Positions 1 through 64,000 of a stretch of DNA of 64,000 bases are shown in pieces. Source of the stretch: Elmis aenea (taxonomy: Eukaryota; Arthropoda; Insecta; Coleoptera; Elmidae). The stretch lies in NCBI GenBank assembly GCA_947652605.1, contig OX393577.1, positions 60,040,108 to 60,104,107 on the forward strand, read 5' to 3'. The notes under the pieces were generated by a model that worked only from the letters and a program-made list of their open reading frames with translations, was not told the origin of the DNA and ran no database searches. Positions within the stretch are counted from its first letter, which is position 1. The number at the start of each line of letters is the position of its first letter. The translations under genes were made by a program, and so were the position numbers.

Positions 1-1064
1 TACATTTTATAACACATTGGCAAAATTTCTAAATACATACCACAAAATATAGATATCATAAATAGTAAAAGTTTTTTTATTGCTACTTTTACAACTTTCA
101 ACTTGAAAAATTCGGTTATTTAGATTTTAAAATTTATATGATTTTGATTTTAGACTGACAAACAATATAGTCACAATAATATTAATAACATATGTTATAA
201 TTAAACAATTCAATCACTTCATATGAATTCACTGATTTATTTTCATTACATTTTTCTTACACTTTTGTTAATTTAGATATAGCCAGAGCACCAGTTAAAT
301 TTTAATTCTTAATTACGTACCTTCAATATTATTTGTACTATGGCACTTAAAGAATCTTTCTAACTTTATAATATAAATATAAAAAATAATCTTTCCAGCC
401 TAACAATATATAAAATAAAATGCGCAAAATCAGCTTAATTTTTATTTAAGTAGTGCAAGGTTGAATAACTTTTGAAACGATTTCACTTTCACGAGTTTCA
501 CTAAACGCAAAATATTGTTCTAACCTCAAAATAATCAACCCGAATAAACAAATGTGCATACATATTTATAATACTTCTTTTTTAAAAACTCACATATTGA
601 TGTCCTTGCTTTTATCTTAACACTGACGTGTACTATTGCACCATTGCTTTGGGTTCAGAAGTACTTATACATTGCAAACAGGTTTAATTGTTGACAGTTG
701 TCAATAAATACACGTCAGACTACTGAAAACAACTAGTTGCCAGTAAACCCAATTTCTATTGTATCTAATTAACGTATTGAACTAAATATAGATTACATCT
801 TCGTTTATAAAAGTTGATTTATTGTTGGATGATTAACTTTTTAGAATCAAAATAACAAAGAACTTTTGCTTTAATATAAAACATTTACATATTTTATCTT
901 AATACATGATGTGTTGATAAAATAATTTAATGATTACGTAGTTTATGGAAATTTTTAAGTTTATTAATACTTAATAACAGGTGTGGTGTAGCAAATAAAA
1001 ATACAAAGCATTTAAAACAATAAATTAATTTTATTTATATAATATGGTTTCTAACTTTCATACT
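1..1064. other. AT-rich intergenic sequence
   Basis: No open frame, RNA gene or recognisable repeat end was seen. On the minus strand an AATAAA signal lies at 1030-1035, about 30 bases past the stop codon of the DMAC2-like gene, and is the likely polyadenylation signal of that gene. Confidence 0.6.
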
Positions 1065-1919
1065 TTATTCTGTTCTTATATCTAAACTAGGGTTTAATTC
1101 TTGAAGAAGCAAACATGTCATTTCCATTGCGTCTGATGCTAGATTATCATCAAGATAAAGTATTTTTAAATTTTTCAGTTTTTGTATAGCTCCAACTCCT
1201 CTGTCTGTTATTTCTGGGCAATCACGAATATCTAAATACAATAACGAGTTGCTGAATAAATTGCTTATTCTATCTAAACCCCAATCGTCCATATGTTTAC
1301 AGTTGTTTATACTAAACCATTCCACCTGACGTAAATCTCGCAGATTAACTAAACCTTCATAATGAAGTTCCATATCTGAGCAATCAATGGCTTGGAGTAT
1401 TTTGTCAGCTTCATAATGCTTGGGCAAACTGTAATCGTTCATTTCATCTGCTTTGATCCATTTGTCATCACCAAAAAATTTAATTGCACCACCTCTATGT
1501 ACAACAAAATGAGCAGCAGCCAATTCATTCCCAAGCATTTGATTTCGTTCGGGTATATACTGTTGCAACATGATATTTTTGTATTCTGTTCTTTTAGCCC
1601 ACCACTTCTTTATAGCTGTAGGCGATAGATTGATGGGTGTCTGTATGAACTTCATAATGTTCGAATTATTTTCTTCCGAATAAAAAGTTCTTAACATACT
1701 GTAGTATTGACCCTCTCTTTGATGCCATGGGGTACGCCATTGTAATTCATCTTTATTGACTATATTATCTAATTCCGTTTTAGAGGTTATGTCAGTCGTT
1801 TTCGTTAGTTCTTGAGGCATTTTGTTGTTAGGATTAGGAGCCGTTCGGCAATTACAAACAGTAAAACGATATAAACTTTTTGAAGGATGCATCAACTCGA
1901 GCACTTTGTTAGAAAACAT
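1065..1919 (-). CDS. DMAC2: DMAC2-like mitochondrial complex I assembly factor (formerly ATP5SL)
   Basis: A 284-residue open frame in one exon. The frame stays open 8 codons further upstream, but that extension begins at TTG; the first ATG is at 1919, giving MFSNKVLELMHPSKSLYRF, a basic and hydrophobic start suited to mitochondrial import. The middle has HFVVHRGGAIKF, as in DMAC2/ATP5SL proteins. The C-terminal third is leucine-rich-repeat-like (LVNLRDLRQVEWFSINNCK, then SLLYLDIRDCPEITDRGV, then LKNLKILYLDD), matching the family's cysteine-containing LRR tail. Known family role: DMAC2 helps assemble the distal membrane arm of respiratory complex I; the related ATP5S (DMAC2L) is an ATP synthase coupling factor. 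Lack of introns could mean a retrocopy, but the frame is intact. DMAC2 versus ATP5S-like is an inference from these motifs. Confidence 0.8.
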   Translation of the reverse strand: MFSNKVLELMHPSKSLYRFTVCNCRTAPNPNNKMPQELTKTTDITSKTELDNIVNKDELQWRTPWHQREGQYYSMLRTFYSEENNSNIMKFIQTPINLSPTAIKKWWAKRTEYKNIMLQQYIPERNQMLGNELAAAHFVVHRGGAIKFFGDDKWIKADEMNDYSLPKHYEADKILQAIDCSDMELHYEGLVNLRDLRQVEWFSINNCKHMDDWGLDRISNLFSNSLLYLDIRDCPEITDRGVGAIQKLKNLKILYLDDNLASDAMEMTCLLLQELNPSLDIRTE

Positions 1920-2344
1920 GTTTTTGCCAAAATATTTTGTCAATAAGTTATGTACTTAAGGTTCACTTGAACTACTGCTACCAAGTATAGTCGTTTTTTT
2001 GACCGTGCACCCCACCCCTATTAACAGAAATAATTTTTCATAATTTAAATTAAAAATTTTAAGAAAATCCTTTAAACAAGTTCTTTTGTCTTTAAAATAA
2101 AAAAGCAATTGTACACAAAATTGTTGACACACTAAAGCGCAGTCTAAAACTTGCAATTCCTGTAATTAAAAAAAAAATTATGACGACAAACCAAAAATTA
2201 ATTTTAATTACTGTTACCTTTATTGCTTGCCGCACTTTGTTTGCTAGTATTACTTATTCCTGTAAACATGACTTACATTAATAATGCTGCAACATTTATA
2301 TTTTATAATTACCATTTGTATTGCTTGTGAAATTAGACTGTACC

Positions 2345-2714
2345 CTAGGGGGTGGTTCAATTATCCTTAATATTGCTGATGCGTCTGCAATCTTAAAAGA
2401 TGGTCCTTCGGTAATGACCTCACATCGATATTTTCCCGCTGATTTTGCTGTCAATCCAGTTAATGTTACTTTACAAGAACCAAGGACTGCATGATCTGAG
2501 TGGTACACTTTTACGCCTTCGACATCAAATTCCACCACGTCACCATTAGGTTCACACCGGAAAAATTCTAGATCATCTTTGTACCATTTCACAACATAAA
2601 GCGCATCATTTTCTAAATCATAACGGCAATCTAATGGAGCATCGTGAGATGCTTTTCCAGGGATGTAAAAAGTGGTAATGCGCACACTAGTTCCGTAATC
2701 AGTTATAGCTGAAG
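2345..2714 (-). CDS. Immunoglobulin-domain exon, Beaten-path (Beat)-like; partial gene
   Basis: One internal exon on the minus strand. The acceptor is TTTTCAG just before 2714 (a second AG six bases in is also possible), and a donor GTACAG follows the PPPR residues. It encodes an Ig domain: LDCRYD, then VVKWYKDDLEFFRCEP, then VLGSCKVTLTGLTAKSAGKY and the second core cysteine in YRCEV, ending SFKIADASAILRIIEPPP. The WYKDD-EFFR run and the APSF-like GPSF motif are typical of the insect Beat family, secreted or GPI-linked guidance proteins that bind Side receptors. An extra cysteine pair (FRC and GSC) is present. No signal-peptide exon or further domains were found, so the rest lies in long introns or outside the window. 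The family call is inferred from one exon. Confidence 0.6.
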
Positions 2715-3092
2715 CTGAAAATGAAAATATTTATTATTTTAATAAATGTATATTAAGAAATTTCATATCACTAACTAGTTTTTCAAGAGAATTTTTAAAA
2801 AATACTTTTACAATTTTTAACAAATTCTAGTCAGGCTAGATTTTTTTCAACGTTAACTTTTTTTTATGGATTTAATTATTACTTATTTTATTTCTTTATA
2901 ATCAAAGTATTGGGTGTGAACTGCCTTTTCATACCAGTGCGTATAAAAATAATCGATAACGAATTAAAGGTGGACCAATAAAACGGGCGATTTTTAATGT
3001 TGAATATTTATTACTTAAATATCTGAGAGGATGTTCTTCGCCGTAAATATAAAACGTACACAATAGCGTTTGATTTTATGTTGGGAAATTTC

Positions 3093-3925
3093 TCAAGACT
3101 TGAATACAACATTCTTAAAAAGATCTCCATTTCGCTGCACACATTTTTCATATTTTGGTCGTACGTCGCCCATCACACGATACGATATGGCCAAGGAAAT
3201 TTGAAAGACTTCGTGAAGAATTCTCTGTTTCTCGAGGTCTTTTGTAGGAGGATCGTTAAAGACTGCTCTGAAATATTCCCACAAGAAGAAATCGAACGCT
3301 GGAAATCTCGAAAACCATTTAACATTTAACATCCCCTACCGAGCTCGGTGGCTGGTTGTGTTTAACAACCTTAATTACAATCGGGAGGTCACGAGTTCGA
3401 ATCCCAAGGCCGACTGTCATTGTAGAGGTTTCAGGCGGTTTCCTCTACAGTTTAGGCAAATGCTGTGGTAGTACTTCCACCTATCCTTGCCTATACTTGA
3501 CTATCCACATCCTTACCCGCTATCCTTGTATCTCTAACGACTGAAAAGGGGGTCAATCCCCCTATAGCAGTCTGCCGCGCGAGCGGAATACACACGTGAA
3601 CCCCCCATAACATCCCCATGCATGGAGGTAATGCGATTTGGAAACAAATTTCCTTCGATAGGAACCACACGTCTTTGATCTTACATCTTAGGATGCTTGG
3701 CAATCTGATGCGTTGAAAAACGCTCAATCATTTGAACGTACGGCTCAAACGCGATTCCGTAACGCAATTATCGTGTTTATAAAATATTGGACAGTTGGCC
3801 GTTTAGCCATTTTGTGTTTACATAATGTGTCTCAAATTCCTGCGGCCATGTTTTATCTTTTGACCTACGATGAAGGTATGAAAAATCTGTTCAGCAAAAT
3901 AGAGATTACCTTAGGAATGTAGTGT
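3093..3925 (-). pseudogene. Decayed mariner/IS630-type transposase, C-terminal part
   Basis: Read on the minus strand, the two halves flanking the SINE give fragments such as NLFPNRITSMHGD, then VKWFSRFPAFDFFLWEYF, then NDPPTKDLEKQRILHEVFQ and RNGDLFKNVVF. This is the C-terminal pattern of the insect transposase group with PPRSPDLTP-DFFLWG and a C-terminal R-G-GHF-like tail. The aspartate before FFLW is kept, but stop codons lie upstream and the frame is split by the inserted SINE. No TIRs were found with confidence, so limits are approximate. The fragment near 61.5 kb belongs to the same broad group but is far better preserved. Confidence 0.6.
3337..3607 (+). repeat. tRNA-derived SINE with 10-bp target-site duplication
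   Basis: The block opens with GAGCTCGGTGGCTGGTTG, which resembles a Pol III A box, and about 50 bases later has GAGTTCGAATCCC, a good B box (GWTCRANNC). Such a head is typical of tRNA-derived SINEs. The sequence TAACATCCCC occurs at 3327-3336 and again at 3608-3617, exactly flanking the block, as expected of a target-site duplication. The two flanks join into one transposase frame, so the insertion is younger than the mariner it broke. Confidence 0.75.
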
Positions 3926-5034
3926 TCAAAACTTGATAACTTTTTCTAATAAAAAATCAAATGCTATTGTATAAATGTTTTCACTTTTCACACCTACTTT
4001 AAAGAACATTTTTCATAATAAACATTCAAGATTTAAAGTCTCCCATTTCATTGCTCCACCTTTTATTTATTTCCCAATTTCTTTTCTGTTTCAATTTTTT
4101 TTTAAATAAATTAAATTTCAACGTAATTTTTAAAGGGAAGCAGTTTTAGCTAGAGCAACATTTTTCTTTCACGAATTTTCAACATTTTCGAACGTTTGAA
4201 AGTTAACAGTATTTAACCCAGTTTTCATGAATTTTCCCCCAGGGAACACCCTCAAATTGTCAACCTGGGGCACTTATACACGGATAATTCTTTTTGCTGG
4301 TCCTATGGGTGGCGTTTAGCATGTATTTAGGGGAAAATAAAATACGCAAGTCTTTCAAATAGTGTTTAGGCACGAACGTTTTCGCGCATTAAAATAAAAA
4401 TAGTGGTGTTTTCTCAACCAAAAATATTCGCTTCCCTGAATAAAAGCGTCGAACTGCTTTTTTAACGATGGATAATGAACGAAATGGTTTCGGGGGCGGC
4501 GATAATTGGCTATCCCATCCCGTGCTGTTATCAACTGCCAGAATGCATTAGCTAAATTAAAGATAATTTTTCTACGGTGTTAAGAAAGCGACGTGGCAAC
4601 CGTCGAGTTAAAAGATAGCGTGTGGGCCTTCGGGCGTGGTCGGAGAGTAGCCCAGTCCACACCCCACGTGTTAACATGATAAACATTACATCGAATTTGC
4701 TGTAATTGATTATTACGTGCGAGCGTCTGCTGTCCATTATTCATTGTACCCTCCCAAATACGCTATATCTGAAGGTACTAACTAAATTGCACACTAAATC
4801 AATGTTGGTGGTTATCTACCAAAAAAGATATTAGATTTATTTACAGTAAAACGTCTTAGTGTATCGATTTCCAAAATTTTTACTTGGAATTTTTTTTGAA
4901 GTTTTCGAACCACAAACAAGTCCTTAGTATACCTAGATACCTTCTATGTTTCGGGTCTATATGACCCAACAAGCATTCAGTTGCTTATAATTTCTTTAGC
5001 ATTTATCTCATCATTAAAAACTTTTTGACCCTTC
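3926..5034. other. Intergenic, no supported gene
   Basis: AT-rich sequence with scattered short frames. A GC-richer patch at 4490-4740 has a 61-codon minus-strand frame with no family resemblance. Near 4950-4980 a GGGTCTATATGACCC palindrome appears, with a partner GGGTCACTGTGACCC near 5840 beyond the foldback element, so the foldback may sit inside an older repeat. Confidence 0.4.
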
Positions 5035-5755
5035 TTTCTTACAAGGGAGGGTCACGATACGTTGTCGCCAGCATTTGATTCAGGCTGTATTTATTGCATC
5101 AAAGTCATCAAAACTAAATGTTTTCCAGAGTTATATACGTGCCACTGGCCATTTACTTCGGAAAAATAGGGGAAAAACTGGTATAAAAAGGTCATTTTTG
5201 CGATCGCGTTGGCCATGAAACCGTCAGAGAAAAAATCGAAATTATTCTATTTATCAATTCGCGTATCCTTTGCAAGTAAAATGGTGCAACGTTTTTGAAA
5301 ATATCTACAACGGTTCCGGAGAAAAACGTCAAAAACGAAACCCCTGCAAAAGCGCTATCATTTGAGGAGTTGTGGTCTATATCTGTTATAACTATTATGT
5401 ATCTATGCGACTTGCATAGGCGTTAAACATAGGAAAAACCGTTTATACAAAGGCCTCGTTTTTCTCCGGAACCGTTTAATATTTTTTCAAAAACTTTGCA
5501 CCAAGTTACTTGCAAAAGATGCGCGCATTGGTGAATAGAAGAATTTCGATTTTGTCTCTGACGGTTTCATGGCCAACGCGATCGCAAAAATGACCTTTTT
5601 ATACCAACTTTTCAGTTTTTTCCCTATTTTTCCGAAGAAAATGGCCAGTGGCACGTATAACTCTGCAAAACATGTAGTTTTGATGTTCTTGATGCAATAA
5701 ACACAGCCTTAATCAAATTCTAGCGACAACGTATCTTGACCTTCCCTGGTTAGCA
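5035..5755. mobile_element. Foldback element, family A, copy 1
   Basis: The left arm begins ACAAGGGAGGGTCACGATAC and the right arm is its inverted copy, ending in GTATCTTGACCTTCCCT. Each arm is about 340 bases and they meet near 5420. Further copies lie at 7863-8238 (one arm) and 56064-56768 (both arms). No transposase is encoded; open frames in the arms are incidental. Class II foldback or MITE is inferred from structure. Confidence 0.75.
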
Positions 5756-6151
5756 TTGTAAACATTTTGGATAAGTCAAAATCTTGATTTTATTAATTTT
5801 TCTTTGGTTTTTTATATTTGTTACATTAATTATGTTCGGGTCACTGTGACCCTTATGCGATATAAAGCATTCAATATATTGGTTCTATGTTACATGTTCA
5901 CTTAGATCAAAATAGCTTTCTATGAGAGTAGTTTTGGATATTTTTTTTACTTTGATTGCATTGGGATAAATGTTGTAAAGTAAAGAAACAATCCAAAAAA
6001 TTAACGTTTTGCAAAAAAATACCTATAACCGAAAGGAGGTTTTCTCTGCAAAAGTTTATTTCGTAATAATGCATTTGTAGTTCCCTACACAACCCAAAAA
6101 AAAACAAGAGTGTGACACTAATGAGTAAAATGAAAATGCATATCGTGATAA
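5756..6151. other. AT-rich spacer
   Basis: Contains the second GGGTC/GACCC palindrome near 5840 and homopolymer runs. No gene or complete element was recognised. Confidence 0.4.
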
Positions 6152-6439
6152 CAGTGGCGGAGCGACAGGGGGCAAGGGGTATCGATGCCCCGGGTGCCAG
6201 TCTTGGGGGGGGGGTCGCCGCGAAGACAACATATTTTTGCGTTTATTTAATTTATTTAAAGCCAGAAAACTAAAATGCCATTATACTATTAAAAGTTATT
6301 CTCATTATCATGACAGTGCATTTAAATAAATAATAAAACATCATTTTAGTTAAAACTCACAAAGTACAATAAAAATTCGGGCGAAGGGGGGCGAAAAAAA
6401 ACTATACCCCGGGCGCCATTTACCCTCGCTACGCCACTG
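6152..6439. mobile_element. Short hAT-like nonautonomous element
   Basis: It starts CAGTGGCGGAGCGACAGGGG and ends CTCGCTACGCCACTG, giving imperfect terminal inverted repeats of the CAGTGGCGTAGC type common in hAT MITEs. The interior holds G runs and an AT-rich core. Flanks show no clean 8-bp duplication, so the call rests on the ends. Confidence 0.5.
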
Positions 6440-7140
6440 CATACTGCATGATAATACATTAAGTTACAAAATTCTCAATTCGGTTTTAGTTTACAATAAA
6501 ACTAACGGCGCAATAGATAGATGATGGATAATATGGTTTTACTTTCACACAGCATACAGGTGTAATTTTAAAAGACAGATACAGCGTTGGGCAATGGTAG
6601 TTTTTATAATATAACATCGTTTAATTCTAGTTTGGCAGAAGCGCTCCTAATAAAACGCAGGATATTTCTTAATAAAAATAAGAAAAATCTCTTATTGAGC
6701 AATTTAATTCATGCAGAAAATACATCGATTTTAAAATGCTACAAAAGTTGTTCAACAGATGCAAGCGATAAGTTAAACAGAAGCAAAAATTATTAGTAAA
6801 AAACGAAAAAGGTGCAGTTTTTGTCCTTCATGTAAAGACAATAAAACAATATTAGCTGCTGCATACGTTTTAAATATTTATGTAAAGGACACGTGTAGCA
6901 TTATTGTCAGACTTGCTAAAATATAATAAAACATTATTAGTTTTTAATTGCGTTGTTATTGCTACATAAATTTCGATAAGTTTTTACGAAATATTTTTAT
7001 ACTACTATAAAACAAATTTAAACGGTATGACGAAATAAATCAAAACGTTGTTATTAAACCACTGTTCAATATTCGCAGACGACGTTTAATTTCTTTAGCA
7101 GTTTCTCTTTTGTTCTAATCCCATATGCTTTTTTTTTCAG
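6440..7140. other. Intergenic, no supported gene
   Basis: AT-rich. A 69-codon plus-strand frame near 6590 has no recognisable features. The last 30 bases form a pyrimidine-rich tract ending in CAG at 7140 (see next entry). Confidence 0.4.
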
Positions 7141-7234
7141 CTAAAAATCGGGACGTTCAAAATGTATGGTGCCACGTGCTGAATGCTGAATCTATTCTAA
7201 AGGGGACAATCTGTAAAAATTGGGATGAACAACT
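7141..7234 (+). CDS. Candidate orphan internal exon, unknown gene
   Basis: A run of T bases and TTTTTTTCAG precedes position 7141, and GTAAGT follows 7234, so a 94-base segment is bounded by strong splice signals. It is open in the frame reading KNRDVQNVWCHVLNAESILK followed by GTICKNWDEQ, with 2 leftover bases at each side. The composition looks protein-like (W, C and H residues, no low complexity). I do not recognise the family, and no partner exon was found on the plus strand. It could be one exon of a gene with very long introns, a gene relic carried by a transposon, or chance. Confidence 0.3.
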
Positions 7235-7424
7235 GTAAGTACGATAGTGATAGACTTTTTACTTCCACCTTATCACCATTTGTAGAGTAGACATTAAAAT
7301 TAATGAAATTTAGTACGAAAAGGCGCAAAAAACAGTTCGTTTATGTTAACTTTTGCGCCACTTTTATCGTTTCTAATCCTGTTTCATCATTTTTCTTTCT
7401 TTCATAACTTATTTGAAAAAAAAA

Positions 7425-7735
7425 CTTGAAAGTTTTATTATCAAAGTCTCTTTAAATGTAACATTGAAATTTTAACAAGTTTCACCTTTGGTCGTATTTT
7501 TGAATACCAAACAATCTTTCTCCATGAAGATTTTTTTGTAACTCTTAAAATAAGGCTCTTGGAATATTTCTGAAATCGCTAAAATCTAGTATCCTATGAA
7601 CGTTTAAGAAATTTTTGCCATCTTAAAGTTAATTTTAGATCATACGGCAACTTTTATCAAAAATAAAAGTTGCTGAGAAATTTTTAATACAAAACTTTTT
7701 CATTTGTTGATACTTTTTGAATGACGCTGTATAGA
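7425..7735. repeat. Partial copy of foldback family E
   Basis: It ends TTTTTGAATGACGCTGTATA, the same end as the large foldback at 38457-39542, and shares segments such as TTTTCATTTGTTGATACTTT and the CTAAAATCTAGTATCCTATG block. One end only is present. Confidence 0.55.
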
Positions 7736-7862
7736 AAATGTAATGTACGGTGAAAAATTAATAAATTAGTTGTGAAAAAAAAAATAGTCAAGTTTTAAAA
7801 AAAATTCAAAAATTCGTGATTTTTTTATTCTTTAAATTTAAATCAATAATTTTTGATTTTTT

Positions 7863-8238
7863 AAACAAAAATCAAATTTGGCCCAATCCTGGTTATAACA
7901 GATATACCACAACTTCTCAAATGATAGCGCTTTTGCAGGGGTTTCGTTTTTGACGTTTTTCTCCGGAACTGTTTAAGATTTTTTTTAAACCGCACCATTT
8001 TACTTGCAAAGGATGCTCGCATTGGTAAATAGAACTTCGATTTTATCTCTGACGGTTTCATGGCCAACGCAATCGCAAAACTTACCTATATTATTCAACT
8101 TTTCAGTTTTCCCCCTATTTTTCGAAGGAAATGGCCAGTGGCACGTATAACTCTGCAAAACATTTAGTTTCGATGTTCTTGGTGCAATAAACACAGCCTT
8201 GATCAGATTCTAGGGACAACATATCGTGACCCTTCCTT
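7863..8238. mobile_element. Foldback element, family A, single arm
   Basis: Matches the right half of the 5035-5755 and 56064-56768 elements: TTTTTGACGTTTTTCTCCGG, then GATGCTCGCATTGGTAAATA, ending GACAACATATCGTGACCCTT. The left arm is missing, leaving a solo arm. Confidence 0.65.
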
Positions 8239-8484
8239 TCAGTATACATAATTTCGCACATACGTTAACGAATCGCCATTTTGCATTACTGTAAAGTGAC
8301 TTAAGCCACTTTCAAAATTAATAGTTTATAGAGACCAGGGATGGAATAACGTTTCGAATCGTTACGTTATTGTATAACGTTATTTATTATTTGGTTTCGT
8401 TACATAACGTTATAAATAACATTAAAAAAAGGAATTGTTATGTTATATAACGTTATATAACGTTAAATGAATTATGATATACAA

Positions 8485-8884
8485 GGTGTTTCTTAAATAA
8501 TGCGAAAAAATTCCTTATCGAATTTATTTAAACTGTAGGATTTACGAGAAAAACTAAAGAATAAGACAGGCTTTAAATAAATCAAACTTACAAAAAAAAA
8601 ATGCAAACTTTGAACTCACCAAAAAGTTCTGATTAAAAAACCAACAGGGGTCGAACTTTTCAGCCCCCTGTGAAATATTACAATGCGAAAAATTTTGTAT
8701 AAAACATTTACCAAATATCATTCTCCTACATTTATCTAAAATTGAGAAATAAAATAAAAACCTAATTTTACCGATCCCTTTTAGGGGGGTGTAACTCCGA
8801 ACGAAAATTATATAAAAGACCCCTCTTAATTTTCGATAAGGAATCACCTCCCGTATTTTTTCGCATTATTTAAGAAACATGCTG
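8485..8884. mobile_element. Foldback family B copy nested in the hAT element
   Basis: It starts GGTGTTTCTTAAATAATGCG and ends with the inverted form CGCATTATTTAAGAAACATG. The hAT copy at 59775 carries the same element at the corresponding place, so the insertion predates amplification of this hAT subfamily. Confidence 0.65.
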
Positions 8885-8892
8885 TATAAAAA

Positions 8893-9688
8893 TAGAAGAG
8901 GGAGGGGTAATGGCGCCCACCTAAGCGAAAAAATTCATATATTCTAAACCGTAACAACAATTACCCTGTAATTTGAGGTTGTTGTCGCCAAAACAATACT
9001 TAGTGTTCGGGTTAAGTCAAACTTGATTGAACCTTAAAGAACAAAAAGTTATTAATAATTTAAAAACATGTAAGTGAGCGGAATTACCCGCCTGCTAGTG
9101 GGTAATGGCGCTCACCTATTTTATTTTATGTGTAAACATTTTTGGATATTGATATTCCCGGATGCTTTACCAGTTGTTCTTTTAGTTGTACGAGGCATTG
9201 TGCACAATTACTATAAGAAAAAATAAAATGTAAATTAAATTATATAAAAATATCAATGAGGGTAATGCCGCTCACCAAGCGGTATAACCGTAGCTAATTG
9301 AGCGTCATTACCCCCTGTTGCACAATTGTCTAAATTCGGTATTTTACTAAACTAGCCCTGAATTTAAAAAATTGCTTTATATGGTCACTCCTGCTAAAAA
9401 TGACACAAATTTCATGGGAGACCAAAGCACAAACTCAAATTAGACTAATTGAGCTACTTACAGATTTTTTTTGTAGGCGATTTCTTATATGAAAATGTTA
9501 AAAATGACACACACTCAATTACCTTACGTTTTATGGTGAAATAAGTTTTTTTACTTACGGCATTGTGTTTATTAGAACGACAGCTAGGTGGCTGCTAAGT
9601 TTAACTTTTAAGTATTTGAAAACTGGCGCAAAACGACGGTGAGCGTAATTACCCACTGAGCGTCATTACCCCGCTCTCCCCTAATTTT
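8893..9688. mobile_element. Nested element with seven copies of a GGTAATGGCGCTCACC-like motif
   Basis: Absent from the second hAT copy near 60.7 kb, so it is a separate insertion. Its ends are roughly inverted: GGGAGGGGTAATGGCGCCCA at the left and the inverse of GGGGAGAGCGGGGTAATGA at the right. The motif occurs near 8904, 9100 and 9260 in plus orientation and near 9073, 9299, 9641 and 9657 in minus orientation. No coding frame is present. Iterated subterminal motifs in both orientations are typical transposase-binding sites; that role is inferred. Confidence 0.55.
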
Positions 9689-10177
9689 TATTTGTAACAC
9701 TGAAATTATTTTTGGGATCTGTAAATGTAAATTTAAAAAATAGCACAAAATTACGTTGAGATATTTTATTTTCATTTTAATTTCTAAAATACAAACAAAA
9801 TATTACATCTTCTGAAAATAAAAAGAACGCCATATAAAAATTTAATTTATAGAGAATAACGATACAAAATAACTTTTAACGAAACGTTATCGGTTATTGT
9901 AACGTTATATAACGTTACAAAAATATCGTTACGTTATTGTATAAAACATTATAGTTGAATCGTTATTATAACGTTATCGGGTATCGTTACGTTACGTTTT
10001 CCATCCCTGATAGAAACTACGGACTTACGTTGATTTTGTCCGATGTGTTTTACTGAAGTGATGTTTGATAAGACAGTAATTTTTAAAAATCGATGAGTAA
10101 ATTATATAATAAGTATAAGTCATGTACCTATGTAATGTATTTCATTATAAGTTTATTCAAATAGTGTTTCACTATCA

Positions 10178-10537
10178 TCTATATATATAAAAATGAATGT
10201 ATGTATGTATGTTTGTCCTTTATGCATTCCTATACCACTCATCCGATCCTGACCAAATTTGGCACAGACAATCTATAGGACCATGGAAAGAACATAGGCT
10301 ATATGAGAATTCCCAAAAGTTCCAAAAATTCCCAAAAGAACCAAAATTCCCAAAAGATCAAAATATCACAAGTTTCAAAATTCTCAATAGATACAAAAAT
10401 TCTCAATAGATACAAAAATTCCCAAAAGATCCAAAATTCTCAAAAGGTCAAAAACGTCCACCGGGCGCGAGCGCGAAGCGCGAGTAGTCTGTGATTGATA
10501 AAAAAATTCACCGAGCGAAGCCGGGTCCCTACGCTAG
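10178..10537 (+). mobile_element. Short nonautonomous Helitron
   Basis: The left end is TCTATATATATAAAAATGAA and the right end is GGGTCCCTACGCTAG, matching the TC...CTAG rule. It sits between A (10177) and T (10538). A short AGCG...CGCT stem lies just before the CTAG. The sequence CCGAGCGAAGCCGGGTC is characteristic of insect Helitron 3' ends. The interior is a degenerate CCCAAAAGATCCAAAATTC-type repeat. No Rep/helicase is encoded. The related repeat near 42.5 kb lacks it. Confidence 0.75.
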
Positions 10538-10920
10538 TTATTTATAAAATACATAAGTAATAAGTAAATTCATCAGTACTTTTAGAAGTATAAGTACATA
10601 TAAGTAATTTATATAACGTTTTTCATAATAATGTTTATTGATTGAATGATTGTCATTAATAGGAGTGATAAAATCTTCGGACATTTCAATTTGTTTTAAG
10701 TTTATAAAATAACTGTTGGGGCATATAGGGTAGCAAATTTCTGTTAAACAATAAAATTTCCATTGACTAAATAGTAAAGATTTTGAAAGAAATTGCAAGT
10801 TATATGTTTAACTATAAAAATACCATACAGTTTTGATCAGAAGCTTTGTCAAAGAAATAAATAAGGAAGCCACTGATGGAGACAAAAATGTCAAGCGTAT
10901 CCACAAGAGATTTTTCCTAA

Positions 10921-13638
10921 AAAAAGATAAGTGATTTTTAAATAAACTTATTCATTTTTATTGTGTTCTTTTCGTTGAATTTTACTCAACTCTTTGCCTA
11001 AAATTCGCAAAATATGTTTAGAAATTTCAAAATTTTAACAAAACCGTTCTGTTTGGCCAATAAATGGGGGAAAAAACGTTTTAAATATTATTTTTAAATA
11101 AAATAGTCGTTCGCTACTGTTAAAATAGTAAAATATGGTCCATTGTTTTTTAAAAAGCTGTAAAAATGCGCACTATATTGTGAAATATCATTCGCAAACA
11201 GGATATAGCGGTTTTATGTAAATATTTCAAACTGGTCTCTTTGTTGTCTTTGATGGTAATTGTCCAACCATAGCATAGTTTTATATTGTTTAAATTTAAA
11301 GAATGCATTTCATAGTTAGAACTGCGCATATGAATTATAAATTCCAAATTCAAGTAATGATTCATATAAGATCTAGTAATAATTTATAACACTCAAGAAA
11401 ACCGAAAATATTAAATTTCGGTTATGTTGTTTGATTTTTATGACGAATATCTTTAGAAAGTCATAGATTATTTTCAAGTTTTGCCTTTTTAAAATGAAAT
11501 AATGAATTTTAATTTAATATGTGGGTGCATATTATGTAATTTTTGTGAGTTTTATTCTTTTTTCTAAAAAAATATCAAGTCTGTAACATTTGAAGCTGCG
11601 CGCTATTTGTGGACAAAAACAATATTTATTCGTTTTGATTTAAACGTTTTTGAGTTTTTGCGTTGCTATTTTAACAAAATAAAATCAAAAAATGCATTAG
11701 AACCTTGAACTGAGATATGTAAATAAATCATACTCACCAATTATAAATAAGATGAACAGAAATTTTTCGTTCATTATCGGTTATTTATTACAACTTGATT
11801 TAAGTAAATCCATGCAAACTACGCGCTCATTTTAAAACTTTTTAGATGACAAAATTTGTCGCACGATGCTGTTCAAGCCACTTCTTAATTAACGACGCAA
11901 ATTTAACTGTTGTGTTGGCATAGGGAAGACGTTTAACAAGTCAAAAGTCAATTGCGCTTGATTATTAATTTGTCTAAATAGTTTTATAAGAAGTTTCACA
12001 GCGCGATGTGAATAAGTTTTGAATTATTACATATCTTTGTAGGGCGGAAAGAGTAACTTATCCGTTTATATTGCTTAAACTGAGACAATACTAAGGAACA
12101 CTTGTTTCATTACGTTAATTAAGATTACTTGAACGTATGAGCATATATTATAAAATCACCACATGAACGACTCTTGACTTTTCCGAGCTATTCTCAACGC
12201 GTGTTTCAGTGGAACTAACTGCAAGCATGAACGATAAAATAATGTGCGAGTCCTGGCAGACTTCGACAGGGGTTAATTTCTTCCGCAATAAGGGAGAGAA
12301 ATTTGAAAGTGACACCAAATTAATGGTCAGAATAAAATCGTAAATGTTTTCACACTTCTCACTGTTGGAAGTAATTATGTCGTTAATTTTTTAAACGGTT
12401 TTAGTTTGCTTTTAACACCGCAAGTAACTCGTTAATTTCACTGCACTTTGTCAGGCACGAGGAACGTTAATTTTTGTTTCATTATTGATCTAAGTGTTAA
12501 CGTAGGATTAATATTTTAATCGGTAATCAACAATTTATTAGTTATGAATTAGTATCATATACATTTTATTTGTGTGGATTGATTATCTGGTTTATAAGAA
12601 GTGCGTATTGCAATTTTATTGATGATGATAAACGAAACCAAACGTTTTTAATGGACTTTAAACTATCAGTGCATTTGAGTCGGTTATTCAATTGGCAAAA
12701 AAAAAAATGCCCGTAATTAACGTCGCATATTGTTAACAAATTATTATTATGGGCTAACTTTATTTTTTTAATAAGTAATGTTATTTCACTAAAAACTATA
12801 ACTGAACATTTTTTGGGTGGTTATATTACTGTAAAAGCCCAAAATTTGGTAAAACAGGTTTTACCGGTAAATCCTAGTATTTACCATTGGCTTTTACGTT
12901 GTTTTCATCAAAAAAAGCTTTAACCTGACCCTCATTCATTGGGTCAGTTATAGAGGTCAGGTTAAAGCTTAGTTGAAGTTTTAAAAAAAATAAATGATGA
13001 AAATGAAGCTAACAATAAGCTTGTAAACGCTTCATCTTGACGTAGTTAGCCTCCAGGTTTGGGGGGGGGGGGGCTACAGCCCCAAGTGACTAGCATTTAC
13101 CTTTTATACTACAACCAAATTTAATTAAAAGCTAAACGTTAAACAAAAAATGCACAGAAATCAAAACGGCGGTAATTTATTATTAGGTACACATTATTAA
13201 AAAACAATCTATAAGTACCGTTTAAAAATCATACGGTTAAAGAGTGACAAAAAATATAGTCAATAACTAGCAAGAATGCCCAATAAATACCTAGTTGTAT
13301 CCTAGTTTAATATTTATTTTTTGTTTGTAATCTTAATAGCCTAATTCTAAATTTTTTTAGTTAGGTACTGATTACATTTTAATTGCAAGAACAAATTGAT
13401 TATTATAATTTTGAAATAAAAGATGGTTTATAAGTAAAAAAATTAATGTAAGTATAGAAAATTTAAAACATAATGCTTACTTAACTAGGTACTTACGTAA
13501 CAAACAAAAGCACAGTTTGAATTTGGACTTATTAATAAGTTAAAATTTATCTTACGGTTTCCTCTGGAAACAACTGAAGCAATAATTTCTTCGAAGTTCG
13601 TTTTTTTTTACAGTTTCACTTTCATTCATGATAATTAA
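10921..13638. other. Intergenic, no supported gene
   Basis: AT-rich with no recognised gene. Noted: a 38-codon plus-strand frame from about 12227 (MNDKIMCESWQTSTGVNFFR and on) without family resemblance; a poly-G run near 13060; and partial inverted similarity between AAAGCTTTAACCTGACC (12915) and GGTCAGGTTAAAGCTT (12956). Confidence 0.4.
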
Positions 13639-13946
13639 CACGTTCACTGCCACTGACTCGAGGTTTGAGTCATGGCGGTCGTTCATCAGGAGCCAATGAC
13701 TAGACATTTGAGTCACGGACATATCTGTACTAAATGTTCCAGTATTTTGTTGGCCGTTGTGAGCCTACTTTACGGTTTTACTGGCTTGTAGGGAAAGGTG
13801 AACCTCAACTTTTCCTGGTGTCGGTTTTTAAAATTTGTTTTGGTAAGCAGTTACAGTTTTAATAAAATATACTAAACATTAAATATTTCAATAAAACGCG
13901 TTGGCCTCTGAGGGTCGGCACAAAATTTTGGTTGGCAGTGAACGTG
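13639..13946. mobile_element. piggyBac-type MITE
   Basis: The element is bounded by TTAA on both sides (13635-13638 and 13947-13950). Its ends are perfect inverted repeats of at least 14 bases: CACGTTCACTGCCA at the left and TGGCAGTGAACGTG at the right. TTAA duplication and C-starting TIRs are the piggyBac signature. At 308 bp it encodes nothing. Confidence 0.8.
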
Positions 13947-16586
13947 TTAACCAATTATTAAATCTTTCTTGAGTCATTCAACTAAAAGCCAGGGGGGCTA
14001 ATGGTTGGCTCATGGGGGGCTTAGCCCTCTCATAACTACGCCACTGCACTTCGATTAGAAAATATAACTTTAAATAAAATCGAATTCCTCCAAATTTTCT
14101 CAATTCTTTACATAATATTGCATTTCTTAGAATTATCTCAAAAAAAAAAAACAAGTATTGAAATTCGATTTTTTGTTTATTTCCGTAATAGTTTTGATTA
14201 TCTGAAATTTGAAAACAAAATTGCAAGGAGCTTAAAATGCTACACTTTTTTATTTCTGTCACGGTAGTACTTGTAGATTCCAAAATGTGAGAAAATGTAG
14301 TAGATCAACCTGTCTAACTTTAGTAAGTCTTGTACTCCATTTTTTGTAAACCTACTACTTCTAATGCCTAAGACGCTCAGACTCTCTTATCCATTAACCA
14401 ACCATTCCAATTTTCATAAATCTATACTTTGCAAAACTAAATAATTATGAAATTAATGTGAACATAATTTAAAATTTATTCGGGCTTAAAACGGGTGAGT
14501 TTCAATCCGATTTAAATAAATAAATTGTATATCCTTGTAAATTTGTATATTGTCAATTTTATTTTTTAATTAATAATATCGTTTATTTTCACATTTGAAC
14601 GCCAACATTAAATTATACATCTAAAGAGATCAGTGAAAAATAAACTTCTATATTTTATTTATGTAGGCTGTTTAAAAATATTTCTTTTTGGTATGAATTT
14701 ATTTCATTAATAAATTTATGATTTAAGATTAGTGTTCATATTCTGACAAGCAATAATTGTGTTTTTGGGGTCTATGAAACATAATACAGACAGACACCTG
14801 TTTCTGGACAAAATTACGAGCGGGAATTTGAAATTCTCGCGGTCACCAGACTAGAGGCCTTTCAAGATAAACTGAACCGCGAAGAGTGGGGATGGCGGTT
14901 GAAATTCACACCTTTCTAAAAGCGTTATATTATTATAGGTTATATACCTGTCGTTGAAATATACGGATGTTTTTAGGTGGCGTAGTAATTAACGCTTTAA
15001 GGCGAGTTTTGGTTTCTGCGTTACAGTTCAGTTCATCTTGAAAGAGCTCTAGTTTATTGGACGGCCACAGATGGCGTTGTGTAGAGCGCCCTAGGCGCGC
15101 TTATTTCGCTGCATTTGGTGTTGATAACACAATTTTGTGAAGTTTTTTTAACTTATTTTGCTCAAATTTAACCCTAACTTGGTTTTAAGGTTGGTCTGGC
15201 TAAGTGGTTAATCCGGCAAGACACCAAGAGTGCCGGAAAATCTGTTGGGTACCTGTATCACCTTTTGTTTGATTTAAGAAATTACCTGGTTTTTTGGTGG
15301 TCGACTTTTTCTATTACTTCGAAGTTTGTTTTAATTCCTTAATCCGAAAAAAAATTACCCTGGATACTTATCCCCACATCCTACAATTTTTGATTTTCAT
15401 CAGCTTGTATTTTGTAAAACAATGTTTCCATAGGTTTACTCATGTTTTTGCTTCGTGGTTATATAAAACAAGTCATTGAAAACATTTTAATATTTTATTA
15501 AAAACTTTCTCAGTGTTACAGATTTATTTAGAAAAAGAATTCTGTACAATATAAAATTTACATAAAATTAACTGCAATGCACACAACCTTGGAATGGATA
15601 TATTAACAAATACATTTAAAAATAGGCAGTATAAAAATTATATTGTTATGTAAATATAATTAAAAAATTCATAATGTTATTTTCCACATTAAACTAACTT
15701 AGCTAATTTGGTATCAGTAGAAAAATAAATTTTACATAAAAGAATTAAAATTATTCGATAAATTAATAAATTAGTAATCTAATCTACTTGGGTCACTTTA
15801 CAAATAAACCGAAACGCCAAATATACAAAAAATTTACCGGTACGTTTAGTTACTGTCACCATCTGGTAGACCTATGTAAAATACGAAATGGGGCAGATCC
15901 AATTGCAGGAGTTTAAGACCTTTAATAACTTTCGGGGGAGAAGATAAAAATGTAATTTTTCAACTGGTTTCATGCTTGAAAATTACAGGTCAAAAATAGT
16001 TTTCTTTACTCATCAATAATTTTAAAAAATCCCGTTTTTTTGTAGACTATTTGATAATAAAAGAAGGAGCTCTCTTTCACTTGGCAAGATAACGAAAATA
16101 TATAAAATCAGCAGAAATAGGCACTGGAATGCTTCAAAAAATGCACAATGAATCATAAAAATATGAATTTGTGGGCTGCTTGGCTCGAAAACTCTCTTAA
16201 ATCTCCACTCGATTGAAAGTTAATAAGAGTTAAAACCCATCCGTAGATTCTGCCCCAACCTGTACAACATCTACCAAAATAAACTTACGTACATCTTCAA
16301 CAATTTACAAGAGTCCAGCTATTTATATAAATATTAGGGTCGCTTTAGTATATAATATAAATTCATCGAAATACTTCAATTTGGACCACGGTTTCATCCA
16401 ATCGTTTAAAAGCTAGTTTATCAAAATGAATCAAAACGGTAAAAGAATTTGAAGTATCCCAACACAAGTTCAAGCTACTATTACTACTGTTTTTTTTTTC
16501 TTCGAAATATTACTCACGTGAATGCACAAGAAAATCAACAAGAATTGCTCAACAAAGTTTGTATAATCGAGTATAAAATAAATATA
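13947..16586. other. Intergenic, no supported gene
   Basis: A hAT-like end (AACTACGCCACTGCAC) lies near 14035-14050, preceded by G runs, as in the element at 6152. At about 15190 the run GGCTAAGTGGTTAATCCGG matches a tRNA A box, but no clear B box follows. A GC-richer patch near 15060-15120 has no open frame. The rest is AT-rich. Confidence 0.4.
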
Positions 16587-19500
16587 TCAGTCTGCTTTTC
16601 TGGGTTTTCGTTTCTTGATTTTTGGACTATTGGGGTTGCTTTTCTCTTCCTGGGGTGATTCTTGACTTTTTTCGTCAGAATCCGAATCGGAAATCTTTTC
16701 CTCATCGGATTGACTAGCATCGTCGAGAAGATCGTCTTTGATATCTTCATCGGGCTGTTAATGAACACGCAAAAAATTTAAATTCGAAGTAGGCAATAAA
16801 AATGTACAGAGACAAGTTATGAAGATCATGATACAGAAAAATTTACAAAAATTACAATGCAGTGTGTGACGAGCTATACCAGGGGCTGCCAACATGTTTT
16901 TTGTCACGATTGACTTTTTATACAGGGTGATTGAAATTCGACTTTAAGCATGGGGATCTCGCTTGTTATAATAGCTAGAGCTAGAGTATAGGTTTAAATT
17001 CGGCAAAGTTGCTAAATTTCGTGCTTATTGATAATCCAAAGAGAAATTGGAAATATCTCAAACGGTATCTAAAATAATTAGGAAAAACCGAAAAATACGA
17101 TTTTTTTAAATCGTCTTTAACTCCTTTGGAGTATGAAATATTTAAAATGTGTAAAAACATTGCCAAAGCAACTTTTTAAGCCGAATCGGATGGCGGTCAC
17201 AAATTTTTCCTAGATCGATTCGTTTTTTGTTGTATGACAACCAACTTTGTTTTTTCTTATGCTTTTTGCTATTTACATAATCAAATAGCATTTATTTTTC
17301 TGAATCCATTGATGTACCACACACTGGTATACATCAGTGGATTTAGAAAAATAAATGCTATTTGATTATGTAAATAGCAAAAATTGCGGTCATAAGAAAA
17401 ACTAAAGTTGGTTATCATAAAACAAAAACGAATCGATCTGGGAAAAATTTGTGACCACCATCCGATTTGGCTTAAAAAGTTGCTTCGGCAATGTTTTCAC
17501 ACATTTAAAATATTTTATACTCCAAAGGAGTTATAGACGATTTTCAAAAAACGTATTTTTTGGTTTTTCATAATTTTCTCGGATACCGCTTGAGATATTT
17601 CTAATTTCTCTTTGGATTATCAATAAGCACAAAATTTAGCAACTTTGCCGAATTTTTAAACCTATATTCTAGCTACTACAATAAGCAAGATCCCCATGCT
17701 TAAACTCGAATTTCATATACAGTGTGTTTCTTAAGTATTGCAAAAAAATTCAGGAAGTGATTCCTTGTCAAAAATTAAGGGGGTCTTTCATTAAAAAAAA
17801 TATCCTTAGACGTCCCCTTTCGAAGTTACACCCCCCTAAAGGGGTGCGGTAAAATTAGGTTTTTATTTTATTTCTCAAATTTGGATAAATTTAAGAAAAT
17901 GATATTTGGTAGATGTTTTATACTTATTAAAAGGTTTCCCATACTAATATTTTAAATCATCTCTCACCTCCACAGGGGGCTGAAAAGTGCGACCCCTGTT
18001 GGTTTTCTTATCAGAACTTTTTAGTGGATTAAATTTTTTTAACAAAAAATTATTTTTTTCAGAGCTTGATTTATTTAGAAACTTTATCTGTTCTCTAGTT
18101 TATCTCATAAAACCTGCCGTTTTTGAGTAAAAAATTAAGTAAGTAAACATTAACCATCAAATATTCCAATTTAAAACGACTCATTTTGGTGGTTTTCATG
18201 GTTAGTTTATGTTCATGTTGGGTAGAATCGACGGGCGTTATAGCGTTTTCGCTACGTTAACCTCAAAATAAATTACACCCGTCAATTCTACCCAACATTA
18301 ACATAAACAAACCATGGCAACCACCAAAATGAATCGTTTTATATTGGAATATTTGATGGTTCATGTTTACTCATTTTATTTTTTACTCAAAAACGGTAGG
18401 TTTTACGAGATAAACTAGATAATAAATCAGGTTTATAAATAAATCAAGCTCTGAAAAAAATAATTTTTTGTTAAAAAATTTTAATCCACTAAAAAGTTCT
18501 GATAAGAAAACCAACAGGGGTCGCACTTTTCAGCCCCCTGTGGAGGTGGGAGATGATTAAAAATATTACTATGGGAAACCTTTTAATAAGTATAAAACAT
18601 CTACCAAATATCATTTTCTTAAATTTATCCAAATTTGAGAAATAAAATAAAAACCTATTTCCATACCGCAGACACATGACAACTGTCATTTGCCATTTAA
18701 TTAGTTGTTTTTTGGTTTAATTTTCATAGATAGCTTGATAAGTGATGGGTAAAATATGGTTTTTCTTGATTTTGTAACTTATTTATAAAAATAGATATAG
18801 CAAGTAATATCTCATTTTAAAGAGAAACAAAAAGCACATTCAACTATTCCATAGCCAACTTCACGTCTCATTAGAAAAAATTAAGTTAGGGGTAATATCT
18901 CGAAAATGGTAGGTGTTAAAAAAAATCTAAAATAACAGTTACATTCTCCATTAAAAAGTTTCTTAAGAAAGTACGAATAAAATGGTTTTAATGATTAAGA
19001 CAAAAAAGTTATGAGAGAAAAATGAAATTCGACATTTTCATATTTTTTGCTATAACATCTGAAGCACGAGTAATTTTGTACTTTTAAAAATTGATTGTGG
19101 CTCCTCTTATACTAAGGAATAATTCATCTAATTTAAACAAACCTGTATCTCTTATAATAAGCGAGATCCCCATGCTGGAAATGTAATCTGGGACACCCTG
19201 TATATCAAAATTTAAAAAAGGCTTTATAATATTGCTTACCAGTTCTTGGGTATCTCCACCTGCTTTACCAGTATTTTCATCATCCTTCTCTTCACCATCC
19301 TGTGACATTTTTTTGGTAACAACTGGTCTTGGTGGATAAATGAAATCAATGATGCATACCAATATCTACAAAAATTATAATAATAAATACTGTATATAGT
19401 ACGGGGTAAATAATTCTACTTTTTAGAGCTCGGAAACTCACATAACTTAAAAAAATTCACTTTAATTTTTTGTTTTTAAATCATAATAAAAATTTTGGAA

Positions 19501-22500
19501 ATAAAACTCACCAAGCCGAGTAAAGCCCCAATTATAATAGTAGCGACAGCAAAGATAAGATATGATCCCCATGTCGGCAGTCCAAAGTCTTCCATAAGTT
19601 GATTATGTATACCCTAATAACAACGAGAACATGATTGGAAAACGTTTGAAATACTGTTAATTACAATTTATACAACAATAAACAATTTGTATTAATTACC
19701 CTTAAGACTTGAGACAACTTGAAAAATGAAGATACAATTGACATTTGTATAGAATTTGGCGACTTCCAACTTGGTACAGGGTCAACGGCTTGCCATTTCT
19801 TTTCTTCTACAAATGCAGTGAAGGACTCTTTATCTCGTGTACCTTTGTATTGGCGAAATTCCCCATTTATAACACTAGAATTGTAAACACCTCACTAGAT
19901 AAGCTCATTTAATTTGCTAATGATCACTTACTGGAATATAGTTGGTAAAGCTGTAACCATAAATCGTCCACTAAGGCCAGGGGACGTTGTTACATCTACC
20001 TGTCCAACTTTTATACCTAACGATGGGGCTATAGAAGCAAAGTCTTTCCATATAGGTTGCAGTCCCTTACATGCGGGGCACCATGGTGCATAACTAATAC
20101 AAGAAAGAACAATAAATCATGTCAATTTACTGTTTTACTTTGAATTTGTACATTAAATTTTTTTTTAACCCCTTTCTTTCATACAATCTATCCCCTTAAG
20201 GACAATAAGTACTTCATGTGTCGACAAGAACACGGAGGGAAAAATTCCAATGAATAATTCCCTATATATACTAACTTACATTACTATTGACAAAGTTTAC
20301 TAATCACTTAATATCTATCTATCACTTAATACTATTTGAACCTATCTTGAAAGTCCGCTGGTCTGAACCGCTTCAAACGTCTTTCTTCTGAATTGCCTTC
20401 TATTAGCCGGTTTGCAAGCACATTAGGGTGCACTTTAATTCGTTCACAATACTTTTCACTAAATTTTTTGATCACTTGCTTCATAGTTGGTATTTTTAGA
20501 TCGCGCTGGATCACGGCGTTTGGGACGTACCAGGGCGCACCCACAATAAGTCGAAAAACCTTATTTTGGAATCTTTGTAATATTTCTATATTAGAATTGC
20601 TTGACGTGCCCCAGAGCTGTATTCCATATGTCCATATGGGTTTGATTATTACATTATACATACAATAGCACTTTGTTTTCCATTGAGAGTTGGGATCTGT
20701 TGCCTATCATCCAATACATCTTTTGAAGTTGGAGTCCTAGTTGTTTTCTTTTTGCAAAGATGTGTTTTTGCCAATTTAATTTCCGGTCAAGGTGCATACC
20801 AAGATATTTTACGGATTCTACGTGATTCAGTTGTTGACCATTGAATGTCACAGTAGGACAGCTTTCTCTTCTGTTGGTAAAAGTTATGTGGTAAGATTTC
20901 TTGTCGTTTACTCTCATCCACCATATTTTTAACCAGTTTTGTATGTTATTTAGTGCAGTCTGTAGATGTTCAGAAGCTCTTGTAGGATCAGTATGTGACG
21001 AGAGCACAGCGGTGTCATCGGCATATGTTGCTATTGTAGTTAATCGCGTAATAGGCATGTCAGCTGTATAAAGAAGGTATATTGTAGGGCCTAACACACT
21101 TCCCTGTGGGACTCCAGCCAGTATAGGATACAATTCTGAGCATTCATCCTGGTATTCCACTAGAAAATGTCTATTTTGTATATAAGATTTCAGGACTTGG
21201 TACATCTGATATGGTACGCATTTTTTAAGTTTAGATAATAACCCCGTGTGCCAAACTTTATCGAAAGCCTGTGAGACATCTAAGAATACCGCTGAGCAGT
21301 ATCTTTTGCCTTCTAAGTCCCTATTAACTTTATTGACTACTCTGTGTATTTGTTCAATTGTTCCGTGTTTGTTTCTGAATCCGAATTGGTATTCAGGGAT
21401 TAGGTTCCCCGACTTGATAACAGCATTGAGCTTCTTAATGTATATTTTTTCGAACACCTTCGACAGCACAGGCAGTAAGCTAATAGGTCTATATGAGGTG
21501 ACATCCTCTGCCGGCTTACCCACTTTATGAATCATAACAATCTTGGCAGTTTTCCACTCACTAGGGAAGTGTCCAGTTCTGATAATTGCATTAAATATCT
21601 GTGTAATTTCTTTGACTGCTATTGTTGGTAATTCCTGTAACACTGCACCTGTTATTAGGTCAAAGCCTGGAGCTTTTTTAGGGTTGATATTTTTTATTGT
21701 ATCTCTAACATCCCGAATGCTAAACCTTGCCACGGGTAAGCTCATTTGGTGTGGTATTTCCAGGCTTTTTTCAATTTCTTCAAGTATATCTTGGGATGCA
21801 TCGTTTGGGAAAGGTCTAAATACGTTTGTAAGATGTTCTGCAAAGACTGATGTTTTTTCTTTGCTAGTTTTTGCCCATTCTACATTTTTATTTCTAATTG
21901 GAGGATTCATTTGTTGCGGTCTTTTTAAATATTTTGTGGCTTTCCATAATGAGTGGTCAGTGGCTGGGGTTGGAGTTAGTTGCTCTAGGTATTTTCGGAT
22001 TCCCTTTGTTTTTAAGTTCTAGCATTAACGTTTTGAGTTCTTTGGTGATTTTGTTGAGTGTTCTTTTATTTTCCGGGCTTCTGTTGAGTTGCCAACGTTT
22101 TCTAACTCTTCTTTTTTCTGCAATTTTTTTTTTTAGTATAAGAGGACATCTCTCTTTTATTCGTGCTCTTTCTATTATTGGTGTTGCTTCCCAGGCTGCT
22201 CGTTGAATGTGCTTAGTTAGTGTAAAAACTGCATTTTCGATCTGCTCGGGGGTTTTCAGCGGTATTTTTAGCTCAATGGACTTTTCTAGGATGTTTGTAA
22301 AGTGATCCCAGTTTGTATTTTTGTTGTAGAGTGTTGCTCGTTTATTAACTGTGTAAATTTGGGAGTATAATGTTACTACCACAGATGAATGGTCACCTGC
22401 CAGTTCGTAGCATGATTCAATTTTGCAGAGTCTGGTGTTTATTCCTTTCAAAACACAGAAGTCGATCAAATCTGGTAATTTTCTCTGGTCTGTAGGCCAA

Positions 22501-23704
22501 TATGTAGGTTCCCCAGTAGATAGATGGGACATTTTATGTTCTTGCATGGCTGCCATTATTTGTCTTCCGTCTGTTCTGGTTATTCTCGAGCCCCAGCCTC
22601 TATGCTTTGCGTTGAAGTCTCCCACAGCCATGAATCTGTTTCCCAGGCTATGAAAGTAGTTGATGTATTCATCCTTTTTGATGCTGTGTTTCGGTGGGCA
22701 ACAGACCGCCGAGACATGCAGTATTGTTGCTTGTTCCTGGATCGCAATTGTTGTGGCTTGCAGGTGGTTTTTGTTGTAATTTCCTACATGATAATGTTTA
22801 ATATTGTTTTTAATTATGACCGCTGTGCCCCCATGGGCGGTTCCGTCTGGGTGATTAGTAAAATATATGCTGTATTTTGGAATTTTGATGTAACTCTTTT
22901 GTGTGAAATGGGTTTCAGAGATTAATAATATGTCTAGTTCATTGTTTTGTAGAAAGTGTTTTACCACATTTATATGTTTACATAAGCCGTTCGTGTTCCA
23001 TGCACATATTTTTAGTAGTTGCATCATTATTTGATTTTATTTACTAGAGTAGTGAGAAGGTTCATCATAGTGCCCATTTGTACGATTAATTGTTTCATCA
23101 TTTCTTTTAATTCATTAATATCATTTGGTTGTTGTGTAAAAGTTGTTTCGTTCTGATGGTTTGATTGAGCTATTAAATCAACACAAGATTGTTATACTTC
23201 ACGTTTTCTGTTATACAATCGACTGCTGATACTACTTTTAACTTAAACTGCATTTTTTTAACTATATTAAGGATCAAATTAAGGAAATCGTTGTAAATTA
23301 ATAACTCATACAACACGGAGATTTGATAATCGTTGTCGGTGATAAGATTTTGGGGAAATATTTTTAGTGTCAACGTACGATTACCAATAATGTTATATAT
23401 CTTTTTTGGTTGATATTTAATGGCTTATAGGTTTATTACTGATTTATAGGAGCTGTAAATTTTAAATCTCGCAAGGGTGTAGTTAGTTAAATACGAGCAT
23501 GCTCGAGTGATTTTGACACGCCAGCAAATAAAAATTTTAAAAATACAGTACACATTTAACTTACAATTCTACCATCCATTCATAGGTTAACATATCTTTC
23601 CAATTTTCATCATTTAATTCTACAACTTTTTTCTGTCCATTTACAGTAAAAAAGGCACAAAATATTACGAAAATTGTCAAAAAAGTCACTTTACCGCACG
23701 CCAT
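16587..23704 (-). CDS. TMX1: Thioredoxin-related transmembrane protein 1, six exons
   Basis: Exons on the minus strand are 23704-23565, 20093-19932, 19874-19700, 19613-19512, 19365-19240 and 16754-16587; all junctions are GT-AG and phases join into 290 codons (human TMX1 is 280 aa). Residues 1-23 are a signal peptide (FLTIFVIFCAFFTVNG). The thioredoxin active site YAPWCPAC is at residues 48-55, the CPAC form typical of TMX1, with the cis-proline in ALPTIF. A membrane span (SYLIFAVATIIIGALLGLIL) covers residues about 176-203. The tail is acidic and serine-rich (ISDSDSDEKSQ) and ends in basic residues. Known role: ER-membrane thiol oxidoreductase with a luminal catalytic domain. Intron 1 holds a jockey LINE in the same orientation; intron 5 holds two foldback elements. 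Divergently paired with CEBPZ. Confidence 0.92.
16923..17717. mobile_element. Foldback element F in TMX1 intron 5
   Basis: The left arm starts CAGGGTGATTGAAATTCGAC after a TA, and the right arm reads back to TCGAATTTCATATA. The arms are about 380 bases each and meet near 17320 around CCACACACTGGTATACATCA. The inner palindrome AAATAAATGCTATTTGATTA is near perfect. A solitary end of the same type (GCGAGATCCCCATGCTGGAA) recurs near 19160-19200. Confidence 0.7.
17720..18665. mobile_element. Foldback family B, long-arm copy in TMX1 intron 5
   Basis: It begins CAGTGTGTTTCTTAAGTATT directly after element F. It contains the family block ending GGGGCTGAAAAGTGCGACCC and then runs back inverted from about 18250 through GTCGCACTTTTCAGCCCCC to about 18660, where the copy stops without its outer end. 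The centre near 18230-18300 has its own palindrome, GGGTAGAATCGACGGGCGTT / ACACCCGTCAATTCTACCC. Confidence 0.7.
20332..23178 (-). mobile_element. Broken jockey-clade LINE in TMX1 intron 1
   Basis: Minus-strand order: the last ~50 codons of ORF1 (23178-23027; LKEMMKQLIVQMGTMMNLLT), then an endonuclease from 23027 (LKICAWNTNGL at the start, AVGDFNAKHRGWGS, the D-H-S motif AGDHSSVVV), then the reverse transcriptase (PVLSKVFEKI, FLDVSQAFDKVWH, GVPQGSVLGP, ATYADDTAVLS) and the C-terminal IWTYGIQLWG segment. ORF1 stop and ORF2 start overlap as TAATG. Two frame breaks inactivate it: one near 21910-21957 between endonuclease and RT, one near 20655. ORF1 is almost wholly missing, so it is 5'-truncated. 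Clade call rests on the RT motifs and layout. Confidence 0.85.
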
Positions 23705-24143
23705 ATTGGGAACTACAATTTTTATTAGTTTTGTGTTGCCGGCAGTTACTATAGTAACACACGAAGTTTAGAATGTGAATGAACTCAAAGAAATTATTTA
23801 TAAAAGTAATTTCCTGGCTACGATTCGGTTGTGAAGTATAAGTAACAAGAAAAATCGTAAACACTATTAATCAATCACGATGCGCATAAAAAAACACCTC
23901 ACTTCAAAATATTTGCTCTATCAATTAAAATAAAATTAACACTTGATAATTTCTACCGTCTAATATACACCAATGTACAACAACATACTTTGTAAATTGC
24001 ACTAAAAAATGGCAACAAGTGTGGGATATTAATATGCAGTGTAGATATGTATCAGTTGGTATACTGTATTATTGACAGTAGTCAGATTCTTAACCTACCA
24101 TTTATGATTAAACTCGTGGTTTTGTTTAGAATCGTATTGTGCA
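23705..24143. promoter_or_regulatory. Shared intergenic region between divergent TMX1 and CEBPZ
   Basis: Only 439 bases separate the two start codons, which point away from each other, so both promoters must lie here or overlap. The sequence is AT-rich with no obvious TATA box or initiator that I can place with confidence. Confidence 0.5.
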
Positions 24144-27100
24144 ATGGATATTGAACAAGAAAACGAGGTAAAAGGAAAATTTTCCAATAAAACGAAACGA
24201 AAGAAGCATGTTAAAGGAGGAATTGCCAAAAATTTTGCGGAAAATTACGGTAGCCCTAAAAAATGGCATGAAGAGGTATTTGTTAGTTGAAATAAAATCA
24301 AAGCATTTATATTAACGTTTCTAGCTGATCCAAAGTTCTGTAAAAGGTGAACCTGTTACTGATCAAATCTTAATAGAACTTAAAGATGAGGCAAAAAAAT
24401 GTCATGATGCAGAAGTTGCCAATTACAACATTAGTAAGTTAAAATTAAAAATTCTTATTTTATTGTTTTTAATAATGTGTATTTTTGTTACAGAAAATTC
24501 AAAAACAAACTCTGATTACCAATGGATGAAAACGGTCATGTCCAAGGGAACTGTAGCTGACAAAATTGCTGCATATACTGTATTAATTCAAGATAATCCT
24601 GTTGCCGGTTTGGAAACAATAAGAAATCTAGTAGGAATGGTTAAAGTTGGGAAGAAGAAAGAATGTACTTCAGTTATAGGTACAATATAACTTAAGTATT
24701 CTCTGAGTTAATTTAATTTTGCCTACGTTTGTTTTAGAAACCTTATCAGAACTGTTTTTAACGGATTTGTTACGTCCAAATCAAAAACTTACATCTTTTC
24801 ATCAGCAGCCACTGTCATTGCTAAATAATTTATCATCTGGAAATGCAGCTACTCGTAAAAAATATTTGACTATATGGTATTTTGAAGATCAGCTTAAAGA
24901 AACTTATACTTGTTTTGTTTTGGCCTTAAATACAGCAGCACATGATACAGTTGACAATAACAAAGAAAAGGCAATAGCAGCAATGTACAAATTATTAGCT
25001 GGTAATCCAGAGCAAGAAAAGGTAAAAGCTAAAGTATATTATTTATAAAATGTGTTTTTGGTCAAAATAAACGTTTTATTGATTAATTTTATTTTAAATC
25101 TTTTGTTTAAATGAAGTAGCTTTTTTAAATACATTCAATTCAAATATAATTCCATGTTGTAACAATCATTGTTAAAACAGTTGAAAGTAGTTCATGTACA
25201 AATTATGTTGTTGCCTTATTATCGTAAGATGGTGTCGTCGGTACTGGTGCATTCCGTACGTGCATTCCGTACTGGTGCATTCCGTGCGTGCTTTTCTTCG
25301 TTACATCTATGATCGTTGTCGCAAACATGACAATCTATCACTGTTCCTAGCGACAACAATTTTATATCGTCGTTGCAGAAAGCGTTATCGCGGTATTCTG
25401 CTATGCAGCCGTACATCTTTTTCGCTTTTATTTTATTATTAGTAGAATCTGAAACAATAGATATTTTAATCTTGTAATGATTATTGGCAACAAAAGTTTT
25501 CTGTAGTAGCAAATTTTCTTCATTATTTTTCAATCAAAAGAGTAAAATTATAGTTATCTAATAAATGTATAAAATATTCTCTTGAATTATTTTCAGTAGT
25601 CAAATGTATGTGCATAGATTGATGAAATAGACCCTTAAAAGTAACTAAAAGTTAGATCATTTGAATTTTTACCTTTGTATATAATTCTAGCACATTTGTA
25701 TCTTAATGTTTGCTTAGTAACTGTCCTATATAGTGTCTCCCAATTCAACAGACTGTCAGAATAATGGCAAGTTTCTGTGTGAGCTACGTATCTTGGACAG
25801 TTGTCTTTTGCAGAATCGTCTAAAGATTTATAACACGTTATAATGGGGTCTGGCTCCATACCTTCAGAATATATAACCAGGAACTTCATTAATAATATAT
25901 AAAAATGGTAGAGAAACATTAGATGTTTAGTTAAATGATGTATTTATATACAAGAATTAATTGAACTGTCAATGACTGACACTGAATTTTTTTTTGTTTT
26001 TTCTCCATCTAAAAATCTTAAATATTGCAAATCTTTTACAAATAAAATTTGGAAGTGGCTATATATCCGCCGGCGCAATAGCTTGTTTAAACTTAAAAGT
26101 CCTCCGGACGGCGGATTTTATATGTTATGCAGGCCCTTTTCTCCGTTGAAGCTGTATTATGCGGACGCGCGGCGGATTCGAGGGTATTTTCTAGGTTAGA
26201 TTTAATTTAACCAAATTAATTTTCGACTATAAGACAAAATAAAAATTTTAAAGGGAAAAGTGTTCGTCAATTTAGATAGGGGATGACATATACGATATAC
26301 CGAGGCCTTCGTTATACTAGCGGGCCGACTCCTTACAGCAAAATGCGAGAAAAGTGGTGGGGATAAAGGCCGACCGTTCATTATTTGCTCATGTTTGCAG
26401 TACATTTTAATGTTTTTGCTGGTCTCTAAAACAAGATAATTAAAGAAAATTGTATCTTGAACATCTATGACCATACTAAGTGTTCTTCATCGTTCAATAG
26501 TAACAATCGATAGGTATTTAGAAGCTAAAATTTCGTACCTAAGAAAGAAAATTCTTATGTAATTAAAACTGCACTGCTTTGAAAATGTTCCAAAATGATT
26601 TAAAAATGAATGCTTTGGGTGCAATCACATTTATGCAATTAATTTCTAATTGGTGGAAAATTGTAAATTGCAAAAATGTATATAAAGGGCAACGTCTTCG
26701 TGATCAATATACAGAACCAATAACAAACTTGCAACATGAAAACTTGGCATTTCTGAAAAATTTTGTGGAATGGGTTAAGAAATGGGATGAGTTGGAAATT
26801 AATAACATTGCTAAACGAAACGGAGCGTTGACAAATCATTTTCTTCATTAAGACATACTTGAAATACGTTACTATTATTGATTAAATATTTATTTAAGCA
26901 ACATAAAATACAATTTGTATTGTTGGAAAAATTTCAAACAGATCCATTGGAAGAAAGATTGGGTCAATAATCTGTTAAAGTTAAAATCAGCGATTTACGG
27001 GAATTTTGAAATAAAAACCTTATTTTTTGAGTTATCACAAAATGACAATAAAAATTCAACTAATATTGACGAATTAGACAAATTATTTGAGGACATATTG

Positions 27101-30100
27101 ACGTTATAGATATATCGAGCAATGAATTTATGGTTTTGATTTATATTGAAGGATATACAGGGTGTGTAAAAATTGGCGGAAGCGCTACACGTGGCGATGT
27201 TCTTTGTAAAATTTCAAGGTGAAAATCTTAATACGAAAATGTTGTACCATGGTTACTGTGTCTGCAAGAGGTCCTCAAAGTTTTGACATTTAGTCCTTTA
27301 ATAAGCGTTATTATTTAATACTTGCAAATGAAAAAGCTGCGATTTGGAATAAAAATAAATTTCGAATAGTATTTTTTCCTAGATATTGTGTTCTTCCTTT
27401 CAAAAATTGGTGTTGAAAATATGTAAATCACTGATTTGAATGAAAATAATACATATGGCAACATTGTCATTAGCTGTCATCTGTTTTTCTCGTAGTTATT
27501 TCTAGTTTGTGTTTTACGATAACCAAAAATTTGCAGCTATTTTTACGAACTGAAGTCTCTCTGTTCGAACAAATATTATAAATATCTAAGTAAAAATTGC
27601 TGATAAAAAAATGTCCAAACGCAAATCAATGTATGCAATGTTGCCAATTTTTTTTTTTAATGGTACCTGAGGCCATAGGAAACCTGGTACAACATTTTTG
27701 TATCAAGATTTTCGACTTAGAATTTTACGAAGAACATCGTCACGTGTAGCGCTTCCGCCAATTTATACACACCCTGTATAATAAATAAGTTGCAAACTAA
27801 AATAAAATGTAAAATTCGTCTTAACAAAGGATAAAATTTTACCAAATTATGAAAAATATGAATGTTTATTATATATAAATTACTTAGATCGTGGTGGCTT
27901 AAAAATCCCAAAAGACTTCATTGTTAAAATTTTGTGTGCTATGTATAAAGTTTTTCAGGTTTTATAAGCGAAATATATGAAGAATTTTTTTTGAAAGCCA
28001 AAAATCAAAAAGATATATTATTAAAATTAAGTGTAGATTTATGTACAAGAAATTAATTTAGTAGAAATAATAAATTGTAAATGTTAACAGTAGTGAATTA
28101 TTTGTAATTTCCAATATATTGTTAAATAATTATCGAAAATTAATAAATGATCAATGGGAAGAAAAAATAAACAAAAACTTGAGAAAATTAGAAACGTATA
28201 ATAGGAATTAGAACATGTACATTTATAATTAAAGACATTATTTATAAAACTTGTTTCTGTATAAATGATAAATAGTAATAAAAGATAGTAATATTTAGTT
28301 ATTAACGTAATAATTAACGTTATATTCTATAACCAGGCATATAGTATCATAGCGAAGTATGTTCAGTATCGGCCTTTATCCCCACCACTCAAAAATTCAA
28401 TGTGCCGGCCCGCTAGTATATCGAAGGCCTCGGATATACGTAAGAGATTATAGAGACCCAAATAAAACATCTTGGGTAAAAGCTAAAGATGATGGAAGTT
28501 TTAGGAGTTAAAATATATTTGTTTAACAGAGAACAATTTAAAATGGGTTAGACATGTAGATCAAACCGGTTAGATTTGGGTATGATTCCTATCACTTACC
28601 CAAATCTACCTGCATAAGATTTTTGGGTCAAGAAAAAATAAAACTTTTGGCGTCGGTGACAAAGACCAACCTAATTTTTGTCTTTTTCCAACTTATAGCT
28701 TAGGCACGGAATGCACGTAAAAAACAAATATGCCTATGCCGCCTTGATAGTGTCGCGTGGGTAAACCGGCTCTAACGAGCGATCAACTGGCATTATCCGC
28801 TTCGCGTGTACAAGGCCTCAAATCGTACAGGACGGCACAGACGCAATAAAAACGCTCGAACTCAGTTCGTAGAACAAGGTCAACGGTGCGAAAGCAGTTA
28901 AAGTGCCCAAATTCAAATCATAGACCCTCGGTATTAGCGCGAAAAGAATGCCCGAACTCAGTTCATAGAGCACAGTTAAGGGGTTAACACACTTGAGACT
29001 CTCATCTCGCCACTGATATATTTCTTGTTTTTACTAATTTTTCTGTATTAATTTATTTTTCAGAATTTATTGGCCTACCTGATAAACAAACTTGGTGATC
29101 CTTCGCAAAAAGTGGCATCTAAAGCAATCTATTGTCTCAATCAGCTTCTGCACAAGCATCCAAACATGCAGGCCGTTGTCTTGAAAGAAACTGAAAAGTT
29201 GTTGTTCCGACCTAACGTGGCTTCCAGAGCGCAATACTACGCTGTATGCTTTTTATCTCAATTTTATTTAAGTCACGAAGACAGTAACGTTGCGCGACGG
29301 CTTATAGAAGTTTATTTTTCGTTCTTTAAAGCTTGCATCAAGAAGGTACATTTCTTGTTCAGAGTAATCTTTATTTGTGTTGTTTTTAAAATGCTGTACA
29401 GGGGGGACCAAATTCGAATGTTTTACGGGGTATCTCGGTTACCGCAATAGATAGAGAAAATCTTATTTCGGTGTCTTTAGCTATTTTTTTGAGAAAATAA
29501 CGCCTATGCAATAAGATTTTTTCTATCAAATTCCATTTTGGCACTACAGACGAAAATTGAAATTTCATCATTTTTGAAATTTTGCTATACTTCTCTATTT
29601 ATTAAATTAGAACTAAATTTTATATAGGTTTTTTATACAGATTTTTATGCTTAATTGATAAACAAAAGTAAATCTTTTTTAGCCATCTTCACTTTCGAGA
29701 TATGGAGTAAACTTAAATTTTTTTAAAGAAAACCCTCGTTGGCCATGATTTTATGTGAAAGAGTATTTTTTTAGCTTTTCAAAAATATATAGTTTTATAT
29801 ATTTGTTGCAAAAAATAACCAAGATATGGCCAATTTTGTAAAAATTCGATCATCAAAGTTTGCCATGATTTCGTAAACAAGTGATGTTTGCAATTATTAA
29901 ACAACTAAACGTCATTTCGAAGAACATTTGTCAACTCTAATGCAAATCCGTGTATTATTTTGTATTTTATAACTGTTTATTGTGGTATTGTGAACATGGC
30001 TAAATTTAAACTTTTTGAAAAGTTTAATGTTAGAATATTACTTTGTAAGTGATAAAAACGGAGCAGTTGCTGCAGAATTTACTTGGCAATTACGTTAAGT

Positions 30101-33100
30101 TGTTTAATAATTGAACGGCTTGGGGCAAGAAGGCTAGATGCCACATGAAGTTAGTTTTGAGATATGACTATTTTAAGTTTTAAAATAATCCCTAAATCAC
30201 AAATAAAATTGGATTTAAACACTATTGGTATCAAATGATTGTACTAGGTACATTTAATCAAAACATATATTAAAATACAAAAAATATATAACAATTCTGT
30301 TTTTTTTCAACAAATTTAAATGAAAATTGTGGCTTGTACCATTATACAAACAAAAATTATTCCAATTAATATTGATGAAAAAGTAAAGTAATTACATATC
30401 TTCAACGGAGAACTCGTCCAAGTTTCTACCAAAGTTTTAGTTGCGAGTCGGGATTATAAAAAAACAGCTAATTTCCCGGGATTTCCCGGTCTGGAAATCC
30501 CGGGAAGCACCCATTGGTTTTAAGCCACGTATGTTATTGAAAATATGCTATGTCTCAAGACACAAATTTTTTGAGAAAAACGATACATGCCACATTATTA
30601 TTAATTTTTACCTCTACAGAAGATTCTGATGAAGATTCTTCGGAACTGCTTTCTTCTACATAGTTCTGATCCTTTATGCTATCGTCGGAGTCGAAGTCCT
30701 AAACATTTTCCCTCTCACTTTCGCTCTCAAAGTTTAATTTTCTTTTTATTGCACTTGAGTTGCACCACGCCATCTTGGCAATTACGTGTGGCTTGAACCG
30801 TTTTTTTGCAAATATATTTTAAAATTTTCAAAAATTCAAAACGATACAGTGATCTGGTGGCTCTATCTATCATCCGATAGCCAAAATATTTCGTGTATGG
30901 CTTGTACCATTATCAACAAACCTCATAAAAACAAAATCTCTATTTTCATGAAAGTGTGGCTTGTAGCCTTCTTGCCCCAAGCCCTTCAATTGCAAACATC
31001 ATTTGTTTACGAAAGCATGGCAAACTTTGATGATCGAATTTTTACAAAACTGGTCATATTTCGGTTATTTTTTGCAACAAATATATAAAACTATATATTT
31101 TTTAAAAGCTAAAAAATACTCTTTTCACATAAAGTCATGGCCAACTAGGGTTTCCATTTAAAAATATATAAGTTTACTCCATATCTCGAAAGTCAAGATG
31201 GCTAAAAAAATTTACTTTTGTTTTTAAATTAAGCATAAAAATCTGTATAATAAACCTCTGTAACATTTTGTTCTAATTTAATAAATAAAGAAGTTACAGC
31301 AAATTTTCAAAAATGATGAAATTTCATTTTTCGTCTGTAGTGCCAAAATGGAATCCGATAGAAAAAATCTGATTGCATAGGCATTATTTATTCAAAAAAA
31401 TTGCCCAAAGACCGAAATCAGATTTTCTCTTTCTATTGCGGTAACTGAGATACCCCGTAAAACATGCGAATTTGGTCCACCCTGTATCCTCAAGAAAAAT
31501 AGCTCTGTAATTATTTAGATTTGTCGTAATTTATAGGGTGATATTGACAGTAGGATGATGTCCGCTCTTCTAATGGGTGTCAATCGAGCTTACCCTTACG
31601 CGAAACTCGAAATGCAAAATATATCAGAACACATTGATACCATGTATAGAGTTGTGCATATTGCAAGCTTTAATGTTAGTCTACATGCTCTATCGCTTCT
31701 ATATCAAGTCTCAGATTATGCAAATAGCGTAAATGATCGGTGGGTACACATAATTTATTATTTTCAGTCCTTTTAGATCTGATGTTCATCCAATGCAGTA
31801 TTTGCCAAAACATGTGATTATTATGGAGTAATTTTTTTTTACAGCTTTTACTCGGCGTTATACAAGAAATTACTTGATCCTCAGATTAGTAACACAACGC
31901 ATCAAGCAATGATGCTTAATTTAATATACAAGGCACTTAGTAAGGATAAAGAAATTGGACGAGTGAAAGCGCTTATCAAGAGGTTGTTACAGGTATGTGT
32001 TATCATAAAACAGTCTAGCAGTGATAGTTCTTCTAATTAATCCTTTCTTGGTCTAGCCTGATTGAAGCTGTTACATGATTCTTCATTATTACCCATGGTC
32101 TTTGTATTTTTTATATCAGTGCTCATAATGTATCTTCTCAATGTATCTGCCCATATCACCAGATTATGTTTGCAAGTCCTTTTCGTTTTTAGCTAATAGC
32201 ACCACATCATCTGCAAAGGGCAGTTTTGTCAAAGATATTGGTTTCAGTTTATTCCATCTCTAGTAGACTTTCTATGTATTTTCTTTTCACTCCCTAATTA
32301 TTTTATGGTAGAGGGTGGTCCAAATTCGATGGGATTGCATGGGTATCTCGCTTAATATTTAAGATAGAGAAACGGTTAAATTGCCAAAAATGTGCAATTT
32401 TTTGAGACAAACTCAGAACCGTTTTTAAAAATATTCTATCATTTCCGGTTTACGAGTTATTGAATAAAATGTGTTTTTTTGTCATATTAATAAACGTGTC
32501 ATATATCCGTTATTGTTATAAATATCGAAAATATTTATGGAGATTATTTTTAGATATTTTTATGTTTAATTCGATTATACTAAAAAAAATATTTTTATGC
32601 TCGCCCTTAAAAAGTTATGACACAAACTTACCTTTTTTTAAATGGGAGCAATAGTTGGCTATGGCCTATTTAAATTCCTTGTTTTTTTCTCATTCCAAAT
32701 ATATAAGGGTCGATGTATTTATTTTCAATAATACCTACCCAAGTTATGAAGGTTTTTTATTTTTTTTTCCAAGAAAATCATAGGCTGTGAAAACAAAAAA
32801 AAAACAAGGTGTAAAACCTTATAAAACTCATGTGATACAAGTTACCAAGGTTTATAAATTTGTTGTTGAGATAAACATCAAAATTTTTTGAACATAAGAT
32901 AAACAGCAATATACTACATAACTGCTAATTCCGACTATGTTGTTGTTATCTTATGTACAAATATTGACAATGTTTATCTCAACAACAAATTTAAAAACCT
33001 TGGTAACTTGTACCACATGACTTTTATAACGTTTTACACCTTGCTTTTTTTTTGTTTTCACAGCCTACTATGATTTTCTTAAAAAAAAAGAAACTAAAAA

Positions 33101-36100
33101 ACCGTCGTAACTTGCGTATTATTGAAAATAAATACATCAACCCCTATATATTTGGACTGAGAAAAAAATAAGAAATTTAAATAGGCCATAGCCAAAAATA
33201 TTGCTCCTATTTAAAAAAAGGTAAGTTTGTGTCATAACGTTTTAACGGCGAGGGTAAAAATATTTTTTTTACTATAATCAAATTAAACATAAAAATAATT
33301 TTCATAAATATTTTCAATATTTACAACAATAACGGAGATATGACAAAAAACACTTTTTTTTAACCGTTTCTCTATCTTAAATATTAACCGAGATACCCAT
33401 GTAACCCCATCGAATTTGGACCACCCTGTACAGGCTGGTCCAAATTCAATGGGATTACATGAGGTGCGTTCGGGACGTACGCTCTTTTTGCTTTATTTGC
33501 TCTTTTTTACTCCACAGCGTTCGGGACGCGACTTTGGAGTAAAAAAGATCGCTCCGAAGGGCGTTCGGGACTGCATAAGTGGATTAAATAAATCTACTCT
33601 AATTTGCACTACCTCTGAAGCTGGGGCAAGCTGAGCTCGCGAAAGAAGACATACGCATTACGGATTGTCTACGTTTGAATTCTTTGAATTGCCAGGTACA
33701 GCATGAGAATAAGATACAGTTAACATCCAGGCTTAGTGTTATTGTGTTGCATTAGTTAACAATTTCTTGTGAACAGTAATTAACTTTCGATGTAATTCCC
33801 TATTATTAAAACAAAATTTTGGGAAGTTAAATGGTTTCATATCATGACATTTTACATCAATTTTATAACCAAATAATCTAACAAATTCGAAGCAATACAA
33901 TTTGTTGCTTGTTTTACTTACAACGATGTCTGATTAGACCGGTCTACAATAAAATAGTGAGGTTACCTTTATATTTGAAATATCCGCTGATTTTCTGCAC
34001 TACGTCCCGAACGTACAAGATTTACTCTTGGAGGCTCTGAGACCACGTGATTACAATCTTACTCCAATCCTGTCCAATCCACTCCAATCTGGGAGCGTGC
34101 GTCCCGAACGCAACTATGGGTGTCTCGCTTAATATTCATAATGGAGAGACAGTTTATTTACTAAAAATGCACAGTTGTTTTGAGACAAACTGAAAACCGT
34201 TTTCAAAAATATTCTATCATTTCTGGTTTTTGAGTTATTAGTGAAAAACTGTTTTTTTTTTGGTCATATTAATAATGTGTCATATCTCCGTTATTGTTGT
34301 AAATATCGAAAAAGTTTATGAAGATTATTTTTACATATTTTTATGTAATAAAACAAAAATTACGTTCGCTGTTAAAAAGTTGTGACAAAAACTTACCTTT
34401 TTTTAAATGGAAACTTTAGTTGGCCGTGATCTATTTTAATTCTTTTTTTATCCTCATGCCAAATATACCGTGTGTCCAAAAGGTATGGAATATATCTAAT
34501 AGCTGTATTACACTATACAATTTCTTGTACAATTTCTTGTACAATTTGCTGTCAAAAAATGTTATACTAGATTGTACAGCTGTTTCCAAGTTACAACACG
34601 TCTTAGGTCGTAAACTGACACTTCGCGTATGTCAATTTATGACATTGTAACTTGGCAACAGCTGTACAATCTAGTATAAATTTTTTTGACAGCAAATTGT
34701 ACAAGAAATTCTGTAATGTAATAGCTGTATTACACTATACAATTTCTTGTACAATTTCTTGTACAATTTGCTGTCAAAAAATTGTATACTAGATTGTACA
34801 GCTGTTGCCAAGTTACAACACGTCTTAGGTCGTAAACTGACACTTCGCGTATGTCAATTGACGACATTGTAACTTGGCAACAGCTGTACAATCTAGTATA
34901 AAATTTTTAGACAGCAAATTGTACAAGAAATTGTGTAGTGTAATACAGCTTTTAATACAGCCTTTACATCCATTTAGGGAAAAATGTTTTGATAAACAGG
35001 TGTTTGGTACTTAGTTTTCCACCATAAGACAAAATTTATTTATTTTTTATCGAATAACAAAAGTGCATAACTGCTGGTTCTGTCTATATTGTTGTTTATC
35101 TTTTGTTCAAATCTTGTTTTTTTTTTGTTTTCGTAGCCTACTTTTTGTTTTTATAATGTTTATTATTTAAAAATTTAAAAACCATTCTAACTTGAATAGT
35201 ATTGAAAATAACTACATCAACCTTTATATATTTGAAATGAAAAAAAAATAAGGAATTTAAATACCTAGGTCATAGCAAACTAAAGTTTCCATTTAAAAAA
35301 AGGTAAGTTTGTGTCATAACCTTTTAACAGCGAGCTTAAATTTTTTTTATTAGTACTATTAAATTCTACATTAAAATATCTAAAATTAATCTTCTTTAAA
35401 AAACAGTTTTTCGCTAATAACTGAAAAACCGAAAATGATACAATATTTCTGAAAACGTTTCTGAGTTTGTCTGAAAAAGCTGCAAATTTTTGGTAATTTA
35501 ACCGTTTCTCTATCTTGAATATTAAGCGAGATACCCATGTTATCCCATCGAATTTGGACCACCCTGTACAGTGAAAGTTATAGAAAAAATTAAAATCATA
35601 GCAGGTCACCACAATTTCTAAGAACTTATTAACATTTTCATACTTAATGAATCCATTCTTGTATTTGCAGTTACATCTTGTATTTTTAATTTTTTCTGTA
35701 AACTTCGTGAAGAAATATTTTTCATTGTTCATTACTTACAAATCCATTTAAAAAAGTTGAAAAAAAAATTAAACTGATTTGAGTTTAACCAACTTGCAGG
35801 CAAAAATCCAAAGTTTTACAAAAAATATTATTTACTTTTACTGTAATGTAAACTCTTTAGAAAAGTACATTAATAAAATGTTCTAGGTCACCTTAAATAC
35901 ACAGCCTGCTTTTTCATGTGGGATATTATACTTAGTTTCACAAGTAATTAGCAAAAATCGCGATCTACATGCTTTGGTTCTTAACTCTTCACCAGTTATC
36001 GAAGGTGATGATGATGAAGATGACGAAGAAAAATACGTTGATATAAAGGACGAAGATGACAAAAAATGTGTTGATGTAAAAGACGAAGGTGATGGAACAG

Positions 36101-36455
36101 TAGAAATTAAAGCCGAGAAAGAGGTAGTAACTTTGAATGATTTTTCACTTGTTGCGATGCCAATTGAACTGATTTTAGGATGAAGAAGATGAAACAGAAT
36201 CTAAAGTTGTAAGTCAAGAAATGGAATCTAAAACGAAAATTGAAACTTCTAATCAAAATAATCCGGTATCAGGATGGGTCCACATGAATTCTAAAAAATG
36301 TGGTTTTAAAAAACGTTTGGATCAGTACAATGGTAATGGTTTAAATAGGAATCCTCTTTATGCTGGTGGAGAATTTTGTGCATACACGGAATTAACAGTG
36401 TTGAAGAATCACGGTCATCCGACGGTAGCTTTATTTGCTGACCAAATATTAAGCG
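24144..36455 (+). CDS. CEBPZ: CEBPZ / NOC1 / Mak21 ribosome-assembly protein, 3' end missing
   Basis: Nine exons join in frame: 24144-24275, 24325-24433, 24494-24679, 24738-25021, 29064-29345, 31537-31739, 31845-31992, 35887-36123 and 36179-36455, giving 619 codons plus one base; all junctions are GT-AG. The N-terminus is basic (KTKRKKHVKGGIAKNF). Typical CEBPZ segments follow: LSELFLTDLLRPNQKLTSF, the HEAT-like LINKLGDPSQKVASKA, RPNVASRAQYYAVCFLSQF, then the CBF/Mak21 region GDIDSRMMSALLMGVNRAYP, FYSALYKKLLDP and HPTVALFADQIL. An acidic run (EGDDDEDDEEK) interrupts it, as in relatives. Known role: nucleolar factor for 60S pre-ribosome assembly. The reading should continue past exon 9, but a 200-N gap follows at 38007 and no further exon was found. 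Intron 4 holds a nested Ly6-like gene and a P-like transposon. Confidence 0.92.
25219..25919 (-). CDS. Small secreted Ly6/uPAR-like protein, two exons, nested in CEBPZ intron 4
   Basis: Exon 1 (25919-25673) starts MFLYHFYILLMKFLVIYSEG, a signal peptide, and carries ITCYKS, DNCPRY, ETCHYS and YKCARI. The donor is GTAAAA. The acceptor TTGTTTCAG opens exon 2 (25448-25219), which continues in phase: KKMYGCIAEYRDNAFCNDD, then the closing DCHVCDNDHRCN. The spliced frame is 158 residues with ten cysteines; the closing C-x-x-C-x(4)-C-N motif is the hallmark of three-finger Ly6 proteins. No GPI-type hydrophobic tail is visible; instead the last ~25 residues are polar and encoded by short repeated GTGCATTCCGT units, so the true 3' end may differ. 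It lies on the strand opposite to CEBPZ. Family assignment is inferred from the cysteine pattern; function unknown. Confidence 0.55.
26291..28440 (+). mobile_element. Degenerate P-element-like transposon in CEBPZ intron 4
   Basis: Terminal inverted repeats are visible: the left (26291-26375) has CCGAGGCCTTCGTTATACTA then GCGGGCCG and GTGGTGGGGATAAAGGCCGA; the right (28366-28440) is the same inverted. Between them, plus-strand pieces match P/THAP9-type transposases: LKMNALGAITFMQLISNWW, then GQRLRDQYTEPITNLQHENL, then in a shifted frame FVLLEKFQTDPLEERLGQ, then LLKLKSAIYGNFEIK, and past the inserted MITE YLDRGGLKIPKDFIVKIL. The N-terminal THAP region is missing and several frames are broken. 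No clear 8-bp duplication was found. Known: P elements are DNA transposons best studied in flies; THAP9 is a domesticated relative. Confidence 0.8.
27158..27776. mobile_element. Tc1/mariner-type MITE nested in the P-like element
   Basis: Flanked by TA on both sides (27156-27157 and 27777-27778). The inverted ends extend about 60 bases: CAGGGTGTGTAAAAATTGGC then GGAAGCGCTACACGTGGCGA at the left, and their inverse at the right. At 619 bp it has no transposase frame. It separates two parts of the P-like transposase. Confidence 0.8.
29399..31484. mobile_element. Large foldback element D1 in CEBPZ intron 5
   Basis: Bounded by TA (29397-29398, 31485-31486). The left arm starts CAGGGGGGACCAAATTCGAA; the right arm ends TTCGAATTTGGTCC-like with CACCCTG. 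Arms of roughly 500 bases are inverted copies (GGGGTATCTCGGTTACCGCA against TGCGGTAACTGAGATACCCC). The centre contains a second inverted pair (CTTGGGGCAAGAAGGCT / AGCCTTCTTGCCCCAAG) and a minus-strand acidic, serine-rich frame at about 30615-30775 with one stop. 2,086 bp. Confidence 0.7.
32311..33428. mobile_element. Foldback element D2 in CEBPZ intron 7
   Basis: Starts GAGGGTGGTCCAAATTCGAT after a TA and ends CGAATTTGGACCACCCTG before a TA at 33429. Arms of over 500 bases are inverted copies (GGTATCTCGCTTAATATTTA / TAAATATTAACCGAGATACC). The TA at its right end also serves as the left TA of element D3. Confidence 0.7.
33462..34115. mobile_element. PIF/Harbinger-like MITE nested in D3
   Basis: The ends form a 22-base inverted repeat with two mismatches: AGGTGCGTTCGGGACG at the left, and AGTTGCGTTCGGGACG when the right end is inverted. 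It is flanked by ATG on each side (33459-33461 and 34116-34118), a 3-bp duplication. Relatives of D3 read CATGGGTATCTCGC uninterrupted, which confirms the insertion point. PIF/Harbinger usually duplicates TWA, so the superfamily is tentative. Confidence 0.65.
34501..34950. mobile_element. Tandem pair of a ~225-bp hairpin MITE
   Basis: Two near-identical copies, 34501-34722 and 34723-34950. Each starts AGCTGTATTACACTATACAA and is self-complementary: TTTCTTGTACAATTTGCTGT pairs with ACAGCAAATTGTACAAGAAA, and CAAGTTACAACACGTC with the GACATTGTAACTTGGC side. The copies abut directly, suggesting tandem duplication rather than two insertions. Confidence 0.75.
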
Positions 36456-36716
36456 GTATGTAATTTATTTTTCTTCTGTATTGATGTTACTAGTGCTTAA
36501 AGTTTGCTGAATATAATATACAATTAACCCTTCAAGGTCTACTAGTTCCATTTAGTTGAATTTGAATACTTAAAAATCCATTGTACCATTCTACACAAAC
36601 TTTTATTAGTAAACCCAAATAAACACTAATTAAATATTATTTTCATGAAATATTTTTATTTTCAATTTTGACCATCTGAGGGTTGATGTTCAGTATTTTA
36701 TTTAAATAATGTGTAT

Positions 36717-37330
36717 GAAGTTTTAAGCCGATTGCTTAAGTTTCAAAAGTTTCCAATTTTTTCTTGAAAAAAGTAAAAAAGTTATTATAGCCTTTGGACT
36801 TTTCAATTTTCCATGGAAATGTTCACCCTTTAGTTTGGACCATCTGAATTTTATAATAATTATTTTGTGTTTAAATAATATCTGTATGAAGTTTTAAGCC
36901 AATTGCTCAAGTTTCAAAAGTTTCCAATTTTTTCTTGAAAAAAGTAAAAAAGTTATTATAGCCTTTGGACTTTTTAATTCTCCATGGAAATGTTTACTCT
37001 TAAGTTTGGACCATCTGAAGTTTAATAATAATTATTTTGTGTTTAAATAATATTTGTATGAAGTTTTAAGCCAATTGCTTAAGTTTCAAAATTTTCCAAT
37101 TTTTTCTTGAAAAAAGTAAAAAAGCTATTTATTATAGCCTTTGGGCTTTTTAATTCTCCATGGAAATGTTTACTCTTTACTTTGGACCATCTGAAGTTTA
37201 TTAATAATTATTTTGTGTTTAAATAATATTTGTATGAAGTTTTAAGCCAATTGCTTAAGTTTCAAAATTTTCTAATTTTTTCTTGAAAAAAGTTTTAAGC
37301 CAATTGCTTAATTTTCAAAATTTTTCAATC
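36717..37330. repeat. Tandem repeat, unit about 172-176 bp, in the CEBPZ intron after exon 9
   Basis: The phrase GAAGTTTTAAGCC starts at 36717, 36888, 37060 and 37236, each followed by a TTGCTTAAGTTTCAAAA segment and a GAAAAAAGTAAAAAAG segment. The last unit is incomplete. The same array appears inverted at about 62905-63518. Confidence 0.85.
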
Positions 37331-37355
37331 TTTTCTTAAAAAAGTGAGAAGGTAT

Positions 37356-37862
37356 ACAGGGTGCACCACGACCCTGAGATTCTTCGATAGCTCCTTTATT
37401 AATGAAAATATCAAAAAATGTTTAATACAAATATTGTGCGAACCTATTTTCTACATAACCTAAAATTATTTTCAAATATACAGGGTGTTTCGTTTGACCG
37501 GCACATATAAAAATTAAATTTTTTTAAATAGAACACCCTGTATATTTTTACATTTTTGGATTCCTCTTAAAATTTACTTTAAAAAATGTATTAGGTTATG
37601 TGGGTTTTAAGTCAACCGTTTTCGTAAAATTTACATTTTTGTGAAAATTTTGAGCGATACAGCACTTTCATTTTTTTTTACATTGAAGTTATTTAAAAAA
37701 GCGGTAAAATTTCGTTTAAAATTTAGATTGACAATAGAATAATTAACACTTTGCGCTAGCTACATTTTAAAAATATTATACAGGGTGTTTTTTACGCTTG
37801 GTCAAACTTGTGAAACTTTAAACATCGATAAGTCATTTTTCTTAAATGCAACACCCTGTATA
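37356..37862. repeat. Cluster of short modules bounded by CAGGGTG and CACCCTG
   Basis: Three left-end modules start CAGGGTGCACCACG (37358), CAGGGTGTTTCGTTTG (37481) and CAGGGTGTTTTTTACG (37782); two have a matching ACACCCTGTATA end 65-80 bases on. They look like solo ends or very short MITEs of the Tc1/mariner type with TA junctions. Confidence 0.5.
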
Positions 37863-38006
37863 TTTTTACATTTTCTTGTAGAGAATTTCATTGTCTTTCG
37901 AAATTATTAAGCATGTCCTATACCTAAAGTTAATATTTTTCGAGCTATCTCGATTTTTATTAGTATTACTACGGCAATTAGAATATTTTAAAGTGGGCCA
38001 TGGACG

Positions 38007-38206
38007 NNNNNNNNNNNNNNNNNNNNNNNNNNNNNNNNNNNNNNNNNNNNNNNNNNNNNNNNNNNNNNNNNNNNNNNNNNNNNNNNNNNNNNNNNNNNNN
38101 NNNNNNNNNNNNNNNNNNNNNNNNNNNNNNNNNNNNNNNNNNNNNNNNNNNNNNNNNNNNNNNNNNNNNNNNNNNNNNNNNNNNNNNNNNNNNNNNNNNN
38201 NNNNNN
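38007..38206. other. Assembly gap of 200 N
   Basis: Exactly 200 undetermined bases, the fixed size typical of scaffolding joins, not a measured distance. Open frames running through it are artefacts. Confidence 0.98.
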
Positions 38207-38456
38207 AATGATCAAGGATTAAAGATTTCAATCCCATACTATTCAAAAAAAATAGCAAAAGCGCGTAAATCACTCTCCAGTTTGCTTATTCGGTAATTTC
38301 GACTTGAGAGTGAAGATTGCGATTAAATTTATGTACTCAATCGGCGGTTGTATACCGTACCGTAGCAATGTAGATAGCAATGCAATTGACAATGGTACAA
38401 GTGCCAAGGGAGCAAGAGATGGCGCTGAAAATACCTATTACACATAATGACAAATT
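38207..38456. other. Start of the middle contig, no gene seen
   Basis: Unremarkable sequence with no frame of note. It does not continue the CEBPZ intron in any way I can recognise. Confidence 0.4.
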
Positions 38457-39542
38457 TACAGTCATTCAAACAGTCTGCAACTAATGTGAAAAATTTTTAT
38501 TATTGATTTCTCAGAAAATATTATTCTTGATAAAAGTTGGTGCATGGTCTAAAACTAATAATAAATTATAAGATGAAAAAAATTCAATAAAAAGTCATGG
38601 AACACTAGATTATAACGATTTTTGAAATATTCGCAAGAGTAAAGTGCCCCTATTTTAGGATATATAAAAAAAAATATAGGAAAAAGTTATTTAGAATCTC
38701 AAAATAAGGCTAGATTAAAATTTTGAAGGTCAAATTCAAATTTTTATTTTTTAAGAAATTTTAACATCTAAAAAGTCTGCAACAAATGGAAAAGTTTTTT
38801 ATTATCGATTTCTCAAAAAATTATATTCTTGATAAACGGTAGTGCATGGTCCAAAACTAATTTTAAATAAAAAAAAATTTAATAAAGTCATAGGACACTA
38901 GATTTTAGCGATTTTTGAAATATTCGCAAAAGTAAAGTGCTTAAAATTTTGTAATAATTGTAATTTTGGAATTTGACCGTCAAAATTTACATCTAGTCTT
39001 ATTTTGAGATTCTAAATAACTTTATTCTACAATTTTTTTGTATCTCTTAAAATACAGGCACTTTACTCTTGCAAATATTTCAAAAATCGCTAAAATCCAG
39101 TGTCCCATGAATTTTTATCAAACTTGTTTTTATCTTAAAATTAGTTTTAGACTATGCACCAACTTTAATGAAGAATAAAATTTTCTGAGAAATCAATAAT
39201 AAAAAACTTTTCCATCTGTTGCAGACTTTTTGAATGTTAAAATTTCTTAAAAAATAAAATTTTGAATTTGATCTTCAAAATTTAAATCTAGCCTTATTTT
39301 GAGATTCTAAATAACTATTTCCTATAAATTGTTTTTGTATCTCATAAAATAAGGGCACTTTGCTCTTGCAAATATTTCAAAAATCCTTAAAATCCAGTGT
39401 CCTATGACTTTTTATTAAACTTTTTTTCATCTTAAAATTAGTTTTAGACCATGCATCAACTTTTATCAGCAATAAAATTTTTTGAGAAATCAATAATACA
39501 AATGTTTCCCATTTGTTGCAGACTTTTTGAATGACGCTGTAT
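38457..39542. mobile_element. Foldback element, family E
   Basis: The left end is TACAGTCATTCAAACAGTCT and the right end inverts to TACAGCGTCATTCAAAAAGT. Inside, a block with CTAGATTTTAGCGATTTTTG and AAGTAAAGTGC occurs twice in each orientation, so each arm is itself duplicated. A partial copy lies at 7425-7735. No coding frame. Confidence 0.7.
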
Positions 39543-41869
39543 ACATGTTGTTAAATATAATACTTGCAACGACAATTATTTATTTCAATTTTTTTGTTTA
39601 CCGGGGCGGCGAAACGTACGTTAGCACGCGGGCGGCCAAGTACTCAGAAACGGCACTGTCCGAGGGATACGTTGTAAGTCATCAAACACTGATACTTATG
39701 TATGATGTAAACGTTAAAATGAAATTTACAGGGTAAATTTAGTAGTCAGTAGTATACATAATGTACTTGCAACATATTTATTACCGAAAAACGAGTAAGT
39801 ATTGCATAAAACGTTCACCAAAATTTATCGCAACTACTCTATTATTGATTTAGTTCCGACATCGTCTATCCATGCTAGAGAAATAAATAGCCTAATAAAA
39901 GGAATGAAATTTTTGTTGCAATAAATCTGACGCAACATTAGAAAATGAAATTTGGCACGGGTCCGGTCACTGATAAACCCTGACCTGACTGCTGGACATT
40001 TTTTAAATATTATTTATGTTAGCCAAGCTGTTTGATCTCAATGTTAGATTAATGTTAATACTTTGGAAAATTATAAATTACGACTATTAGATTCTGAAAT
40101 TCAACTAAGCTAGGAGCAGCAAGAATATAAATAACTTATAATTTTTCGATTTTCCGGTCAGTGATGTCGTCGGGAGGAAATAAATTTTGCATATTGTCCG
40201 CTTTCGGCTTATTCCGTTTCAAGCAATTTCTATCTCAGTTTCGAACGAAACGGAACAGTCAGTCGATACTTTGTTTTGAAAATATGTAAACAAAACGTGG
40301 ATTCTCAAAGCTCAGTAAAACTTTAACATCGTATCCATAGTAACAATATGACCAAAAATTGGTCATTTGTTAACTTTAATGCAGCTTTGTGCGACCGGGC
40401 ATGCGTTATTTAAAAATCAGCCTGATATTGTGTCCTTGTGTAATCGAGTTTTGCGTTTGTGAAAAATTTGAATAATAAAACATTCAGACAATAAGAAAAG
40501 CCAGTATAGACAGGTCCGATCCTTCGTTTTTCCGTTTATAGACACTACTAACTTTTCTTTGCCCCATTGAACATTAAATTTGAGTAAAATGTCTTTTTCC
40601 CTCCTTGTTAAGTCTTATAACAAAGCAAGAAAAAGATTCATCTTTATCATTTTAATATGTTTTGACAGCAATCGGCAATTAAAAACAAAAAATATTTGGT
40701 TCGTTTTTATCGGGACGAAAACGAAATATTTCGTTTTTCTTTTTGAATAACCGAAATTTAATAATGGTTAAAAGAGGTTTTACCGTCTTTTTTAGCCTCC
40801 AAGTCGAGGACCAATTTTTTCTTAGTCATCAACCTCTTTTTACAAAAACCAGAGCAGAGAACTTTCTAAAGAATAATCGCCAAATGTCAAAATGACAGTG
40901 TTGGCAACTCTATTAATACGATGAAACCCCTATTATTCGAGTATTCGATTATTCGGATTATAAATACTTCGTATGAATTAATATGTAAATCACAAAACAA
41001 ATTTGGCGTCATTGTTTTGTACTGTCGGTAATAAATGTGAGATATAAAATATTTTTGATGAATTTTAAAGCCTATTTACATTTTTGTTTCCGTTTGTTAG
41101 TAATCGTTGGGCATCTGCTAAATTGTAAACGGCGATGTTTGGTTTTGATCATTATGGACGGCATAATTTGGACTAGCGAATCGCCATATTAAATTTATCA
41201 AATCGTTTAACACATATAACATACAACCAAATAAATTTAGTCCATTTTATTTAGTACAACACCCGTCAGGTGCAAAAACACAACTAGTTTGTCAAACCGT
41301 AGATTATCAACGCTAAATGTCATATTTTAAAACCCTTTGGTTGTCCAATCAAGTGTATATTATTTACTGATGATTCCATGAACAAATTAGAAACATAGAA
41401 TATGTGTACCGTTACTTGTATTGAACAAAATTGCAAGTATTAGCAACAAAGTTGTTAGTACATAATGTATATGGATAAAAGTGAAGCTCACTTACTTCAA
41501 GTGAGATATTTTACTGCCTAGTTGGAGTCTTCACAACATAGATAGTAAATTCGCTTTTATGTTCAATGAATAAAAATTAGAAACTGATAAAATCGGTTAA
41601 AACCGGTTTAAGGAATTATTCATTTCGTTTTCGTTCTTGAACGAAAAATAATAATTTAGTTTTCGTCCTTATAAAAATTTCGGTTAATTTCGTTTAATGT
41701 TTTCGTTCCGTTCTTTGTCCATGTCAGCAATAATAAAAAAGTAATTATTGAAAAAATGTTATTATTAACAAAAACCAGATGCAAAATGTAAGAAAAGATG
41801 TTTCGTCCTTGTAAAAAGCGCGATATTCAACGTGTTGATTGAATACAATCTGTAACAAGTATCTAGGGG
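39543..41869. other. Intergenic; one GC-rich coding-like island
   Basis: At 39601-39672 a GC-rich patch is open on the plus strand (YRGGETYVSTRAAKYSETAL) and followed by GTTGTAAGT, a donor-like site, but no AG acceptor sits just upstream. The rest is AT-rich with no recognised genes or complete elements. Confidence 0.35.
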
Positions 41870-43400
41870 GTTTAAAAAAGTTCCGAGCGCAAGTTTACCA
41901 AAGTTTACTTTTACGTTAACTCTGGAAAAGAAACTTTTACTGTTAACTGAAAATCCGATGCTCTTTCTTCGAGGAATTTCTGTATTACTATCGTGATTAA
42001 AAACTAATAATGGTTTAAAGATTAAGTGACTTTATTTAATATTTCTCAAACAGTGTTACGAAGCTGTCAAAAATATAAAAAAAAATAGTTTTAAAAAAAT
42101 TTGAAAGTTGGTCGTCAAAACATTTGCAAAAAAAATGCTACCACCAATTGAGCTATTTATTTTAAAAGGGCAGAAGTCACTTTTACGTGATTTTAAGGTA
42201 TTGAATGTCTTGTATTTTAATGGGCATAAAAATATGTATGCTAACTATGAAGAAATTTTACTTATTATTTCCTATCTTGGTTACTTATATTTTCTTTAGT
42301 ATACGTAATTTTGCACAGACTTTAAAGAATCGTCATTTTGCATTACTGTAAAGTGACATTAGTGTAAAGTGACTTAAGCCACTTTTAAAATTAATACTTT
42401 ATAAAAACTACAGACTTATGTTGATTTTGTAGGATATGTTTTACTGAAGTGACATTTGATAAGAAAGTAATTTGAGAAAATTGATGAGTAAATTATAAAA
42501 TATAGGTAATTTATATAACGCATTTCATTATAAGTTTATTTAAGTATTTTTCAGTGTCATTAATATTCATGAAATATATAAGTAAGTCATTACTAAATTC
42601 ATCGGTACATTTTAAAATATAAGTATAAGTACCTAATTTATAAAACGTATTTTATGTAAAAGTTTATTCATGTATTGAATCATTGTCATTAATAGGAGTG
42701 ATAAAGTCTTCAGACTTCCACTTTGTCTTATATTTTTATAATGACTGTCATAAATTGGGGGCAATAGGGAAATAGGCAAATCCTTCATTATGTCATTTTC
42801 AAAATAAATGTAATTGCACTTCTGTTTAACAATACATTTTCTATTGACGTAAACAGTAATGATTTTGAAAGAAATAGCAAGTAAAATGTTTTAAAGAATT
42901 AAATACCATACCATAATCGTAAACAGCTTTAAATCATTTTTTGCAAAAGGTGAGTTATGCCGCTTTTAAAATAAAAAGCTCATTTAAATGTTTAACATGT
43001 TGATTAAATATAACTTTTTAAAAATTGTTAAAGGCGGTTTTTGCAAAAGTTTAAGTGTACGTTTAATAATTTTAGTAAAAACTGTTAATTGAAAATTAGA
43101 TGCCTTTTTTCAGATAACTTCTACATTATTGTCGTGATGAAAGCTTTCAAAAGCTTAAAAAAAAACGAAAAATAAATGATATGTGAAAAACATTTGAAAT
43201 TTGCCTGTCGAAGCAATCGCAGTAACAAATGCTATCAACCAATTCCTTGCTAATAAAAATATTATTACTAACACATTCATGCTAAATTTAAAGAACTTTA
43301 GGTAGTGAATAAACATGAGTTTCAGTTTTTCAGTAAATTGGTTTACAATGCAATGTTTTATCCAAATTTTAAAAAACACTTTTATTAATTTATCAGAACT
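41870..43400. repeat. Unclassified repeat R1, second copy, within a degenerate ~1.15-kb tandem duplication
   Basis: About 42300-42930 matches the three R1 pieces at 8.2-10.9 kb. In addition, 41930-42200 resembles 43060-43300: both contain TTAACTGAAAATC- or TTAATTGAAAATT-like runs followed by a TATTACTATCGTGAT-like run and then AATGCTACCACCAATTGAGC or AATGCTATCAACCAATTCCT. This suggests an old head-to-tail repeat of about 1.15 kb. Confidence 0.5.
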
Positions 43401-43633
43401 GAACTATCAAATAACATTTACCGACACAGAAATAATACTAGCGACACAAGAATAGTTATTTATGTATCAAGGCCAAAAAGTGTAACACGCAAGGCCGAAA
43501 AAGTACGTTTTGGCCGAGGTGCATATTACATTTTTTGTGCGATCGAATTAAAACCAATTTAAATTTTTAGTCATTTTCAAAATTATAGGTTAGAAACTAC
43601 GTGACATTCTGTCACTGACAGATGACGGCGTAT

Positions 43634-43760
43634 GTACTGCATTACCGGCCCTCTCCTTAGCAACGGCCGTAAAAGTTACTTTTTCGGCCGTTGCTAAGAG
43701 TAACGACCTGAAAAGTAACTTTTGCGGCCGTTGCTAAGAATAGGGCCGGTAATGCAGTAC
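43634..43760. repeat. GC-rich hairpin element with 19-bp perfect arms
   Basis: GTACTGCATTACCGGCCCT (43634-43652) is the exact inverse of AGGGCCGGTAATGCAGTAC (43742-43760). Inside are one CTTAGCAACGGCCG and two CGGCCGTTGCTAAG segments, so two alternative inner stems are possible. The flanks 43500-43800 also show loosely inverted GTGCGATCG / CGATCGCAC. Confidence 0.7.
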
Positions 43761-44233
43761 TTTATGGTTGCTAACGTGTCCGTCAAACAGCTGTTTCTAG
43801 TACGATCGCACAAAAAAGCATTTTTATGCAATAAATGTTTCATCAAAAAATAATTAATGTCTTTGCAAATAATAGCTGCCGACTTTAAGGCTATTTATGA
43901 AAGTTTGTTTTAGGTTAAAAAATCTTTTCTTAAACATAAACGTTTAGAATGTTGATTTTTTGACAAGTTAATGTGTGGTAACGATAAAAATACATGATTG
44001 ATTATTGGAGCTGACAGGTAAAAACGTAGGAAACCTTAACTAATGAATTTACTCATTTAAAAAATTATAAAATATAACATTAGGGCTGAAATAAAAAGCG
44101 TCATGTCTAATTTGATTAACAGTAACAAATGAAGCGTCAGGTTATGTAATTACTAGACAAATGGACATAATATTTGTCGTAAACAAGTCTAACTACCCAT
44201 TTTTTAGTTTATTATAAGCTAACAGCAACATCT
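43761..44233. other. AT-rich spacer
   Basis: No gene or repeat end recognised. Confidence 0.4.
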
Positions 44234-44575
44234 ACAAGGTGTTTTTTAAATATTGCGAAAAACTTTGGGAGGTGATTCCTTATCGAAAATTAAGGGGGGG
44301 CTTTTATACAATTTTATTTCTTAAACGTCTCCTTTTGGAGTTATATACCCTCCTAAAGGGGAGTAGTAAAATTAGGTTTTTATTTTATTTTTCAAATTTG
44401 GAGATGTGTAGGAGAATAATATTTAGTAGATATTTTGTACTTATTGAAAGGTTTCCCATAGTAACATTTTTAATTATCTTCCACCTTCTCAAGGCGCTGA
44501 AAAGTGCGACCCTTGTTGGTTTGTATCAGTACTTTTTGGAGGCTTGAAATTTTACTTTAAAAAATATAAAAAAAT
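44234..44575. mobile_element. Foldback family B, one-arm copy
   Basis: Starts ACAAGGTGTTTTTTAAATAT then TGCGAAAAACTTTGGGAGGT, carries TTAGGTTTTTATTTTATTTT and GCTGAAAAGTGCGACCC, and stops before the inverted half. Confidence 0.6.
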
Positions 44576-45170
44576 AACTTGTGTATTTAATCGACAAACT
44601 TTATCTCATTTTCTGACCTATTCTATTTACGATGAGGTATTTTATCCTTTGCTCTGTAAAATGCAACGAATTTAAATTTGAAAATCGTGTAATCCTGATT
44701 CACCTTGTCAATTATGATTTTTCTCTAAAGAACACGCGAATTTGTTTAAAATGAAAGACATGTTGAGGAGGAAGGACAGGAGAATATGGGGATGATTACC
44801 TTGTTCAAAGCGTGATTTTTCCGATAGGCTGATATAAGTTTCTTAACAAATTTAACTTGCCAAGCCAAAGGTATTGGTATTTCCAACACTGATTTTGGAA
44901 GATTGTTTTAATAGCTTAGGATCTTTAATCACTTTTTAACAGGAGCATACTGTTTTCGGTAACATGTGCAAAGGGAAGTCCTGTCCCTTTTTGAAGCTGA
45001 ACAGAAAAACTCCTTTTATGTTCAAATGATAAGTAAAGATCTATTAACATAATAAGAAGAAGGTGGAGATTTTGTTTAGCACAGCTTACGGTTTTTTGAA
45101 ATCCTCAATAAATTTAGCATTGCCCCTGCAACTGATGACAACAACTTATAAAAAGTTACATTATTTTAAT
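44576..45170. other. AT-rich spacer
   Basis: No supported gene. Ends in the ATTTTAAT that was duplicated by the next element (45163-45170). Confidence 0.4.
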
Positions 45171-45556
45171 CAGGGGTTGGAGCAGTCCAATTTTTTTTAT
45201 TGCTCCGTTCCAGCTCCGCTCCATGCTCCAAATATTATAAAAGTCTTTAAAACAAGTTTATTGATTAAAAAAAATAGTTTTCAAAAACAAAACTTTAATT
45301 TTTTGGATATGTGGAAGTGTCAAAAATTACAATATTTGACACTAACAAAGAAGTGATGTTAAATAAATGTTTGAAAGAACAAACAAAGTATTGATCTTAA
45401 AGGTTGAAAAAAAAAGTTTAAAAAAAATTGTACATAATAAACTGGAGCAGTGGAGCAATCAAAATTATTTGCTACGGACTCCGCTCCTGCTCCGGGCAAA
45501 AACCCATTGCTTCACTGCTCAGTTGCTCCAGCTACGTGCTCCGCTCCAAGCCCCTG
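45171..45556. mobile_element. hAT MITE with perfect 8-bp duplication
   Basis: Begins CAGGGGTTGGAGC and ends GCTCCAAGCCCCTG. ATTTTAAT precedes it (45163-45170) and follows it (45557-45564), an exact 8-bp target-site duplication. Multiple GCTCC/GGAGC words occur near both ends. 386 bp, no transposase. Confidence 0.85.
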
Positions 45557-45564
45557 ATTTTAAT

Positions 45565-47469
45565 GCCAACCTTACATAATTCTAGACTGATGGATGTGCA
45601 ATAGATTTTACTTCAAACAGGTTTAAGCAAACTTTGTGTGCATTTACCAGTCAGAACTGTCGGAATAAGTAGATCCACTATAGATATAAATTGTTTACGT
45701 TAAGTTTGAAAAATATCCTCAGATATTTTTAAATTAATAAGCGTAGGATCATCCGGCATAGGAATTGTTTTCTATGAAAGCAACATCGAAGTTTTACAAA
45801 CTTTATTAAAGAAACTTCGGGAGATAGTTGCAAGTGCTGCTCCAGAAATATACTTTATTAATTTTTTGCTGTTAGTTTGAAATGAGTTCGTTTTGTTACT
45901 AGATCGAAATCCCAATCAAAAAGGCGAGGAAGCAGTCAAAGAAATATAATTTGAGCAATTCAGACATGTGTGTAAAAATAAATGAGTGATAATAAAGAAA
46001 AAGTTGTCTAAAATTTACTTTTAACGTAAAATGTTGCCAGATTTTTGTAATCAATAATCCACTTAAAATAAATAACTTTTCATTCAGGAATTGCATCAAA
46101 ATCTACTCCAATAAACTTCTAAACTCGTGCTTAATGTATGAAAATTAGCATTTGGGTAACATTTTACGTACAATCAAACTAAATAATTCTTTTGTGTGTA
46201 ATTTATTTGTGTGAAACCCTCCTTATTATTAGGATATTTTATAAAAGTCGCTGAAACAGTATGTGAATTGTAATAGATTAAAATTAATGTTGTGGGTGGT
46301 TTTAAGTGGCATTAAGGACATTGCCTGCTTGCCTGGAATTTTAACTTGTTTATAAAAATAACTTGTTAAACTAGGTTTGTTTATATTAGGGGCGTAGCTA
46401 TATCAAAGCAAGAATTAGCCAAACTGAACACTTAAAAATGGGAACCTCTCGAGTAAGTTGCAATTTTTAAACATTTTGAGGGACCAATTATTAAAATGAT
46501 TGTTATGCCCTAAATAAAATAGTTGTATAATTTAACATTCGTTTTCAAAAAATGCAAGTAGTGAAAAATTACTATGCGTTTGTTGAGCCGAAAAAAGTAA
46601 TCAAAAATACAAGGCGCAGTTCTAGTTAATTCTAAGAATCTTTAGAAAAATATTCTGAAGTTCTTTACCTCTAATTTCTTTTGTATTCTATTTCGTAAAT
46701 TAGACGAGAATAAACTGAGAAATGTCTATAAAACAAGTCTTTACTTTAAATGTGTTAGAAAATGTCTCTAATCATGGTTTTCCACAGAATCTTTTTCCAA
46801 ACTCAAACGAATAACAATAAAAAAGGGGGTCCAAAACTTAAAGCGTAATATGAAGGAAAGTATTTGTTTCAATGTTTTAATGGTAATGCTAGATGATGAC
46901 GTAAAAGTCGCTGTATGAAAATACCACGTCGTCAATTTTGACGAACATTGAGGGAAACTGATAACAAAATTATCCGGAAGTTCCCTTTTAAAACACAAGC
47001 TTTATAGATCTGCTTATTTATCGACTCGAAAAATGTATAATCCGCACTCATTCTTACTTAATTTAACAAATCCATTTTAGCATCGTTTTATTTAATCCGG
47101 CATTAGCTGCGTTTTCGAATTTTACCAGTTGTACCATGTTGAGTTTATCGCTCAATTGTTTTGGATTATACACATTGAGTTTGTGTTTTTACGGCTGCTT
47201 TACATTTTTACTGCCACTTCGTAACAATTCTTTTGGTTTGTTGAACGTATGTTAAACCTTATTAACAATATTGTGGTAAGTGAAAGAGTTAGTATGACTT
47301 TATTGTTGACTATTTAGTTTTAAAATAATCGAAGCTTTTGAATAATTTAAAACTTCACTTGATTTTGAAAACATTACTATGATCTGATCTGCCATACTTT
47401 TTTTAATATCACTGGGGCTTTTTCAAGTCTAGTTTTTAGACACCCAAAGCAGACGAAAACTATTTATAC
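45565..47469. other. Intergenic, no supported gene
   Basis: AT-rich, several 60-80 codon frames without family resemblance. AGGGGCGTAGCTA near 46390 resembles a hAT end but has no partner. Confidence 0.4.
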
Positions 47470-47695
47470 CAGTGTTTATCAACCTTTTTGAACTTGCGCC
47501 TCCCTTGTCCATATTAATTTTTATTGCGCCCCTTTAAACTAACTGAAAAAAGGATCCTCCATGTTTTTAAATCCGTTCTGTTTCACACTGGTGACTTGTT
47601 TCAATAAATAGATTTCCTTTTCATATCTCCCCGCCTCCCTTCAGATATTTGGTGCCCCCTAGGGGGCTCGCAGAGTAGCATAGGTTGGGAACCAT
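47470..47695. mobile_element. Decayed hAT MITE
   Basis: Begins CAGTGTTTATCAACCTTTTT and ends GTTGGGAACCATTC, the imperfect CAGTGGTTCTCAACC-type inverted ends of a widespread hAT group. GC-richer interior with CCCCCTAGGGGGC. No clean duplication seen. Confidence 0.55.
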
Positions 47696-47789
47696 TCATT
47701 AAAGCAATTACTCTGTTGTGTTTATCACTGAAACCACTTACTGGATTTTTAAGTAATAAGATATGGTAGTTTCCAGACTAGTAAATATA

Positions 47790-48284
47790 CAGGGTGTTTC
47801 TTAAATATTGCGAAAAACTTCGAGAAGTAATTTCTTATCAAAAATTAAGGGGGGGCTTTTATATACAATGGCTTTCTAAGACGTCTCCTTTCGGAGTTAA
47901 ACCCCCCTAAAGGCGGGCGGTAAAATTAGATTTTTATTTCATTTCTTATATTTGGATAAATGTAGGAGAATGATATTTGGTAGATGTTTTATACTTATTG
48001 AAAGGTTTACCATAGTAATATTTTTAATCATCCCCCACCTTCACAGGGGGCTGAAAAGTGCGACCCCTGTTGGTTTTTTTATTAGAACTTTTTGGTGGGT
48101 TGAAATCTAGCAATTAATTTTTTTTTTGAAAACTTGATTTGTTTAGAAATATTTTTTATTCTTTATGTTTTCTGCAAAACCTACAGGTCTAAGAAAAAAA
48201 AATTACATAAAAGCTCCTCCCCCCCTTAATTTTCGACAAGGAATTACCTTCCGAAGTTTTTCGCAATATTTAAGAAACACCCTG
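47790..48284. mobile_element. Foldback family B, complete copy
   Basis: Bounded by TA (47788-47789, 48285-48286). Starts CAGGGTGTTTCTTAAATATT and ends AATATTTAAGAAACACCCTG with about 75 bases of inverted similarity, including the GCGAAAAACTTCG segment. At 495 bp it is the reference copy for the family (others at 8485, 17720, 44234 and 59904). Confidence 0.8.
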
Positions 48285-48420
48285 TAAAAATAGTATAATT
48301 TCAGAATTAAAAATGAACATTTTAGAAAGAAATTTACCGATTTAAATTTAATGAGTAGATAGTTTGTTCCTTAAATATTAAGTCAATATTTTAATTTAAA
48401 TTAAGGCCATGAACTACAAA

Positions 48421-50051
48421 TGAGTCGCCTAGATGCAAACTCGGTTATATCCATTTTGGGTGCAAATTAAACTGACAGTGCCATCTTGTAGAGAATTGAA
48501 TTCTCTGTGAATATAGACATACCCTGACATTTAAAATCGACTAAAACATGTGCTCCACATTGTTTAAATGCAAAGGTCCAATGCAAAACCGGGCAATTCC
48601 TATTTTACATAGTAGCAGAAACGACTAAATCAATATCGCTGCAAAATCGGTTATATGCAATGGCAAAATTTATCTTTAGCTACAAATACGGTTAAATCCA
48701 TTTTCATAGGTTTTACGAATTATTTTAAGCTTAAAACAAGTTCGAGTTGTTGTGTACAAGCACGTGTTTGAAAGAAGATGGATCCAGAGCGATTTGTAGG
48801 TTTAAAGTTCCCAAAGGAAAGCCCGTGCTAAAGCATTCTTTGGGCTTCTAAAGGAAGAGAGGAAAGATTTACTCACCATTTCGTCAGAAAAATTTAGTGC
48901 TCCCAAAAATACCTGACCAAATTACATATTATAAGTGTCAATTTTATATTTACAATTTTTACGGTTGTTGTGGGATCGTCAAAAAGCAAATTGTCTCCCC
49001 AAAATGTTTTCATCTACACTTGGTTTGAACACGAAAGTTCAAAATCTTCTAATGAAATTGTATCAGCAGTGTATGACTGCATTATTAAAATTGAAATTGA
49101 TGATGATACGAGGGAGATTCGTTTAATGGTCGACGGGTGTACTGGACAAAATAAGAACAAATGTATGATTGCAATGGCTTGTAAATGGTTTTCGTAAGCG
49201 CCAAAACAAATTAATACAATACGGCTAATTTTCCCTGTCACTCGACACTCATGTCTACCATCAGATCGCGTATTTATTTGCTCAGATAGAGAAACAGGTT
49301 CGTGAAAAAGATACCATAATAGATCCAGAAGACTATATCAACATTTTCAAAGTTTATGGTACTGTGAAGAGACTCGCAGAAGATTGGACGGTATTTGACT
49401 GGAGGAACGCTATAAAAAATGTGATGAAACCAACAAGCTGTTTGCCTTTTAAGCTATCCTCTTGTAAAAGATTTGTTCTAAGCAGAAGTAAAAAAGGAAC
49501 ATTTTTTGTGAAAGGTAAAATGAATTATAAAAATGACTGCAGTGGCTCAATCAATTTGTAAAAGGGGAAAAACCTTTTAGATGATCGCTCCAAAGTTTTT
49601 ACCAGTAGGCCATCGGCCCATCAAGCAACAAAAAAAAAGACAATGTAAATGAGTTACCAATCAAACATTTTGGAAAAGATTGGCTCTCAAAGTCAGAAGA
49701 ATATAAATTAAATTTTCATAAAGACATTATAAATTCTGTTACCGATAACAATGGTACAGATGAAGTAAACGGTTTATGATATTATTAAATGAATGCTTTG
49801 TTTTTAATTCAAATCCGGGCAAATCCTGAATTAGCTGCAAAAGTGGCTAAGTGCGTGCTTAATTTTCATTTTTCTCTTAAACGATTTGAGTTTGTTTTTT
49901 GAGGTTCCGGTGGATTGTTCTTAATATTTTTCCTTAATTTTGTCAACAAAAACAATAATTTTAACTAAACTGTGCAAGTCGTTATAGTTTTTCTCAATTA
50001 TCTCATTTCCAATAAAAGTGGAGATAGTCAGTTTTGCATCTAGGCGACTCA
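48421..50051 (+). mobile_element. TIR transposon with decayed ORF, superfamily uncertain
   Basis: The left end TGAGTCGCCTAGATGCAAA is inverted at the right end as TTTGCATCTAGGCGACTCA. AAAT directly flanks the shared GAGTCGCC core at both sides, a possible 4-bp duplication. The left 300 bases repeat a GCAAAATCGGTTATATCCA-like word about five times (from 48436, 48589, 48650, 48683), and the right side has a GGGCAAATCC/GCAAAAGTGGC relative near 49816. The interior holds the pseudogene described next. 1,631 bp. Confidence 0.65.
48935..49760 (+). pseudogene. Decayed transposon ORF with VDGCTGQNKNK motif (DUF7869-like)
   Basis: Plus-strand fragments in shifting frames: VFIYTWFEHESSKSSNEIVS, then REIRLMVDGCTGQNKNKCMI, a damaged stretch that reads like a GHS-PPDRVF motif, then YINIFKVYGTVKRLAEDWTV, FDWRNAIKNVMK and FVLSRSKKGTFFVKG. 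This order resembles an arthropod repeat-associated protein family annotated DUF7869, where a D-G-x-GQNKN motif precedes a PPDR(V/I)F-x-IEK motif; that naming is from memory and needs a profile search. At least three frameshifts or stops. It lies inside a TIR element, suggesting it is or was the transposase. Confidence 0.5.
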
Positions 50052-50490
50052 AATATTGGTGAAAAACGAAAAAATTTAAGCATTATAAAAAGTAATCTGT
50101 TTTTCTTGGCGAACACTACAAGCCTCCTTAAGCCTTAAATGCACATTTTGAAACCCAAATATATTCGTAAATTTTTGGTTGTTAGCAGTGGTTTAGCTGA
50201 AATATTTGGGTCTTTATAGACAAAAAAAAGCTTTTTCTCCCTCCATTTTTATTATTCCTTTATTATGTTTAGTTTCGTTGGTAACCATGGGTAAAAAAAT
50301 TATTCTCTAGACATTCTCTCTTAATTTCCTGTTGCGTATTTATAATTTTGTAATATAAAATAAAACTTATAGTAATATAGTAACAAAATTGAATGCAGTT
50401 ATTCTAAAACTTAACTTTCCAGGCTTTTGAATCCATATCAATCTAATTAATTAATTTGCTTTTACTTGTTAGTCAAAAATAATGGTATTT
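50052..50490. other. AT-rich spacer
   Basis: No feature recognised before the duplication that flanks the next LINE. Confidence 0.4.
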
Positions 50491-50502
50491 GTAACCTTTT
50501 AT

Positions 50503-52475
50503 GAACAATGATATAAAGAAGCTGGTAAAAGAAAAGAAAATAGCATGGAAAAAATTTACCCAATCAAAAACAGAGAATGATAGAGAAGTATACAATAGAA
50601 AGAGAAATACAGTAAAAGAAGCAGTCAAAAAGTCAAAAATCGAAACGTGGAAGGAATTCGGTAAAGAGATAACAGAATTACACGAAATTGACAATAGAAA
50701 GTTCTGGACGAGAATTAAAAGACTAAGAGGAAATAAAAAGAAAGAATTAAAAGTAATAAAAAACAAACAGGGACAAGTACAAACAGACACAAAAGAAATA
50801 CTAGAAACGTGGAGGGAACACTTCATAAGCAAATACCACATGATAATCCCAGAAGAAGACATAAACAGAGTAGAACAAGTAGACCACCAACAAGAAATTA
50901 AGAGGGAAGAAGTAAAAGACGCAATAGGAAAAGTCAAAATTGGAAAAGCAAGTGGAGAAGACAACATAGTACCAGAGATGATCAAATGGCTGGGAGAAAA
51001 AGGAATAGACTGGATATGGGCAATATGCAAAGAAGCATGGGAGAAACAAGAAATACCCAGGGACTGGGAAAACAACTTACTAGTACCAATATACAAGAAA
51101 GGAGAACAATCACAATGTGAAAACTACAGACCAATCTGTTTAGCTCAAACTAGCTACAAACTATATACAAAAATCCTAGAAAAGAGATTAAGAGAGCACG
51201 TGGAAATAAAACTTGAAGAAGAACAAGCAGCTTTTAGACCAGGAAGACAGACAAGTGATAATATATTTATTATAAGGAATATAATAGAAAGAAAAGTAGA
51301 AGAAGGAGAAGAACTCTACCTAACATTTATAGACCTAAAAGCAGCCTTCGACACGGTAGACAGAAGAGAAATATGGAAAACCCTGAGAGAAATAGAAATA
51401 CCTAACACCCTAATAAATGCAATTAGAAGCACGTATCACACAGTAAGAGCAAAAATACAAATTGCAGGACAAAGATCAGACGAATTTAGAATGAACAAGG
51501 GAATAAAACAGGGAGACAGTCTAAGCCCACTATTATTTATAATATTCATGGATAAGATAGGGAAACGAATTAAGGAAAAACATAAACAACTGAACACGGC
51601 AATTGGATACAGAAACCTAGAAATAATTACATTAAATAGCCTACTATACGCAGACGACATAGTGCTTATAGCAAATACCAGAAACAAAATGCAAAAACTA
51701 GTGAATGCATGGACCGAGGAAATAGAGAGCATGGGAATGGAAGTGAATATAAATAAAACAAAAACAATGATCATAAACGAAAAACAAAAAGACCCTCAAA
51801 ACATCAACAAAATTAAATGTAAAAACAATGAGCTAGAAAGAGTGACAACATATGAATACTTAGGAAGTATAATAACAGAGGACGGGAGAATAGACGCCGA
51901 ACTAACAAACAGGGCAAACAAATCAACAAAACTCTATTATTCACTAAACAAATCAATATTAGGACACAAAGAGATAGACAAAAAAGTGAAAATGAAAATA
52001 CACAATATGATAACAATACCGATAATAACATATGCAGCGGAAAACTGGACAATAAAGAAAAAAGATGAAAATAAAATAAACGCCATGGAAATGAAACACC
52101 TCCGGAAAATAGCTGGGAAAACAAAATGGGATAGGATAAGAAACGAAAACATTAAGAGAAATGACAGAACAAGAACCAATAATAGATAAAATAAAAAAGA
52201 AACAACTTAACTGGTATGGACATGTCATGAGAATGAATCCAGACAGACTTACAAGAAAAATAATAGAAATAGGAAAACCAGCCAAAAAACAAAGAGGGAG
52301 ACCAAGAAGGAAATGGATGGATCAAATAAGGGATTGGGGAGCAGAAAGAGGAAAAACACCAGAAGAAATGAAAATTCTTGCAAAAAACAGAATGGCATGG
52401 CGAAAATGGACTCGGGATACGAGACTAACCTCCGACGCCTGAAAAGGCAGAAGGAGACGAGAAGAAGAAGAAGAA
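50503..52475 (+). mobile_element. RTE-type LINE, 5'-truncated, with 12-bp duplication
   Basis: GTAACCTTTTAT occurs at 50491-50502 and 52476-52487, bracketing the insertion. It encodes a reverse transcriptase: FIDLKAAFDTVDRREIW, KGIKQGDSLSPLLFIIFMD, NSLLYADDIVLIANT, then YEYLGSIITEDGRIDAEL. The C-terminal domain follows (QLNWYGHVMRMNPDRLTRKI, RGRPRRKWMDQI). The endonuclease is missing. A single frameshift near 52170 splits RT from C-terminus. The 3' end is a (GAA)n tail, as in RTE-group elements. The ATG at 50501 is fortuitous: its first two bases are host sequence. A-rich, purine-biased coding strand. RTE group is inferred from the LGSIITEDGR block and tail. Confidence 0.85.
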
Positions 52476-52619
52476 GTAACCTTTTATAATAATTTAAAGT
52501 TCACCAAATAATCTTTCTATATCAGCTACTGCCACAAGTAGTCTAAGAAATTAAATAAATACAGTCAATATATTAAAAAATGCTCTACAAAGCGTTGTAC
52601 TTTGTTGCAGCTAAAGTAA

Positions 52620-53282
52620 GAAATTATTTTACATGCCGTTTAGGCCTACACCTCCGTGATCCTCTCACTCTTTTCTATTTTTGGCTTTGGCCTTGCAGTC
52701 TCCTATACCCTTTTCTTTTAAGTCTGATAGAACTGCTTTTCTCCACCGTCTTCTCGGTCTACGTTTCTTCTTCTTGTAATTTGGTGTTTTCCAGGCTATC
52801 GTTTCTGGTGTTCGTCCATATGCCATTTTTTGATATGACCCAGCCACTGTAATCTTTTCGCTTTTATCACTAAGTCAATTAATTGCTGGTCGCTTATATA
52901 CCTATCTCATAAATTTCCCTGTTTGTTCTTCTCTCATACCCTTGTTCTGTTTTCCTTCCTCCCAACACTCTTTAAAGTATTTTCCTCCTCTCCCATATCT
53001 GCAATCTTTCCTGTGTTTTCTTATTCAGTATCCAAGTTTCACAGGCTGTTGGTCGCAATAATGCTTTGTAAAGACGGAATTTAGCATCTCTAGATAACTG
53101 TTTCGCCGTTAGTAGTTGGTTCAAGGCTCCGATACATTAATTCGCTTTTATTAATCTTGCCTGTATTTCTTTTTCTTCATCAGATTTTTTCGTTATTCTG
53201 GAACCAAGATAGACAAACTCATGCACTTCTTGCAGACTTATTTTTCCCAATGTCCTAGTTATTTCTAGGATTGCATTCTGCT
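52620..53282 (-). pseudogene. Remnant of an RTE-type LINE C-terminus
   Basis: Minus-strand fragments: SRDAKFRLYKALLRPTACE, then DQQLIDLVIKAKRLQWLGHI, then TPNYKKKKRRPRRRWRKAVL, with stops between. This is the post-RT C-terminal pattern (W-GH-x, R-PR-R-x-W) of RTE-like elements, clearly older than the copy just upstream. Confidence 0.6.
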
Positions 53283-53284
53283 GA

Positions 53285-54690
53285 CTTTTATTTATTTATT
53301 AAATTACACCCAACAGGGGTAAACCCCAATCAGGGCGATATACAATAATATAATATACGTAATAATATATGTAACATTATAGGTACTATAAATGTGTGCA
53401 TTAAGAAAAATCAATTAATTTTATCATACAAATCTATCCTCAGATATATACATAATACATAATATAACTATGCTTTTATTAATCAGCCAAAACATAAAAA
53501 AAATATCACAAATAAATATATGTGCATTAATTAATACAAAAATAAATCATATTGAACTGGTGCACGTAAAATCAGTAAAGCTTTGTTTTTGAAAGTTGAA
53601 ACACTACAATTATAAAAAATATCAATGTCTGAAAAAATATTTGCCACCTTACACATTCTGTACAAAGGTGACACCTGAAGCAAATTAGTACGAGGTTGGT
53701 TCAAATAAAATGTACTAGCCCAACGGCTGTTTGATCGAGGCACTAAAAAGGAAATTTTATTTAATAGATCTATAGTGACATAGACTTTGTGATTAACGAT
53801 TTTGAAAATATACACGTGATCCAGCAAACACCGTCTTCGCTCAAGGGATATAAGCTGCAATTCACTCAACATAGTTTTATAAGATGTTAAATATGGATAA
53901 AGACCAGTCTGTTTAAAAATTATATAACGTACGAACCGTTTTTGAACGGCTTCTATTTGTTTTATAAAGATTTCATAAAAAGGATTCCATATGACAGAAG
54001 TATATTCCAATTTGGTTCTCACAAAACAATTGTACAGAAAATAAAAAGAGCTAACATGTTTAAAGTGAATAGTGTTCCGCAATACGAACCCCAATGATCT
54101 AAGTGCTGCCTCTGTACTTTTACGTATATGTTCAGCAAAATTTAATTTTGGGTCAAACATAACTCCTAAATCGTTAATTTTCGTTTTCCTTCCCATCAAA
54201 ATGTCTTTCATTGTATACTGAAACATTATTGGACTATGCTTCCTGTGATATGATACCAGCGAGCATTTAGCAATGTTAAAGTGCAACTTATTTTCCATGC
54301 TCCATTGATATAATATTGTTAATGTCATTTTGTAGAGACTCACAATCACTGACTGATCTCACATTCAACCATAATTTTAGGTCATCTGCAAAAACTAAAT
54401 TACTAGAGTATTTTATGGATAGTGGCAAGTCGTAAATAAAATGTAAAAATAATAGTGGACCGAGATTAGAACCTTGGGGCACCCCTGAACTAACTTTATA
54501 TTTGAAAGAATAGCAGCTATTATATACAACATACTGAACTCTGTTTGTTAAATAAGAACGAACAAGATGAAGTAATTTTAAAGAGAATCCAAACGAATGA
54601 AGTTTATCTAACAAGATATCAAAATTTACTTTATCGAAGGCTTTTGCAAAATCAGTATATAGGTAGACATTTACATTTCTTCTGGTTTAA
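53285..54690 (-). mobile_element. 5'-truncated LINE with FADD reverse transcriptase
   Basis: Minus strand: NVYLYTDFAKAFDKVNFDIL, SSGVPQGSNLGPLLFLHFIY, NLVFADDLKLWLNVRS, then after a frame break near 54300 WSMENKLHFNIAKCS, INDLGVMFDPKLNFAEHI, and a C-terminal part with KLEYTSVIWNPFY and EAVQKRFVRYIIF, ending QYDLFLY at 53531. A 3' UTR follows with a GGGGTTTACCCC palindrome and an (AATAAATA)n-like tail at 53285-53300. The 5' end is cut within the RT near 54690. It abuts the RTE remnant, probably inserted into it. Jockey/CR1-like superfamily by motifs; clade uncertain. Confidence 0.8.
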
Positions 54691-56063
54691 TTGTAACTTC
54701 ATCTTAAAAATTATTTTACAATCTTTTATTTCTTTAAAATCAATAAACGTAGAATGCAAAATGGAAAGAAAAAACTTATTAGAATATTGTTAAACATTTT
54801 TACATTAAATTAATTTTAATTTTGCAATTTTTTTTGACTGCCACAAGGGAGTGGGATTCTTTGTGGGCCCATAATCGTTGCTATCTCTTGTTATAGGGTG
54901 CTATGTCTCTGCTTGTCTTTTGTTTTAACTTTTAACGCACAATTTACTATTCACATACGTGGTCTATAAAAAAAATCCCTCTAGCTACTGACCGTATTCA
55001 GCATTTTCCCCTTCAATCCGCCGATGGCATGTGTTCCTTTGAGCTTCACAAGCAAATTTTGATTAAACTATTTAATATTTATGGTAAATATAGAAACTGA
55101 ATATTCTGCGTAACGTCCATGAACTATTCAATCACGGTCTTTGCTCTTTTTTTAACAACACAAGCGGCATTTGATTAAAACATTTAATATTTATCATAAA
55201 TTCAGATTCAGACTGCGTTTTCAGTCAAGTTTCGCTGCTTTTTATGAGCTTAGCATATGCAATGTTGGAGACTGCTTGAAGTAGGCGCTCTAAAACGTTT
55301 TCATCTTTACATTTCTTCACACTTGGGAAGGCAGAGAGACGTTATAATAGAAAGTCGGAATGCGATATGAACGCTTTGCGGTAGGATTAACAACATTCGG
55401 TTTAGATGAGTAGACAATTTACATATTCACATTTATAAAATCTTAAGTTATTTGTTGGCTTATCCGGTCTACATGGCGCAAAATGTTTTATTCGAACCGC
55501 TATTTCTATATAGTGAAATACTAAAAGCTCGCTAGAGTATCATTAAAACTTGAGAAGCAAAATAAAAAGGATTTCTTTCGCTGTCAAATAATGGTGTCGA
55601 TACACTTTTTTTATTTTCGCTACAAGCAATAAAAGAAAGTTCAGTGATTGGAAAAAAATTGTCGCACAGTTACAAAGGATTTAATCTTTTCGGCTTATCG
55701 CGATGTATTTTGTAAATGTTTGTATTGCATGACATAAACACACACGTTTAATATAATCATTATTATTAAGTAGGTAGTTTAAATGGCCAAGGATAATTAT
55801 TTTATCGTTGTAAAAAGTTACTAAACTTTAAAATAATTCAAAATTTTGAAGTTACGTATTTTTGACAATTTATAAAAGTAATTCTTGGCCTAAATTTTAT
55901 TGTTTTAGTAGTCCTGACAATAAAGTTGTACTTTTTGATTGCAATATTTAATTACGTGACTGACGGAAATTCTTGTTTAAAAATTTCATTTCAGAACGTA
56001 CTATTTTTGACAGCAACTTCTAAGAAAATACCGTGGAAGAAAATCAAAATTCGTCATTAGTCT
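54691..56063. other. Intergenic, no supported gene
   Basis: AT-rich with no convincing frame, splice pattern or element ends. Confidence 0.4.
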
Positions 56064-56768
56064 GTTTCTTACAAAGGAGGGTCACGATATGTTGTCGCTA
56101 GAATCTGATCAAGGTTGTGTTTATTGCATCAAGAACATCAAAACTAAATGTTTTGCACAGTTATACCAGCCGCTGGCCATTTCCTTCGGGAAAATAGGGG
56201 GAAAACTAAAAAGTTCAATAATGAAGGTAATTTTTGCGAACGCGTTTGCTATGAAACCGTCAGAGATAAAATCAAAATTCTTTTATTTACCGATGCGCGC
56301 ATCCTTTGCAAGTAAAATGGTGCAAAATTTTTGAAAAAATCTTAAACGGTTCCGGAGAAAAGCGAAGCCTTTGTAAAAACGATTTCGCCTATGTTAAACT
56401 CCTATGATTTAGATTTAGTTATACAACTTTTAAAATCATAGCGCTTTTGGCAGGGGTTTAGTTTTTGACGTTTTTCTTCGGAACCGTTCAAGATTTTTCA
56501 AAAACTGTATCATTATTCTACTCGCAAAGGATGCGCGAATTGGTAAATAAAAGAATTTAGATTTTATCTCTGAAGGTTTCATGGCCAACGCGATCGCAAA
56601 AATTACTTTTATTATACAACTTTTCAGTTTTTCCCTATTTTTCCGAAGGAAATGGCCAGTGGCACGTATAACTCTGGAAAACATTTACTTTTGATGTTAT
56701 TGATGCAATAAACACAGCCTTGATCAGATTCTAGCGACAACATATCGTGACCTTCCCTTGTAAGAAAC
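56064..56768. mobile_element. Foldback element, family A, complete copy
   Basis: Starts GTTTCTTACAAAGGAGGGTC and ends TTCCCTTGTAAGAAAC, inverted arms of about 340 bases sharing GATCGCAAAAATTAC- and ATGAAACCGTCAGAGATAAA-like runs with the 5035 copy. The two open frames inside are mirror images produced by the arms. Confidence 0.75.
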
Positions 56769-57819
56769 GATATAAAATCAATTTTGTCCAGAAGTAATAA
56801 ATAAAATAGCAATAATCTGTTTCCAGCCCCGAATCTTGTAATTAAATTAATGAAAAATTAACTAGAACTTTACCTCTACTGAGAACGATAATTGCAAAAA
56901 CTTAAGAGGAAGAAAGGAACTGTTGTTTAGAAGGAAAGTCACTTTGCGTTAAAACATCAGGTAACTCCAATTCTGGTGACAGATGTCTTTTTTGTCCTTT
57001 TCCCAACGATTCAGTAGCACTCGGTTTAGCAAAGATTTTGTCCAATGTTGTTTGTTTTTTAAAACTTTGTGACGAATATTGGAGTTTTGAGCGAACACCA
57101 AAGCAATTTTTTGCCAAAAAAGTGTCGAACATTGAATTTGAATAATATAGGAGCTGACAAGTGTAGAGGTTTCACTATATTTGCTTCTACATATACTAAG
57201 TTACGGTAGTGTACTAGATGACAGAACTGAAAGCAGCAAATTAAATGAAATATTTAAGAGCCGCTACAGATGTAACTAGACAGAATTAATAATAACATTA
57301 TACGAGGTTGGTTAAAAGTACATTCTATGGACAACAAAATTGAAAAGGTGGATGGATCATCTTACATGAATGAAAAAAAGTTGAGTAGCGAAACAAATGT
57401 GGAAAGAGATTGTTGAGAATTTTTGTACAACTTCATACCTCCACAGACTCTACACCGTTATGGTAAAAGAGGGCAGATTATAACTATAAATAATTGTAAT
57501 TCTTAATTTAAATGAATTTGATACCAATTGGTACCCTATGCACATACAAATTTTAAAGCATGTTTCTATACAGGGTGTCTCAAACATCATTACTGCCTCG
57601 AATATCTCTTTTGTTTTTAAAAATAAGCCTTATGAACACCAAAGAATTAAAAAAATGACAGAAAAGCGTAACAATAAATTCGAAATGTGTTTGTTAACTT
57701 TGTTCTAGAAGCGCCAAGTTTAAATGAGAGAAAATGCGAGTATCTAGTAATTGAAAATACTGAAGATATCTTGCCTTTAGAAATAAACGTGATAAAAGCG
57801 ATGAGAAGATAACAAAATA

Positions 57820-57822
<3 letters not shown>
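56769..57822. other. Intergenic; possible transposon ORF tail on the minus strand
   Basis: A minus-strand frame at 56902-57132 contains SFKKQTTLDKIFAKPSATES, which resembles the polar C-terminal tails of pogo/Tigger-like transposases (a PIP-box-like QTTLDKIF), but no catalytic domain is near. CAGGGTGTCTCAAACATC at 57573 is a solo CAGGGTG-type end. Confidence 0.3.

Positions 57823-57858
<36 letters not shown>
57823..57858. repeat. (AT)n microsatellite
   Basis: About 18 uninterrupted AT units. Confidence 0.95.
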
Positions 57859-57861
<3 letters not shown>

Positions 57862-57902
57862 AAACGTCAAACTTGCCTCCGTATGTATACGTGTAAAAGT
57901 AT

Positions 57903-57930
57903 TACTCGCCTCCGAAAACGGAGGCGAGTA
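57903..57930. repeat. Perfect 12-bp GC-rich hairpin
   Basis: TACTCGCCTCCG, a four-base AAAA loop, then CGGAGGCGAGTA. Single arms recur at 57872 (CTTGCCTCCG) and 57938 (TCGGAGGCGACTA), so several alternative stems are possible. Function unknown. Confidence 0.7.
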
Positions 57931-57959
57931 AGTAAAATCGGAGGCGACTAGGTATCCCC

Positions 57960-58979
57960 GTGTATATGTGATTTAAATGCTTAAAGACGTCACGGACAAG
58001 CGCATAGCGAATTTTATGGTGGAGGCTAGTTCGATGGTTATACATATACAGTTATACACTTGAGTTAACAGAAATGTTATTAGGTGGCGCCACCAACTAA
58101 TACACATATACATGTCCATAGACATGCTTGACTGACAGACCTCCACACACACAACACACTTTCTTGCGTCCGAAACTTGGCAAACGCGCAAGGAGGCACA
58201 TTAGTATTTTGTATGTATGCTTATCAAAAATAACCATTGTGGTGTTTGAAGAGGGTTTTAAGTGGAATAGCGTAAAACAAGTGGCGGGAGCACATTTAAA
58301 ATTAGGACTTAGTGGTATCACACAAAATTATATTCTGGATGCAAATTGATCAATACTTACTAAAAACGAGTAATCCTTAGTAAACAACTTCCAAATTAGA
58401 GCAATTAATAAGAAATTAAACTTTTAACATCTAACAAATGAGCTGTCTAGATTTAAAGCCCGCTATGTGACTTTTTAGATCCAAAATCTGCTAATAAATA
58501 TTTGCAATTTAGATGATGAAAACAAACGAATTTTATCTTAATTCTGTTTCTAGATATTCGTAATAAAGTATTAATTTAAAAACGTTACTGAACTTGATTA
58601 TTAAATTAAATAAAAAAATAATATAAATTATTAAAAAAAACTAGTGAAAAATTTAAAGCGGGTTTTGAGTTGAAACTCTTCAAATGTTAGTTAATTTTTA
58701 TGCAATTTGTTGTTTATGTATTGGTTTGTTAGAAAATTCGAAGCATCCGATCTAAGTGATACTAAAATTGTGTAAAATTATTATAATTTATTTGTTCAAA
58801 TGTTATGGTATAAAATGAAACAACTTTTGCTGTAATAGTCATTATTTATTGACAAAAGAAATAGGTGATGTAGATTGGAACTTGGAATTTTAAAAAAATC
58901 AGTTTGTGGAAGGGGTTACTAACTTTTCTTTTCAAAAGAAATAGGAACAATAATTTTTGTAGTAATTTAAAAATTAAAC
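57960..58979. other. Intergenic, no supported gene
   Basis: AT-rich. A 73-codon plus-strand frame at 58128-58349 has no recognised motif. The mitochondrial similarity begins only at about 58980. Confidence 0.4.
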
Positions 58980-59287
58980 ATTACTTTTGACGAGATTTAC
59001 TTTACTTACTTTAATAATTTGTATATCGTCGTTGTTTTAAATATTTTATAAGAATTTTAATGTTCAATTATTAAAATAAAAATTTAAAGAAGAAATGGGT
59101 TACAATAAATTTATTTAAATGGTTTAATAATTGAAATATTCATCATTAAATTGGATTTGAAAGTAAAAATGTTTAATTAAGCAGTTTGATTTAAGCTCTA
59201 AGATATGTACATATCGCCCGTCGCTCTCATTTAATTTGAGATAAGTCGTAACAAAGTAGGTGTACTGGAAAGTGTACCTAGAATGAT
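58980..59287 (+). pseudogene. rrnS: Nuclear copy of mitochondrial 12S rRNA, 3' part
   Basis: Contains conserved insect rrnS stretches in order: TTTAATAATTTGTATATCGT, then GAAATGGGTTACAATAAATT, then ATATGTACATATCGCCCGTC with GCTCTCATTTAATTTGAGAT, and GTAACAAAGTAGGTGTACTG. The upstream rrnS part is absent. It sits among nuclear transposons, so it is a NUMT. Confidence 0.85.
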
Positions 59288-59358
59288 CAGATTAGAGCTT
59301 GTTAGAAAGTTTTTTTATTTACATTAAAAAATTAATTGTGCAATTCAATTTAATTTGA
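59288..59358 (+). pseudogene. trnV: Nuclear copy of mitochondrial tRNA-Val (TAC)
   Basis: The 7-bp acceptor stem CAGATTA/TAATTTG can form with one G-T pair; the D arm is GCTT/AAGT; the anticodon stem has five A-T pairs around the loop TTTACAT, anticodon TAC at 59320-59322. It joins rrnS to rrnL without spacer as in insect mitochondria. Still foldable on paper, but a nuclear copy should not act as a tRNA. Confidence 0.8.
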
Positions 59359-59774
59359 ATTTTTTAATTTATTTTTATTTGTTTTAATTAAATGATTTTT
59401 TTGTTTTGTTATTTAGATAGAAAAAAATTTTAAAATTATAGTTTATTAGTAAAGTGATTAAAAATTTAAATATTTTGAAAATTCAATTGTTTATAAGAAG
59501 AATTGATTTTTCGTACCTTGTGTATCAGGGTTTATTAAATGGACATTTTTGAGATAGTTAACCGGAATGAAATAAGAGTTAGTTAGTTATTTATTTTATT
59601 GTTAAATAAATATTTTTAATAGTTAACTAGTAATGAAACGTTATTCGTTTTTTAATATATCTGGTTTTTTAAGAAAAAAATTTAATTTTTCTTTTTTTTT
59701 AATTCTCTTAATTGTTTAATTGTTTAATATTAGATTAGAAATGTTGAGTGGGATTAGCTGTTCATAATACTATC
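59359..59774 (+). pseudogene. rrnL: Nuclear copy of mitochondrial 16S rRNA, 5' part
   Basis: Conserved rrnL 5' segments: CGTACCTTGTGTATCAGGGT, AACGTTATTCGTTTTTTAAT and TTAAGAAAAAAATTTAATTT, ending GAGTGGGATTAGCTGTT. It is cut at 59774, where the hAT element begins. With the two preceding entries it forms one collinear NUMT of about 795 bp. Confidence 0.85.
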
Positions 59775-60945
59775 CAGGGATGGAATAACGTTTTAAATCG
59801 TTACGTTATTGAATAACGTTATTTATTATTGGTTTTCGTTACATAACGTTATAAATAACATTAAAAAAATGAATTGTTATGTTATATAACGTTACATAAA
59901 TTATCTTAAATAATGCGAAAAAATTCGGGAGGTGATTCCTTATCGAAGATTAAGTGGGGTTTTTATATAAAATTTTTTTCTTAGACGTCTCCCCTAAAGG
60001 GGATCGGTAAAATTAGGTTTTCATTTTATTTCTCAAATTTAGATAAATGTAAGATAATGATATTCGGTAGATGTTTTATACTTATTAAAAGGTTTCCCAT
60101 AGTAATATTTTTAATCATCTCCCACCTCCACAGGGGGCTGAAAAGTGCGACCCCTGTTGATTTAAACTTTTTTTTGTAAGTTTAATTTATTTAGAACATT
60201 TTTTATTCTTTAGTTTTTCTCGTAAATCCTACAACATAAACAAACCATGGTAACCACCAAAATGAATCGTTTTATATTGGAATATTTGATGGTTCATATT
60301 CATTCACAAAAACTGTAGGTTTAAAGAAAAAAATTAAAGAAAAAAAAAACTTCTAAATAAATCAAGTTTTCAAAAAAAAAATACATTGCTAGATTTCAAC
60401 CTGCCAAAACGTTCTAATAAAAAAAACAACATTGGTCGCACTTTTCAACCCCCTGTGAAGATGGGAAATGATTAAAAATATTAATATGGGGAACCTTTTA
60501 ATAAGTATAAAACATCTACCAAATATCATTTTCCTACATAAACCCAAATTTGAGAAATAAACTAAAAACCCAATTTTACCGATCTCCTTTAATGGGGTGT
60601 TACTCCGAAAGGAGATCCTAAAGAAAAAAAAATTATATGAAAGACCCCTCTTAATTTTCGATAAGGAATCACCTCCAGAATTTTTTCGCATTATTTAAGA
60701 AACATGCTGTACAAAAATAATTTTTAGTTGTAACTCTGAAATTATTTTTGGAATCTGAAAAGTAAATTTAAAAAATAGTACAAATTTACGTTGAGATATT
60801 ATTATTTTCATTTTAATTTTTAAAATAGAGACAAAATATTATATCTTCTGAAAATAAAAAGATTGCCATATAAAAATTTAATTTATAGAAAATAACGATA
60901 TAAAATAACTTTTAATGAAACGTTATCGGTTATTATAACGTTATA
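59775..60945. mobile_element. Nonautonomous hAT element (CAGGGATGG ends), copy 2, incomplete
   Basis: Starts CAGGGATGGAATAACGTT immediately after the mitochondrial copy and runs parallel to the 8336-10009 element, including the nested family B foldback (59904-60715) but without the GGTAATGGCGC element. It is interrupted at ATAACGTTATA by a mariner insertion; its other end should lie beyond the gap. Confidence 0.75.
59904..60715. mobile_element. Foldback family B copy nested in hAT copy 2
   Basis: Starts CTTAAATAATGCGAAAAAAT and ends with the inverse ATTATTTAAGAAACATGCTG. Longer than the copy in the first hAT because it keeps both GGGGCTGAAAAGTGCGACCC-type blocks and the central ACCATGGTAACCACC segment also seen at 18310. 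Confidence 0.65.
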
Positions 60946-61845
60946 CAGGGTGGTGCTTTTTTCGATGCTCACCATTGCTATCTTGGAAACGGTAAGAGAT
61001 ACAAGGTCGGTTAAATTAGAGAAAAGTTGCACATTTTTATGGCGATTGAGAATCTGAAAAGAAATCCTAAATATTTTGATTCGTTTTTGATTTATTACAA
61101 AAAAACTGAAAAATGTGATTTTAGAAAAGTATTATTATTTTCCCTACCACTGACTCTATTTCATTTAAACTTGGTCACTCTATGTTTTTGACCGTCCTGG
61201 GTTTGATGACGTCAACAGAAATTTTCTAAGCCTTCTAGATTTCAAGTTGCGATAGTCAACTTTTTTATTTCTTATGACCGCCATATTGGATTTTTGCACC
61301 ATCAGACAGACAAAAAAATTAGCTTTTCAAATTGGTAACCAAAATACCTTTTTTCTTTCAAAAAACTTGTCGAAATTTGAAAATTTGTATAAATAATCTA
61401 CAAAATCGAGAATGCTCTGAAAAACAAATTGAAACTATGATATAAATAAAAGATTGAACATTTTATTGGTCTAATGATAACAAATTGAAAATAAATTTAA
61501 AACACCAGATATAAGTAATTATTTAAATTGTTCAAAGTGTCCGCCGTTATGTATTATACAGAGGTCAGTTTTTAAATTCATTTCGTCCACTGCCTTTAGG
61601 ATAGTCTGTCGCGAAATTGAGTCAAATGCATTTTTTATTTTACGACGAAGATGTTCAATATTATCCGTGGGGGTTGCATAAACAACATGTTTTACATTGC
61701 CCCACAAAAAGTAATCCATGGGCGTTAAACATGGCGATCGTGGAGGCCAATAAACAGGACCAAACGTACCAAGCCAATTTTGAAAGCGTGCATTTAAATA
61801 TTCTCTTACAATTCGGGCGTTGTGAGGACCAGCTCCATCTTGCTG
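60946..61845 (-). mobile_element. Tc1/mariner-type element cut by the gap
   Basis: Its end CAGGGTGGTGCTTTTTTCGA follows a TA inside the hAT sequence. The transposase (next entry) reads toward this end on the minus strand, about 570 bases from it. The other half of the element is in the 200-N gap or lost. Confidence 0.7.
61519..61845 (-). CDS. Mariner/IS630-type transposase, C-terminal 108 residues
   Basis: The frame enters from the gap with QQDGAGPHNARIVREYLNAR, then FGPVYWPPRSPCLTPMDYFL, and ends NGGHFEQFK. The aspartates in QQDG and PMDYF are two residues of the expected catalytic triad, about 40 residues apart by my count. The usual SPDLTP reads SPCLTP. The visible frame has no stop or frameshift, so this copy may be young. 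The first catalytic aspartate and DNA-binding domain are not visible. Confidence 0.75.
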   Translation of the reverse strand, partial: QQDGAGPHNARIVREYLNARFQNWLGTFGPVYWPPRSPCLTPMDYFLWGNVKHVVYATPTDNIEHLRRKIKNAFDSISRQTILKAVDEMNLKTDLCIIHNGGHFEQFK

Positions 61846-62045
61846 NNNNNNNNNNNNNNNNNNNNNNNNNNNNNNNNNNNNNNNNNNNNNNNNNNNNNNN
61901 NNNNNNNNNNNNNNNNNNNNNNNNNNNNNNNNNNNNNNNNNNNNNNNNNNNNNNNNNNNNNNNNNNNNNNNNNNNNNNNNNNNNNNNNNNNNNNNNNNNN
62001 NNNNNNNNNNNNNNNNNNNNNNNNNNNNNNNNNNNNNNNNNNNNN
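61846..62045. other. Assembly gap of 200 N
   Basis: Second fixed-size gap; it ends the middle contig inside a transposase. The following 183 bases (62046-62228) extend the inverted arm beyond where the left arm was cut by the first gap. Confidence 0.98.
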
Positions 62046-62228
62046 TATCAAGAGTGCTAGAGTCTTTGAGACAACATCTACGGCTGTGCGTAGAACATGA
62101 ACAAGGATATAATTTTAAACAATTTATACGATAAATTTCGGGGAAATGGGGTACATTTTTAGCCTAAAATTAAAGTTGCAGCTCTTTTTATTCTTTTGTT
62201 TAAAAATTCTTTGAAAAATTACGACTTA

Positions 62229-64000
62229 CGTCCATGGCCCACTTTAAAATATTCTAATTGCCGTAGTAATACTAATAAAAATCGAGATAGCTCGAAAAAT
62301 ATTAACTTTAGGTATAGGACATGCTTAATAATTTCGAAAGACAATGAAATTCTCTACAAGAAAATGTAAAAATATACAGGGTGTTGCATTTAAGAAAAAT
62401 GACTTATCGATGTTTAAAGTTTCACAAGTTTGACCAAGCGTAAAAAACACCCTGTATAATATTTTTAAAATGTAGCTAGCGCAAAGTGTTAATTATTCTA
62501 TTGTCAATCTAAATTTTAAACGAAATTTTACCGCTTTTTTAAATAACTTCAATGTAAAAAAAAATGAAAGTGCTGTATCGCTCAAAATTTTCACAAAAAT
62601 GTAAATTTTACGAAAACGGTTGACTTAAAACCCACATAACCTAATACATTTTTTAAAGTAAATTTTAAGAGGAATCCAAAAATGTAAAAATATACAGGGT
62701 GTTCTATTTAAAAAAATTTAATTTTTATATGTGCCGGTCAAACGAAACACCCTGTATATTTGAAAATAATTTTAGGTTATGTAGAAAATAGGTTCGCACA
62801 ATATTTGTATTAAACATTTTTTGATATTTTCATTAATAAAGGAGCTATCGAAGAATCTCAGGGTCGTGGTGCACCCTGTATACCTTCTCACTTTTTTAAG
62901 AAAAGATTGAAAAATTTTGAAAATTAAGCAATTGGCTTAAAACTTTTTTCAAGAAAAAATTAGAAAATTTTGAAACTTAAGCAATTGGCTTAAAACTTCA
63001 TACAAATATTATTTAAACACAAAATAATTATTAATAAACTTCAGATGGTCCAAAGTAAAGAGTAAACATTTCCATGGAGAATTAAAAAGCCCAAAGGCTA
63101 TAATAAATAGCTTTTTTACTTTTTTCAAGAAAAAATTGGAAAATTTTGAAACTTAAGCAATTGGCTTAAAACTTCATACAAATATTATTTAAACACAAAA
63201 TAATTATTATTAAACTTCAGATGGTCCAAACTTAAGAGTAAACATTTCCATGGAGAATTAAAAAGTCCAAAGGCTATAATAACTTTTTTACTTTTTTCAA
63301 GAAAAAATTGGAAACTTTTGAAACTTGAGCAATTGGCTTAAAACTTCATACAGATATTATTTAAACACAAAATAATTATTATAAAATTCAGATGGTCCAA
63401 ACTAAAGGGTGAACATTTCCATGGAAAATTGAAAAGTCCAAAGGCTATAATAACTTTTTTACTTTTTTCAAGAAAAAATTGGAAACTTTTGAAACTTAAG
63501 CAATCGGCTTAAAACTTCATACACATTATTTAAATAAAATACTGAACATCAACCCTCAGATGGTCAAAATTGAAAATAAAAATATTTCATGAAAATAATA
63601 TTTAATTAGTGTTTATTTGGGTTTACTAATAAAAGTTTGTGTAGAATGGTACAATGGATTTTTAAGTATTCAAATTCAACTAAATGGAACTAGTAGACCT
63701 TGAAGGGTTAATTGTATATTATATTCAGCAAACTTTAAGCACTAGTAACATCAATACAGAAGAAAAATAAATTACATACCGCTTAATATTTGGTCAGCAA
63801 ATAAAGCTACCGTCGGATGACCGTGATTCTTCAACACTGTTAATTCCGTGTATGCACAAAATTCTCCACCAGCATAAAGAGGATTCCTATTTAAACCATT
63901 ACCATTGTACTGATCCAAACGTTTTTTAAAACCACATTTTTTAGAATTCATGTGGACCCATCCTGATACCGGATTATTTTGATTAGAAGTTTCAATTTTC
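62229..64000 (-). repeat. Right arm of the 1,772-bp inverted duplication (with 36235-38006)
   Basis: Reverse complement of 36235-38006 with constant coordinate sum 100235 and no difference in the segments compared. It includes the CAGGGTG modules, the ~172-bp tandem array and exon 9 of CEBPZ, and continues past the window edge. Confidence 0.9.
63780..64000 (-). CDS. CEBPZ: Second copy of CEBPZ exon 9 (partial)
   Basis: Minus-strand copy of 36235-36455 with the same donor (GTATGT) next to 63780. It encodes NNPVSGWVHMNSKKCGFKKR through VALFADQILSG. Probably the same exon assembled twice, not a second gene. Confidence 0.8.

Follow-up and report, generated by a model that had tools for sequence, protein, structure and literature searches.

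The mirrored arms at the end of this stretch of Elmis aenea DNA are most likely an artefact of assembly and not a genuine feature of the genome. Judged from the sequence, the contig that carries the right arm was very probably laid into the scaffold backwards. The inverted duplication is best read in this way because flipping that contig restores the exon order and the strand of a split CEBPZ gene and creates an in-phase splice junction. The wrong scaffolding proposed in the initial annotation is supported.

The window, that is, the whole stretch of 64,000 nucleotides analysed, corresponds to C2:60040108-60104107; the genome searched amounts to 516.4 Mb in 302 pieces. Flanking sequence (260 kb) was added, and coordinates below 1 or above 64000 continue the window numbering. 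The resulting 324 kb consist of four contigs:

-119999 (and beyond) to 38006, left contig
38007..38206, 200-N gap between the left and inner contigs
38207..61845, inner contig, 23,639 bp, minus strand relative to its upstream match in the left contig
61846..62045, 200-N gap between the inner and right contigs
62046-86860, right contig, 24,815 bp
87061 onwards, next contig

The duplicated pair coincides with the contig ends and the gaps, and the gaps lie between its two members on one scaffold. PMC9516828 associates false duplications, of heterotype or homotype, with half depth and with gaps separating the members of a duplicated pair on the same scaffold, the latter being named a hallmark. The present case resembles those described there in that the pair sits on one scaffold with gaps in between, a gene is broken and a probable haplotig lies nearby. 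Unlike them, the pair is inverted, its first 5122 bases are identical and one of the copies also bears the exons that the gene lacks. In a YaHS assembly described in PMC13173280, 939 gaps total 187.8 kb, or 200 bp each. The 200-N gaps observed here agree with YaHS, and by analogy the same tool may have been used for this assembly.

The two arms are:

36235..38006, plus strand, left arm, closing the left contig, within an exact 5122-bp mirror starting at 32885
62229..64000, minus strand, right arm, reverse complement of the left arm, running past the window to about 75440

As initially annotated, the arms are identical and inverted (1772 of 1772 bases agree between 36235-38006 and the reverse complement of 62229-64000), and the left one ends at a 200-N gap, position 38006 adjoining the N run 38007-38206. 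No longer inverted repeat is reported for the window, and the match is far beyond chance. Their equal length (1772 bases each) does hold, but it is trivial and set by the window edge, because 36235 simply mirrors the last base of the window, 64000. To the question raised earlier of whether the mirror continues beyond 64000, the answer is yes, at 100% at first and then with allele-like divergence. The exact mirror covers 5122 bp (32885-38006), flanking sequence included. Past it, the divergence is roughly 1%, with indels. The copies differ at 26 of 2000 bases in 26500-28499 and at 62 of 929 aligned bases within 25000-25999, with insertions of hundreds of bases. Homology ends at 24869 on the left and at 75440 on the right, inside a CEBPZ exon, and a tandem array of 164-bp units begins on the right contig exactly where it stops (75441). 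The right contig is colinear with the left one for 13 kb only, with 0% divergence, then about 1.3%, and is then rearranged. In these local comparisons (mirror, exon and array matches), only matches above cut-offs for length and, partly, identity were considered. A 176-bp tandem array of about 3.4 copies (36701-37293), located in a CEBPZ intron, is identical in both arms.

Two simpler readings were rejected. Contig ends that the assembler simply left overlapping account for part of the picture at most, as the homology spans 13 kb and includes divergence. The gap at 38007 does not hide a plain overlap with the inner contig either, since 37507-38006 matches the latter over 22 + 17 bases only.

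The CEBPZ pieces, numbered after P0001, an 865-aa relative, are distributed as follows:

24171..25021, plus strand, left contig, CEBPZ exons for residues 4-224
29061..29345, plus strand, left contig, exon for residues 224-318
31543..31995, plus strand, left contig, exons for about residues 319-436
35887..36123, plus strand, left contig, exon following residue 436, with an acidic stretch, reaching about residue 517
36182..36455, plus strand, last CEBPZ exon on the left contig, to residue 587, mostly in the arm, followed by the donor GTATGT
63774..64000, minus strand, right contig, within-window portion of the second copy of the exon to residue 587
75446-63778, minus strand, right contig, second CEBPZ set, residues 172-587
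75441-76763 (L010:1441-2763), right contig, 164-bp tandem array of about 1.3 kb, fusion point of the second CEBPZ piece
84452-83294, minus strand, right contig near its far end, C-terminal exons, residues 584-855

CEBPZ, also named Noc1 / Mak21, a protein of ribosome biogenesis, is recognisable from a CBF/Mak21 domain (PF03914) on the exon 36179-36460 (26.3 bits, cut-off 22.1) and from pieces that cover residues 4-855 of P0001 on two contigs. The closest relative with a species name is from Exocentrus adspersus (64% identity). Nine of the ten best relatives are so named, all of them presumably beetles; the search scored 7996 candidates, and the best 120 of 318 proteins were considered. A search of the whole genome with P0001 yielded 16 matches, none of them outside the CEBPZ locus. 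Residues 68-171 were matched on the left contig only, and residues 172-588 on both the left and right contigs. Residues 579-834 were matched once, a count that is no proof against weaker copies, since the genome search missed a degenerate C-terminal fragment at 99520-99694 (plus strand) of the next contig, found by local search. This fragment belongs to an old degenerate copy of the first part of the CEBPZ C-terminal exon plus intron sequence, about 82% alike, at 98793-99694 (C2:60138900-60139801).

After the flip, the CEBPZ pieces for residues 4-855 fall in order. The donor at the end of the last left-contig exon (AGCG/GTATGT) and the acceptor on the right contig (TTTGCAG/GTCAAACA) join in phase, giving ILSG-QTVKYSGDPL, close to ILEG-ESIRYSGDPL in P0001. 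CEBPZ is indeed falsely truncated, as had been suggested: its missing C-terminal exons sit on the mirror contig itself. Unlike the known gene, CEBPZ is here accompanied by a second, 5'-truncated piece (residues 172-587). On one strand, the right contig carries first the C-terminal exons and then those for residues 172-587, and the second piece is fused mid-exon to the 164-bp array. When the exon pieces of the second copy are compared with those of the left copy, four of six show 0 differences, one shows 1 in 285 and one 5 in 153, and no stop is found that is absent from the left copy. The start of the next contig lies elsewhere, in a long ORF.

The contig breaks themselves fall in a repeat:

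37352..38006, plus strand, start of a foldback transposon arm in the CEBPZ intron; break of the left contig within this arm
62046..62883, minus strand, the same arm opening the right contig, exceeding its left-contig version by 183 bases
86034-86858, transposon arm in the opposite orientation at the far end of the right contig, 97.5% alike

The arm is identical over 655 bases between the end of the left contig and the near end of the right one. The right arm had been noted to run 183 bases further to its gap; these bases (62046-62228) belong to the transposon arm too, beyond the point where the left contig stops, and compared with the inner contig they gave no match at E <= 0.01. In the genome search, the terminal 655 bases of the left contig recur at 38 or more further places with 96-99% identity, and at least three shorter matches lie beside such places in the opposite orientation. 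With 40 of 2832 first-look candidates scored, this copy number is a lower bound. Among five other copies examined, L004 and L005 have inverted arms of about 870 columns around a 180-bp spacer. L008 has the same spacer and arms of about 870 columns in two pieces, L007 has arms of only 156 bp and L006 has none. Long inverted arms, a short spacer and many copies identify a foldback transposon. The element shares these traits with foldback transposons such as Tetris of Drosophila virilis (PMC4079207), and it may belong to a named foldback family. Since hundreds of such places may exist, the position of two contig ends in opposite arms is weak evidence by itself. A target-site duplication was sought at the transposon join, and only uninformative AT repeats were seen at the ends. 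The CEBPZ-side flanks (37340-37352 and 86020-86032) are short inverted repeats of each other, agreeing at 11 of 13 bases, a feature not seen by eye at L004 and L005. In the parts of the literature covered, nothing direct was found on HiFi breaks at inverted repeats or on foldback elements in beetles.

The following course of events can be proposed. The breaks at the end of the left contig and at either end of the right one lie within the arms (about 870 bp, with a spacer of 180 bp) of a foldback transposon in the CEBPZ intron. The scaffolder would then have joined the contigs with 200-N gaps, the right one reversed, and an unpurged second-haplotype contig would have been inserted between them. 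In the flipped orientation, the second arm of the transposon would lead into the CEBPZ C-terminal exons, which would complete the gene. A spacer, the 164-bp array, the second CEBPZ piece (172-587) and the same transposon would come next. The repeat would thus be a direct, 5'-truncated partial duplication of CEBPZ located downstream, and not an inverted one.

The second CEBPZ piece may lie on the same chromosome copy or on the other haplotype. As a tentative proposal, the right contig could represent one unit of a genuine and recent direct duplication of CEBPZ, in which residues 172-587 and the transposon stand next to the C-terminal half, the spacer and the array, with foldback arms at the borders; the hairpin would have both broken the assembly and aided the duplication, perhaps via a circular intermediate, and individuals may differ in copy number. 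The fusion coincides precisely with the border of the tandem array (75441-76763), which would also fit a chimeric right contig, in which the C-terminal half and the 172-587 piece come from different places or haplotypes and were joined at the 164-bp array. The two CEBPZ copies do diverge like alleles. It should, however, be noted that the array is only 1.3 kb long, so that long reads would cross it, and that the spacer copy of 26059-26878 shares 99.0% identity with its counterpart on the same contig, against 97.0% with the one on the left contig. We regard a chimera as unlikely.

The initial annotation held that a duplicated haplotype or a collapsed contig end explains all of the observations. 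According to this explanation, the right contig would correspond to the end of the left contig in its other haplotype, or to a collapsed end, retained and inverted. The divergence of the CEBPZ copies (26/2000) does resemble that between the inner contig and its partner (176/15,714), so that an allelic origin of the second piece is possible, and the absence of stops in the second-copy exons beyond those of the left copy also speaks for this view. However, on one strand the C-terminal exons precede those for residues 172-587, which is impossible for an unrearranged allele, and the second piece is fused mid-exon to the 164-bp array. Even if the copies are alleles, this exon order requires a rearrangement or a chimeric contig. 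Moreover, the last 5122 bases are without any difference, unlike the rest. Taken as a whole, the explanation appears improbable. Finally, a real and recent inverted duplication or palindrome, correctly scaffolded and kept identical by gene conversion, which could leave 5122 exact bases followed by a sharp rise in divergence, is scarcely credible, since it would leave the assembly with no intact CEBPZ, its halves lying 47 kb apart on opposite strands, and since both arms stop at contig ends.

If the scaffold is left uncorrected, annotation would yield a truncated CEBPZ and an inverted fragment, and a spurious palindrome or inversion could enter the counts of comparative studies. As a curation check, we suggest that where opposite arms of a single foldback element terminate two contigs, one contig be flipped to see whether a split gene closes.

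The inner contig had been said to carry only repeats. This is incomplete: the four ORFs tested yielded reverse transcriptase or no match, but a single upstream stretch is copied in 15,770 of the contig's 23,639 bases. With blocks kept at 200 or more columns and 95% identity, they align, inverted and in eight colinear blocks, to -32725..-53394 of the left contig, 71-91 kb upstream of that contig's end. In these blocks, 176 substitutions are found in 15,714 aligned bases (1.1%), an allele-like colinear divergence; about 7.9 kb of the inner contig have no such upstream partner. Because of this inverted colinear copy at 1.1%, and of a reverse-transcriptase insertion present in one version only, the inner contig is likely a misplaced, unpurged second haplotype of the upstream stretch. 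ARAGORN called a tRNA-Val (tac) at 59287-59359 of this contig, a site for which Rfam gave no match at gathering scores. The insertion (50503-52475), located at one block boundary, contains a reverse-transcriptase ORF (PF00078) and is a non-LTR-type element. It is flanked by the 12-base repeat GTAACCTTTTAT, of which the matching site on the left contig has one copy.
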